DNA from: Asterochloris sp. CNOR1
Lineage: Eukaryota; Chlorophyta; Trebouxiophyceae; Trebouxiales; Trebouxiaceae
DNA: 64,000 bases
Assembly: GCA_963969365.1 (NCBI GenBank)
Contig: OZ017750.1
Span: 3,224,001-3,288,000 of the forward strand
Reading direction: 5' to 3'
Position 1 is the first letter of the stretch. Every line of letters starts with the position of its first letter. A model generated the notes under the pieces. The model was not told the DNA's origin and did no database searches. It saw nothing but the letters and a program-made list of their open reading frames with translations. Position numbers and translations under genes: made by a program. Below, one piece after another: positions 1 to 64,000 of this stretch.

Positions 1-2927
1 GCCCTGGATCATGATGGGCGACTCAATTGCGAGTATATCACAGACCAGAAACTCTGGCGACAGTGGTGCGACCACATGGGCTGGAACCACCTGGTGGTGG
101 ACGCCTCCGAGTACATGCGACCTGAAGGCTCCAGGCACACCCCGTTCCAACCTGTGCCATCTGCACCTGGGCAGGACATGCTGAGGAAGGTGGAGGCCTG
201 GTTCTTTGAAGTCCGCTTGCAGATTGCCGCCCTGGACGGTGGCAGGCTGAGCGTGTGCAGCCTGGACAAGGTGGGTGCACTGCTTTTATTGATCCATCGA
301 CCAGGTTGTCGATGCTGCATACTTCCTTGCTCGGCGCCTAGCGTCTCAGCCGCACCAGTGCACATTTCCAGTCCAAGCTGAATTCTGCAGGCCATCCCCG
401 CCATCAAGAACCTCTGGCGCAATCAGGTGGCACAGAACCTGGCGCAGCACAACGTCGAGCTGTGGCAGAAAAACTGGGGGGAGTACCCGATCTTCAAGTC
501 CCTGAAGGCCGTGTATTGCAAGGAATACACGGCTGAGAGGAACGGTGGTGCGGGCCGTCGCCGAGGACCTCTTGTTTAGGCAGGAAAATGGCGCAGGCAA
601 CAGCAGTGGGATTGCCTACCTCCTGGCTCTGCGGGCTTCGCCTGACCGCAGCGGAATCACTGCGGACAGACGGCTGCAGAACGCGTGCATGGAGATGAGC
701 CCCCTGTATGAACAAATACTGAAGCTGATTCTGGCCTGTGGTCTCACATGTTGCACGCTGTTGGGCACAAACCTTTGCCAGGAACAGACAGTCTGTTTCT
801 GCCTGCAGGAGATACCCACAGCCCCTCACAGGGCCTTGCAACTCACCCAGATCGTCATTAACGACAGAAATGCTCACGGGAGCACAAGCCCTGTGTGCTG
901 GCCCGCGCTCTGGAGACCTGGCGTTGCCCAGTGTCCGCTTTTGGGGAGCAAATGCTAGCACAATATGCAAGCGTCACAGAACTGCTCGCCGCCCAGAGCT
1001 CTGCACAGCTCAGAAAGCACATCATCTTCTCCCGCAAGGACGACTTCACCAAGACCATGGCTCTGGATCCAATGCGAGAGAGCGTCGCGGCTGCAATGGA
1101 GGCGGCTGGCCACATGTGCAGGCCTGACAAGCACCAGGCCATGACAGAGGAGGAACCCCGCCTGCGCATTGCTAGCAGGATCTTCCGTGGCCTCCGCCAC
1201 TCTGTGGCCAGGGAGCTGGCCTTCAAGCATCCCATGGCGGCAGACAACCTCAGCATCCTCCTTCACCACAAGAGCAGCAGGTGACTCTGGCTGCTAGCCT
1301 CTTGCCTCTCCAAGTGCAACCTCAGCAACAGCAACGCCATGCAACACGCCTTTTGCCTGCAGTGGAACAAATTATGAGGCCATGACCTCCTACGTAGGCA
1401 ATCTACTCGGGCTGGCCCTGTGGGTTGGCGGATGGGATGACTACATGCACGAGTACAGGTGAGTGCCTTGCGCGTGTTCCTCAGCACGCTTGTCTGCAGA
1501 GGCCGCTTGCTTGACTCCGAAGATCTACCCCTGCCGTGCTGGAGAGCATCACAAACCTCTCCATCAATCTCTCAAAACTCATGCAGGAGCATTGACACAA
1601 TGTTCTGAAAAGCTGAGCCCAGAGGAGATACAGGACATGTCAGAGATCCTCTGCATGCCTGTGCACGAGGCCCCTCGCTTTGCGCAAAACCTGCGCAGCA
1701 CAGAGACTGCTTTGCTGGAGGTCATCCGCCCTGGCCTCTCCAGCCTACCAGATAGGCCAGGGCTGTCCTTCCACGACGCAACTGTCTTCAGGCTAGTCAG
1801 GCACACTGCCAGGGTGGCATTGCGCGACTTCCCTCTCAAGATCGACCCAGCAGTGTGGGGCGAGCGCTATGAGCAGCGGATCAATAGGATGGCCCCAGGG
1901 CTGCTGCAGTTGCCTCTCTGGGCGGCCTACAGTAGACAGGTCAAGTGGGTGGCTGACCGCATGCTCGCAAAGCGCGTCCAGGTCACCCGCTTCAAGAAGG
2001 ATCCCGCAGCGGGAATGCGGCAGACGTTACAACAGCTGATTGGGGAGCAGCAGCCCCATCAGCGGTCCCCTGGCTCCCAGTCAGTGGGTGCTGTGCTTGC
2101 ACAACAACAGGGCATGCCGCCTGTGCCTACTCAGCTTGCCGAAAGCCCCCGGCACACAGCACTCATAGGTGAGCAGATGCCTCTGCCCAGGACATTGCCT
2201 ACATGAGTGGCTAATCTCCTGATTCAGCCAGCGTACATGACACCACCCACACTGCACACAGAGGATGGCCAATTAGCTTTGGCAGCTTCAGGGATTCCAA
2301 ACAATTGCTGCAGGTGCTCCACAGTTGACACCGCAGGAGACTGCTAGGCAAGCCCCGGCAGTAGCCGTCCCCTTCCGGGAATATTCACCAAGCATGACTG
2401 CCGTGTGGGAGGAGCTGATCAGGAAGGAGAGGTCGCGGCATGGCAAGGCTCATGGCTTCAAGGAGTTGCTCGCCAAGAAGGAGCAAGATCGCATCCGAAC
2501 TCAGCGGGAGGGCATCGGGCGCTTTGTCTTGGCGTGGTGCAAGCAGAGCATGCAACTGACCAAGCATGGGCGCATCAACACCGAGGGCTTTCTCCAAGCA
2601 GTGGACAGATGCCAAGAAGCAGAGGTCAGGCATGTCAGCAGCTTTTTCCACGAGACTTGACGTTGTGCACAGGTAGCACTGGCTGAGCACCTTGCGCTTG
2701 CCATGCAGGTGCAACAGGCTTTGCAATATCTCGAGAACATCCGGGCCGAGTATGCTGACTCTGGCTACATGCGGCCCTGTGTCAAGGGCTTCACGTGCCC
2801 AGACGAGTATGAGCTGCAGTGCAATGCCAAAGGGTGTAGATGGACAGCAGAGACACGCACAAATGTGTGGGCCAAGACACACGCTGCACACTTTCAGGCT
2901 CAGCAGATCAGATGCCCAACAACATGA
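1..2927 (+). CDS. Unrecognised multi-exon gene, 5' end outside window
   Basis: I do not recognise the family. Supported exons are 1-270, 391 to about 540, about 895-1280, 1363-1458, about 1610-2168, 2314-2624 and 2673-2927 (stop). Most are bounded by CTGCAG-like acceptors and GTGAG-like donors, and the last three join in phase. The product is soluble-looking and rich in Trp, Arg and Gln. Its C-terminus contains a C-x(9)-C-x(3)-C arrangement (CPDEYELQCNAKGC) followed by H-x(2)-H, which could be a small zinc-binding unit. The long middle exon is charged and helical-looking. Between about 540 and 900, and again near 1600, the coding signal changes frame without a recognisable intron. Either the copy is decaying, the sequence has small errors, or minor exons were missed. 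There is no membrane segment or signal peptide in the visible part. Function is not assigned. Confidence 0.5.
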
Positions 2928-5440
2928 AGCAGTATTGCAAGACATTCTTGCCCCATTGGAGACTGGCCCATACAATCATAACATCCCTCTTTTGCGGCAG
3001 CCCATTGCAAAATCCTGACACATTTTCTGAGCTAGGGCACCGATGAACAACTCAAGCATTCTGCTGGGGTTCCGCAAGTCATCATCCAAGTTCAACTTCT
3101 GCTTGCTCAAGACAACATGTCATTTAATTGAGCCCATCCTCAAGTCTCCATGTTGAGTGGCTCTGCAACAGGCAATGTGTCCTATTGGGGATGCTGGCCT
3201 GGGCCGGGAATTAGTTCCACCATCATATTTGTGTGTCCCTTCCACCTGGGGTGCGCAAGGTGGTGCTGCATGCACATTGACTTGAACATGCTTGCAGTAA
3301 GTAGCCCATGCAGCTGGCTGCAGGCGGGGCACACTGCCTAGCCCAGGCTCCAGGCAGACTCGCGGTCTGCGCTCGATCAACCTGTGGTGCTGCTGAGCTG
3401 CCTCTGCAAAGCTGCTGCAGGTGGCTCCTGCCGCTCTGAACCCAGTAACCTTTCCCCTACATTGCCTGCCACCTGCAACACTGCATGAGGTGGCGTGAGT
3501 GTAGCTGGGCAGCCCCATACAGTAAGAGAGATGGGCTGCCCAGGCAGCAACAAATTAGGTCAGAGGATGGCACAATGACGCTGTGATTGCCCGAGCCCCC
3601 CAAGCTTCACCATCGCAAGCTGCACAGCCCTAATCTTTTGCTTTTTGTGTCTTGATGAATGATGATGATTCAAGGAATTCTGTGCTCAGAAGTTCAGCTG
3701 TGATGCCAACCCCAGTTGTGCTTTCACAAAAGGGATATCGATTCCAGAGACCAAGCATGACAGACTGATTTACTCTAGCTTGAACCCAAAGCAGGATGCC
3801 CGCCGCAAGGCTGCTGCCAGGGTTGCATGCCCATGCAGGTCGATGACCTGCGACCGAGCTCTGACTGACACTGCAAGCTCTGCACATCGCTGTGCATCCT
3901 CCTGTGCTGATCCAGTCAGTCCCCTAGAACTACCCGCCTAACCAGACTGTGGATGGGCGCCCGCTGCTGCTGTGCGCTGGCTGGCCTCATGGGTGATGTG
4001 GCTGTCTCTGGGTGCAGCCACCTGCCTGCAACACAAACTCAATATCAAGCATGCCCTAAGCGCAGCAGTCCCTTGGCCACAGGTGATGTCCAGCTGGCCG
4101 CACTTGAGTACAGACAACCCTGGCGTGGAGCTCTCGTCCATCTGTGGGTGCCTAGGTGGGCAGCTGTGGCAATGTGGTGAGCTGAGAATGCATGTAGTGA
4201 ATGTATTGTGCACAGTGCTGAAATGACTGGTGCTGTACGGCGCACCACGTCAGGCACAAGCAGTGCCGCCTGCAGGTGAGCTTCCAGCTGTTCCAGGGAA
4301 GGGGCAGCCCGCGCAGGGAGCAGCCTGGCTGCGCTGGCGGTCACTGCGTGGGTCACAGTGGACCACTCGGCGGCACAGAGGACACAGGTCCTCATGCATC
4401 TATAGCAAGTGAGAGCGCACCTCGGCAGCTGCCTCACCCTCCCTGCATGCAGGCTCTTCAGCATGGAGGGGCTGCCTGTCAGCAAGCTGCATGCTGCACC
4501 AGGCCCCTAGATGTGTGTGCAGGCAAGGGGGGGCTGCTTTGTGCAGAGGGATTCCAGCCTGGGCTGTGGCTGACACACGCTGCAGCACATGGCCTTGACT
4601 TGCATCGGCCGGGGGTAGGCAGCCAGTTGCACATAGCCTCCAGGGTAAGCTGTGCTGGGATGCTGCAATTGTAGTTTTGAGTGGCGGGAAGCCTTTGATC
4701 CGCAATGCCTTGCTCTAATGCAACAGCACCACAAGCATCACCTGTAGGACTTGAGGCATCACTCGTGAGCCAGGAGCCCGCAGCTCAGCACATGGATGCC
4801 CACGCTGCATTTTGCCTCGCCGCGACGGCATCATAGCACAGAGCAGCACCAGCCCTCTCTGGCTTGGACAGGACACTCCTTCCAGTGCAAGGACTCCCTC
4901 AGGACAGAGCTGGGGATGTTGCAGGTCTCCAGAGCTGCGTGCCTGCATGCTACTCGTTGCTCAATGTAACTTGGAGTAAGCATGTTGAGCATGTGACACT
5001 GTGTCGCTGAGACCCAGAGTCCCTGATGCTGCATTTTACCATGATGCTGTAGTCTGACCACATGTTTACAGCGCAAACAGCCCCCGCTGCCAAATTGCCT
5101 GAACCACACTTGGAGACAGGTGAGTGTTTTGACAAGAGAACCCCTTGGAAGCCGGCGAACGCTGCACATGGCTCCTCAGGTGGCCAGGCAAGCAAAACTT
5201 GCAGAGTCCATACCCTGTATCTGGCAAAGACTGCTAGGTGGCAGCCAGGCCCCGCTCTGCTGCTGCCAGGACTTCAGCACGCACAGCAAGCAGCAGGTGC
5301 CTGCTGGTTTCTGCTTTTGTCCTAAGAAAAAGGCCACACCTACTGGCAACGACTGGCAGCCCTGTTATACACCATCAGACCCTCCCGCACTTGCTTTCCC
5401 ATCGGGCTTGCACTAATTGCTTGCTCAACCGAGCAATGCC
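2928..5440. other. No convincing gene
   Basis: About 2.5 kb follows the end of the first gene. Short open frames occur on both strands, but none has protein-like composition, matched splice sites or family similarity that I can see. The stretch is rich in GCTGC/CTGCAG words like the rest of the window. It may hold untranslated sequence of the flanking genes, or introns of the START-like gene to the right. Confidence 0.5.
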
Positions 5441-5443
5441 GAC

Positions 5444-5700
5444 AGCCCTCAGTGCACCTTCCGCAGTATCTTAAATCAGCAACTGCATGACACAGCTAAA
5501 CCTCCTGACACTGGATCGCCTGGTTCTCAGTGATAGCCCTCAGTGCACCTTCTGCAGCATCTCAAATTATGCAACTGCATGACACAGCTACACCTCCTGA
5601 CACTGCATCACGAGCTTCTCACTAAGCCCCACCGGCTGGGAATGGCAGGCAGGGTGCGCACACCTTCTGCAGCGAACCAGCAGCGGGGCAGCGCCAGCTG
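5444..5700. repeat. 91-bp tandem repeat, two copies plus a degenerate third
   Basis: The block beginning AGCCCTCAGTGCACCTTC at 5444 recurs at 5535, a 91-bp period with high identity. A weaker third copy around 5640-5690 keeps CACCTTCTGCAGC. The shared core resembles the 3' end of the minus-strand exon at 6020-6190 (GCAGAAGGTGTACGCAGG). The array therefore looks like decayed copies of that exon's donor side lying downstream in transcription. Confidence 0.6.
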
Positions 5701-6019
5701 GTCAGGCGTCCTGCTGGCAGCTTTTCTATGTAACGCATCAAGCAGCTGCCGCAGAACAGGAGCAACAGCGATTCTCGGCAGCGTCGGGCCCCTGAGCCTG
5801 CTATGAGACAGGCATCCCCTCAGGCCCTGGGTGCTCCACCCATTCCAAGACCCTGCCCTGCCTGCTGGTGATGGGTGACAAGCCCTCTAGGTAAAGCTCT
5901 GCAGCATGCCAGCATGCGCCAACAGCAGGGCAGGTTACCCCTCCCCTCGTGTGGCCCCTGATCTTTGACCAGTGAGTGTCTGCAGGCTGGAGCACCAGCT
6001 GCTTCTGCCTGAGCCTCAC

Positions 6020-7185
6020 CTGCTGGCGACGGCTGGCAGGGCCTGCGTACACCTTCTGCAGGTTGTTGACCACCAGCTTCTCCACAATCTTGCCCAGGCC
6101 CATGATGTTGATGTCCACAGTGCCCTGCAATACCTGACGGCAGGTGTCTGACCCCACCTCCTCAATCACCTGCTGCAGCTTCACAGAGGCCTGCAGGCAG
6201 TTGAGTAATTAGTTGCCTTGGTGGTGGTCAGCAGGAGGCGTGGCAGAGCCTGCTCTCAAAGACCTCCTCGATCACCAGCTGCAGCTTCACAGAGGCCTGC
6301 AGGCAGTTGAGTAATTAGTTGCCTTGGTGGTGGTCAGCAGGAGGCGTGGCAGAGCCTGCTCTCAAAGACCTCCTCGATCACCAGCTGCAGCTTCACAGAG
6401 GCCTGCAGGCAGTTGAGTAACTGGTTGCCTTGGTGGTGGTCAGCAGGAGGCATGGCAGAGCCTGCCTTCAAACCTGTAAACGCGCAAAGGCAATGGCTGG
6501 ATGCATGTCCCTCAGCACCACTTGTGCAGGCAGCGGCGTATATGATTGTCTTGGTGGGAGTAAGCGGAGGCATGGCACAGTCTGCTGTGGAGAGCCTTCA
6601 GGGCACAGCAGGGCGCGTGCTCAGCTCTCAAACCTGTAAATGTGCAAAAGCAATAGCTGACACGTGGCCCCCAGAACCAGTTGTGCAGGCAGCAGACCAT
6701 GTCTGCCCTCTGAAAGCCAACATCGACGGAATGTAGGTAGCATGCTGCCAGGCAGACGCTCACCCTGTTGGCAAACACTGGAGGGATGCTGACCACCTCC
6801 AGCATGTAGGGCGCCTGCTTCAGGCAGGCAGGGTCATAGGTGATGATGTCTGCAGCCAGGCAGGGGCCAGCATTCAGCACAGGCAGCCATGAGACGCAAG
6901 AACGGGTTGCAGACACATCAGCAGCCGCTGCAGATCAGGGGCCCACCAGTGTAGACCAGTCTGCCGCCTGGGCGGCAGCATGCACAGCAGCAGCAGTCCC
7001 AAAAGTGGCAGCTACTTACATCAAAGCAAAGCGAGCAGCTCACCGGTGTACGCGAGTTCGCCACCAGGAAGGTACCGACTCAAGCTCTGCGGGACGTTGA
7101 CATCGGGCCTTGTTGTAGACTTGTAGACCTCCTGCTGCCCGTCCATCCAGCCATCTGTGATCTCCAGCTGCCCCAGCTTCATCAC
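6020..7185 (-). CDS. START/SRPBCC-like protein, partial gene model
   Basis: Three consecutive exons are clear on the minus strand: 7044-7185, 6764-6849 and 6020-6190. Phases match at both joins (1/2 and 0/0). They encode about 133 residues. The order is a beta-rich segment (VMKLGQLEITDGWMDG), a central strand (PYMLEVVSIPPVFANR), then GTVDINIMGLGKIVEKLVV leading into a terminal helix. A charged strand of the form GTV-x-I-x-G-x-G followed by an IVEKLVV helix is the usual end of SRPBCC/START-fold proteins, including DUF2505-like lipid-binding families. On that basis I suggest a small hydrophobic-ligand or lipid-binding domain. The 5' exons to the right of 7185 and any 3' exon to the left of 6020 were not found, so start and stop are unknown. 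The acceptor of the 6020-6190 exon has been triplicated (next entry). Confidence 0.45.
6176..6480. repeat. 106-bp tandem triplication spanning a splice acceptor
   Basis: Three near-identical copies have a 106-bp period. The marker TCACAGAGGCCTGCAGGCAG starts at 6181, 6287 and 6393. On the minus strand each unit carries about 60 nt of intron, the CTGCAG acceptor and the first 20-30 nt of the exon starting at 6190 (ASVKLQ...VIEEV). The outermost copy is slightly diverged. Only the copy at 6190 continues into the full exon. This is the youngest example of a pattern seen in many introns of this window. Confidence 0.9.
6469..6705. repeat. Older ~160-bp repeat pair next to the 106-bp array
   Basis: CAAACCTGTAAACGCGCAAA at about 6469 recurs as CAAACCTGTAAATGTGCAAA at about 6629. 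Each is followed by a diverged TTGTGCAGGCAGC block. Parts of the 106-bp unit (CTTGGTGG...GGAGGCATGGCA) also recur near 6550. The relationship suggests successive rounds of duplication inside one intron of the START-like gene. Confidence 0.6.
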
Positions 7186-8174
7186 CTGCAGGGCAGCAAG
7201 CAGCCTGGCAGTGCTGCAGAACACAGCAGTCTGCTGGGGTCCCTGCATGCTGGGTCTGCAGATCCTGGTGTGTCTTGATGGGATGCCGCTGGCCACTCGA
7301 TGCATGTTGCAGAGTCTGCTGCGCTGCTGCAGCCTCCAGCTGTTTTGGTGCAGGGAAGCAGAGAAGCGGCGTCAGCTTCATCAGTGTCTTGGACTCAGCC
7401 TGTGGCGTCTGCACTGCCAGCAATCTTGAGTGATGTCCTGAATGCTAGCACAGGCGATTAGCCTGTCAGATGGCGCAGATGGGGCCCAAGTTGTTGTATG
7501 CACACAATTATGACAGCATCTGGCCGTCATGGCTGAATGAGTAATGATGCAGTGCAGTTGGGCTTGAACATCACAGCCAGCTGCAGGACAGGCAAGCCCA
7601 GGTTGTGCAGGTCTGCCCTCTGCAACTCTCAATGCAGTACATCTGCGGAGGCACCCGGACGCCTTTGCCCCCCTTTTCCAAAGAGAGCAATGTGACTGTG
7701 TAAAATTCATACCTTTGCCAGCAAGCTTCTGGAGGCAGCAGAGTCCCTCTCCACCAGCCATGTTGATGCTGTGATCGGCAGATCTGCACTGACCCTGAAC
7801 TTCATGGTTGACGTCGCTCAGGGAGCTGGACCATAGACCGGCACAGACTGCCGCTGTTGCAAAGTATCGCAGTATTTTATGAGAAGGGGACTGATGCAAT
7901 TAGTATCCAGAGCACCCAAGATATGACTGCATTGACCCGTGCAGATCTGCAAGGGGTGTTGCTGCCAACTATGGCCATTGCCCTGCACTTGTTGCTGCCA
8001 ATCATGGCCATTGCCCTGCACCACATGAGCGTCGGATGATTCTAACGTCACAGCAGAGCCCTGGCTGGGGCATAGTAGCTGAGGAGGGCTCCAGTTGAGT
8101 AGCCCAAAAGACTACTGATGCAGCTGAGTACTGTGCTACGGCCCTCAAAGGTTGCGCACTGATGATTTTTACAG
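7185..8174. other. Intronic/intergenic stretch with one weak coding signal
   Basis: No confident exon is seen. A decayed copy of the first bases of the 7044-7185 exon (TGATGAAGCTG) lies near 7390 on the minus strand. A plus-strand frame at 7857-8039 (LQSIAVFYEKGTDAIS...) has protein-like composition for about 35 residues and then runs into a 33-bp tandem duplication. I cannot tie it to a gene. Confidence 0.3.
7958..8023. repeat. 33-bp tandem duplication
   Basis: GTTGCTGCCA-A-YATGGCCATTGCCCTGCAC occurs twice with a 33-bp period (7958 and 7991). Being a multiple of three, it would duplicate LLP-MAIALH in the plus-strand frame, but whether that frame is translated is unknown. Confidence 0.8.
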
Positions 8175-8384
8175 GGCTCTGGGCTGCTGCAATGGCACCC
8201 CAAGATGAGCACCAAGTTTGACATGGCGGTGGACCCCTCGCCTCCAGGTACATGCATGCTGTTTTGTTGCTGATGTTCAGCAGTGATGCAGACACATATG
8301 AGGACTATGCCAAGGTTGTATCAGTGCCTTCAGAGCATGGTGGGCGGCAAGGTAGCCAAAAAGAGGGATGTGTACCCTCAGTAA
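8175..8384 (+). CDS. Possible 3' end of a plus-strand gene
   Basis: An exon at 8175-8247 follows TTTTTACAG and ends at GTACAT. It reads GSGLLQWHPKMSTKFDMAVD. A second exon from about 8281 joins in phase and reads MQTHMRTMPRLYQCLQSMVG, ending in KKRDVYPQ and a TAA at 8382-8384. Composition and splice signals fit a gene end, but no upstream exons are certain and I do not recognise the protein. Confidence 0.35.
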
Positions 8385-8694
8385 GGAGTGTGATACACCA
8401 AAAATGAGCTGCAAGAGCATTGTGTGCCACTGCTCTCTGCCAGTGCAGTACTGCAACACCACTGGTTTTGTACGCACTCCGGGCAAGTGTGGCCCATATC
8501 ATTCTGGAAATAGCCACACTGCTATATCACTGAGGAGTTGCAAGTGCACTGCTGATGACGTCAGATTTTGTTCATAGGGGGCTGGGAGCGGAGACAATTG
8601 GCAGGCTTAGCATGCAAGCACAAGGTACACAGGAGGCGTGACAGGTTTAAACAAAGAGACACAGATGTTGTTTGAGATATGGACAAGTCAGTAT

Positions 8695-9702
8695 TCAGCT
8701 GACCACTGCCAAGTGTGCCTCAGAACCGTTGTCAGACAGATGGGCAATGGCAGCTGCCAGGCACTTGCCCAGGTCAGTACGTGTGGCACTGGTGCGTGCC
8801 GAGAGCTTGGCTTCAATGCTCTGGTACTCCTCAGCCGTCAAGCGGTAAGCCGCAAAGAGAGTGTCATCTGCTACCCACTCATATGAGTACGAGGGCCCTG
8901 GCGGGGGTGTCGGCACTGGGTATGGGCTGGGTGGTGGGGGTGGGCTTGGGGGTATGTATGTTTGAACACTGTGAAAGCTGGCAGCATAATTGACGTCCAC
9001 TACTTGCAATCTGGTCAGCTTTGCAGCCAGCAGGGCATGCTGAGATTGCTTGCTGGTGGTGAAGGTTGCTGTTGCATTGGTGTGCTAAGGGTACTCCGTG
9101 GGTGCTGGGTATGGACTGGGCAACTGAATGTGGAGGCTGTCAGTGGTCATCACGGTGTACTGGTTGTTGTCCAAGGTTTTGCCTGAGAGTTCCAGTGAGT
9201 CGTCCAGCAGCACCTGCGAAATGGTGGAAAGCCAGGTGCTGACCCTAAACATCAAATGCAACCATCATGGAAGTGCGCTAGCGGTACGCAAGATACTTGC
9301 CAGCCGACGGCAGGCTGTTGGGTCGCAAGAAAGAGTGTAGCTCTGGTAGGTGCGCCCACATGACCTGGTTATGGTCTGAGGCCTAGGTGTGCTCACCTCC
9401 CGCAAGCCAAGGTTGTGCCATGTCCACATGAGGCTGTTGTACACAGTCTGGTTCAGTATGTAGTCTGGCTCCAAGTATCGCTGACGGTCAACCCATTTTC
9501 ACCACCCCTCAGAGCCAAGCTGCTGCTTGAGGAAGAGATGTGGTATCTCTGTCCTCCAGGTGCTGTTGCAGAAGGTCAAGTCGTTCAAGTCAAGCACCAG
9601 GGCGCTGCATTGTGCATATTGCTGCCCAGCTGCTGCATAGTCTGGTCCAGCATGAGCCAGCAGCACAAATTGTGCCACCAGCAGCGGCAGCAGGTTGTTC
9701 AT
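8695..9702 (-). CDS. Secreted proline-rich protein, unknown family, with an in-frame TGA
   Basis: The protein starts at an ATG (9700-9702) with a signal peptide (MNNLLPLLVAQFVLLAHAG). A Cys/Asn-rich region with N-glycosylation sites (CNST, NQT) follows. Exon 1 (9397-9702) is 102 codons in one frame, interrupted by a TGA at 9499-9501 between EGW and KWVDRQRYLEP. Exon 2 is 9297-9375 (TITRSCGRTYQSYTLSCDPT). Another coding block lies near 9110-9222 (VLLDDSLELSG...NQYTV). The last exon ends at TGA 8695-8697 and begins with a PPSPPPPPSPYPVPTPPPGP linker of the kind found in hydroxyproline-rich cell-wall proteins of green algae. The exact joins around 9110-9300 and 9000 are unresolved. I infer a cell-wall or extracellular glycoprotein; no enzymatic motif is visible. 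The TGA could be an error, a disabling mutation or recoding. Confidence 0.5.
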
Positions 9703-11964
9703 CTTGTGCGCCCTGCAAGCACACCATGCAGTCAGCGATGTGCAATCTACAGCCTGAGTGTTTCCCCGAGGTTGTTCACCTTACAAAGCTTCAACGAACC
9801 CTCGCCAAGGCTGAGAGCTCGTTCCCAACAGGCGTTAGTGCGTGAGGGTTTCCGCCAGGGTTTTAGTTGCTGAAAATCATGACATGCAAGCGACGCTTCA
9901 GGAAAAGAGCCCTGTGCAGGTCTGCAAGGATGCTGCTGCCGGTCCAGGCCGCATACTGCAGGCCTGCCTGAGATCCCGAAAGCAAAACTTCATGTCTCGG
10001 AGCTTGACGGGGCAGGCTGCCAGGCCCAGCTGGAGGGGGTGAGCTATCCTCTGCAGAATGCATCCATATGCAGTTGCCATGTCAGCATTCTCATCAGTAC
10101 CAATCTGCTGCATCCAGCCACAGGAGAAGAACACACTCGTGTTCATACATCTCAGCAGCAGCAGCAGCACCAGCCCCAGTGCGACCTGCTGAAACCTGCC
10201 TGATTGCTGTGCTCATCCCCACGTGTCGCTTTCAGCACTGCCTGTCTGCCTGCAGGAGGCGCTAGGCTACAGGCACATCATGCTCGCCATTGCAGACAGC
10301 AAGAAATACTCGACAGACGCTAGCAAGCAGGTAGCCTGCCTCCTCTAATCAGGCTGAGCAGGGCTGCTAGCTGGCGAGTGTCGCTGCTCGACATGTTGTC
10401 CTGTTGACGGGTTGAGCATGCCAGGCGTGGAGGGCAGAGAGCTGGGACGCTCAGGATGGCGTGGGACAGGAAGTTTTGCAACAGACTTGCCAGTATTCAA
10501 CTGCAACTCTCGTTCGCCTTGTCAGACCGGGTGCGACACAGCTTGCTCAAGTGGGAGGCACTGCGGCAGTGCATGCAGCACGGTGCCGCCCTGGAACCCA
10601 CATCGGCATCGACCAGCCTGACAATGCGCCGGTGCTGCATGTATGACTGCACCATGGCATCGCTGCTCAGCACAGATTCCAGCAGGTTCAGCTGGCTCCA
10701 CCTTTGCATCGTTTCGCATCGCCAGGACCACAATGGCTGCCATGTCTGGCTGCATGGCCTGCTCATGTGTCCCATGACAAGCCCCTTGCAAGAGACTGGG
10801 TCCGCCATTGGCCTCCTGTCATGCTCCATGCTGACTTCACATCGCCCCTGCAGCTTTACCGTCCTTGGGTCACAAGCTGCTACAAAGTGCAGCAAGGAGT
10901 GCAGACTGCTCCAAGCCCAGAGAAAGCAGACTCGGTTGCAGTGGGGGTTGCTGTGCCTGCTGCAGTCCGTGGCAGGTGCAGTGCCATCCTGGCTGCAGTT
11001 GCCTACAGACTGCAAAAAAGAGGTTCGCCATGTTGCTCACAGCAGAGACTGAGCCATGAGCCCTGTATCAGTCTGTGTCCTGAACTACATGGTAACATGC
11101 ACGGCAGGTGCAGCCTTGTGCCAACAGAATCTGCAGTGCTGAATGCTGCAAACTACAGCATGGGCTGCAAACTGCTGCACCCTGCAGCATGCAGCGCACT
11201 GACTCAAGAGCACAGCTGCAGGCCAGGCTGTGTGCTGGACCACGTGCAGACGTGCAGGCATGCAGAGCAGGTGCAACCTTGCGGCATGTCCAGTGGACCA
11301 AGATCAAAGTTTGAGGGTAACAGAAAGACCAATCAGTCAGTCGAACACTGACCTCAGGGCAATGTTATGGGGCTGGGCATTGGGTGAGTCCCTGATCAAG
11401 ACCTCGCCCACTGTTCTTTGCAGTTCCTTCACACGTGTCAGCCCTCATGTGAGCCACTTTCTTCACACGGTTGCCCCAATACTGTTTCCCCAGTTACTGG
11501 CCCCCTTGACACGGGGAGTCTGTGTGCTTTGCTCATCACTAGGGTGGCAGTCAGACCACGACCCTCTGACTTAAATTCCTGTGGAGCGTCAGCCCTGGTG
11601 GCAGGATGCCCCCCTGGGCAGTCACAGACCTTGGCTGCCCATATGCACGGGTGGAGCAGTGGTCAATGTCTCAAGACCAGTGTGTCGGGCTCGGGCACTG
11701 GGTGGATACATACCAGAACTGGAACTAGAACTACATAACCTTGGATTGCACTAAGGCCTTCAGGTCGAGCTTGTCCACAGTGTCCCCAGCTGGCATGCAA
11801 CTGGCAAGAGAGGCTACTTTGTATGGAGCAGACCTTGCACATGTTCATGGGCCTGTTGTGTTCAACTCAGTCATGCATTGCTGTGTGATGAAGATGCAAC
11901 ATGTCTGAGCAGGACATGCTGATACTCAAGAGCGGGGCATGGGGTTAACAGATGCAACTGTGGC
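9703..11964. other. Region with isolated candidate exons, no gene model
   Basis: Three coding-like blocks could not be joined. On plus, 10256-10330 (EALGYRHIMLAIADSKKYST...) is flanked by CTGCAG and GTAGCC and is a phase 0-0 exon of 25 codons. On minus, about 9950-10115 reads NADMATAYGCILQRIAHPLQ and a following Cys-containing stretch. On minus, about 10500-10690 reads LNLLESVLSSDAMVQSYMQH and ends at a TGA. The remainder is GC-rich sequence with scattered short duplications. They may belong to two overlapping or nested genes. Confidence 0.3.
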
Positions 11965-12008
11965 CTACACAAGCCAGCGCAACTGTGGCCTACACAAGCC
12001 AGCGCAAC
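11948..12008. repeat. 25-bp tandem duplication at a stop codon
   Basis: GCAACTGTGGCCTACACAAG plus CCAGC occurs twice in a row, with a third partial GCAACTTAGG. The repeat lies at the 3' end of the secreted-protein gene on the minus strand, where CTACAC contains its TAG stop. Slippage here could change the last few residues. Confidence 0.85.
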
Positions 12009-13102
12009 TTAGGCATGTAGCTTTTCCTGGTGAGCTGCACAGCTGGGTTTGCATGGGAACAGACAGCGGTGCTGGTCGCTGGAACAGGCGGCTTGGCATG
12101 GCGCACGCAGTGGCCCTGCAGGAAAGGCAGCTTGACAGAGTGGTACAGTTCGCTGCAGGGCCAAACCCGGAAGTGGTATTTTTAGAGAGAAAGAGACAAG
12201 CCTTGACAGGGGTGGTGCGAGGGGGCGACGAGGGGGCGTACTGCACGACCACCTCAGTACAGCCTTTATCAGCGGAGCAGAAGGTCTTTGCAGCATCCAC
12301 ATCGCTTGCGCATGCAGCTCCAGTGATGAAGTCAACAGGCTGTTGACCGGGGAGCTCCTCCCACTGCTGTTGCCCGAGGCATGACTCCTCTGGACCGCAG
12401 TCAGCAGCGCTCAAGCAGTCTTCGAGATACCTTTTTAACACCAGCCTCTGATCAGCACACACGACAGTGTGGCTGACAATGTCGACCGGCACCGGGTTTC
12501 GAGCGTTGGGGAACACAGTGCTTTTGAGAGAGAAGCTGGCATTCGCCCCGCAGGCCCCAGAGGCATCTGTGATCTGCAGGGACCAGATAGTGCGTCTGGC
12601 ATGCAACTACATGTCGGCTGACAATGTAAACTTTGGTCAAGGCTTGCCTGCAATGCAGGAATTGTCTGGGTCAGGTTGTCCTCGGACCAGTGCCAGCCAG
12701 TGCTGGCTGCGGCCATGGCCAGGTTCCAGGGCCCTCCTCCCAGATTTTTGATAAATTGACCTCCCCAGTCGAAGTTCTCTCCATCCCAGAGCAAAATTGG
12801 TTGGGAGCCACAGGCCTCAGCATTGCTGATGTTGAGTAGAACATTGCGGTACAGAGGTCTCCACACATTGGCTGGCATGTTGATGGTGTACTTCCCGGCT
12901 GCATCTGTTGCAACTGAGACTGACCAGCTTGGGGCTGTGGCTTCAGGCGGTGCAGTGGCTAGTACAGAGAGCATCGTGTTGGCGCCTGCCAAGGGCCTTG
13001 CCTTGCAGAAGACTGTCCCCTGCACCCTGGAATCAGGGACTGTGCCAGCTGCAGTTGGCCAATTGCCAGGAGGACAATTGGCATGAGGGCGAAAGCCCTC
13101 AT
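11965..13102 (-). CDS. Secreted Cys-rich protein, unknown family
   Basis: The last exon (11965-12573, 203 codons with stop) is rich in Cys and small residues (SADKGCTEVVVQYAPSSPP, NCTTLSSCLSC). It joins in phase 0 to an upstream exon ending at 12648 (WHWSEDNLTQTIPALQ). The 74-nt intron between them has a GC donor (CAG|GCAAGC) and CTGCAG acceptor. The upstream exon contains GKYTINMPANVWRPLYRNVL, which resembles a beta-sandwich regulatory domain, and several N-glycosylation sites. A strong signal peptide (MRAFALMPIVLLAIGQLQLA) starts at ATG 13100-13102, just after a CTGCAG acceptor. However, it lies in a different frame from the mature region that follows. Either a tiny indel or error is present near 13060, or the true first exon is elsewhere. 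The protein is probably extracellular. I do not recognise the family. Confidence 0.5.
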
Positions 13103-14032
13103 GACTCTGTCCTGCAGACAACAGAATGCAATCGCGGCAATGCGTGATGTAACTGACACACCTGGCGTTACCTGAAGAGCTCCGAGGCTTACCTTGGAGG
13201 GGAGATGCATTGGATGCAGTCAAACCCCCAGAAGTGTGCTCAGGAAGTGTGCGTCATCCGTTTAAGGTATTCTTCGTCTTCTTGTGACACTGCCCTTTGA
13301 AAACCTTTTTTTGGGCTTGACTGGGCGCACGGGGAAACGGGTTTAATGCAGGCATGCTTCTCAGACAGGGCTATCAATGCTGTCACCCCAACCACATTAC
13401 TGCTGCCAATCCTGTGTACCACCTCAAGTGATGGTGATCCCTGGCAGGTTTAAGGCCAGCAGGGACTCTGCACAGCTGTCAGCAAAATATGTGACTGCTG
13501 AATGTGTTCTTCAACTTCGCCTCACCCTTTGGACGTGCAGAGAGGCAGCACAGCAGCACTGGGGTTGATGCTGCAGCGAGGCTGGTCTGCACTCAGCTCA
13601 CCTGTGCCCTGACATGAGATCACCACCAGTCTACAAGAGCTGGCTCAAGAGAACCTCTCTGTCCTGCTTTGTGTATCCTGCTATCAGGAGCTACAGACCT
13701 TGCAGACCACCTGGCGCTGTCTGACAGGTGGATGCCCTCAGCTGCTGGCTGCCTGAGGTAGTCATCTATGCGCTGTCAAGGGCAGGCAGAGGAATGCTGA
13801 GACTCTGCCGGCATCATGTGTACATCTTGTACACAACATGATTGCTTCCTTCAAAGTGGAAATCGTCATCAGAAAGGATGTCAGGCAACACAGCATCAGG
13901 GACTAAATCTGCTGGAAGGGCGCCGACAGTAAGTCTTGCTCAGCGCAACTCAGGGAACTTTGAAACGGGGCTTGTGTTGTGTTGAAAGGCTAGTACCTAG
14001 GCAAAGCTTGCCAGAGCGACTGCCTGCGCCGC
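13103..14032. other. Intergenic, no gene seen
   Basis: This stretch lies between the 5' end of the secreted-protein gene and the 3' end of the NT-C2/DIL gene, both on minus. It should contain the promoter and 5' UTR of the first and the 3' UTR of the second. A 5'-UTR exon ending in TCTTCAG|GTAACG near 13170 is possible. No coding signal stands out. Confidence 0.5.
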
Positions 14033-17000
14033 CTATCGGGCGCTGGACCAGAGCTCTTTGAGCAGTGTGTAGCGATGGGTGCCGTCCCCTTTCTTCTCGT
14101 GGTCATACATCTCAGCCAAAGCCTCCAACTCGTCATCTGACTCGTCGTCCATCTCCAGGCTGACAGGCTCAATCAGCCCATCAGCCAGCAGGCTGGATTC
14201 TGAGGGAGGCTCATACCCAGCCTCCAACCTCGCGAGCGCATTTGGGGACTCCCCACTGGGCAGCGGCTCATTCTGCAGCTGCTCCAGAAGACCTGCAGGG
14301 CAGCAATGGCGCAGCCAATGAGAGGGTGGCTGCATGGGAGCTGGGCAGGTACCTGACATGGCAGGCAATTTGAGGGGCCTGTTGCCTCAAGTGGCCCGCA
14401 CACAGCAACAGCGGAGCAGGCACTGAGTTGTTGGAGTGCCAGCTGCCAAGGGAATGCCGCCATCAAGCCTGCGGGTGGAGAGGACGGCTTTGTCAGCCAT
14501 GAATAGGCATGACATATGTGCAGCTGTTACAGGAGGTTTAATGAAGCCCGCAGGCAGCCTGATATGCAGCTGCCGCAAGGGGTCTGTGCAGAAGCAGCAG
14601 GCAAGTCAGCCCCAGGTTGCTAGACGCAGGACTGCCGCTCTCAGATTGTACTGCCACACACCATGTGCCAGAATGCAGCCCAGGTGCTGGGGCAGCAGCA
14701 GAGGAGCCAGTGCCGTCCCCAATATTTTGCTGGAGCCAGTGCCAGCCCCAGCTTCTGGCTGGAGGAACCAGTGCCAGAGGAGCCAGTGCCAGTCCCAGCT
14801 TCTGGCTGCAGCTGCCCGCCTTTGTGCTGGAGCTGCCCAAGCTGTTGTTGGAGCTCTCTCAAAGGGCTCACCCTTGGGCAACGGGTCTGCAGCAAAGTCG
14901 TCCGGCTGGAAGCGCTCCAGTATCTGGCAGATTCTGTGCAAGGACAGGCCCGGGACGACCTCAGACCGGATGGCGCGGTCTGTGAGCACCTCCTTTGGCA
15001 TCATCAGCAGGTCGGCTGTTGCCCGCAGCTTGGGGAAGTAAGTGTACCTGTGGGCGAAATAAACCTAAGGCCTTGGAGCGGCAGCAACCTGGGCCTCGAA
15101 GCTGAAATGACGCAAGTCGGCAAGGTGCCCCACCAGTTTCAAGACAGTGCAGGTTCAAAGGGCGCCTAGAGCACTGCTTTGACGCTGTTGGCAAGGCGCC
15201 AGTGCCAAAACAGTGCAGGTTCGAAGGGCGCCTCGAGCCGTGCAGGCTGACAAGATTGTGACAGTTGACGCACTGGCTATCTTCAAGGGGATCAGCGGGG
15301 CATCCTGCCAAGCTCAGGACTGGCTGCGCTGCTAACAACCTTAAGGGGCCCAGCGGGTGTGTCAACAAGCTCGGGACTTGATCAGGGCCACTCAGCAGCC
15401 CAGCACCCTCTGGAAAAACAAGTACTGGCTCACGCACTCATAGCTGCCAATTGATCAGCACTTGGTATGGGACAGGCTGCACCAGACCTTGGCCTGGCAT
15501 GGAGAGGAGCATCTCACCGCACCACAGGCCCTGTGCAGCACAGGCATACAACAGGTATGCTGGGGCCAGCACCACCCTTTACAACCCTCTCAACTGCCCT
15601 CAATCCAGAAGGACACGCAGCATCACACGTCAGCAAAGCACCATCTAGTGCTCCAATCAAAGCATCTGGTGTGCCAAGCTCACCCCTCCACAGCACCCTT
15701 GGCCTCCTTGATGCCCACATCATGGGCCCAATTGGTCCAGCGTGACACAGCCATCTTCAGGTTGACGCCGATGCCAAAGCTGAGTCCCCCCCGGGGGAAG
15801 GGCATCAGCTTCTGATCCAACGGAGGGTCAGCCAGGTTTCCCAGGCGCTGGTCAAACTGGTGGTGGTTCCAGTCCCCGCTGAAGGTCTGGCGCACGGCGC
15901 GAGAAATCTCAGGGTCGTCCCCTGCAGGCACACAGCGGTGGGGTGGTTGGCAAAAGGCTGTCCTTAGGTTAGGTCATTGGCACATGAGACTGCAATCCCC
16001 CAGCCCCCAAATCGGTCTCTGCAGGAATGCCTGGCTGGGTGGCCTCACACTGTAATTACCCAGCCACCTGTATCCTGTTTGTACGAGAGTGTCCAGCGAG
16101 TGACGGTAACACACCAAGCGTACTGGTAGCCCAGACAACTGCAAGGGCCAGCGCAGACCTGGTCCACCTCAGCATGAGGGGTGCATGTCGAGTGCGGGTT
16201 GCTCAGCAGCAGCGCGCAGGCGCCGTCCAGCATCCAACTCTGCGCATGCAGGCATTGTCTGATGATGCAGCCTGAAGGGGCATGATACAGACTTGACAAA
16301 GTGCTCACCTTGCACCAGTTTCTGGAAGAGAGTGATGTCCAGCCGCCGCAGGATGGCTGTCAACACCTTCTGCTTCAGCAGGGTCATGTGACCAGCCGTG
16401 GCAGACTGGCTGGCAGGCACCAGCGTCCGATGCACCAGCTGCAGGGGGAAGAGGGAGCTCACACCAGAGCAGGTGCAGCCATTGTGGCCGAAGGGCACAG
16501 GCAGCTGCTGTCCCTCGGTGCAGAAGCCTGGGGCAGAAGCCTGAGGGCCATCAAAGGCTGGCTGAGGGCACAAGCAGCTGCTGTCCCTCGGTGCAGAAGC
16601 CTGGGGGCCATCAGGGGCTGGCTGAGGGCACAGGCAGCTGCCATCTCCAAGTGCAGAAGCAGCAGGTGCTGCCTGACTACCAGCCTGTGAGCCGTTAGTG
16701 GCGCAGTGCTGGCAGGCTGCGCCGTCAAGGCAGACAGGGTTGGGACTGGAAGCAAGGGCTCATGCATAAACTGCACAGCCAGGTGGAGGAACAGCAAGCT
16801 CTGGACTGAGGTTCTGCAGGACAATCAGCCTCATCACCCTCTTGCAGGGCAAAGCGTCAAGGACTGCTCGCTAAGCACAGGGGCCTCTCCCGCATAGCAG
16901 TAGCTCCCAAGCCTGGCTGTGCAGGAACCACACGCTGCACTGTTCAATGAGCACAGCTACATGCAGCAGAGAGCATACAAAACAGAGCTTTCCACCTGCA

Positions 17001-20000
17001 GGGCGTCCAGCCACCTGCGGATGGCATCCTCGTGAGCAGAGGCTTTGTGTAGCGCCAAATGAGAATGGGTGGTGTGCGAGAGCATGTGGGGGTCGTTGGT
17101 GATGCTGTCGATGAGGCAGCGCGCCCAGAGGTGCCTGAAGATGCTCTCAAATATGTAGCTCTCTAGCTCACGCAGAGGGGGCACCAGAACCTGCAACATA
17201 GCATGCACGTGGCTCAGACAGGGGCATGGCACACCATGCAGCATCTACACAGAAATGCTCAGTCACATGGCATCAGGACCAACACCTCAGCCCAGAGCCC
17301 ACTGGTATGTGCCCATTCCCCGCTGAAGGCATGTGAACGTCAAGTCCAGAGCATAGCAGCAAGAAGCCACACCAAGGCAGCACCACTGCCTGCAGCATGG
17401 TGGGAACACATCTCAGACACTGAAGCGCATGCCTCCCCCTAGCGTCCACAAAGCACCAAGGGAGGGCCAGCAGCACCTGCCCAGCCTCCGCATGCAGCGA
17501 AGACAGGACATCAGGCCCCCGCGGGCAAGAGCTTAAGATCGCACATCCTCTGGTCAGCAAGACAAGGCACTGGCACCTGCGCCCCAAGGCAGCTGTCATG
17601 AGCACCTGCAAGCACAGCAGAGGCGACACGGGCAGGTGCACAAGCAGCCCAAGCACTGGCGCTGTGCTGCAGACAGACCCCCAGTACCTGAGGGGCAGGG
17701 CACAGAGCACACCTTGTACCACATAGTAACTGAGGGCATCTCAACATGCGACACCAGGCAGAGCATGACAGGACATGCCACAGCTGTGCGGCAAACCACA
17801 GGCAGCTGGCTAAGGCCCCTGCATGCACAGCACCACCTTGACACAGCAAGCTAACACAACACACCACAGGCGTTCGAGTGGTAGATTGGCCACCGCCCAG
17901 CAGGTGCTGCTGTGCGTTACCTGCATGACCCAGCCAAACTCGTCACCGGTGGCCTCCGCATCGTTTCCGCCCTCGTCGCCCATGCCTCCCCCGTGGCACA
18001 TTGCCCACAGCATCCAGCGCAGCTGGATGCAGTTGGACCACCAGTAGGCCATGCCCACCACATCGCTGCAGCCATCTGCAGCTGCCTCAATGGCCCTGCA
18101 GGGGATGCACAGGGCAGTTTGAGAGGGAAGGTGCCCACCACTTTGTTGCAGCCCATCTGCTGCTGCAAAAGTGGAGCTGCCGAGTAGCATAGAAAGGTTG
18201 ACATTTTCTGCAACCGTAAATCACCATGATTGCAGCTCTTTGCACCACTGCACTGATACTGCAGCCTGCAAGAGGCCAGGCATGTGACACAGGCTGCAGC
18301 TTGCAGCACACACGCCTTCCACATGGGTGCAGCTTGAAAACCCTGGGCGAAATCTTAGGCACAACTATAAAGCAGCTTGTACAAGGTCTTGACCCTCAGC
18401 AAGCACAGTTTGAAAATTTCGGCACATAGATACACTAACCTGACTGCACGCAGGCCAAAGGCAATGCCCTCATCAGGCCCAAGGCTGATGGTGGTCCGCG
18501 CAAGCCGCCGTGCAGGAGCGTGCACACTGTGGGCCTTGACTCGGCGCGCATTTCCCTTGCCACTCCGCACCAAGTACACCGAGGCCTGCAGGCATACGGC
18601 ACCAGTTGGTGAGGCGGCAAGCTGCCCGCAGGTAGAAGCAGCAGGGCAGGCATCCCCGACCCCCCTTCTCCACGTCTGGAAACGCATCCCCGTCAGGCTT
18701 GTGCCAGGCAAGCCTGGAACCAAAGTTCATGCAAGGGGAGACAAGGCACCACCTTCTTCCCACAGCAAGCCCGTCATGGGAGCAGCCTGCCAAGCATGCC
18801 AGTGTCACGTGCCCACAGCAGCCATGCTCCTGAGCACCACAACAACAAAGGCAGGTGCAGCCAGTGCCACTCAGAGCAGCAGTGGCATTGAGCACCAGGA
18901 AGTCACACAGTCCCATGAGACCTGGCACAGCGCACCTCCAGAGCAGCAGCTGTCCTGAGCTCCTTGATCATTGCCTCCACCTGCCCCACCCCCGTCCCAG
19001 GCGGCAGCAGTGCCAGCAGCTCCTGGGCAGCGTACTGCTCGCCAGCTGCAGCAGGGAGAGGGTCCTCTGTCTTAAGCGGCAGCCAAATGCCCACATCTAC
19101 TGATTTCTATATTCAGAGCAGCTGTGTCTGATTGTGCAAACGAACATCAGGTCGGGGACATCAGGCACAACAAGCAGGCAGGAGTACTTTGGCAGCAACA
19201 TGAGGCGCACCTGCATCAGCCGTAGGGCTGCCTGCTGCTGGCTGCTGCCTCTGCTGATGCTGCGCAGAGCGGGAGCTGGAAGGGGACCCACTGGACCCGT
19301 GCTCGTCACTTGAGAATGCCGCCCCAGCACTGTCAGCAAAAGCAGAAGTGACGGGCCGCACCTCCCTAGCCTCCTTGGCTGCAGCATGGAGGACCACTGG
19401 TCACACACAGAGGTGCATAAATGCATGTCCAGCTGCCAGCTCCAGTGTCAAGCTTCCACAAAGCAGTGAAAGGCAATCAATGGCCCATAAAAAAGGCACC
19501 ATCTGGCCATGATCGCCAACACACACACATAGCGCCCGTCCACCTGCATGCACTGCCAGCCTCATTGGCCAGTGCACGCCTGCAGCAACACGAGACACAA
19601 CGCAGTGCCTCACGTGCTGCAGCAGCAGCAGGGGCTGCCTGGACAACCCCTGCAGCCACAGGACTGGGTGTACCAGGAGCAATCCTGACAGAGGCTGCCT
19701 CTGCCGCTGGGGCCACATCTCTGTCCTTCGGCTTGGACACGGGAGCTGCCGCAGGCTGCTGGGGTTGTGCCTGCTTCAGATCGCCATTTGACAGGCCCTT
19801 GCGGACCCACTTCTTGTGAGTGGGGCTGTCGCTGTCCTCCCTGCGAGGCAGAGCAGCTGCGCCTCAGGAGCTGGTGGAAAGCTTTGGCCAGAGCTGCAGA
19901 AGACACCCTTCTATACCCTGAGGCAAGTGATTGACACACTGGCAAGACATCTGCATGGGAACATATGCTAGACTCTGTGCAATGGTCAATCATGTGCCAC

Positions 20001-23000
20001 AAGAGCATGCCAGGCTGACAAGACATCTACACTGCTGACTTCCATCCATCAACCCCTGTCTGGCAGTGGGAAGGGCAGGGCCGCTGCGCTTGACTTCTGC
20101 TCGCAGGGGGCACAGGCATGTCCCCGTACTGCACGCCAGGCTGAAAGTCAGCACAGGGTGGAAAGGCCTCAGCCGTCCCGCACAATGCCTAACGGGCAGC
20201 AACACATGGTGCGTGAGCCCGCACAGAGCCTCGCCTATAAGCCTATGTGCAGCTGTATGTGTGCCCCGAGACTGGGTGGAGAATCCGACATACCTAGCGG
20301 AAATCCCATTCACAGCAGCAGGCGGTTTAGCAGCCTGAGCCGCCGGCTTCTGCTGCTGGGTGGCCCAGGGGCTGAAGGACATGTCCTCAGCTGCGGGCCG
20401 CGCAGGCGTGCCTGCACTGGGCCCCAGTGCATCAGCCAAATCGTCCCCCAGATAGAAGTCGCCTGGCTTGGGCTTGCTGGGCTCCTCCTTCTTCTGCTGC
20501 AACTTGCGCTGTTTGGGGGGCACCGCCCCAGGCGCCTTGTTGGGGCTGGCCGTGGGGGCAGCAGCGGTGGCAGCTGTGGCCGCGGCGGCAGCTGCCACGC
20601 CTGATTCGGCCAGGCGCGCTGACCCCGGCAGCCCTGCTCCCTTGGGAGCGCCCTCAGCCTGCACCGCCGCTGCAGCGGGGGCAGCAGGCTGCGTCTGCTG
20701 GGTCTCTGCTGGCGCCTGGCCCCTGCGCTCGCTGGCCAGGGTGCGAGGGCTGCCCCTGGCGGCCAGCCGCTCCCTGCCAAAGCTGGAGGCGGAGTCTGAA
20801 CCCTCGTCAGAGTCATCCATGAAGATGCTTTCTCCCTTGGGTCCCGCCTGCCCAGGCGCGCCTCTGCCAGACACCTTCTGGGCCGCCAGCCTCGCTGCGG
20901 GCGAGTCTGGCAGCGCGTAACTCTTCACCTGCTGCTGCCCACTGACTGCTGGCTTCGCCTCCTGCTCCGTCGCGCTGCGGCGCTGGAAGAAGCTGTCAGG
21001 CAGGGGCCTTGCCCCAGCTGTGGGACTGGGGCCAGGGGACACCCTGGCCAGCCCAGAGGCAGACCCTGGAGCCTGTGCTCCAAATGCTGACTGCGGCGGC
21101 CGCACGTCCTTCTGTCCCATGGGGCTGCCGCCAGGTGCCGCTGGGGCCGGCACCGGGTCCTTCAGCAGCGGCTGGGAGCTGACTGCAAAGACAGAGGTCG
21201 GCGGCCTGACCTCCCAGGGTTTTTCGTCCCCGGCAGGCGCCTGCCTGCCCCTGGCAGCCGGCCCTGCTGGCCCAACTGGCCCAGCCGCCCCAGTCACAAA
21301 TGGGGAGGGCACTGCCCGCGCGTCCTTCTCCTGAGGGCTGCCAAAGGCTGAGTTGGCGTCATCCTCCCCATTGGCACCAAAAGCAGATGGTGGCGCCCTC
21401 ACATCCTTTGGTCTGGACGCCGCAAACACAGAGCGTGGTAGGCTGACTGCCTGTGTGTCCCTCTCCTCAGCCGCCGCAAACACCGACCTCGGCGGGCTGA
21501 TGGCACGGCGGGCCTTGTCTGGCTGCTGGCAGCCGGCAGGCTGAGCCACTGCCTGGCGCTTGGCATTGGCCTGCATGAAAGGGTTCTGACCCACGCTGCT
21601 GCTGCCAGAGCCCGCTGAAGTTCGAGCCAAGCCTGCCTGGGGCACCTCCTCACTGTCGCTGGTGGTGCGGCGGCGCATGAAGGCAGAGGGGGCCTCTGCA
21701 CGGCCCTGCTGCTGCATCTGCCTGCATTCAGGATGAGCCAGGATCACTTGTTGCCGCCACATGCCGGCATCGGATGATGGCAGCAGACAAAGATAGAGAG
21801 TGGCTCTGCAGGGCTCTGCTGTGAGGCTCTGCTGGGGCCGCGCTGCATTGCCTTCACGCAGGGACAGGCTGTTTGTAGCTGCCACATATCAGCGACAAGA
21901 GATGGCAGCGCATAGAGGTTGATGGGGCTCTGCTGCTGTGGACGTTTTCTGTCTGCCTGCACAGGGTGGGCTGTTCGCTGCCACATGCCAGTGGCACGAC
22001 ACAGCAGCGCATGCAGAGTGAGAAGGCTCCACTGGCCACTGCTGTTGTGGCTTTGCTGCGTCTGCGTGGGCACAGCATAGGTGCAAGATTTGTTAATACC
22101 CGCAACTAACGGGGTCCACATATCAGCAGGTGAGGGAAACTGAATGGGCCGCCTTGTACTGCTGCCACATTCAGGGTTGTGCAGGTGAACATCAGAATGG
22201 CACAGGTCCTCAGTGCGTCCTCAGGCAGAGCTGCACAAGCACGTCAGCATGCCAAATGTCCAGCACTGCGCCATCGTCAATGTATGGCCGGCTTGGCATG
22301 CAGCATGGCCACCAAGAGCACCCTTTTCTCCCAGGCGCCTGCCATGCCACTGGCAGACAGTTCCTGGCCGAGAACTAGCTGAGCTAGCATGTGTCTGGCA
22401 GCAACAGCCAGCTGGCCTGTAGCAAACGAATCTCTCATGCGCAGAGGCAGCAAGCCCCTGATTTACTTATACACCCCAGCTGATGCCTTGCGTGGCACTG
22501 GCTCCTTCTGCTCTGATGCAGCCCCATGGCAACTGCAAGTGGCCTCCTGGAGCCTGCCCCACAACGGGCCTGATCCACAAACACACCCCATCCCAGTGTA
22601 TCACCTGCCACTGGCAGACAGCTCCTTCTCCTCCATGTCTGCAACCGCTCGGGCCAGCAGATCGTCCTCGTCACTCTCCGACGAGCTGCCGGAGGGCTTG
22701 GTCTCCATGGGCGCAGCCTGCTGCACCCGCCCAGCTCCAGCCGCCTGTGTAGGGCCGTTGGGCAGCCCCGCCACCCTCTGGGGTGAGGGCGGCTGCACAG
22801 GCCGCAGGGGCTGGGGTGGCTGTCGCCCTGGAGGCGGCGGTGCGTCCATAGGTGAGGGCACATTTGTAGGGCGTCCCCGGCCCCCTGCCTGCTGCTGCTG
22901 CTGCTGTAGGGGCTGCTGGCGCGGGGCCGGCTGCTGCTGCTCTGGGTGCTGCGCGTAGGGTGAGCGCGGCAAGACAGGCACGGCCGGTGCAGCGCTGGTG

Positions 23001-25354
23001 CTGCCTGTGCGTGGGGTCACTGGTGGCGAGGCTGTGCCAGCCGAACCCTCATCGTACACCTGCGGCACTTGGCACTAGACATCAGCGAAGCTCATGCCTC
23101 TACCAGCAGGGCGAGTCAAGCTCTACACCTCCAAGTCATACATCAAGGAGAGTACGACGGGACTCAAATGCAACCCTGGCAGCCATCAACAATGCTGATG
23201 GCTGGTGCTAGTCAGCACCTGTCGGGCCGGCACTTTGTCGTACCATGCAGCTGGCATGTAGAGCAGTGCAGTCGCTGCTTGCTGACCTGCTCAGCCCCCT
23301 CAGCATCTTCATCGTCGCTCTCAATGAGGAAGCCATCCTCATCATACTGCGAGGCCTTGCCAGGCTTCTGCGAGCGCTTTGCTGCAGAGGCGGCCACTGG
23401 TGGTGGCTGCTGCCTGGGTGCTTGCCCAGGGGCAGCCTGCTGCATCTGCTGTGGCTCATGCTGCGGCGCCAGCAGAGCAGGGGCTGTCCTGCCTGCAGAG
23501 AACCTGCATCGAGGCAGCACCCGCTGCTTGGGAGGTGTAGTCTGCCGCAAGCATCTCTTCCGCCACACTTACTCAAGAAGCATTCAGCTGAAAGCGTGCT
23601 CCACAACTCCCTACGCCGCAGCAGCAGGCCTGTGTCCATGTCAGGCTGTGGGCATGATCTGCAACCAGGAGGCCCTGCAGCATTCACCTGGCACGGGCTG
23701 CAGCTGCCCCTTCTGATGAGATGGGGGGCTGCTCGTCAGCTGTTGGGCTCTCCGGAATGCTCTCCATCATCATGGACTTGTGTGGGGTGCCGAATTGTGA
23801 GGCCGATTCATACTGCATGATGCCTCCTTGGTCCAAGATCTCATCCCCAAAGTCAGTGCCTGCAGGAGAACAGAGGCTGAAATGCTAGCTAAGACGATTT
23901 GCAACATCTGGCTTGAACGCTTGCGCCTGCTGGGGGGGACGGAGGCTACAACTTTGCAAAGCGGGGCTGCTGTCAGTCAGCGTGCTGAGCTGCCAGTCTG
24001 GGCTCTGCCTGGCAAGGCCTGCTTGTCCAGGCCAGCTGTACAAGAGGCAGCTGCTGGCGCTGCCTGGCCTGCATATCCAGCTCCCTGCCCTGCTGGGCTG
24101 CTGGCTACTGGCCAGCATGCACCCATTGCTGCAGGCTCGCTGCCTGGAGCTGACTGAAGGGGCGGGCATGCCCAGAGACATGCAATGCTGGTGCCTGCAG
24201 GTGGCTCACCCTGGGACCGGTTGGATGGCGAGTCGGCGGCACTGTAGTCGCCAGCAAAGATCAGGGCATCATCTATCTGCATGGGCCCCTTGCCCTTCAA
24301 GCGGCACCTACAGGCAGCCAGGCGCGAGGTGGGGGCAGTGGCAGCCTGGGCAGGTGGGGGCTGTGGCAGCCTGAGCAGGTGTGGGCTGTGGCAGCCTCTG
24401 CAAGAGTGTAGATCTGCTATGTGCCAGGGAGACAGACCTGCTATGTGCCAGGCAAATAGGTGGGGCTCTGCAGGAGTCAGAGCATTTTGAAGGTGTTCTT
24501 TGCCTCATGGCAGGCAAGGGAAGGTCAGCATGGCATACAGCCTGCCAGTGAAGAGATGCACCACCTGGCAGCCCAAGGCAGGTTACTCACCCCACAGTCG
24601 CCAGCATGCGCACTTCGCCAACTGCGTTGCTGACATCCTTGCGCGCCACAGCCACCACAAAGGACTGCTGCGCCTGCTGGTCATCAGCAGCATAGTCTGC
24701 CATGTTTATGACGACCTGCCCCAGGACGCCGGGCTTTGACCTCGAACCTCCCTCGATGATGGACAGAATTAGCCACTTCTGTTCAAAAGCCTCCTCTCCA
24801 GGGGGGCGCTTCCCCTTGGAAGTGTCCTGTGGCCAGGCAAAGGCATTGTGCGTGGCAGGCAGTGCCATGTCATCACCTTTACAGCAGTTGGGCACTGCTG
24901 CTGCGCGTTCCTGGGGCGTGGTAGTGCAGCGATAGTCAGCAAAGCTCTGGCCCGTGCTGCAGCATGCAACTCAGCTGCACAGGGCCCCAACAGCGGCCTG
25001 GCCTGCCTGTACGGTGCATGTGGTTCCCAGGAATGTTCTGTGGCGCTTGATGGCAAGGCAGAGGCTGGCTTGCTTGTTGGGGACTGCCACTGGCAAGCTC
25101 ACACAGTCTACCTGCAAGCTCACCTGGAACAGGGTGGCAGACACATGGATGGTGTCCTCGATGAGAAAGCTGGCCCAGTCTGCGCCCGGGTGCCGCGTCG
25201 CATTGGCTGCTTTGGTGACGCCCTTCTTGCCAGTGCCACGCTGCCATGCCACAGCCAGACATGGGTAGGAGCCAGGCCAGGGCTCGATGGCATGCACCTT
25301 GACGGCAAACTCATAGCCCACGGCCTTCCCTTTGCCTTTGCCAAACAGCGGCAT
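14033..25354 (-). CDS. NT-C2 domain protein with disordered linker and dilute (DIL)-like C-terminus
   Basis: Seventeen exons give 1553 aa: 25124-25354, 24591-24826, 24210-24307, 23688-23859, 23287-23503, 22605-23059, 20294-21721, 19614-19840, 19211-19378, 18936-19045, 18440-18585, 17921-18095, 16996-17190, 16309-16438, 15684-15921, 14872-15047 and 14033-14292. All phases match. Residues 1 to about 155 form an NT-C2 domain (EEIG1/EHBP1 type): YEFAVKVHAIEPWPGSYPCL, then KKGVTKAA, FEQKWLILSIIEGG and LGQVVINMADYA. Known NT-C2 proteins (plant PMI1, animal EHBP1) link membranes to actin and organelle movement. About 800 residues of low-complexity Pro/Ala/Gln sequence follow, with acidic patches (SSSESDEDDLLARA) and repeated PP-x-S-x-F-G/A motifs. 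The last ~550 residues are globular and helical. QKVLTAILRRLDITLFQKLV, AYWWSN and LRATADLLMMPKE resemble the dilute domain of class V/XI myosin tails. The start is the first ATG of the NT-C2 exon. I infer a membrane or organelle adaptor for the actin system. Confidence 0.85.
15125..15245. repeat. ~70-bp tandem pair upstream of an acceptor
   Basis: ACAGTGCAGGTTCAAAGGGC at about 15143 recurs as ACAGTGCAGGTTCGAAGGGC at about 15213, each followed by GCCT-GAG. It lies in the intron just upstream (minus sense) of the exon 14872-15047. A looser ~62-bp pair follows at 15280-15380. This is not a tRNA T-arm: no cloverleaf can be drawn around GGTTCGAA. Confidence 0.7.
16485..16670. repeat. 60-73-bp tandem array, three copies, upstream of an acceptor
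   Basis: GGCACAGGCAGCTGCTGTCC-type units start near 16494, 16567 and 16627, each continuing CTCGGTGCAGAAGC or a diverged form. The array lies directly on the intron side of the NT-C2/DIL exon 16309-16438. Confidence 0.75.
21060..21520 (-). repeat. Coding repeat: PP-x-S-x-F-(G/A) linear motif array
   Basis: Inside the large exon of the NT-C2/DIL gene, about seven copies of a short motif occur within about 150 residues: PPRSVFA, LPRSVFA, PPSAFGA, NSAFGS, VPSPFV, PPTSVFA and PPQSAFGA. Each is often preceded by a charged stretch such as KDVR or EVRP. The spacing is irregular (17-45 residues). The arrangement is typical of a multivalent short-linear-motif region in a disordered linker. Confidence 0.75.
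21722..22095. repeat. Array of ~100-125-bp units copying an exon's 5' edge
   Basis: On minus, diverged copies of the acceptor and first bases of the exon 20294-21721 recur upstream. The exon edge reads CAGCAGGGCCGTGCAGAGGC and continues to ATGCGCCGC. A copy near 21935 reads CAGCAGAGCCCCATCAACCT and continues to ATGCGCTGC. Another lies near 22035. GCTGCCACAT marks the intronic part of successive units (about 21754, 21878, 21977). These copies have stops and are not exons. Confidence 0.7.
24305..24400. repeat. ~29-bp minisatellite, three units
   Basis: GTGGCAGCCTGRGCAGGTG-GGGCT units repeat at about 24338, 24366 and 24392. They lie on the intron side of the small exon 24210-24307 of the NT-C2/DIL gene. 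Confidence 0.7.
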
Positions 25355-25986
25355 CTGTCAAGCTGCCTGCAAAGGAGACAAGCGTCACTCCACCAGGGCG
25401 CAGCTGCATGCCTCAGGCACTGTGTGCAACTACAAGAGCTGACCTTGTTCACTCGGCAATAAAAGCTGTTGGCCTTCAGCTTTGGGATTGCAGCTACCTC
25501 AGCAGCTGCACAGTGCTGGGGGCGAAGTGAGTGCTGCCGGGGGGCCGAGCAGAGTGCCAGCCCAGACAACAGTAATACAGACAGAAGTAACGTCCGAGGG
25601 ATGACCCTGGCTGACAGTATACAGCTCCTGTCAGCGGCTGGTAGGTGAGCAGTGGGAAAATCGAAAGTATAGCAGTTGGGACTTTTGCATCAACTGTCCC
25701 TTGAATAATGGCTGATCAGCAAGTCCCTCAGTGAAGCAGTTGCTGCGTTGCATGCAAATGCCGTCCAGGGCCTGGAACCTTGCTCTGGGTCCAGCATTTG
25801 AGTTACTCTGCTAAATTGCTGAATGCCCGTGAAGGTGCTTGTCAGCCTGCTTACTGTGCAAGGTGAGCATCAGCACAGCAGAGAACGATAGATACATGAT
25901 TGCTGGCATATGTCGCGTGCACTCCATAAATCTGTCATGACCTGATGCATTGGTTGCCAGGCCAATGATGTCACAAGAAGTATCAC
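25355..25986. promoter_or_regulatory. Intergenic: promoter side of NT-C2/DIL gene, 3' side of NECAP
   Basis: About 630 bp separates the ATG of the NT-C2/DIL gene (25352-25354) from the NECAP stop (25987-25989), both on minus. It must hold the NECAP 3' UTR and the next promoter. No TATA box or coding signal is obvious. Confidence 0.4.
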
Positions 25987-27332
25987 TTAGGAGGCCTCGA
26001 AATCGCCCCACTCATCAGGCTCTATTGATTCTCTCCCTTCATCTGTGGGAGGGCTTGCAGTCTGCTGCTGTGAGCTACTGCCCTCCTGCTTGCCAGGCGC
26101 GTCTTTGAGAGGAGCTGGCTGCTGAGCGGCAGCTCCAGAACCATCCTCTGGGTTTGCACTGCTTGCAGGGGTGCTGGCAACTGATGGGGGTGGCGCCAGG
26201 GCAGGCACCTCTGATGACCCTTGCCGTTGAGTGCTTGCACCAAAGAGATCAATGGGGTTGGCTAGCTTAGCTCCCTTCATGCTGAAGCTCCCAGGCCTGT
26301 CACCAAGCTTTGTCTGCAGACAGCAGCAGGGCTTGAGGCCAACAGCACAATCTCAAGGGCTGCGGCAGCAAGGAACTGCGATGTGCACCAGAGGCCCGCA
26401 CAGTTGTTAAGCTGTGCAGGCACTCTCAGAGAGGACCGCAGAGCTCACATTTGCCAGCTTGAGGGTCAGCGTTTCGCCCTCTTTCAGGCTGAAATTTGTC
26501 TGAAACTTGCGGCCGCCAGCACCTTCGACAGTGCCGTCAGTGTCCTGGCCTTGCGAGCTCTCAAAGGCTGCCCGCATCTCTAGTGCCTCCTGTTTTCGTC
26601 TAAGGTGCTGCGCATGCTCGTGGAGAGCAGCATTGAAGTCTGACGCCTGGGCTCGATCCCTGCTTGGCAGGGGACAGATGAGCCTTGCCTCAGAGTTGGT
26701 GCAAAGCTGGTGACTCAGCAGCCCCACCTCTGCTCAGGGATGCATAATAGCTTGGGAAACATGTGGGGGCACCAAGGAGCTGTGCAGCAAGACCTTGAGC
26801 AGGCTGGGCAATCTGCACCTGCCTGAAGCCGAATCCCAGGAAAGCATGCCGCCTGCTGTCAGCATCCTCCACCCTCAGCACAAAGTAGCGGGAGCTGTCA
26901 GTGACGGGCTCCACAACCTGCAGCAGGCAGAGCGCCAGAGGCTCTCACCATCAGGCAGGTCCTCAAGCCGGCCACATAGCTGGAAGGCCATGGCTCACCG
27001 TCGTCTGAGGGACACCCCTAGGGATTGGGCACTCTGCAAATAGCTGACCTGCACATAGTCACGCCTGGCCTTGGGATGGAGCATGCACGCAGGGCAGCGG
27101 CAAAGCAGTGCATTCTGCCACACCTTCCTTCCTGTCGTACAGCCTGATGTAGGCATCCTGCGAGGCACCAGCAACAGGTTTGCAGCTCTTCATGTTGATC
27201 TGTATGGCCAAGCAGTGCTGCATCTACCATCTCACCTCATCAGCTGTGATCACTGCGCAGTCAACCTCTGCCAGCCATTTGTTGACGTCCCACAGGTCAG
27301 CGCGGTGGCCTGTGCTGCTGGCTGGCGGGATG
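25987..27332 (-). CDS. NECAP-type adaptin-ear-binding coat-associated protein
   Basis: Six exons join in phase: 27236-27332, 27124-27157, 26999-27048, 26823-26917, 26449-26659 and 25987-26313. They encode the NECAP PH-like domain and tail. Recognisable family signatures are [70 protein letters not shown] and [11 protein letters not shown]. NECAPs bind AP-1/AP-2 ear domains and regulate AP-2 clathrin adaptor complexes during endocytosis. The C-terminus [11 protein letters not shown] carries a WxxF-type motif as used for adaptin-ear binding, and the DLFG tail element fits the family. The first exon (initiator Met and about 20 residues before IPP) was not found; it should lie between 27333 and about 28200. 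The 26823-26917 exon ends at a GC donor (TTCAG|GCAGGT); only this choice restores the conserved GF-R-DR-x-A-x-DFN stretch. Confidence 0.9.
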
Positions 27333-28271
27333 CTGCGTGCACAAGTCACCAGGTCAGCACCTCAAATCCAAAGCTCTGACCAGATGCAAAGCAACACGCT
27401 TGCTTGCCTATAGACGTAGCATTCCTGGCATTTAAATACTGTGAGGGTTACTCTGCTGTCCTCTGTCCCTGCTTCCATACCAGCCATCAGAAAGCTACAT
27501 ACCAATCAGTGAAGTGGAAAGCAGTTGAGTCAAATTCACCAATCAAACCCGACACATCCAGCCTGACCCTTGACCCCCAGATTGCTTGCAGCACCGACTT
27601 GCCTGACTACATGCCAGGCACAGAGCAATCGGACCTCATGCCTCGGTGATGTCAAAGTCTAGGGCACATGGCAGATATATTGAAAAGTTTGAGTGGGCAA
27701 TGCAGGTGACAGTGACGCTGCAGGAGCCCAGCAGGCTTGGAGCTCCTCAAATCTTGACCACTGCATGCCTGCTGCATCGTGTATCACCTCCTTTGTCAAC
27801 GACAAATGTCAGGTTGTACAGGGCATTGAGTCACTGTTGAGGTGCACTGCAGGGACAGCAGCCAGCTGACAGAGATCACCCCTGCCACTCGCCAAGGCAG
27901 CTATCGCGTGGGCCTCTCCCATTCAGATGGACCCCCGCAGCACCAGGGCGAGCCCGTCAAGTGGGAGCGCTTCTGGCTGGGAGCCGAGGAGGTGTGTCGT
28001 TGCAGTACCATTGCTCCTGATATGTAGACACCACAGCGCTCCTTTGAAGACACTTGTACTTGAGACAGGAGCTGCCTCCCCACATGTGCCTGCGCAGCTG
28101 GTGTCCCACTACACAGTGAGCTTGACTTAGTGCATGATTGTTGCGTGATGGTCTGCAAAAGCAGCCATGGGTCTCTGGCAGCCATTCTCTGATGTTGAAA
28201 GCGGCTGGAAAGTCAACAACGCATCAAAATTTGCCAGCAAACTCTGGCGTCTGCTGCAGGTGCAGCAGCTC
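27333..28271. other. Divergent intergenic region with unplaced coding-like blocks
   Basis: This region lies between NECAP (-) and the deaminase (+) and should contain NECAP exon 1 and both promoters. On minus, 27520-27625 reads GKSVLQAIWGSRVRLDVSGL and continues GEFDSTAFHFTDW up to a GTATGT donor. On plus, about 27860-27990 reads ITPATRQGSYRVGLSHSDGP and GEPVKWERFWLGAEE. Both look protein-like, but neither joins to a neighbouring gene in phase by my reading. Confidence 0.3.
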
Positions 28272-30136
28272 ATGCGAGAGGAGCAGTGCAATGAGGACGA
28301 GCTGCTGCAGCGGTTGATTAGCTCAGCATCAAGCCTTGCGCGGCCCCCCATCTCATCCTTCCATGTGGGGTGAGCTTGAAGGTTATGGGTTGCAATCTGC
28401 CCGCGCAGGCAGCAGGTTCAAAGCTTGTGGGGCCGCTGCTTGAGGCCTAGCAAGGGCAGGGCTGCCTACAGCAGCAATCAGGCAGGCTGTGCAGGACCTC
28501 AGTTCTCTTGCTGCAATTGCAGACTGCCATGTGTCAGAGGGCACAGCCTCCTCTGCTGCGTCTGTATGAGCAGCAGGCGCCTCTATGCGGTCCCATATAG
28601 CCTCCCATGGGGAAGCCATGCGGGTTGGGGCAAGCCAGTCAAAGTTGCAGGCTTCTTGCCCTGCAGGTGTGTAGGCCTGGGCGCCAGCGGTCGCCTGTAC
28701 GTGGGGGTGAACCTGGAGTTTCCCTGCCTCCCCTTGCACAACTCGGTTCACGCTGAGCAGTTTCTGGTGGTCAACGCCCTGCAGCATGGGGAGCTGGAGC
28801 TGGTCAAACTGGCCGTGTCTGCTGCCCCCTGTGGGCACTGCCGACAGTTCCTCAGTGAGCTGTGTTGCGCGGTGAGAGAGGGTGCTGCTTTCAGCTGTGT
28901 AATGCATGTCAGCTGTGCACAAGCTGCTTGGGGGTGTGTTGTCTCAGCCATCTGCGCGAAGGCATGCCAGCTGTGCGGTGCTCACATCAATCAGACGCTG
29001 CTCATTGCTGTCGGTGAAGGGTGGCTGTGTGGCGCAATGCTTGAGCATGCAGCAACATGTCAAGCCGAGCCTCGTGCTGCCTTCCTTCGGCAAGAAGACC
29101 TCAGCACTGGCTGAACACGCCGTTTTTCAGGGCCATCAAGCTCAGTTATAAGTCTTTTGTAATGTATACTGTGTGCTTCGGGCTTCCTCACCTCAACTCA
29201 TCTGGCCCTGCAGGAGACTGTGACCTTTGCCTTCAAAGGTGGCACCTACAAGCTTGCAGAGCTTCTACCTCACCGTTTTGGCCCCATGGACCTCATTGAT
29301 GACCGTCACACGCCACTCCTTCTGCAGCCACAGAGCAACAGTGTAGAGCTGACCGCAGGTGCGACGCTGAACCATTGGTAATCGCCTTGGGTAGATGACA
29401 AATGAGAGGGTTATCTTGGATAACAAATGCCTCCAATGATTCATCGTATGGCACCTTGTGCCCAGAGCCATGAGTGGCAGGTGCCTGCCCATATTTCGGA
29501 TGTGACCAACAGCAGCAGGACCTGCTGGTCCTGCTGGGTGGGCACTGACTGGAGCTGTGACCTGGCCACATCGAATTCAAAGATAAGGATGTGTAACTTC
29601 TTGCTTGCTGATAGCATTGCATTGCTTGGAAACCAGAACACTGGCTCACCTTCAGCAAAGCATGGTAGCACTGCTGCTCTTGCCCTGCAGAGAGCCAGCA
29701 GTATGTACAATCACGCAGCAGCGATAATACCTTTCAGCAGGCGGCGCAGGCAGCGCTGCAGCAGGCTCGCGCCTGCTACTGCCCATACAGCCAGTGCCCC
29801 GCGGGCGTCAGCGTCATCACAGGCTCTGGGGCCATCTACAGCGGCGGCTACATCGAGTCTGCTGCTTACAACCCCAGCCTGCCCCCGCTTCAAATAGCCA
29901 TCATAGAGGGAGTCACTGATGGGATGCCCCATTACACTGAGGTCAGCCTGTCTGCACAGAGCCTCTTGTGAGCTGTCGGTGTGTGGACAATCCCTTCCCT
30001 GCTGCTGCAGGTGACAGAGGTGGTGCTTGCAGAGAAGAGAGATGTGCAGGTGCAGCATGCTGACAGCACCAGGACACTCTTGAGACAGATTGCAGGAGAG
30101 CATGCTAGGCTTACATTACTGACAATTCAAAGCTAA
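28272..30136 (+). CDS. CDA: Plant-type two-domain cytidine deaminase
   Basis: Cytidine deaminase hydrolyses cytidine or deoxycytidine to uridine or deoxyuridine in pyrimidine salvage. Exons are 28272-28369, 28667-28871, one unresolved exon (about 28978-29023), 29214-29358, 29691-29941 and 30011-30136 (TAA). The first domain holds the zinc site: VHAEQFLVVNAL (His and catalytic Glu) and AAPCGHCRQFL (PC-x2-C). Strong plant CDA signatures are ARPPISSFHVG, GRLYVGVNLEFP, LLPHRFGPMDLI and ESAAYNPSLPPLQIAI. The second, degenerate domain (YCPYSQCPAGVSV...) has lost the HAE and PCxxC residues, as in plant homologues. The start is uncertain: ATG 28272 gives a plausible short N-terminus, and an in-frame ATG at 28167 would add 35 residues. 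The third exon matters for continuity, because the joins on either side of LLIAV do not fit in phase with the obvious donors. The gene ends 112 bp before the kinase start on the same strand. Confidence 0.9.
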
Positions 30137-30248
30137 ATCAAGCAGCCAGCTAAATTAGACTGTCTTTTGCCTCCTTGCCTTGAAATCTGCTTGCCTTCTT
30201 TCATCAGGCAGTGTGTACGCTCAGCTGCCTGCACCGCCATCGGACGCC

Positions 30249-33200
30249 ATGCCCAGTGGGCACCGATCCAGCCGGTCCTGCTTCAGCTGTTTTCAAGTGC
30301 AGGAAGATGACGACCTCGCCACCACCAGCGGCCCGGCTATGGAGATTGCCAAGGCAAGCAGTAACAGCTCCATCACGGCGTTGCCCGTGTCCACCAAGCT
30401 CAGGAACGAGCTCAGGACGTCCTCTGGCAGGTGGGGAGAGGGGCTTGAACTGCCTCCTTTGAAAGTTAGCCCTGTAAGAGGCAGAGGAGGTTTGTGTCCT
30501 GCAAAGGTTAAAGTATCGGCCACCTCAAGATGAGTGACCACAGGCGAGGCAGCTCAGGGGCAGGGCCCGTGAACCCAGCTGAATTGAATGCTCAGGCATC
30601 TGCCAGGTCCTGGTCGGCAAGGGCAACAGCAGGCATAGGCAGGGCGCACCAGAAATGTATGTGTGTGTGTGTGCGCTTGAGATCTCCCTGAAATTGCACT
30701 GTATTGCAAATTTGGCCAGACATTTGGCGCAGCACAGCATTGGGGACGCGCCCTGGTCTGGGAGCTGCGAAGCATGGCTCAAGAGCCCAGCCAGCAGACA
30801 GCAGGCAACAGCGTGTCCCGAAAGACCGCGCTGCAGCCGTCAGCCACTGCCCTGGCCAGTAGAAGCAATGATGAGTGGGGATGAAGCCTGCAGCCCCCAC
30901 AGCCATGGGTTGGCAGCTGTAGTCACCGACAAGCAACTGTGGCCACAACTAGCAAACCCACCATGTGCTGGGCTCTATGGCAGCCTCCCGTCGCCCATTT
31001 TTACAGGACTGCACTGGCTGCATGGGGCCTGGGTGGCTTGTGTCTGTCAAGCGTTGCGGAGAGCTCTGCGGCCAATGCGGTGGGTATTGCCTGCTTTTCA
31101 CAAAGGCGACAGTGTGCGCTCCATCAGGGAGCACAGCGCAGGCCAGCAGCATGCACAGTTGTGGGAGTGGGTGAGCCCTCCCACTCCAGCCCACGGCCCC
31201 AGCTCTCCAGAGTGTTGGTGGCAGTCAGCCTGGCAAGGTGGGAGACGGTGATCTCGGCAGCACCCCCCCCCGTGAACACATGGGGTGCTCCGACTTGCAT
31301 GTGGGCTGCAGCATACAACACACCCATGGTCTGGAGGGGTCTGGTAGTGTCAGGGGTGTGCCTGTTGCTGCACAGTGCCCACCAGCAAACTTTGCGACAA
31401 CCCACACAGGTTGTCACCGCCGTGCCTGCATGGGCCTTCCTGCAAAAGGGACCAGCAGTCCTGTCTCTCTCCCAACCTTGCCATGCAGCACCGCCATGTG
31501 CTTGCGGGCAACACCAGCCAGCCCCTGCAGCCCGCTGTGGCTCAAGCTGCCACACGGGGCTGTTCTGTGCCTACAATGCAGCCAGCATCAGCCAGGCTTT
31601 GCTGGTCCTCAGCTTGTCCCTTACTGGTCTGCGCCATGCTTGCAGTGTAGTGCAACCAGCCTCAGTCAGGCTCTGCCCGCTCACTGTGTCCCAAGCTCTG
31701 CCTTTCTCGGCTACCATGTGCCTGCAGTGCAGCCAGCATCGGCCACGCTTTGGCGCTCACGATGGTCTCCAGCTGTGCCTCACTCTCCTGCCATGTGCCT
31801 GCAGCGCAGCCAGCACAGCAGGGAACCCTCCGCCAGCAGGCAAAGCGGCGCTGCCATGCCTCACTCTGTGCCTCACAGATCTGCTCTGTGCTTGCAGTGC
31901 GGCGAGCACAGCAGGGACATCAAGCAGTGGGCGCAGCAGCGCTGCCACGCCCACCTCGGTGCTGCCCATTGCAATGGCGGACAGCGGGCAGGACCCTTTG
32001 AGGTGGGCCAGCCTGCACGCGCACTCTCTGCAGGTGTATATGGCCAGAGCAGCGCTGCTCAGCGCTACCTTGTACAGATGGCAGGAACTTTTTGTGTAGG
32101 GGTGCCTGTAGGAGCACTCCCAGCGGGTGTGATTCACATGGGTGGCAGGCTCTGCATTGCCCGAATCAGTGCTGCTTCCTGCGATGGCCGACAGCGGGCA
32201 GGACTCTCTCAGTCAAAACTCCTCTTCCTTTGACATGACGGCCGCATCAAAGGCAGCACAAGCCTCCTCAGAGGGGCATGAGCATGGTGCATAGGAACTG
32301 GCAGACTGCATGTCCAGGCCAAGCAGTTACTGAGTATAGAGGCGCCCTCTGCAGCTACAGAGGCACAGGGCGGCCATTAGCCCTGCTGGCTCCCATGTCT
32401 CTGCAGGCAGCCAAGGCAATCACATGCGCCCCTCCTGAGCTAAGGAACTCCAGACTTGCAGGGCAGAGCCTGCGTGCTGCATACAGAGTCTTCAGACCTT
32501 CAGTGCAGCATGTTCACCAGATTTTCCAGTTCTCCAGATGGACACATGTGATGTGGCTTGCAGGGGGCACCCAGAGTACACCAAGATCTGCGATCTGGCC
32601 AACGGGGCATCTGGCTTTGTGCAGCTGTGCACAACCAAACAGGGGCGGCGAGTGGCTGTCAAGTTCATTGAGAGGGGCTCCAACAGGTGACCAGCTGGCC
32701 AACTCGGCAAGATGCCAGGTTGAGACCCCAGCAGCCAGTGCTCTGCCTGCCTCACAGGCAGGCAGCCCCTGAGCTGGCCTGCACCTGCAGCAGGGGCGGG
32801 CAAGGCAGCTGATGTGTGCAGGCTGCGCTGCATGCTCCTGGCCTGGCCTGAGGGCGTAGCTAGGCCAGCCACAGTGTCTGCTTGTTGCTGATCGTGGCTG
32901 TGATGCTGCCTGAGCACATTCTCGTGCGTCGGGCGCACCTCCTTCTGTACCTGCCTGTGTGCTGTGTGCCTGCAGCCCACAGCTTGCGGGCAGGGCTGTC
33001 AGGGCATGCACTTTGCTTTCCTGTCTCAGCAGCCATGAGCGTGCTTTGCCTGCCATGAAACCTCTGGCCCCCGCCTGACATCCCTGGTGTGGTTGCAGCA
33101 TCAAGCTGGCACAGCGCGAGACGCTGAATCAGCGACTCTGCTTCGGGCACCCCTACATTGTCCAGGTAGGCTCTCTTGCGGCTGCATGCTCTGGCTGCTG

Positions 33201-36200
33201 GCCCTAAGGCTGAGGGGGCTAGCAATGCTGCTCAATCGATCTGCACGGTCTGCACATGCCTGGTGCGGCTGCATGCTTTGGCTGCTGGCGCCAAGGCTGA
33301 GTGCGTCCAGCAATGCTGCTGAGTTGAATCTGCATGGTCTGCACATGCCTGGCAGTGAGCCTGCACAGCAGCTGCTCCCATCAGCTCACTGCTGAGCAAG
33401 CAAATGCATGCGAGTCTGGCACAGTCCACCCATGAGTCGCAGCAACCGACACGGCTCTTTCAGGGTGGTCATTTCTCAGGGGGTTGAGCACAGAATCGTG
33501 CACAAGATCGTGCACCTGCTGCTCAAGTCATGCTTTACTTCGACGGTGAGAAGCAAGCTGCACCTCCCTTGCGCCATGGAGTGCTGTTGTTTGACTTTTG
33601 CCAGGATGTCTGACGCAGCTCCAGGAAGGGTATGAGGTCCTGGACCATCTTCTGCAATCCGACTTCACAGTGCACCCTTCAGCATTCTGCATCATGAGAG
33701 CAGCTGCAAAGAGAGGTGCCCTTACCTGACACCCTGTGTGGCTGCCTGCAGTTCCACGAGGTGCTGCTGCTGTCAGACCACCTGGCCATCATCAGCGAGT
33801 TCGCAGATGGCGGGGACCTGGCAGACTGCATCGACCGCCACAAGGCCAGCCACAGCGGGAAGGCCCTCTCTGAGAACACAGCCAGGTCAGCCTTGGTTGA
33901 GGCACCTTCTTTGAGGCTTGGGTTGGAACCCCCTGAGCTGGATGGTAAAGACAAGGTTGACCTTTGCTCGCACCTGCTGACAGCAGCGGTCACTGTCTGC
34001 AAAGCCGCGGCAGTGCAGTACACAGTGCTCCTGAGCACTGTAATACCCTTTGTTCATCCAGGGCTGCACATCCTGAAGGACAGCAGGCTCCTGGCCTGGC
34101 CGGCTGCTGCAGCCCCTGAATTTAGCCCCCCCAGTTGACTCCTCAGTCGCGTTCTGCAGGTGGCTGTTTCAGCAGCTGGTGGTGGGCGTGGACTTCTGTC
34201 ATCAGGTGGGCTTCTGCTGCTGCAGCTGGGCCACAGCTTGGCTTGCTGGCTCCCTCTTAGCATCAGGGCTTGCCTTTGACAGCAAGCCCTGCAGCGCTGC
34301 CTGTGGGCTCGCTCTATTCAGGGTTCTGCCTCAGCAGGACAGCTGTTCTGCCCAGCTAGTCCCTTTGACATGTCAAGGTGGGTGTCCAGCACAGTCCTGG
34401 AGGCTGAGCCTGCCCACTGCTGCTGATGTCCATTGCCCTTGGCAACACCTCCCTGCCATGCACAGCTTGCTCGCCAGAGCAAGATGGTCCACACCCTGTT
34501 AGTGTGTTAGGGCAAGACACACACTGGGTTGCAGGACAGATGCAGTCCCTGCACACTGTCACCTGCTGGCTGCATCTCCAGGCAGTGCGAAACGCAATGC
34601 CCTGCTGTCAGAAGCTGCTCACCTTGCTGGCTGGCAGGCTGTAGATTAGTCCTGGCACTTGTGACTGTCCATGCCCCATTTCTCCCCTGCACGTGATGGT
34701 GACGAGCTCGCTGAAGTGGGGTTTGCAGCAGACAGCTCTCTGCTGCCAGCCTGTGCTCACACTGCTGGCTGGCAGAGTGCTGGCGGCGGCTGCAGATGGG
34801 CCTGCCCTATCGGGGCAGCCCCCTTTCAGACGTTGCCGCACCCTCGTGCAGACAAGGCTGGCTGCTGCTGCAGATGGGCATTGCCAACCGTGACATCAAG
34901 CTGGAGAACATTCTGCTGGTCAACGAGCGCAACAAGCCTGTGCTCAAGCTGTGCGACTTTGGGTACAGCAAGGATGAGTACCTGGAGAGCTGCTGCAAGA
35001 CCATGTGCGGTGAGTCCCAGCGCAGGGCTGCCTTGGCATGGCTCGGCTGCTGCAGGACATGTGTGCTGGGCATTGGGCTGCTGTCTGAGGGGTACTGGAG
35101 GTGGATCAGGTGCTGCAAGATCATGTGCAGTGGCTGTGGTGGCAGTCGGCCAGGCTCAGCGCTGTGTCAGGTGTTGTGCCAAATGGACCTCCTGGTTGAA
35201 CTAGAGCCACGCTGTCGTGAGTAGGCTTCTGGTGCCTGCAGGCACCCCAGAGTATGTGGCCCCTGAGGTGCTGCTGTACAATCGGTACGAGGGCAAGAGC
35301 GCTGACATCTGGAGCTGCGGGGTGGTGCTGTACGTCATGCTGACGGGCGGGTTCCCCTTCCGGCGCAAGGAGGACGAGGGGCTCAACACCACCAAGCTGC
35401 TGCAGAAGATGTTTCCCAGGTGAGGGTCTGCGTGGGCAGCCGTCTTCCTGGTTTGCCCCATGGTCTCTTGACCAAGGCCTAATCCCAGCTGGAGATGATT
35501 CACAACCGAGGCTCTGCATGAGTAGCACTGCCTTGTCATTCACAGATCTCTTGGGAAAGTCGCTGCAGACAACCCTCAGGTGACGCTCCTGAGGGTAGCA
35601 CCTGTTGTGGTTTCCAGATCCCTGGGGCAACCTGCTGCAACAGGTGTTTCTTCAGAGCCTGCATGTCGTTGCTGAAGCAGGTAGACCACCCCATCCTCAT
35701 ATTGAGGGTCGCAGCAGACACTCTCACGCTCTCTGAGCAAGACCCGGCTCATGCACCACAACCTGCTGCAGCGCAGCACTAATCTCAGGTGAGCTCGCGA
35801 CTCATGACTCACCAGCCAGCATTGAGGTGCTGTTGAGGCTGCAGTCAGGCAGCAACAAGCTGCACAGCAGGGGCTCAAAGTTGCACACACACACGCTTCA
35901 GATGCCAGGGTAGCACAAAGCCGCTGCAGATGATGTGCTCCAAGGTGAGGCGTCTGCCCATGCAGCAGCAGTAGGCAAGGTATGCTGTGTGCTCAATCCC
36001 TGCAAGCTAGGAGAGGCAAGCCACATCAAGCTCTGCAGGTGGCCTCATGGGTCCAAGCTGCCATGCTTTGGGCTCACATGGTCTTGCTTGGCCTGGGTGT
36101 TCCCTAGCTGGGCTCAAGCAGGTGCTGCACTGCGCTCAAGTGCTGGGCCCTCACTCCCCGCTGCAGCATCAGCAAGGCCTGGACAAGCAGAGCCTTGCTG

Positions 36201-36956
36201 CACGCCTGCTCCGCTGCCACAGATGATGTGGCATTCAGCACTGAGCCAACCTGACTACCCCTGCTCCCTGCATCATTCAGGACAACATTGTTCAATCTGC
36301 AGAGCTGAGCGACCGTGTCCATCGGCCAAGTGCCTGCTCTCGTCCCTGGTTCTGACAGGAGTCTTGTCGTGCTGGACCGTCAGGGCCAGCCCACCTGCCA
36401 TACGTGAGTGGAGCTCAGCTTCTCGGCCTCACGTTCTGCTATGTGGAATCTTTTCCTGCAGGGTTGACGTGGCCGAACCCTTCGGCAGGGTTGAGCAAGG
36501 GCTGCTTGTCCAGCCACCCCCAGCTCTTGATCTGCTCACACCTCAGTCCGACAAGCGCCGCCCTTGCCTGCAGATCTATCCAGGCCGTCTCCCCCCGCCC
36601 AGGGGAGTTGGCAGGGGCTGCTTCAGCCTGTTGGCCTGGCTTCTCTGACAACTGGAGCCTTTCCCTGCAGGATCATCAAGGCCGACTTCCCCCGGCCCGC
36701 GGAGCTGAGCGCGGACTGCTTCAGCCTGCTGGACGCGATGCTCAATGTGGACACCGAGTCGCGCATCACGGTGCAGGGCATCATGCAGCACCCTTGGTTC
36801 CTGACCAACCTGCCGGAGGGCATGCTGCAGCTGAACAAGCGGCTGCTGCAGAGCCCTGCCAACCCCCTGGAGTCGGGGCACTTCTGCAAACAGAATGAGG
36901 ATCAGATCCAGGAGGTCTGTGAGGCTGCCCTGGCACCGCCAGAGACCACCCCATGA
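30249..36956 (+). CDS. SnRK2-family serine/threonine protein kinase
   Basis: Eight exons give 383 aa with all phases matching: 30249-30430, 32564-32686, 33099-33165, 33752-33885, 34160-34205, 34874-35009, 35242-35419 and 36671-36956. Kinase landmarks are a loop [20 protein letters not shown] (ATP Lys), AQRETLNQR (helix-C Glu), NRDIKLEN (catalytic loop), CDFGYSK (DFG), [18 protein letters not shown] and [16 protein letters not shown], the NLP after the last subdomain and the C-terminal [16 protein letters not shown] box are SnRK2 hallmarks. SnRK2 kinases act in osmotic, sulfur and nutrient stress signalling. The usual HRD histidine is Asn here (ANRD), while the catalytic Asp is kept. The N-terminal exon encodes a Ser-rich, Cys-containing 60-residue extension. 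The first intron is 2.1 kb and repeat-filled. A TGTAA motif 577 nt after the stop could be its poly(A) signal. Confidence 0.92.
30659..30674. repeat. (GT)n microsatellite
   Basis: An uninterrupted GT run of about 16 bp lies in the kinase first intron. Confidence 0.8.
31490..31930. repeat. 70-95-bp minisatellite in kinase intron 1, about six units
   Basis: Units built on CCATGTGCCTGCAGTGCAGC plus CAGCATCAGCCAGG recur near 31495, 31565, 31635, 31715, 31793 and 31888 with 10-30% divergence. Because the units lack stops in some frames, two overlapping open frames of more than 300 codons run through the region; I regard these as repeat artefacts. A tail of the array continues weakly to about 32220. 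Confidence 0.75.
33178..33355. repeat. 87-bp tandem pair in kinase intron 3
   Basis: GCGGCTGCATGCTCTGGCTG at 33178 recurs at 33265 (87-bp period). The shared end reads TGCACGGTCTGCACATGCCT or a one-base variant. It lies directly after the donor of exon 33099-33165. Confidence 0.85.
36450..36670 (+). repeat. Two decayed copies of the last kinase exon's 5' edge
   Basis: The true acceptor is CCCTGCAG|GATCATCAAGGCCGACTTCC at 36670/36671. One copy has its acceptor at 36573 (TGCCTGCAG|ATCTATCCAGGCCG). It continues into GGCAGGGGCTGCTTCAGCCT, matching GCGCGGACTGCTTCAGCCTG of the exon. An older copy has its acceptor at 36461 (TCCTGCAG|GGTTGACGTGGCCG). The units are spaced 112 and 97 bp apart. The nearer copy retains the reading of CFSLL, so cryptic splicing to it is conceivable. 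Confidence 0.8.
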
Positions 36957-37683
36957 TGTGTTTGTCCACGTAAGGACCACCTGAGGGGACTGCATTCCGA
37001 TGAGGGGTGCTGCCTCATCAAGTGCCAGCGCTGAGCGCCAGCTTTGGGGTGTGCTCTCCCGGAAACTGGCGCCTCCCTGTGCGCCAAGCTCGTTTCATGT
37101 GGCTCCCATAATGTGATCGTCACCATCCACCTAGCTGGCCCCCGTCCCACCTGTCAGGGGCTGTGAGTGCATCAGAACACACGTAGACAGGGACGTCCGC
37201 TGACGCCTTGCGGCCAGCCATACAGTAGCAGCCCCTGGTTGCAGTTGGGCCCTCCCCTGGAATATGCAAACACAGTCAATGTGTCCAGTCATGGCAGTAC
37301 GTCTACATGTGAACTGCTGAGGTATACAGGCGATTGGCTACCAGATATAATTGTGGCCGTTCTTTTTGTGCTTCAAAAAGTCTCCCCCGTCTGCTCACAT
37401 TGAGCACCAGGAGTTAGCCACCTGACAGTGTCCTCGCCCTGTTTCCATATCGTGGCGTCCTTTTGATGCAGATGTCAACCTGCCTTAGTACAAGGAACCT
37501 CCCCTTTATAACTTTTCTATGAGTTTGCATGCTGTAAATTTGCCAGTGATGAGAAGGGCTGTGTTCAAAAAAGGGTTCATTTCAAGGCAGGGAACACTGG
37601 TTCGTTCATGCTAGCAACCGAAAGGGGAGGAATGTCTAGGCTGTGGCACAAAGCAGGGCCAGGAGTTGCAGGAGGGCTGCCTG
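36957..37683. other. Convergent intergenic region (3' UTRs)
   Basis: About 730 bp lies between the stops of the kinase (+) and the MurE gene (-). It is slightly more AT-rich than the genes and contains no coding signal. Confidence 0.6.
37533..37537 (+). terminator. TGTAA polyadenylation motif
   Basis: TGTAA is the usual poly(A) signal of chlorophyte algae. This copy, in GCATGCTGTAAATTTGCC, lies 577 nt after the kinase stop and is a candidate signal for a long 3' UTR. Confidence 0.35.
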
Positions 37684-40600
37684 TCAGACAAGCCAGTTGA
37701 TGTTGGGCGTCTCCCCAACGCCACGCTCGAACCAGTTGGCACCGGGGGGCCGGCCCCAGATGACCTCGCTCCTGTCCACCTTGAGCTTCTCCTGGACGAC
37801 AGGCAGGTTGGCAAGGGCATTGCGCGCCTCCACCTCGTCATTGAACCATCCCTGCAATGCAGCACGACAGGGCTGGCTCTGCTTTGTGAAGGGCAGTCTC
37901 TTGCAGAAGTGGGCAACTCCTGCAGCAGCATTGCACCAGTATCATTCTTGGGGAGCATGGCGCTTAGCCCACAAATGGTTCACTGCTCCCCCTTGCAGCA
38001 GCGCGGTGCATGTAGCTCTGTGCGGCTTGCAGCAGTGCCCCAAATGATTATGTCCTGCCAAACCAGGGTACTCCTCATGCAGAAGCAGAGAGCTGTAAGC
38101 TCTCTTCACACAGTGTTCCAAAGCTGGCCTCCACCCAGCTGCATGCTATCTGCACCCCAAACCTCTGTCCGGCACACAGACCGCAGCAATGGCTGCCTGC
38201 ATTCATGCTGGCATGCTGAAAGCAACATGCCTACACCTCAGCAGCCTCGCATTGCCTGACAACCCTGTCGCTGGAGAGAAGAGGGCAGCAAGCCTGTTCC
38301 TTTGCAACTGCATCACACAGGTGAGGCATGCCATGCTCTCCTGTGTGTGACGCAACCTTGCCAGTCTACCGCACCCCTAAACATGTCATTTGGCTGCTGT
38401 GGGCAGCATGCTGAGTCATGTACCTTGACAACCATGTCCTCCTCACAGTACTCCTGGAACTCCTCTGCCCCCTTGCCAGCAATGACAACAACGTCCCGCG
38501 GCAGGGCGGCTGCGATGGCAAAGCGGATGGCTGTGAAGCGGTCCTCCATCACCCAGCGGCCATACCTGCAGCCACAGGGGGGCAGCTCAGGGGCTCTGGC
38601 AGCTACCACACCTGCAGCTACACGGGAACCAGACTCTCATGCAGGGCTCAGGCAAGCTGCTTGTTGGGTAGACCAGTTGCGGAGTGGAGGAATTGACCCA
38701 GCAGCTGCTGCTTCTGGTGGCGGCAGGGGCGATGCTTGTTGTGAGCCCACCAGGCACAGCTTCAGCTCGGACAAAGCACTTGCACCAACCACCCAGGACC
38801 TGCCCTTCACGGACAACGTCACCCACCCCAGTCACACCAGCGCAGGCCAGCTCAAGCAGGCACACAGAACCTTTCCTCCCACACCGTCCAGTGCAGAAGT
38901 GCTGAAGTGAAAGAGGGCTCCAGCACCAGCAACAAGACAGCAAGACAGACAGCCCCTGCGCACTTGGCTCCCTTCTCCTCCCACTCGTCCCGCATGTAGG
39001 GGCGGTCGTGGTCCATCCAGGCGATGTCCTGCAGGTACGGCTGCCCGAAGCGCGTGTCGTTGTCCTGCAGCAGGCACACAGCGCAGGCTTGGGTGGTGCT
39101 GCGGTGAGACATGCGCCAGGCATGCAGGTGCAGACTGCAGCACTCGGCAGACATGCTGCCGTACTGCGATGCAAGGCTTGTCAGCCATTGGGCCTGTGCC
39201 TGTGCCAGGCATGCCGGCTGCTTGTGCACATGTGCTGCACCGTTGGCACGCAATGTGCGTGCTATGTGTTTGCTGGCAGGATGCAGCACGGCAGAGCAGG
39301 CAGGCTGGAACACTTGGCTGGTACAGGCTGCACCACCCTGCCTACTCAACAGTCTGGAGTCGCAGGTCTGCCAGGACTGATGTGCTGGTTCATTGCATCT
39401 CAGCTGGATGGAGTCTGGTAAACCCTCTTGCAGGGGCTCTGCACCCACAGCTCATGTAGGGCCATGAAGCTGGGCCTGCCGGGGCAGTGCGCCAGAAGCG
39501 CACATGCAACACATGTAACACAGCACCAGGTAAAGGGCAACTCACCTGCAGCAGAATGTTGGGGTACCCTGCCTGGATGTCTGCTACGATGCCTGAGGGG
39601 TCTTCAGTGCGGGGATTGTTGTTTGTCAGGATGACGATGTCAGCCTGCAGGCCGCAGGGGGAGCAGTCGTTGCAGCAGGCAGCTGTGGCGCCAACAGTCT
39701 GTCAAGCCTCGGGCCAGGGCATTAACGCTGGTTTGTCATGCACGAGATCACCAGCCAGCCTCAATAGTGGCCACAGCCCACCCTACAGTGTGCTGCCTCT
39801 GGGCAGAGGAGGTGCGCTGTAAAGCCAGGGCATCGCAACTGGCACTGAGCCACCCCAAGCCCAAACAAACCAGCACACGAATGCACGTCCTGCTCCAGTA
39901 CCGCGGGCAGGCTGTGTCGACAGAGCATCCCAGGGGCTCTGCCAAAGAGTCCTTGCTGCTCTTTTGCAGGCGCATGCTGAGCCTCGAGGCCCCACCCTGT
40001 ATAGTGCCATCACATCGAAGCGTGGCCGGACGTCCCAGTCACATGCTGTGTACCCATGACGATGCACTTCACCGCTGTACATCCCAGAGGCCCACCTTGT
40101 AGTGCGCCATCTCACCAATGCGCGGCCGCATGTCCCGGTCCCTCAGGTCGTGGCTGCCTGGGCACCCCGTGACCAGGATGATCCTCCGAGCCCCGCTGTC
40201 CCTCACCGCGTCCAGCAGCCGCGACAGCTGGTCAGGGGTGTGTGCTGAGTCAATGCGGATGGCAAACTGCTGCTCGGGGTCCTCCACCAGCTGCAGGCTG
40301 CCGGGGACAAAGGCGGTGGCCTCGATACCCGCGTTGATGTTCTGCAGAAAAGCAGAGAGAATAGCTTGATTTTCGAGGGCAGGAGGCCTCCCAGTGCACA
40401 GCTGGGGACAGAGGCAGTGGCCTCATTGCCTGCGTTGCCAGGGTGTAGGGGGTTGGGAGCCATTCAGTGGTCAGCCCCAACTTGTAAGCTGCGGGGTGCA
40501 AGGTGGTGGCCTCAAGCATGCTGCACGGTTGGGAAACTGAATCAACAGCGAGGTGCTCTGCTTCACTTCACAGCGGCAGGTAGCGAGTATGAAGGCAGTG

Positions 40601-43600
40601 GCTCCACAGCCTGAGGTGGGGTTCTGAAGGGCAGAAGGGGGCATCTTGGCCACTACAGGCTCGTCCTTGCACGCATTGCCATCATGGCAATGTGATGCCA
40701 GCCACAGCTTACATAACATGTGGAGCAGTGGTAAACAGGGAAACTGATCTCTTGCTGCCAGCTCAGCTTAACACTGGCAAGATAGCCCCTATGTCACCAT
40801 CTGCTGCACAACTGCTGCTGCTGCATCTCACATTCAGCCGTAGCAGCGCTGTCACTGGCAAGCAGCTCAGCCTCTCGTAAGCTGCTGAGGCCCAGCTCTG
40901 TACACGAGATGATGCTGACGTCAGCTCCACAGGCACTGCCTGTGTGTGTCTCCATTAAGCGCTGAGGAAGGCCACTTGCATGGCCCATGACACCAGCCTA
41001 AGCCTGGCCATGCAAATGCACACCAAAAGCATTATCGTGCCCAGCGTTAGCCTCCCGAATTGCCTGCAATCCAGGCAGGGCCTGTACAAAGACATAGAAG
41101 TATCAGAGCTGCCACACAACACCGCTTCATCTCAAGAAAGCTGTCCTCAACTCTCACCGTGAGCGAGATGGTGCCAAGCGCCAGCCCCGTGGCTACCGCG
41201 CACAGGATGTTGTAGACATTCTGCTTCCCAACCTGGTCTGTGAAGATATTGAGCAGGCCAAAGGGGGTGCGGACCTCCAGGTCGGTGCCCCAGATGTTCT
41301 GCTCATTGAACTTTGTCACATAGACGTCTGCCTCCCGGTCCCGCAGCGCGTAGGTCACTGTTGGCACTGTTATGTACTGCTTGATGCTGTCTGTGTAGGG
41401 GTCTGCAGCATATGACAGTTCTGGGTGAGACACAGTTGGCGCCAAAGCTTGGAGGAGGACTACTGCAGTGCACTGCCTGAGGCTGTCTCTGTAACCAGTG
41501 CTGGCGGTGCTGAGGCTTGGACAGATATGATGACAGGCACTTTGTTGTGCTGCTTACTGCGTCTGTGTAGGGGTCTGCAGCACAGAACAGTTCTGTGAGA
41601 CACAGGTGGCGCCAAGGCGTGAAGGACTGCTGCAGGCCCAGCCATGTAATGCTTGGTGTGTCTCTGCAGGAATCTGCAGCAAGAGCTGGTGAGGTTAGAA
41701 TGTGTGGGAGCATTGCTACAGGCACCTCAACGTACTGCAGACGCTGTTTATGCAGATTGTTGCAGCAGGGGGACACCTGAGGTGGTGCTAAACTCGAAAA
41801 ATGCAGGCAATAATCTGTGCCGTCCATACAGGGCCTGCTTCACAGAACGTTGCACGGCGGGCGCTCTGTTGTGCTTTGGGATGTCAGACAAAGGATTGCC
41901 TGCTTGTTGCCGCCTGTGCAGGGAACTGGGGGAACGAGAGTGTGGTGAGGGCTTCTTGATCAGAACCAACCAGCACAACAAGGGAGATGCAGCAGGGAGA
42001 CTACAGACCAAATGGGCGTATATGCACACATTTTTCGAGGGGAACTATGTGACATGTGCCTGAAGGCAGCCTGCTTAAAGCAGGCACCATGCAATTGATG
42101 GACAGGCCTAGCAGGAAGACATGCAGAAGGCCTCTAGCTATGCATGACACATCTACATGCTGCCAGGCAGGCTCATCATCTGCCCTGATGGCAGCCAGCA
42201 GAATGTCAAAGCTTCTCTTTGCCATATATGTCCTGGGCTGGCACCAGAAAAGTGAACATTGCTGCTGGAGGCACGCAAAGTTGCCAATCGGTATGCCCAG
42301 CAGCATGAGCAGGGCAGGCAGCAGCCTTGGTATCCTTTTTGCCACAGTCACTCGCTGCCAGGCAGGGAACCCCACCATCTGCCCTGATGACAGCCTGCTG
42401 TGTGCTGAAGTTGGACGCTGCCACAGCAAGCTGGGCTTGTCCTATTGGCTTTGTCTCGCTGAAAAGCAGCACGCACATATGTGTGGCCAGCCGCCCCAGC
42501 GTCCAGACAACGGCCTCCAGATCTTACATGCCCACTCCCATGCCTGCCAGCAGTTTGGGCTCACCGTCCCCCCTGATGACTGCCCGCTGCGTGTCCCCGT
42601 CGGTCATGGCTGCAAACAGCCTGCCCTGGGCTTCCACCAGTTCCTCTCCCACCCGCTTGTGGTCCAGACCATATGGCCGCATCAGGTCCTCCTCCCACCC
42701 ATTTTTGTCCTCTTGCATCCCAGTCCAGGCCAGGACATTGAAGTGCACACCATGGCCCCTGAAGGAGGAAGACGGGGTTAAACAAGTCTTTTGTCACCAG
42801 CCTGAAAACTGCAGACAGCCTGCAAGGGATTGAAATCCTGTAGGCCTGGCCCAGGCCAAGACATGTACCAGCGCGCCCCATGGCCCCTGCATGAGGAGGG
42901 AGGCCTGGAGTCAGTGCATATCATGCTTTCTTTTTGGCCTGTGAGGGAAGCCTGACAGTGAGGGCACTGGTGCCTCTGCACGTAAGTGCAGGCCATGACG
43001 CTGAAGTGCATGTCATGGCCCCTGCAGGTCGTGGGAGGCCACCATCCAGTCCTTGTCCTGGCCCCTTCATGGCCAGAGCATGAATGGCAGCCGAGGGGTT
43101 GCAGTGCCTGCATGGCCCCTGCAGATGTGCTGCAGCGCGGCTTTTGCGAGGGTGCACAGTCATGGGCCGGGCTGAGTGGTGCGTGACAGCCTGCAGTTGG
43201 GTGCACGTCTGTGGCCCTGGCTGCAGACACACTGCATTTTAGCCTTCAGGTGGGTGCCTGGCCACGGCTCTCGCTGCAGACATAGCGAGGAAACGCCTTC
43301 AGGAAGGTGCATGGTCATGGCCCTGCCTGCAGACGTGCTGCAGAACAGCTGTCGTTTAGATGCACAGCCATGGCCGTGGCTGGGCCAGCCGTCCAGTACG
43401 TGACCATCATGCTGGTGCAGGACGCTTGTGGAGAAAGCTGCTGCGCCCTCACAATGACCCTCCGTGGACAGCACGCATGGCTGGTGCCACGCTGGGGGGC
43501 TGACACCTGCAGCATCAGGGGCCTGGGAGCAGCATCTGCCTCACCATGCCCAAGATGCCCTGCCAGCAGAGAATCATGCCTGGCTTCTGACCATATGATG

Positions 43601-46600
43601 AAAAACTTATCTCAGGACGTCTGACCTCATCACTAAACACATCTCAGGCCGTCTGACATCATCGACATAAGTTGTCTCAAACAGTGCAGTCAATGAGGCT
43701 GCCCCTGCCCATTTGCTAAAAGGCGCAACCATATTGAAAGAACACCACCGGCTCCTGAAGTCCACGTGGCAGGTACATATTTAAATATGTGCAGCATGCT
43801 CCCCGAACAGACATTGTGCGGATTGCTCACCTGTGCTCCTCCAAGGCTTTTATTGGGTCCAACTCCACAACGGCAGCAGTCGCTCCCCGGTCTGCTATGG
43901 ATGCCAGGACCTTCTGCATTGTCACACTGTCGGGGGTCGTGTCTGGGTGCTCATACTTCCCCTCGTAGGGTGTGAGGTAGAAGGGAGAGCTGGCCGGCCT
44001 GCAGGCAATGCCACAGTCACTGGCAAGGACCAATCATGCGACAGGGTCTGGGGATGGGAGGTCTCTCTGACGGCAGAGAGCTGGCTGATTGACAGGACTG
44101 CAGATACAAGTTGATGTGTGTCGCATTCTGCATCATTTTGAGCAGCGGGAGCTATCTAGCCAGCAGGCACTTCCAGGCAAGCTGGCAGCCTGCAAATTGT
44201 GCGCCTCAGCATATGCTGCCGCCCCCAGGAGGGGCCTTCCTGCTCTGCACCACGGAAGAAGCAAGGTGCCCAGCGTGCTGGCAGGCCTGCACAGCAGAGA
44301 CACACAGCCAGGCGTGCACAGCACAAGACACACAGCCAGCATGCACGCTGCACATGGCAGCGCCCTGAGCTGAAGCAGTTGCATCTCATTCATAGAAACA
44401 CAGCGCCTTCAGTACATATCCCGCCAGCACCCAGGCGCTGCACTTTCACATCTCTGTCTGCCCCCTACACTGCTGCTGCAGCTCAGACGCAGAACTGTCA
44501 GGTAGACAGCAGCTTGAGATCTCCTGCATAAATGCTTCACAGGAGGCAGTCAGGCCCATGCCTGCCAACAGGGGGTTCCTCAATTGAAGCTGCCTGAACT
44601 GCTGTGCAGTTGTCTCCTACCTGTCTGAAGGCAAACCAGCAGACTGCTGTCAGCCAGGCAGGCAGCAGAGGAGGCAGCCCCTTGAATGCCCCCATGCTCA
44701 AAAGTGGTGCCAGGCAAGCAGAAATAGTAGCCCCGGGCCCCAATAGTTCCAGGCTGCAGCCAGAAACAGACCTGCCAACAGAGGGGTCCTCCTTAGGAGA
44801 CGTCTTGGGCAGCCAGATCTCGCCCTCACCATCCAGCCGGTCTGAGTGGATGGCATACTCCAGGCTGCCAATCATGCCCACCAAACCCTCAGGGTCCCCA
44901 GGCTGCTCTGGCTCTTCCAGGATCCCACGGATCATCCAGGAAGTGGTGGTCTTGCCGTGGGTGCCTGCATGATTGTATGAGGTCAGTGTGAGCCACTTGA
45001 CGCATGGTGCAGATGGCCAGATGCCCTGTAGGCTCAGGTCAGGGTAGCAGAAGCTTCAACACAACACAGCATCTTGCGGAAGCGCTGGGTGTCAACCAGC
45101 TGGGGCACATTTGAGTGCCAAGGCGTCTTACAGGCCGAGGCTGGGGCAGCAGAAGCATCATGACAAGCAGCTTGGGCAGGCACTGGGCATGAAGCAGCTG
45201 GGGCACCGCGATGCCCACCCCTCCTGTAAACTCTGGTCAGGGCAACAGAGGCACCAGCACAAGCCAGCTGTGCAGGCGCTGGGGTCTGGGGTTCCTGTGG
45301 CACATTGGGCGCACAGACGGCCTGCAGACTCATGCCAGGGGCAGCAAGAGCACCAGCATAAGCGGAAAATGCAGGCGCAGGGGCCTGGGTCAGTGCAGCA
45401 TGCCCATAGACACAGCAGGGACACTTGCTGTTTGACCTGCAGTGTTTGTCTCGTGTCGAGATCCTGCCAATGACTCACCAGCGCTGACCTGCAGAGCAGA
45501 AGCCAGTGCACACACACCATGCCGCTCTGCCACCACTGCAGGTGACAGCAGCTGTGACCTTGGATGCTGCCACAACCTGGGCTCACAGACATAACCTAAC
45601 CCAACAGCCAGTGGCAGGGCGCCAGTACCACCGCAATGGCAGCAGTCAAGTTTGCTCAAGCAGCCCACCTGTGACTCCCACAGTCAGCATGCGCTCTGAG
45701 GGGTGCTCATAGAAGGTCTGCGCCAGGGTGTTCTGGACCCTGTGGACGTCAGAGACTTCGAAGCAGGGGATGTCCATGTCAGGTACGGACAGCGGGAGCC
45801 CCTGCTCGCTCAGGAGCGGTGTTGAGATGACGGCTGCAGCCCCCAAAGCCTGGGCTTGCAGGATGGAGTACACAGGATTCTCCTCCAGGACGCCATTGTG
45901 AATGTAGAGATCGTTTGGCAGCACCTGCAGTAAACACAGCAGCAGTGTCGAAACCTCTGCCAGCAGCTCCCTGAGCGTGGTGCCCCCATGGCTGAGGCAG
46001 CAGATGGACGCTGAGGGCCTCAGCAGGCGCAGCTGGTTTGTGGTGCCACTGGCAGTTTGACAGCCAGCATGCAGCATTGTCTCTGCTGGCTGAGGCTGCA
46101 GACAGACACCAAGGACTCCACCAAGCTGAGGTTGTGCAGTCTGCTGCTGGCAACGCTCAGACAGCAGCATGGAGCTGCTGCGCTGGCCTGTGAGATGGCT
46201 TTTCTTGCTTTGCACGTGAAACTGTAAGCACCTTTACAGCAATTGGCGTGCGTGCAGCATCTGCAGAGGTGGACGTCCAGCAGCTTTCAGGGGGCAAGGA
46301 GTGCGTCGCAAGGCAGAGACGCATGGCGGTGGGAGAGCACAACCCTAGCCTGCAAGAGGTGGGTCACGCTTCATGGGGAGCATTGTACGGCAGGCTATGT
46401 AGGTCTGTAGGAGTGCATGTCACTGCCTGCCAGGCCTGTTGCTTGTTCCCCTGAGAGTTCTGCATGGCAGAGACGCAGGGCGTGGAAGGAGCAGATAACG
46501 GCCCTGGCCTGAGAAGCGACGTGCATTTTCCAAGAAGCCGCCCCAAGGCACTCAAAGCACAGCTGTGAGAGGGTTCTTGCCTTGTGGGAGAAGCTCTGCA

Positions 46601-49539
46601 CACCCTCCACAACAATTTCGTCCAAGCCCTGGAATGCCTCGTCCTCCTCATCCAGCTGTGTCAGGTCACAGGCCTCGAGCAATTCTAACAGCGTCATCCT
46701 GCAGCACAAGGGCAGCTCTGGGGAGCTGTGGCCACAGGGGCACACCTGAACATGTTAGCAGCGCTGCAATAGGATGCTGAGGCTATTCAGTGGCTGATTG
46801 CAGGTGATGAGTGGAGGATCACAATTAGCCATGAGGTGCGACAGTTGCAGGGCAGCGTAGGAGCAGACCGTTGAGCCAGACAAGGGTTGGGGTTGTAGAG
46901 GCTCACCTGCGCTTGGGCAGCTCAGGGTACTGGCGTGAAGGCTCAGATGGGGGGATATCCTGCAGGGCCAATCAGGGAAGGCTCAGAAAGGCCGAGCTCT
47001 CAGTGCAGCAGCATTTTAAACATGAAGGTAGCTCTAGAGATTGTCAAACACCACAGAATTCTAGGTACAGCAGGTCTCAAGCACACCTCTAGGGGCTGGC
47101 CTGAAGAATCCTGATCCTCTTTGCGGAACTGGTTCACATCAACACCTGCAGCAGTGTGCAGCCCTCAGGCCAGTCGCTTCATGTCAGATTTATGACGCCA
47201 GACATGCACTGTCGCTGCTCCTGCTGGCAGCATTGCAAGTGCCCCCTTGCAGGGACCATTACAGCGCAGCAGAGGCTGTCAAACCTTAGGATTGAGTTTA
47301 TAGCGGCCTAGGTTTATCATGGTTCACTGCGGACATTGCCCCCCCCCCCCCCAACCCCCCCCCAAGCCCCCAAGCAACCTTGCAGCACCACAGGGCTCAT
47401 TGCAGCCCCTGCACAACTGAGACCAGGCCTGGCACAGCCGCTTATAACTTCCCTACCAGCCAATGGGACTACTGCAGCCTCCTGAAGATGACACCGCGCT
47501 GCCCCACCCTGGCCCCCTTGCAGAGTCAGGGACTTGGCCCACCACAGCCGGCCATGAGTTCCCTACCAGCCAAGAAGGCTCTTGAGCAAAGCACCCCACC
47601 AGCAGCTCACCTGCCAGGCGCACCTGAAGAGCCAGCTCAGCAGAGCGTGAGGCTACTCAGCTGTCTCCTCACCTCTCCTGCCATGGGCCTGCTTGCTGTC
47701 AGCTCTGTTTCCCCATGTGTGCCTACAGCCTGTGTCAGCTAAAAAAGCATGGGGCCCTGCAGCCAGCCAGCTCCCCACCCCAAACCTCACCTGCCTGGCT
47801 CTCATGCCAATACTCCTTGGCTCACATGCCAAACACAGCAGTCACAAAGCCCAACCTTTTCATTCTGAGTCTGCAGCCCAGCAGCTCATCTAAAAGGGTC
47901 CCTTGGGTTGCTGGCTCCTCCTCGTCTCATTTGCCAGACATTGTCGAGTCGCCACGGAGCACATACCAAATGAAGCACCTCCAGTGCAGCAGCTTACCTG
48001 CCAGAGGACCCTGGGCTGCCAGCTCCTCCTCTGCAATGATGGCATCCAGGTCCATTGCAATACCCTCAGTGTGCATGGCGTCCGGGGCCAGTGGTGCCTC
48101 CTCAGGCACGCCCTGCATGTCCTTGTCATCATCTATGTCCTGCTGCTTCCGGCTGCGCCTGCAACAGGGGCAGCAAAAGATGAGTGTACACCTGAATGTC
48201 ATGTGCTGTCAGCACCATTCCAAAGCTTATTCTGCTGCCGCCTGCTGCATCTGGCAAAGGGGAACGTGATGTTTAGCAGCAGCTTAGCGCGCTGGCAGGC
48301 ACGCCGTCATCGACGTCCAGCTGGCACCTGCTGCGCCTGTAGCAGGAAGAACAAACAATGGGCAAGGGAGCACATGATGGGCTTCTGAGGCACATGCAAT
48401 GCTGTTTTGCAGGACTTCCAGGGCTGTGTCTGCCGTGTGCTGCCCTTGGCAGAGGGTACAAGTTGAATGCTGGTGTCACGCATGATCCAGGGCTCTGCCT
48501 CAAACTTGACACAGTACGTTGTGGCTTGGAGCTCATCACAAAGCTCCTGCTGCCAGCTGTTGCGCCCTGCAGAGGATCCTGGAGCAAAGTGGTTTGATGC
48601 AGCCAGCATAACTCCGGCTCCATACACTCAAGCCAGGCTGCAGAAAAGCGTCGGCAAACACCACACTGCTGTAGGTTGGCCACCTGCAGGTAAGAGGAGT
48701 GCCACCTCCAGGCATGTCTGAAAGCATTGCTGGGCCCCACCTTCTGGCTACCTCCATGCCCAAGATCTCATTTTCATATGGGCCATCGTCGACATCATCC
48801 ACCTCGTTGTCAGAGGCACTGAAGCCGCCGATGGCTTCCACGTCATCCAGGTCCTCCTCTATCTCACTCTCATCCTGCAGGGGCCACCAGCAGACAACTT
48901 CTTGACAGGGCCAGCCACCAGGCAGGGCAGCCAGGGCAGCCTGCCCAGCCTGGCGTTGCTCAAATGCTGGTGCAAGCACCAGGCCTTCAAGCTGCGAAGA
49001 AGGTGCAAGCGCCAGGCCTGCAAGCTGTGAAGGTGCCAAGCTTGATTACGTCTGTGTCGCCCCGCCAGTGCCTCTGGGAGAGGCTTGCATGCTGGTGCAT
49101 GTGGGAGGCCTGCATGCTGAGTGGATGCACCTCTGGCCCGGCAGGGACAGGCTCTGCAGGTGCCCACCTCTGGGAAGCCACGCGGCTCCATGGACAGGCC
49201 CCTGGTGTCTGAGGCCTCGTCGTCCAGCACTGCTGCGCCAGGTGAGGTGAGCTCCTTTGTGTCTGGGTCGTCGTCGCCGCCCTCAGGAGACATGGACTCA
49301 TCAGCAACTGCGTCCGGTGGATCGTCATCATCTCTGGCATAGGAGCAGGGCGCATGGCCATCCCAGGTGGACTTGCGTTTGTTGTTCCGGTGGCGGCACA
49401 TGTGCCAGGCCTTCTGTGCCTTCAGAGCATGAGGTCTGGGGTGATGTGTGCCATGCCTCAAACAAGGTGCTAATGGCGGATGCTGGAGGTAGTGGCCAGT
49501 CAAACTTGGCAGAGAACTGAGCAGCATGCCCGCCGGCAT
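37684..49539 (-). CDS. MURE: Plastid MurE-like Mur ligase (PAP11 homologue)
   Basis: Sixteen exons give 902 aa with all phases matching: 49168-49539, 48741-48874, 47998-48158, 47087-47145, 46907-46959, 46581-46698, 45669-45924, 44772-44964, 43831-43998, 42565-42758, 41158-41402, 40096-40341, 39546-39644, 38964-39064, 38424-38565 and 37684-37851. Bacterial MurE adds the third amino acid to UDP-MurNAc-dipeptide. In land plants the homologue PAP11 is part of the plastid-encoded RNA polymerase complex and is needed for chloroplast development. The N-terminal ~300 residues are transit-peptide-like and then acidic. DDDDPPDAVADESM closely resembles the DDDPPEAPEDSM segment of Arabidopsis PAP11. The ligase core follows: MTLLELLEACDL, the P-loop TGTHGKTTT, HPDTTPDSVTMQKVLA, AVIRGDDPY, DSAHTPDQLSRLLD, NNNPRTEDP and AGKGAEEFQ. 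Several catalytic positions differ from bacterial MurE (see findings), so ligase activity is uncertain. The exon 46581-46698 donor is GC. Confidence 0.92.
40342..40630 (-). repeat. Three copies of an exon 5' edge in a MurE intron
   Basis: The exon edge (minus, at 40341) encodes NINAGIEATAFVPGSLQ. Diverged copies lie at about 40447-40390 (GNAGNEATASVPS), about 40527-40480 and about 40628-40580, spaced roughly 90-100 bp. The plus-strand core is GACAAAGGCGGTGGCCTCGA or variants. Confidence 0.8.
41403..41780 (-). repeat. Four copies of an exon 5' edge in a MurE intron
   Basis: The true edge is at 41402 (CTGCAG|ACCCCTACACAGACAGC on minus, encoding DDPYTDS). Copies with their acceptor positions near 41490, 41574, 41669 and 41757 are spaced about 85-95 bp. 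The copy at 41574 keeps GTCTGTGTAGGGGTCTGCAG identical to the exon edge and still reads CAADPYTD. Confidence 0.85.
42759..43400 (-). repeat. About eight to nine copies of an exon 5' edge in a MurE intron
   Basis: The true edge at 42758 encodes GHGVHFNVLAWTGMQED. Copies with CAG|GGCCATG-type edges lie near 42887 (GHGARWYMSWPGPG) and 43021 (GHDMHFSVMACTYVQ). A tighter series follows near 43115, 43165, 43211, 43262, 43318 and 43370 with ~50-bp spacing. Conservation falls with distance from the exon. This is the longest such array in the window. Confidence 0.8.
45035..45395. repeat. ~92-104-bp array, four copies, in a MurE intron
   Basis: Units containing GGTAGCAGAAGC / GGCAGCAGAAGCATCA / GGCAACAGAGGCACCAGC / GGCAGCAAGAGCACCAGC start near 45043, 45147, 45240 and 45340 and end in G-CGCTGGG or a variant. 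The array lies upstream (minus sense) of the P-loop exon 44772-44964. No clear exon-derived part is visible. Confidence 0.7.
46305..46525. repeat. ~155-bp pair in a MurE intron
   Basis: GGCAGAGACGCATGGCGGTG at about 46312 recurs as GGCAGAGACGCAGGGCGTGG at about 46467. Each is followed by GAGCA...CCTAGCCTG or CCTGGCCTG. It lies between MurE exons 45669-45924 and 46581-46698. Confidence 0.65.
47339..47376. repeat. Poly-C tract (poly-G on the sense strand of MurE)
   Basis: A run of about 14 C is followed by two shorter C runs separated by AA and AAG, inside the MurE intron 47146-47997. On the transcribed-sense (minus) strand this is an interrupted poly-G tract able to form a G-quadruplex. Confidence 0.85.
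47440..47997 (-). repeat. Donor-side array in a MurE intron
   Basis: The donor of exon 47998-48158 reads (minus) CAGGGTCCTCTGGCAG|GTAAGC. Degenerate copies of the exon end plus donor lie downstream near 47875-47910 (AAGGGACCCTTTTAG|ATGAGC) and near 47600. A further pair at 47450/47545 shares TTCCCTACCAGCCAA. This is the mirror image of the acceptor-side arrays. Confidence 0.55.
48159..48345 (-). repeat. Single copy of an exon 5' edge in a MurE intron
   Basis: The true edge at 48158 reads CAG|GCGCAGCCGGAAGCAG, encoding RSRKQQDIDDDKDM. A copy with its edge at about 48336 reads CAG|GCGCAGCAGGTGCCAG, encoding RSRCQLDVDDGVP. The frame and acceptor are retained, 177 bp upstream of the real exon. 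Confidence 0.8.
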
Positions 49540-49685
49540 TGTTCAACAATGCAGCGCGCGGCAGCAAGGGGATCCAGACCTAAAACCCATGCGACATGAG
49601 GCCATAATATACTACAGAGGGCGGCTGCCACCAGCAGGCTGTTATTCATCACTGTCTGTGCTGAACCAACAGCGGCCGTCAGTTC
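49540..49685. promoter_or_regulatory. 146-bp divergent promoter, MurE (-) / P450 (+)
   Basis: The ATG of MurE (49537-49539) and the ATG of the P450 (49686-49688) are head to head, 146 bp apart, so both promoters and 5' UTRs must overlap or sit inside the coding flanks. The segment contains an AT-rich stretch (CATAATATACTACAG) near 49601-49615 that could serve as a core element. If the P450 starts further downstream, the spacer is longer. Confidence 0.6.
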
Positions 49686-52600
49686 ATGCCGAGCCTGCTG
49701 CCCCCTCCAGTGCACACAGGTCACAGCCAGTGCTGCCCATGTGCCAAGCACCTGTTTCCCAGGCCACAGCTGGGCCCCAGCAGGCAGTGCCTGCTGGTAT
49801 GCTACAGCCAGCACGAAAGTAGTGCATGGGGCAGCCGCGCTGCTCCAGCAGCAGCACCTTCAGCTCCGCCGAGCCTTCAGGACGGCCTAGGATTCTTGTC
49901 CGATATTGGCAGACGCCTCCAGGCTGGCTTTCAGCCCAGGCCACCAGGGTTCCCCGCAGGTGCAGTGCTCACAGCTCAGTGCACCCTCCTCAGCCTTTAC
50001 TTGTGCTGTACCCTCACTGCTTCACACCAAAGCATTGGCGGAACACCCGCATGCAATTGCAGACCTCATGGCAGCCCTCATGCAGGCCCCACCGGTGACT
50101 GCGCCCTGCAGCTCCTCCAGAACCCCCTGCAATTTTTAGAGGAAACCACCCGGCAGCATGGCAGGGTGGCGGGGCTGGTGCTGGGGGGCGAGCATGTGGT
50201 TCTGGTAGCAGACCCCGCGCTGGCCCGACGAGTGCTCATAGATGACGCAGCACACTTTCAGAAGGCAGGTCATGTCGCTCTTTTCAGTGCTGCATCGTGT
50301 CTGTCAGTTGTGTGTCGGGCTGCTGACAGACTGCCGCGCAAGCTGATTAGCATGATCTGAGGCAGAGTGAATGGCCAGTGCTGCTAGCACTGCTCCTTCT
50401 GTTAGACACCTGCTGCCTGGACAGGGTTGCTGGATGCACTTCTCATGCGGGTTTGACTGGCAGCGCTTGCAGTGCTCTCTTTGGGTGTCCCCCCCCCGAG
50501 ATGCCTGCTCTGCTGCAGGAGGGCACTGCTTTCTTTCCTGGCAGCAGCCTTGCAGGCAATGGCCTGCTGGTCAGCGATGGAGAGCTGTGGAAGCGGCAGC
50601 GCCAGCTGAGCAACCCAGCCTTCCGCAGGGCTGCAGTGGACTCGTACACAGACGTGAGGTGCATGTCGACCAGCTCTCATGCACAGATGGCATAGAGAAA
50701 GGCATCCATCGGCAGCAGTACTTCACCAGGATTGCTGCCAACAATGGCAAACACTGGGGCGACACAGGCTTGCAGGACAAGCACCTGGCTCCTCTCAGGA
50801 GGTGCTGCTGCCCAGGACGTGTCTTGCAGGCAGCTTGTACTTCCACTGACCTGCATGCACTGCATTGCGGCGCACCGATGGATGGCGCACCCCAATGCCC
50901 AGCCTGCGGCTTCGTCAGCAAGTGCAGTTCCCAAGACAGGCGGCCTTCCTCTGACGTGCATGAAGGGTGCCATACCACATTAATGACCTCCCAATGCTCC
51001 TGATTGCCAGCACTGACAGTGTGGTCTAGTCCTTTTGTCACCCCACAACAGACTTGGTGCATCCCTCAACATACTGAGTGCGCCCCCTGAGGTGCTACAT
51101 TGGGAGCTGGAGATGCAGGCCCTCATCAGTTTGCAACCGTCAACTGTTGGCATGGTGCAGGCGATGGCTGCTGCCACAGAGCAGATGCTGCAGACGCGGT
51201 GGCGACCAGGTGCACAGCGGGACATCTATGCCGACTTTAACGCCCTCACCCTGGACGTGACCACCAGGGCCCTTTTTGGCAGCAACCTCCCGGCTTCGGA
51301 GTCCAGACAGATCACAGGCGAGTCTGCCAGACATGCCTGCTTTCCAGATGCAATGTGAGGGCAGCTGCCACGCTGGCTGTCAGCACCTCCGACTGCGTTC
51401 ACCGCTGCACGAGTTCAGGGAGCTGTTCTCTTCCTTAGGGGCCCTCTGCTGAGGACTGCCTCATGCAAGGCGTGCCCTGCACTCCAGCGCTCCTGACCCG
51501 AGGGCCTACGTGCGCACATGCCTGCAGATGCCATCGGCACCGCTTTCCAGTTTTTTGCACAGCGGGCAGCCACAGGGTTTGCCATACCTGAATGGCTGCC
51601 CCTGCCAGACAACCTGCGCTACACCGCAGCAGTGCAGCACCTGGACGCCATTGTGTACCGCATCATTGGGCGCCGGAGGGACGAGCTGCAGCGGCAGCAG
51701 CAGTCTAGGTCATTGTCATCGGGCAAGCAGGTCAGCAATGGCATGCTGCATGCTGTACCTTGCCCTGTGAGCTGAACCATGTTGTGTGGTGGTTTGTCTT
51801 TCCTCCCTGTCTTGAGGGGGACCTTGGCGCTCACGGCGCATCAGTGCAGCCGCAGCAGCAAGGCCCATGGTTTGCTAGGCTGCCCTTGACAGCGCTAGCC
51901 TTCAGGCTCCTCTTACGCGCACATGTGCCGCAGCTTTGTAGCCAAGGATGATCATAACACCGCAAGCCAAGGGCCCCCGGCCGCTGCAGCTGTGCAACAA
52001 ACCAAAAACTTTGATGCTGAGGCTTTGTTCTGCGCACAATCACCTGTCCCTGCTGCTTTGTTGAGGGCACAAATTTACCCCTGCAGTGTGAGGCCTGCCT
52101 GGACCCGCTGCAAGTGGGAGGCCAGGAGCCTGCAGTGCAGCTGCAGCCAGCCTACCCCTTCCCTATAACAGTTTATCTGTAGTGATAGCTGTGGCTCACA
52201 CCCCTGCATGCCTTGGTGTACAACCTCCTGCAATCCTCAGATGAGCAGCCTGCTTTGCTGGAGGTGCAACCCCTGTGTGCCTGTGCAGTGCCTCCTGGAC
52301 AACCTCCTGCAGTCGACGGACGAGGAGGGGCGCGGCATGGCCGAAACCGCCCTCAGGGATGAGCTCATGACCCTGCTGGTTGCTGGGCAGGAGACATCCG
52401 CCATCCTCCTGGGCTGGACGACTGCGCTGCTGGCGAGGCACCAGGGCGTGCAGCAGGCTCTCGCTGCAGAGCTGCAATGCAAGCTGCAGGGGCGGCAGCC
52501 CACCCCAGCTCTGCTCAGGTGCGTTGAGGGCAACGCTGGCTGCAAGCCCTGATGGTCCCTGGCCAGGCAGGCACAGGAGCTCTGCAGGGCAGAGGGCAAG

Positions 52601-53851
52601 GTGTCAGGCAGGCCACAGGTACCCTGCTGCTGGCCCCTAACAGCAGCCTCTGCCTGCTTGACAGCGCTGTGAGGGTCTCTGAAGAGAGCCACACACGGTG
52701 AACCGCTTGTTGGTGCCAGCGGGGACAGCAGCCATGACGGCTCTGCTCAGGGGCTCTGTGTGCAGCCTGCGCTGGAGGCAACCTGGGCTGAATCAGGCTT
52801 GGCAGGCTTGCACCGGAAAGCTTGAGACGGCATGTGGGCCAGCTGCTTGCACCAGTGCCAGCCAGATGCCCGACAAACATCCTGTTGAGTGTTTGCTGCT
52901 GAGCACCACATGTCTACTTTCTGGGTGGTCTCACACCAGCTTTGCAGCCACCAGTTGAGCTGTGATGTGGCTGCCGAGGGTGGCCTTGTCTGCAGTTGCG
53001 GCCTGCAGGACTGTCTGCCAGGGCAAAGCATTGAACGCTTGCTGTCTGAAGCCCCTGTGCTGCTTGCAGGGACATTCCCATGTTGGAGGCGGTCATCCTT
53101 GAGTCCCTCAGGCTGCAGCCGCCAGCATACCTAGTGGGACGCTGCGCAGCCACCAGTCAGCAGATGGGTCCCTTCCGCATTGCGGCAGGTGCGCTGCCAG
53201 GCTTGGCTGTTGCCCCTGCCTGCAGATGGTGCTGGGAGCAGCACATGCCTGCGCCTGAGACTGACAGGCTCTGAGAACTTTTGGTACTCCTGCCAAGGTC
53301 CGGTCCTGTGTGCTGCCAGGCTGCCCGCAGCCTCTGTATGGACCGCCCCAGTGCACTTCTGAAGCACGTGCTCGTACTGTGTTGCAAGGCTTTCTTTCTG
53401 CATCCTTTCAGGCATGACCGTGCTAGTCAGTCCCTACCTCATGCACCGGGACCCTTCAGTCTGGCAGCAGCCCCTGCAGTTTGATCCACAGCGGTGGGCG
53501 CAGTGGCAGGAAGCAGCTGATGCTAGGGCATCTGAGGACACCTCAGAAAGTGCTGCAGCCTCTGCGCCGTTTGGTCCTGGGGCAAGCCCTGCCGCTGAGC
53601 CAGGCAAGCGAGCCAAGAAGCGCGGCTTGCTGTCTGGCATGGGACCCAATAGCAGCTACCTCCCCTTTGGAGCGGGGCCCCGGCACTGCATAGGCACGGG
53701 CTTTGCCATGACAGAGACTCAGCTCATCCTGGCCATGCTCCTTACCCGCTTCACCATTCAGCCTGCATGGCCATCCGCCGACCTTCCCCCCGCGGACCCT
53801 CGCATAACTCTGCGCCCTAGCACTGTGCCTGTGCGGCTTGCACTGCATTGA
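49686..53851 (+). CDS. Cytochrome P450 monooxygenase
   Basis: Eight exons give 578 aa with all phases matching: 49686-49959, 50086-50264, 50519-50653, 51161-51317, 51528-51730, 52289-52518, 53070-53188 and 53412-53851. Diagnostic motifs are the I-helix AGQETSA (oxygen activation), the K-helix ExxR in ESLRLQPP, HRDPSVWQQPLQFDPQRW before the PERF-like region, and the haem loop FGAGPRHCIGTGFA with the cysteine ligand. It is a class II-type monooxygenase; substrate is not predictable. The general layout (long N-terminus, PYLMHRDPSVW, AGQET) resembles CYP97-like and bacterial/cyanobacterial P450s. The N-terminal ~70 residues are Pro/Ser/Ala-rich without an obvious membrane anchor, consistent with a plastid transit peptide. 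The linker before the haem loop has an extra Ser/Ala-rich insertion of about 45 residues. Two donors (after 50264 and after 51317) are GC rather than GT. Confidence 0.92.
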
Positions 53852-54362
53852 AGTGCAGCCAGACATTGAGGCGCTGCAGATCTGCGGCCCTCATATTATT
53901 TTTGCTCCAATGAACATGTTGCCTTGAACTTTGCCTTGGAACCCACACAGCTGCAGTTTGCTGATCTAGAGCAGTGCTTTCATCCAGACCTGTAACAACG
54001 CATGTATCCTTGCAAAAATGTATGCTAACGCCCACTGCAGCGGCCAACAAATGAACTTTGCTGCATCAGGGTTGAAGCTGAAATGCTCAAGGTTCATGTA
54101 CTGGTCTGTGCGGGAGATACTTGCATGTCAATATGACAGCAAGCGGGCGCAACCTGTACAGCTAAATTCTCATGTCATCTGTATCCCCAGTACCAGAGGG
54201 CGAGCATCAGCTGAAAGTTGGGCCCAACTAGACTAGCGGCTCCAGGCCTCTGGCCCATCATTAAATGTGCGGTCTCGCTCTCTCACGCGGGAATCTGTCT
54301 TGAGACCAGAGCCCTCCCCTGCAGCAGGGCAGCAGGCTGTGAGAAGTGTACAGGCTGCGTCC
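53852..54362. other. Convergent intergenic region (3' UTRs)
   Basis: About 510 bp lies between the P450 stop and the presumed stop of the coiled-coil gene. It is comparatively AT-rich, with no coding signal. Confidence 0.55.
53991..53995 (+). terminator. TGTAA polyadenylation motif of the P450 gene
   Basis: TGTAA in CAGACCTGTAACAACGC lies about 140 nt after the P450 stop, a normal distance for the chlorophyte poly(A) signal. Confidence 0.55.
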
Positions 54363-57300
54363 TTACATGCTGCAGCACTTGCCCTGTGAAGCAGGGACAT
54401 GCCATAAGCAGGACGGCAACTGTTGTGGGAGAAACAGAAAGCCAGACTTGCCAGTCTCAGCTGGAACCCCACCTGTTGTCTCCTGCCCCTGACTGGAAAC
54501 AGTGTCCCCAGCAGCACTGTGGTTACAGTGCACTGCAGAGATGCACCAGTCATCCCCTCCGGAAGCTGGCGCTGTGTCAAGGCCAAGTGCTGCATCGCGT
54601 TCGCGCCCAGCTGCCAGCAGCCTCTCAAATGCAGGACTGCGGGCAGGCGCCTGGCGCTCCGCTGCCTCATTGTCCTGCTCCTGGGCAGACGAGTCTGCAC
54701 AGCGTGACACAAAGTGGACCCACTGGCGTCAAATCTACCCCACGCCTCCATGTTCAACAGTGTTCAAGAGACAGGAGCCTTGACACCTCATGAGCTGTCA
54801 GGAGTCCAACTAGGTGCCACTTGCAGCTGAGACCCGACCAGGTATTTGAGCTAGCTGGCAACTCGCACCTGACACTGAGTTGCGCCCATTCGCACACTGC
54901 TCGGCCACCAACAGCGTCTCCAGGGCCAGGCGGGCATGCTGTGAGTCCAGCAGGTGCTCCACAGTGATGCCCTGCATGGCAACCCTGAAGATATCAGCAT
55001 GAGGGGAGCGGTGACCATCCTCAGGTGCTGAAAAGGGGCCAGTCCCAGCAAACGGAAGCGTATCTATCTCAGGCTGGTGCAGAAGGAATGCAGGTGTGCA
55101 AGCACAGGCACATGAAGTCATCTGTTGACCAGTCTGCTCTGCTCCTGCACCAGCAGTGTGAGTTGGGCCGCCTACTGCACGAAGGTCGCCCCCCAGCCTG
55201 TACTGAAGCTCTGCGCACATGCAGTTGGCAAAGCAGTCCTGCCACCCTTGCATGCTGGCAGTGCCTGGCTCTTGGGCACCTCGTGTCAAAGCAGGTTGCC
55301 ACCCAGCACCCGGTCCTGCAGCTCTGCACACACGGACCCTGTGACAACAGATGTGCTCAGCTCTTGCCCCCGGCTTGCACTGCCCACCTCGCTCAAGCTG
55401 CTCTCCAGCATGACCTCCAGCTCTGCCCACACGCCCTCCGGATTGATGGGCAGGCCCATGCTGACGCTGTGCCAGGCCACCCAGCAGCACACCTCCCTAA
55501 AGGTCAGGTTGCCAGGGGGGCAGAGTGCGCGCCACAGGCGGCGCAGCGCGGGTAGGTCCACGCTGCCTGCAGAGCGTTGGCTTGCTGCTGAGGGCTGGAT
55601 TGTTGAAGGGTGGCGGACCCACCATGCAGGTGCATACTTGCTGCAGAGCAGGGCCTCTGTGAAAGTTGGGGCTTTGTGCTGCAGAGAGCAACAAGAAAGC
55701 ACAGGGCAGCTGGCCTCGTGCTGTGGTCCCCCACCCCACTGCTCAAAGCATAGCCATCAGCACCAGCCCAAGACAAGTTCAGCCTGATGCATATCCATCA
55801 AGTCACCCACTGAGGCTGTTGAGCTCTCACAGCAGCTCAGCTGTGCACAGAGGCTGAGCTCATGCAGCAAAGGCTGCGCTCAGACACAGGTGCTGGCCTG
55901 CAGGTGCATACGAAATGAAATTGACAGCTACCCACCTTTGGGGCTGGTGCTGTCGAGCTGGTCAGGCAGGGTGAACCCCATCAGCTGGTGCACAGATTGA
56001 CAATCACGGCAACCCACCTTTTGAGCAGGGCCGGTTGAGCTTGTCGGGCACGATGGCCCCAATCAGCTGGCGCACCACCGTGTCAGTGTGCCGGCAGCAC
56101 TCCCATAGCTGGCGCACTGACCACGCGCTGTAGTTGGCGGTCTCCTGAACCAGTCTCAGGTCATTGCGCAGGCTGCGCAGGGTGTCGGTGGCCCCCTCCA
56201 TGTCTCTGCTCATTTGCAGCCGCTCACTGTGGAGACGCTCTACCTCCTGCTCAGCATCACTCCTTGCCTGCTCAGCGTCACTCCTTGCCTGCACCAGGCT
56301 GCAAGGGCACAGACCACCGTCAGGCGGCCTAAACCTGACTTAAAGCAATGATAGTGCTTGCCCTGCTGCTCAGCAGGCCTGTCTACCTGACACAGGCTGC
56401 AGGGTCACAGACACCTGTCAGACGCAGCGCAGTGTCTACCCATCCGGACTGCCAGCTTGCTGTACAGGTGGCCTGCCTCCTGTCCGGCATCTCTTCATGC
56501 TTTCTGCAGGTACGCACAGCTGGCAGCCTGTATGGCAGCACTTGCGCTCTGTGCCAGGCAGAGGCGGCACTCCATTCTTGGTTTTCATCTCGCTGCTTGG
56601 CGCCCCTGCGTGCCTAGACCATGCTGCTGTGGCATGAACAAAAGCCCGGCTCCCTGTCAGCACGTCAAGTGCTGTTGGCTGTCGTAGCTGCTGCCCAGCA
56701 TCAATGTGTGTCTGCAGCAGGTTGCAGCAGGGCCCAACATTTGTTAGTCCCAAAGTTGCTGTCAAGAGTTGCAGGCTGCCAGGTTCAGCCCTCTTCTCGT
56801 TGGGCAGCTGCACACCTGCACGCTGCTGCAGGGGTGCAGGGCAAGGTGAGACGTGGGCCATAGATGCAGGGTGCCCCATCTGGAGCGGTGTACAGTTGTA
56901 CCCTCAGGCTGCAGGGTCCCAGAGAAGACACACAGACGTGCATCTCGTAGATGCTGCCATGCTGTAGCAAGCTTGACGTGCTGACATGCTGCAACCGAGC
57001 AGCCCTTGGGGCCATTTCATGTCCCTGTCAGAGCTCGTCCTCTTGACGGGTGGACAGTGAGGCCTGTCAAGCAAAGAAGACTGCACAAACTGCTGGCTGT
57101 GTGCCGCCGTGCCAGCTCTTGGCAGCCCAGGATCTGACACAAGCTCTCACGGCCCCCTCCCAGCGGGCAGCTCACCCGCTCAGTTGCGTGATGGCATCGT
57201 GGACCATCTCAGGGCTCCATTGCAGCTGCTCCTGCACCAGCACGAGCTGCCCACCCCACTCAGCCTGCTCCAGGATACTGCCCAGCCCCTCTGCCTGGCC

Positions 57301-60300
57301 AGCAGCAGCCTCCAGCGCGCCGCTGCTGAGGCTGCCGGTGGCCGCCAGGGTGGCAGCTGCCTTACTCAGCCCCTCAACGTCCACCGCCTGCAGGCATGCT
57401 CTGGGTTTCATGGTGAACTGCTATGCGTTACGAGCCAAGAAGCTCCGCAGGCAGCTCCTGAGCTTGTCCTGTCTGTCTGCATTGGCAAGTGACCCCGTGG
57501 CGGCATGCCAAACGATAGCTCCTCCAAGGCAGCCAAGCTTGGCACCAAGTACTACCCCAGCTTGCCAGATTCCTATTGTAGCCGACCTTGATATCGTCCT
57601 CCAGCCCCCAGTAACCCGCCTCAGCCTTGCCGTGTAGCTCCCTGAGCAGCTCCACCACCACCTGCATCTGGTGCTGCATAGCGCCTGCTTGGGCCTGGGT
57701 GGCCAGGCTGCTCACCAGCACGCGGGCAGTGCAGGCCTGCAGGCACCACTTGTGAGCACGCATGCCAGGTGCGGCGGGTTGATTGGCCAGAATCTGCACT
57801 TTGGACGCAGGCTACGCAGGAAAGGAGGCACAGGTCGGGAGGGTGATGTGCAGCATCATGTGCAGCACGCTGCTGGCCAGGTTGCGTACTGCAAGGCGTG
57901 CAGGCGCCGGGGCCCTGGCAAACGTGAAGGAGCGTGATTGCAGCCAGGTACAGCTGCTTGTGGCACAGCTTGCATTGGCGCCCACAACAATGCACTTCTA
58001 AGGCTTGGGAGTGCCTTGATGCACGTGCCTTGCACAGAGCGGTTGATGCACATGCTGAGCCGCACACTGGAGAAGGACCCACCTGCTGCCTGCGCAAAAC
58101 AGCAGACAGGGAGGCGCCCCAATCAGCCTCTGACACCATAGGCACCCTGGCCGGCTGCTCCTTGTCCACGTCTGTGTCACTGGCCGAGTCAGACAAATCT
58201 CCAGCAGAGGCCTCCTGCACTGAGCTGCCCTCATCGCTGCCGCTGCTGTACTCCACCCCAATCCCAGCCAGCTCTCCAGCAGAGGCCTGCTGCACCGGGC
58301 TGCCCTCATTGCTGCCGCTGCTGTACTCCACCCCGATCCCAGCCTCCTCGGCAGCAGCAGCCTCCCGGGGGGACCTGGCAACACTGCTGGTGCAGCTCAC
58401 GGCAGCTGTGTGCTCAGCATCTGGCACTGCCTGACCACGCGCCACCAACTCCAGCTGCTCCTGCATGGCACAGGCAGGCAGAAGCTCTGGCCGGCCGGCC
58501 AGGGTGTGGAGGGCGTCACCATGAGCTGCACTGAAGCATGCAGGATGGGCTTCCGGAGGAGGTGTGGGAGCGCAACTGTCTGGTGCATGTCTGGCAGGCC
58601 TTGGCCTAGGGGCGGCTCAGCACAAGAGCCACCCGCCATCTGTGGTCAGCCAGTCACCGTCATCTGCAACACAAAGAGCTGCTGCCACACACGCCGTCAC
58701 ACAGAGGACCTTTGAGCACGCGCAACACTTCCAGGCCCCAGAACAGCACAGGTATAACCCCCTGTCCAGCCCTACAAAGAGCCACTGACACACTGGAACC
58801 CCTCTTAGGTGCAGCATGGTTGTTTTGGTCAGCCCCGGGATGTCCTACAGGTGCTGTTCAGAGGTCTGGCAGAGCTTTGTTGGCTGCAGCCCCAGCCAAG
58901 TGCAATCAATTGCTTCTGGCCCCATACCAGGGGCAAACTGCTCACCTGGGCCAGCGGCAGGTGTGGTCACTGATGCCGCTCCTCTCAAGTGAAGCAGGAC
59001 GGCCAGTGCCAGGGCCGCCTGCAGGCGCTGCTTAGCAGGCTGGCATGCAGTTCCCCAACTCAGATGTCCAGGTCAGTCCAGATACTTGGCCCTCTTCCAT
59101 GTGCAGCGTGCTCACATGGATCGGTCGCTGCACATCCTGCAGCCCCCCACACACACAGGCAGCCACTGTGGCCAGTCCAGGTGCAGCACGCTCACCCGCG
59201 CCAGCTTCAAGTCCTCTTGTAGGTGCTGCTCAGAGGCCTCAGAAGCTGCCAGCGCCCGGTGCAGCTCTGCCAGGCGCTGGTCGCTGTTGGTGCGGACCTC
59301 CTCCATGACCTCTTGGTGCTCGTCAGCCTGCTGCTTCTGGCGACTCTCTGCGTCCAGCACCTGCTGCTCCAGGAGACTCTCTCTCTCCAACACCTGCTGC
59401 TCCAGCTCCGCAATGCAGCTGCGCAGCGCCGCCCTGCAGGGCAAGAGGCGCGCACCTAGGCTCAGTGCCGCTGAAGCCAATATTTTTGTTGAATGCTCCT
59501 GCAATCACTGCTCTGCCATCAGCACCTGCTGCTGCAGATCTGTAATGCGGCCGTCCAGTGCAGCAGTCCTGCGAACAGAGGACACTGAAGTCTGCAGTTC
59601 TACAGATAAGCATCACGTGGCCTGCTCCTGCATTGGGATCCCCCGCTCCAGCACGTGCTGCTCCAGCTCTGCAGCTGCGCAGTGTCACCCAGCAGGAGGG
59701 CGCATGCCAAGACTGCTGCACAGTGGCTGGCCAAGCTTGGAGGCGCCACTGCTCAGGGCCAGCTTGTGGACAGGGTCACCCCCCTGCGGGACCCACAAAC
59801 GGTGGCAGGTCGGACAGGACCCACATATGATGGCAGTCAGACGCTGCCTATGGTGAGCTTCGAGCAGCTGCATGTCACAGTCATGCACACTTGTGCTCTC
59901 GAGGGACCAGCGGGACATAACATTATCTTGGGTCCTTTCTGGATTGGCAATCTGGCTTTGCCCATGAGACAGGCAGGCCAAAGACCAGGCCCTGGAGGTG
60001 AGATGTGTCCATGCAGGTGTCAAAGCAGCATGCCACCTTGCTCTTGGAGGAGCTAAACAGCGCTACCCAGGAGACAGGCTGGTACAAGGAGACTCACATC
60101 TCATCGTCAGTGCCCACATGCCCTGGGGAGTCCTCCACTTCTAGCTCCTGACCAGCCGCCTGCAGCCATCAGGGCTGCTGCATTGGGGCGCAGGCCTTAC
60201 AAACATATGCTGGTGGTCAAATGCACAATGTGGCTCAGCGAACAGGCCACCAGATGCTGCTGTGGTTACCCGTTGGGCCCATCTGTTGTCATGTAAGTCA

Positions 60301-61953
60301 CAGTAACATATTGTGGCATGTGTGTGTGTGTGTATCAGCTGGCATGCTGTGTCCATCTCCTGCACGCCAGCTGGCAGAACCCTGGCACCATGCTGTAAGC
60401 CCCGCAAGCCCCAGCTCATGACTTCAGGGTCCAACTCCTTTCAGCCACTCTCTTGCGTGTGTGGGGGCTCGTTAGCACCACCAAGACGAACCCCCTGCTG
60501 TGACATCCCCAGACTCTGGCTGACAGCATTAATGCTCACCTTTTGCTCATCATCCCTGGTCATGGTGACAGTGCCCTCCTGCTGCAGCTGCTGCACGTCT
60601 GGACTGGTGGCATCATGGCTGTAACCCTCCAGGAACTGCCAAATGTACCGAATGTGTCCCACCTGCAGGGTGCCAAGCAGTGAGAATTGATGATCACATG
60701 TAGAGCAACACACCACCAAGCACCTGGACGCACTGCGTGTGGGTGGCGGTGGTTTGCATTCGTGGACTTGATTGTGACCGGCAATCCCGCGCCCGCTCAG
60801 AGCGGCATCGAAGCAAGAACTTTGAGGGTATGCGTTCTCATGTTACTGAGTATGCATCAAGCAGGTTGCATGCTCCATGCAAACCCTGGGCAGGCATGAA
60901 CCATGCAGCCCCAGACAAGACCCAGGAGAGCACTCAACAACATCCCTGGCGCAAGTCCCCTCAAGTTTTGCTGCTGACCTGGCCCTCCACAGTCTGCTGC
61001 AGCCGCTGGGTGGCCTCCTCCTGGCGAGCCACCTGGCTGCGCAGCTCCTGGTTCGCCTGGGTGGCCTGCTGCAGCTCTTCCCGCAGGTCGCTCATCTGGC
61101 GTGAAGCGGACTCCTGCAGCACGCGCCGCATGGCCTGCAGGTTGCTGTCCACCTGCACCATCTGCTGCGCCATGGCTGCCTGCACCTTAGCCTCCACAGC
61201 AGCCTGAATGGCCGCATCTGGCAGCAACACTGCAGCTGTCCGTGATGGCTGCTGCCGGGAGCCATCAGCTACCTGGGTGGGCTGTTGGGCGGGCCTGGAC
61301 CCTGCTGCAGCAGTCTGCTTGGCAGCCTCTGCCACTGCCATGGTGCCTGCCTGCAGGGGCTTCACAGGCTGCTGCTGCTGCGCGAGGGCTGTCACCGCTG
61401 GGGCTGTGCCGGGCTGCAGAGATGCCTCTCTCCGCTTCAGGTGCTGGACATGCGTGACCTGCGCCTCCCGCGATGGCCCCTGGATGTCAATGTGGATACC
61501 GCTGCCAGGCTTCTTTGGGGGAGGCAGCACCACAGCCGGCCGGGTGGCAGCGCTGCCTGCTCTGCCCACTTGCTCCCAAGCGCTGTCAGCACCAGCAGCT
61601 GCCGCCTGCTGCTTCTGCATTTGGCGCACTACTGCCTGCACCTTTTTGAGGGCGCTGGCGATGTGGGCATTGTGGTCGGCTCGGTTGTGATGCTGTTTCT
61701 GAGCCCAGACGGCCTGCTGCCAGATGTCAACGGCCATGAGCTGCAGCTCCAGCCTGTGGGGAATGTTGCAGCCCAGGCTGAGCTGGGGCGGGTCGCTTTC
61801 CACAACAAAGGTGATGGCATCGGGGTTGCGTGCATCGACCACGGGCATCTGATACTTGAACCCAGCAGGCATCTTTATGTTGCGGGGTATGACCAATGCA
61901 GCGTAGTCTGCCCTGGGGCTGCGGAGCACCTTGGCCCACGCTCCTGCAGGCAT
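54363..61953 (-). CDS. Large coiled-coil protein, unknown family
   Basis: Eleven exons give 1079 aa: 60979-61953, 60540-60662, 60098-60159, 59196-59433, 58083-58460, 57587-57736, 57176-57387, 56018-56298, 55388-55671, 54869-55073 and 54363-54694. Phases match, though the 55671 acceptor (CACAAAG) is unusual and the last exon may be split. The N-terminus is globular (PRADYAALVIPRNIKMPAGF, HRLELQLMAVDIWQQAVW). A Gln/Ala-rich region and a long heptad-rich coiled coil follow (MRRVLQESASRQMSDLREEL; AELEQQVLERESLLEQQVLD; DAEQEVERLHSERLQMSRDM). A 25-aa tandem acidic repeat (AGIGVEYSSGS) lies at 58198-58347. The C-terminal ~250 residues are globular (LRRLWRALCPPGNLTFREVC) and end in an acidic, Ala-rich tail. 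I see no catalytic motif. It could be a cytoskeletal, ciliary or tethering protein, but that is only inference. The start is the first ATG in the exon; a CTGCAG acceptor at 62003 means a 5' exon may exist. Confidence 0.75.
55930..56017 (-). repeat. Copy of an exon 3' edge and donor, ~83 bp downstream
   Basis: The exon 56018-56298 ends with RQLIGAIVPDKLNRPCSK and donor G|GTGGGT. A copy about 83 bp further along the minus strand reads HQLMGFTLPDQLDSTSPK followed by the same G|GTGGGT. The spacer is too short for an intron. It is a clear donor-side example of the junction duplications seen elsewhere. Confidence 0.75.
58198..58347 (-). repeat. 75-bp in-frame coding repeat (25 aa x 2)
   Basis: TCTCCAGCAGAGGCCTCCTG at 58198 recurs at 58273. 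The two units encode AGIGVEYSSGS followed by NEGSPVQQASAGEL or DEGSSVQEASAGDL, with mostly silent or conservative differences. The repeat expands a Ser/Glu-rich segment of the coiled-coil protein. Confidence 0.9.
59434..59715 (-). repeat. Two copies of an exon 5' edge in the coiled-coil gene
   Basis: The true edge at 59433 encodes AALRSCIAELEQQVLERES. A copy with its acceptor near 59571 (CGCAG|GACTGCTGC) encodes AALDGRITDLQQQVLMAEQ. A second near 59690 encodes AAELEQHVLERGIPMQEQ. The spacing is about 120-140 bp. The copies lack usable donors, so I regard them as duplicates rather than exons, but exonisation is possible because the heptad pattern is preserved. Confidence 0.75.
60319..60334. 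repeat. (GT)n microsatellite
   Basis: A GT run of about 16 bp lies in an intron of the coiled-coil gene. Confidence 0.75.
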
Positions 61954-62157
61954 GGCACATCTTGGTGTCACAGGATGTGCTGCAGTCAAGCTGAGCACCA
62001 GCCTGCAGGGAAAGACAGGGCAGGGGACTGCAGAAGGGGCTCCTTATTGTGGCATGTCTGTGGGCAGAAGTCTGCCAAGCAAGCACAGCAAGCACTTGAA
62101 CCATGAGAACTGCACAGCTCAGCACAGCGTCAGCCAGTCAGATGAGGCCCAACAGGT

Positions 62158-62694
62158 TTAGAGCACCAGGCAACACCTGCAGCAGGCACATGGGGCCTGG
62201 CCAACCCAGCAGTTGTGCCTACCAATGACAGCTGAAGCAAGAAGGATGATGCCACAGCCCAGGGGGACGGTGCTGCACCAGCACAGGGACGTGCTGTCAG
62301 CCACAGCGCCGAGGCTCAGTACAACAAGGCCAGTTGAGAGTGCAGCGCTCCCTGCACATGCCTGCACAGCACAGGCCACACGCTGACTACCGCATTGACC
62401 AGGGTTTCACATGGCTTCCCTGGAAGCAGTGCAAGCAGAATTTGCAGGACTCACCAGCCATGCTTCTGCAGAGTGACAGGTCAGCCAGGTTTTCCAGGTC
62501 TCAGGGACCATGTCTAAGGCAAAAGCATGCTGCCACAAGCTGCAGCACCAGCGGCGCATGGCAGGTCTGCAGTCTGTCGGCAGGGCCAGAGCTGTGCACC
62601 AGGCCACGGCGCATGTCACTAGGCACCCTGTTAGCTGGAGCAGGAGAACTGCTAGCACCGCCAGGCATGCTGAAAATTCTAGAAAAGTGCCCAT
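62158..62694 (-). CDS. Small Cys-rich membrane protein, unknown
   Basis: Two exons, 62455-62694 (80 codons from ATG 62692-62694) and 62158-62361 (68 codons with TAA), join in phase 0 across a GTGAGT...GTGCAG intron of 93 nt. The 147-residue product has an N-terminal hydrophobic helix (EFSACLAVLAVLLLQLTGCL) running into a second hydrophobic stretch, a Trp-rich middle (PETWKTWLTCH), and a third hydrophobic region (LGCGIILLASAVIG) before a Cys-rich tail (CACCRCC). Three or four membrane segments are likely. No family is recognised. The gene sits just upstream of the coiled-coil gene on the same strand. Because it is short, it could also be the 5' part of a longer transcript. Confidence 0.45.
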
Positions 62695-64000
62695 GAAGCT
62701 CAACAAGTAGTCGAAGTCATTGCGCCCAGTATTGGCTGCTCATCGCAGCCTGCATGCTCTGGTCAACCTGTCTTTGTTTGACATTTTAGTATCATTGTTT
62801 CCCTTTTGTGAACAGGAGCTGTGCAGAATGGATGCTAGGAGTTTCAGTAGGGGCCGACGACCCTGGGCTTCCCTGTAGCCAACTGCAAGAATGTAAAATG
62901 ACAAGGTTGCCACCAGCCCTAGCTTGTATCAGTTGCATTGCTTGACAGCACTCTCTGAGGCAGCCAGTTATGGGCTGCTGGAAATAGCTCAGAAGCATGT
63001 CTCTTTGCCATTTCAAGATGAGGACTTGTCTGTCCTCAAGTCGATTTCAGCAGAGAGCATGCTGGTACCACCATGCGCATGGTGGCTTAGCGCAGTGCAG
63101 ATGCTAGCCGGGCTCCCTGAAGACCTTTCTAGGCAGCCTGGCGTCAGTGATGTACAGTGCGGCCAGGCAAGAGGCTCACCTGCCGCGGCTGGGTGCAAGG
63201 TGAGGCAGTGCAGGCGCTGCATCCTTGCTTGTCCTCTGCATCTTGGCAGACACTGCTGGACCTTGACACTTGTTGCAAGCTCTTCCAGGCCAGCAGGGTA
63301 GCCGTTTGAGTCGCTCTTGTGCTGATGGGCAACCTGCTGCTTGGCATCTGCGCCTGTGCTCCGCAGGCTTGACTGACACTGCCTCAGCTTGCCTCTGCTG
63401 TCTCAGCTTTGTATGGTCCACGCTCTTGGCAATCCTCTTGTCCGACAAGCAAGGATTGCTGTGTTCTGTGAACAGCCCACTGCATTGCAACCCTGGCAGT
63501 TCTGCCTGGCCTCCCCCACTCGTGACTGCAGGCACCCCCCACCTTGTTCAATACACTGAGACCTCCATCCTTGGCGCCACGCCCACCCGCAAAACCCCAA
63601 TGGCACCCCCTTGCAGCTTGGCTGTCCCACATGGAGCAGGCCCAATAGCCTGGCGCCACTCAATGCAGTACCAGACCTGGCAGACCCTGCAGCTGAGCCA
63701 GAGCAGTGATTTTAGCAGGCAGCCACACTCCATTGAGGGCTGCTGCGCTGCACACTGAATCTAGGGGAACTATCCAGGGATGGCAGCACCTGGCCTGGAC
63801 AGTTTGCTGGCGGTGCGGAGCATGTCATGACCAGAAAACATGTCATGTCGGTCCCTCTAGCAGTGATTGTGGCAACAGCAACTTGGACACTGGGGGACAC
63901 ATCTTGGCAGGGAGCTGGCCGCCTGGGCAATGTGACCGAGCTGCCAGCTAAGATTGGCCCAAGTGGACTTCTCTATCCTGGAGCTGCACCCTTTGCTTGC
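62695..64000. other. No convincing gene
   Basis: Several short open frames occur on both strands. The minus strand at 63240-63330 reads PAGLEELATSVKVQQCLP, which could be an exon, but no matching donor and acceptor set was found. The region probably contains the promoter of the small membrane protein and part of a gene continuing beyond the window. Confidence 0.4.

Follow-up and report, generated by a model that had tools for sequence, protein, structure and literature searches.

Exon-edge copies in the introns of Asterochloris sp.: probable remnants of short local tandem duplications

Known routes to short duplications in genes

Small tandem duplications in plants and the repair of adjacent nicks have reportedly been described by Vaughn and Bennetzen in 2014 and Schiml in 2016, and intron gain by tandem genomic duplication is said to have been treated by Gao and Lynch in 2009 and Hellsten in 2011. 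Tandem exon duplication likewise places duplicated coding sequence inside introns, but it involves a whole exon with both borders, whereas the alignments reported here each show one border. Introner elements differ in another respect, as they are related introns dispersed over a genome, while the copies analysed here show no dispersal within the 64 kb of Asterochloris DNA that we studied as a whole (the window). In rice, insertions are most often tandem duplications, which are enriched at 50–200 bp, with the tandem share down to 5% by 200 bp (PMC7971508). The copies in our window are similarly direct and adjacent. The rice events are recent and observed between varieties, whereas those here are mostly old and decayed, a conserved exon being what makes them recognisable. 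Half of the shifts here exceed 125 nt, longer than the rice range (PMC7971508). Nearby single-strand breaks are described as a source of small tandem duplications, and CST with Pol alpha-primase acting at breaks offers a worked-out route to them, which concerns mouse and human cells, the insertions discussed there being short (<100 bp), unlike the present case (PMC8355091). Intron gain by tandem genomic duplication of AGGT is alike in that duplication occurs in genes and splice sites are doubled; an exonic duplication, however, makes a new intron there, while here existing introns gain junction copies (PMC3443670, PMC2891723). Literature searches at the level of titles and abstract openings found no junction-copy arrays in algal introns.

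Exon edges copied into neighbouring introns

Twelve gene models, constructed from codon use and splice sites both trained on the same 64-kb window, provided 64 introns and 128 exon edges (64 acceptor and 64 donor). Pfam supports parts of the models (SnRK2, MurE ligase, P450, NT-C2, DIL and DUF1681), PDB sequences additionally support the SnRK2 model, and the START-like gene has a DUF2505 match just under the cut-off (26.5 vs 26.9 bits). One scan of a collection of viral contigs with the SnRK2 protein gave no relative. The first exon of the MurE model is out of frame, as is the 3' part of the coiled-coil model, which has seven stops and from which a predicted 10-nt exon was omitted, and the cytidine deaminase model contains one stop. 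The automatic models were pruned by hand before testing, losing stray exons at either end, several micro-exons, the START mini-exons and a 36-nt NT-C2/DIL exon; four doubtful models were dropped altogether. Each query was 60 nt long and taken from the exon part only, so that intron ends were unable to match themselves. Iterated profile searches, which inflate E-values, were used solely for placing copies.

Of the 128 edges, 19 have a significant copy in the neighbouring intron (FDR 5%), all of them at the p floor of 0.0005; when random non-neighbour introns were searched instead, three control runs gave 1, 2 and 0 edges at p<0.01. These edges belong to 16 of the 64 introns and, as the preliminary description had it, to five genes (START-like 1 intron, NT-C2/DIL 2, SnRK2 3, MurE 5, coiled-coil 5), with none in the other seven models (P450, cytidine deaminase, g26, g48 and three short-intron models at 76–2833). 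Weak members among the 19 are the MurE 38963 donor and the coiled-coil 57175 acceptor, with best scores of 21 and 23, and NT-C2 21721, whose extended alignment is just 59% identical. The same description placed the copies mainly at acceptors, and this did not hold: donors are copied equally often (10/64, with 9/64 acceptors). With edges of 25, 40, 60 or 90 nt, 6–10 acceptors and 9–11 donors of 64 each were significant, and the six Pfam-matched models taken by themselves gave 5–8 of 42 acceptors and 7–9 of 42 donors across these lengths. A search limited to the middles of exons of at least 180 nt found a copy in 1 of 52 tests. In extended alignments most copies cross the junction, and each alignment shows one exon border. 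Introns with edge copies are longer than the others (median 699.5 vs 332 nt, Mann-Whitney p 1.4e-4).

Table 1. Local copies and arrays placed in the window, in order of position.
Feature	Position	Strand	Details
START-like donor side	5325..6066	-	four aligned decayed exon-end copies downstream of donor at 6020
START-like (DUF2505-like) acceptor array	6156..6472	-	three 106-nt units: ~70 nt intron end + 35 nt exon start; exon start 6190
START-like, older decayed copies of acceptor-array intron tail	6404..6693	-	shifts 121, 160
NT-C2/DIL acceptor copy	18052..18201	-	exon start 18095, shift 81
NT-C2/DIL acceptor-side match at 21721	21669..21975	-	weak, 59%
NT-C2/DIL donor copy	22309..22626	-	donor after 22605, shift 261
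SnRK2 tandem array, 74-77 nt	31577..31962	+	upstream of and into first modelled exon
SnRK2 donor-side exon copy	31928..32212	+	exon end 32002, shift 210
SnRK2 87-nt tandem duplication	33177..33352	+	wholly intronic, no exon edge
SnRK2 donor copy	34983..35199	+	donor after 35009, shift 120
SnRK2 donor copy	35390..36037	+	donor after 35419, shift 524
SnRK2 acceptor array	36255..36743	+	exon start 36671; four decayed copies near 36558, 36444, 36357, 36267
MurE donor-side match at 38963	38751..38990	-	weak, 61%
MurE donor copy	39986..40140	-	donor after 40096, shift 100; p 0.022, outside FDR set
MurE acceptor-edge copy	40276..40437	-	exon start 40341, shift 101; exon part only
MurE acceptor copy	41363..41643	-	exon start 41402, shift 172, 81% over 115 columns
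MurE donor array	42150..42633	-	exon end 42565 and two copies
MurE acceptor array	42700..43382	-	exon start 42758 and three aligned copies; intronic pair reaching 43382
MurE donor copy	44462..44791	-	donor after 44772, shift 210
MurE 102-nt tandem array	45042..45389	-	intronic, no adjoining exon edge
Coiled-coil donor copy	55265..55437	-	donor after 55388, shift 99
Coiled-coil donor copy	55900..56075	-	donor after 56018, shift 82
Coiled-coil acceptor-side match at 56288	56243..56395	-	weak, short
Coiled-coil 75-nt in-frame duplication	58190..58363	-	inside exon
Coiled-coil donor copy	58761..59247	-	donor after 59196, shift 372
Coiled-coil acceptor array	59360..59734	-	exon start 59433, two copies

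Locality, decay and position relative to exon borders

A self-BLAST of the window, with near defined as less than 1.5 kb, contained 27 near direct pairs at a score of at least 38, where the far density predicts 0.17; one pair lay 1.5–6 kb apart and three were farther apart. At a score of at least 44 there were 20 near pairs and none elsewhere in the window. Near inverted pairs numbered one and zero at the two cut-offs. Among 1162 intron windows, 17.7% had a direct copy within 10–260 nt, against a background of 1.1% for the reverse complement and 0.9–1.5% for direct copies at 510 nt or more; in the 260–510 nt range, copies occurred in 6.1% of junction or mixed windows vs 3.5% of intron windows. 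The shifts of the 27 near pairs span 72–524 nt, with 25 at 72–263 nt and the other two at 387 and 524 nt, and 14 of them exceed 125 nt, which corrects the period of 50–160 bp given originally. The similarity is local, direct and two-sided, in agreement with the earlier reading of the copies as tandem and locally derived. It shows no dispersal across the window and is found both at borders and in introns, with intron-only arrays at 33177, 45042, 15108 and 16492.

The idea of a dispersed family was rejected, as the self-BLAST of the 64-kb window contains no such family. An origin of the copies as fragments of a dispersed repeat or of an intron-creating (Introner-like) element would fit their similar structure in many introns, but we regard it as extremely improbable, since pairs separated by more than 1.5 kb number zero at a score of at least 44 and four at 38 or more, the edge copies are similar to their own exon but not to other introns picked at random, and no Rfam family was found at gathering scores. 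Ordinary minisatellite expansion in introns, with exon edges captured by chance, overlaps with the explanation that we propose below and is consistent with the presence of intron-only arrays with periods of 25–102 nt. It is nevertheless quite unlikely, because edge copies often occur singly or in small numbers and have diverged strongly, homogeneous arrays not being the pattern. Periods divisible by three were found in 6 of 6 exonic and 7 of 13 intronic TRF arrays (Fisher p 0.06), a weak comparison that is also partly circular, as the exons were called by open frame.

Similarity had been said to decrease with distance from the exon. A steady decrease is seen in two of the six aligned multi-copy edge arrays, namely the acceptor arrays of SnRK2 (71-55-53-50%) and START (98-93-71%), and is not seen in the coiled-coil 59433 and MurE 42758 arrays or on the MurE 42565 and START donor sides. 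Some copies are themselves copies of copies: the two MurE 42565 donor copies are 75% identical to each other vs 59% and 67% to the exon, and two of the four START exon-end copies lie inside a 91-nt duplication (5441–5621) which is wholly outside the exon, its halves being 87% alike while the exon-end copies that it carries are about 50% like the exon. This START donor stretch, where a further match at 5904–5855 comes from the iterated search only, is outside the modelled introns and was excluded from the 128 tested edges. At the START acceptor both copies differ from the exon at the same two places, which favours one having been copied from the other, although the exon itself may have changed twice. 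The START units end in GAGGAG|GT. Fill-in and end joining would be expected to leave little junctional homology, which among 11 arrays could be read clearly for the START array alone.

Are exon borders preferred? Windows with a local copy make up 11.9% of 345 at junctions and 12.0% of 1674 in introns (windows overlap and so are not independent). However, 58 of the 201 intron-window matches are to exon sequence, and without those the intron value is 8.5%, with 143 of 1674 windows having a best local match free of exon sequence. Of the 17 gene loci at a score of at least 38 (one purely exonic locus omitted), 11 touch an exon edge, with 8/12 at 44 or more, 12/20 at 36 or more and 16/25 at 34 or more, against 42–44% expected from random placement. 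Grouping the arrays by hand, so that MurE 42159 and 43111 join their edge arrays and the START donor array is included, raises the count to 13 of 17; with 0.44 as the expectation, the binomial p is 0.07 for 11/17 and 0.007 for 13/17. When decay was simulated with the exon copy held back, the expected detected fraction was 0.40–0.43, up from 0.34–0.36, and it was 0.35–0.37 without the constraint. Detection bias thus accounts for part only, and a mild excess of loci that touch exon borders remains unexplained.

The initial suggestion of slippage or strand transfer with acceptors as anchors finds no support, given the equal copying of donors, the wholly intronic SnRK2 and MurE arrays (Table 1) and the START 91-nt duplication. 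A weaker form, a mild preference for borders on both sides, may hold, as more loci touch an edge than simulated. The claim that the borders are preferred places for duplication or copying, perhaps by way of breaks or strand transfer linked with splicing or transcription, draws on the edge-touching loci, which exceed the ~43% expected with detection bias included, and on the difference between 11.9% of junction windows and 8.5% of intron windows with exon-free matches. We consider it unlikely, given that intron-only arrays exist, that copies of copies require no exon and that the numbers are small, partly hand-grouped and from one 64-kb window; copies also include intron sequence past the junction, so that spliced RNA was not the template.

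The copied acceptors themselves were compared with those of the models. Seven of 15 copied positions are at or above the 10th percentile of model acceptors, vs 6% of 2007 intronic AGs; ten positions were scored (best AG within 6 nt) and the five others were judged misses by eye in the alignments. The copied acceptors include those at 6296, 6402, 36573, 36462, 41574 and 42886. Over the 15 copies, identity is 0.73 in the exon part, 0.72 in the acceptor motif and 0.62 in the intron part, the gap between 0.73 and 0.62 being partly built in because copies were found via the exon part. The gene finder called two extra START copies as 33-nt exons; it also broke up the true START exon by a 33-nt intron, and so these calls are weak evidence. 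On sequence grounds the retained acceptor strength and the exon calls could suggest that copies serve as decoy or alternative acceptors, or as small cassette exons, under selection. This seems improbable to us, as the motif is no better kept than the exon part (Wilcoxon p 0.43).

A proposed origin and its meaning

Ordinary short tandem duplication of DNA, and not a special element that copies splice sites, accounts for these features most simply. We propose that the arrays are probably remnants of frequent short (~70–260 bp) tandem duplications, which would strike genes locally, would require no splice site and would be filtered by selection. One that straddles a border would leave an extra junction in the intron beside an intact exon, and as the intact exon remains, the normal message could still be made by splicing and the mutation could persist, while a duplication within an exon would persist only if the frame is kept. 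The extra copy would then decay freely, probably neutrally, whereas selection would keep the exon edge, and this conserved edge would serve as a lasting reference against which old copies stay recognisable. Further duplication at one edge may place a newer copy closest to the exon, and the net result would be a lengthening of introns. As for the molecular step, nearby nicks or staggered breaks repaired by fill-in and end joining are the most likely candidates, as reported for small tandem duplications of plants and mammals.

It is also conceivable, although we find it rather doubtful, that introns in this lineage grow mainly by serial tandem duplication favouring exon–intron borders on both sides, with the exon edges recording the growth. 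A possible cause of such border-favoured growth would be, for example, breaks linked to transcription or splicing.

In practical terms, gene finders will meet strong decoy acceptors in such introns, and two copies have already been called as exons here. If the density seen in the window (16/64 introns) holds genome-wide, exon edges would constitute a record of small intronic tandem duplications and would allow a direct test of intron lengthening, of border-favoured duplication and of the tolerance of splicing to duplicated acceptors. If border-favoured growth is true, the ages of intron parts would be readable from the exon-edge copies.

Copies of exon edges in the adjoining introns

The copies of splice junctions inside introns, first noticed in the preliminary description, are genuine. 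When the exon-only 60 nt of each of 128 exon edges was scored against the adjoining intron, with 2000 draws of same-length pieces from other introns as the null, 19 edges passed a cut-off of FDR 5% (9 at acceptors and 10 at donors, spread over 16 introns in five genes: START-like, NT-C2/DIL, SnRK2, MurE and coiled-coil). In three control runs on random non-neighbour introns the count was 1, 2 and 0 edges per 128 at p<0.01. With edge lengths of 25–90 nt, 6–10 of 64 acceptors and 9–11 of 64 donors were significant, and exon middles used as queries were copied in only 1 of 52 cases. The majority of the alignments span the junction, covering both its intron and exon sides (see the table); several of the extra edges at p 0.01–0.03, outside the FDR set, are short or miss the junction.

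The window (G+C about 59%) is eukaryotic genomic DNA, probably of a green alga, with intron-rich genes, which were modelled with a small HMM of codon use and splice sites trained on the window itself, parts being checked by domain and sequence matches. The kinase domain predicted from the SnRK2 gene is complete (Pfam E 8.5e-62), and the top PDB sequence matches of its product are SAPK10 and SRK2 kinases; further Pfam matches are to the MurE ligase middle and C-terminal domains, cytochrome P450, NT-C2, DIL and DUF1681. The twelve models hold 64 introns (29006 bases, median 392.5 nt, mean about 453 nt), and G+C and intron length are similar to those tabulated for Tetradesmus obliquus in PMC5966456 (57% G+C, introns of 462 bp).

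Introns that contain an edge copy have about twice the length of the others (median 699.5 versus 332 nt, p 1.4e-4). Recognisable local duplications (score at least 38) cover 7.5% of intron, 4.7% of exon and 3.3% of other bases, the difference between intron and other DNA being uncertain as the latter may include unmodelled genes. Introns can fairly be inferred to grow through such duplications. The models at 76-2833 (plus strand) have short introns of 82–145 nt, as against longer ones elsewhere in the window, and the 60-nt exon-edge test found no copies in them at FDR 5%.

Exon-edge copies and other local features (for edge copies and matches, the position is that of the copied exon edge)
Feature	Position	Strand	Description
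MurE copy	41402		75 nt intron + 40 nt exon; 81% identical
SnRK2 copy	36671		27 nt intron + 73 nt exon; 74% identical
Coiled-coil donor copy	56018		34 nt intron + 58 nt exon; 73% identical
NT-C2 match	21721		weak; 59% identical
Coiled-coil match	56288		weak, short; 34 columns
MurE acceptor-edge copy	40341		exon sequence only
SnRK2 donor copy	32002		exon sequence only
START repeat units	6158-6190, 6264-6296, 6370-6402	minus	each terminates at GAGGAG|GT
In-frame duplication in coiled-coil exon	58190-58363	minus	25 residues
Intron-only arrays	33177-33352, 45042-45389, 15108-15238, 16492-16660		
Tandem duplication outside modelled genes	7957-8021		33-nt units, TRF matches 93%
Tandem duplication outside modelled genes	11954-12009		25-nt units, TRF matches 100%
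DUF1681 gene	25988-26917	minus	adjoins NT-C2/DIL gene; presumably NECAP-like

Local origin and a possible role of the exon border

Self-BLAST of the window at a score of at least 38 gave 27 direct pairs closer than 1.5 kb, where the density of distant pairs predicts 0.17, against one pair at 1.5–6 kb, three farther apart and one near inverted pair; at a score of at least 44 there were 20 pairs within 1.5 kb, none elsewhere in the window and none inverted. Likewise, direct similarity (score at least 26) of 60-nt intron windows (n=1162) falls from 17.7% within 10–260 nt to 3.5% at 260–510 nt and 0.9–1.5% beyond, while reverse-complement similarity is flat at 0.2–1.5%. Because near, direct pairs dominate both analyses, a dispersed family or inverted structures are ruled out within the window as the nature of the arrays, and the copies are tandem and locally derived.

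The original proposal that copying is anchored at acceptors is not supported: donors are copied as often, and since arrays lying wholly within introns occur at four places, a border is not required for duplication. Are borders nevertheless preferred? Windows with a local copy make up 11.9% of 345 junction, 12.0% of 1674 intron, 4.7% of 750 exon and 5.1% of 1148 other windows, which overlap, so that these rates are not from independent samples; 58 of 201 intron-window matches hit exon-containing sequence, and the intron rate without them is 8.5%. Counted as loci (one purely exonic locus being omitted at every threshold), 11 of 17 genic loci touch an exon edge at a score of at least 38, as against 42–44% for random placement of the same pairs, with 8/12, 12/20 and 16/25 at thresholds of at least 44, 36 and 34. 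Hand grouping, in which two MurE intronic pairs were merged into edge arrays and the START donor array, outside modelled introns, was added, gives 13/17. When random duplications with decay were simulated and the exon copy was made to change at 0.15 or 0.3 times the neutral rate, the fraction of detected pairs expected to touch an edge rose from 0.34–0.35 to 0.40–0.43. Against 0.44, binomial p is 0.07 for 11/17, 0.035 for 16/25 and 0.007 for the hand-grouped 13/17. Since the locus counts exceed both random placement and simulation, a mild excess of loci at exon borders, on both sides, persists in this small sample; junctions may be mildly favoured.

History and fate of the copies

The steady fall of similarity away from the exon, initially described as general, is seen in two of six edge arrays and is lacking in the remaining four. 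On the START donor side, a 91-nt pair (5441-5621, 87% identical) lies entirely outside the exon yet each unit includes an exon-end copy about 50% like the exon, so here a copy has itself been copied. The two copies of the MurE donor array match each other at 75% but the exon at 59% and 67%. The START acceptor array (6156-6472) has two extra exon parts of identical sequence, which departs from that of the exon at two positions, and the nearer copy has the same intron part as the exon-adjoining one, unlike that of the outer copy; such a pattern favours duplication of an earlier copy, but would also arise if the exon itself had later changed at two sites. Because each START unit terminates at GAGGAG|GT, every copy resembles an in-frame exon of 33 nt, complete with acceptor and donor, and the gene finder called the copies as exons; the arrangement recalls the model in which introns are gained by AGGT duplication.

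Among 15 acceptor-side copies, identity to the original is 0.73 in the exon part (biased upward relative to the intron part, as copies were detected through it), 0.72 in the acceptor motif and 0.62 in the intron part, the last matching expectation for two freely changing copies. The equal decay of acceptor motif and exon part suggests that copied acceptors are not maintained. Since 7 of the 15 copied acceptor positions still score within the range of model acceptors, these may act as splicing decoys. The modelled MurE acceptor at 42758 (minus strand) ends in CTTCAG, and its copies at 42886, 43021 and 43119, ending in ATGCAG or CTGCAG, are closer to the genome's consensus.

Each of the six distinct TRF arrays in exons has a period divisible by three (9, 9, 12, 21, 33, 75), as against 7 of 13 in introns. 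The comparison can do no more than add support for selection: Fisher p is 0.06, codon repeats may account for the short periods, and exon calling relied on the open frame.

Relation to known tandem duplications

According to the rice data of PMC7971508, tandem duplications are the most common insertions, enriched at 50–200 bp and ascribed to adjacent-nick repair, with their share down to 5% by 200 bp; in the window, by contrast, 14 of 27 shifts exceed 125 nt. In mouse and human cells the same class is described as depending on CST and Pol alpha-primase during break repair (PMC8355091), and tandem duplication within genes is treated as an accepted origin of new introns (PMC3443670, PMC2891723). 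The arrays fit this class of small tandem duplications in direction and locality, and in size only roughly. To this known class the window adds how densely such duplications lie at exon edges and how long old copies stay visible there, together with a possible mild preference for borders.
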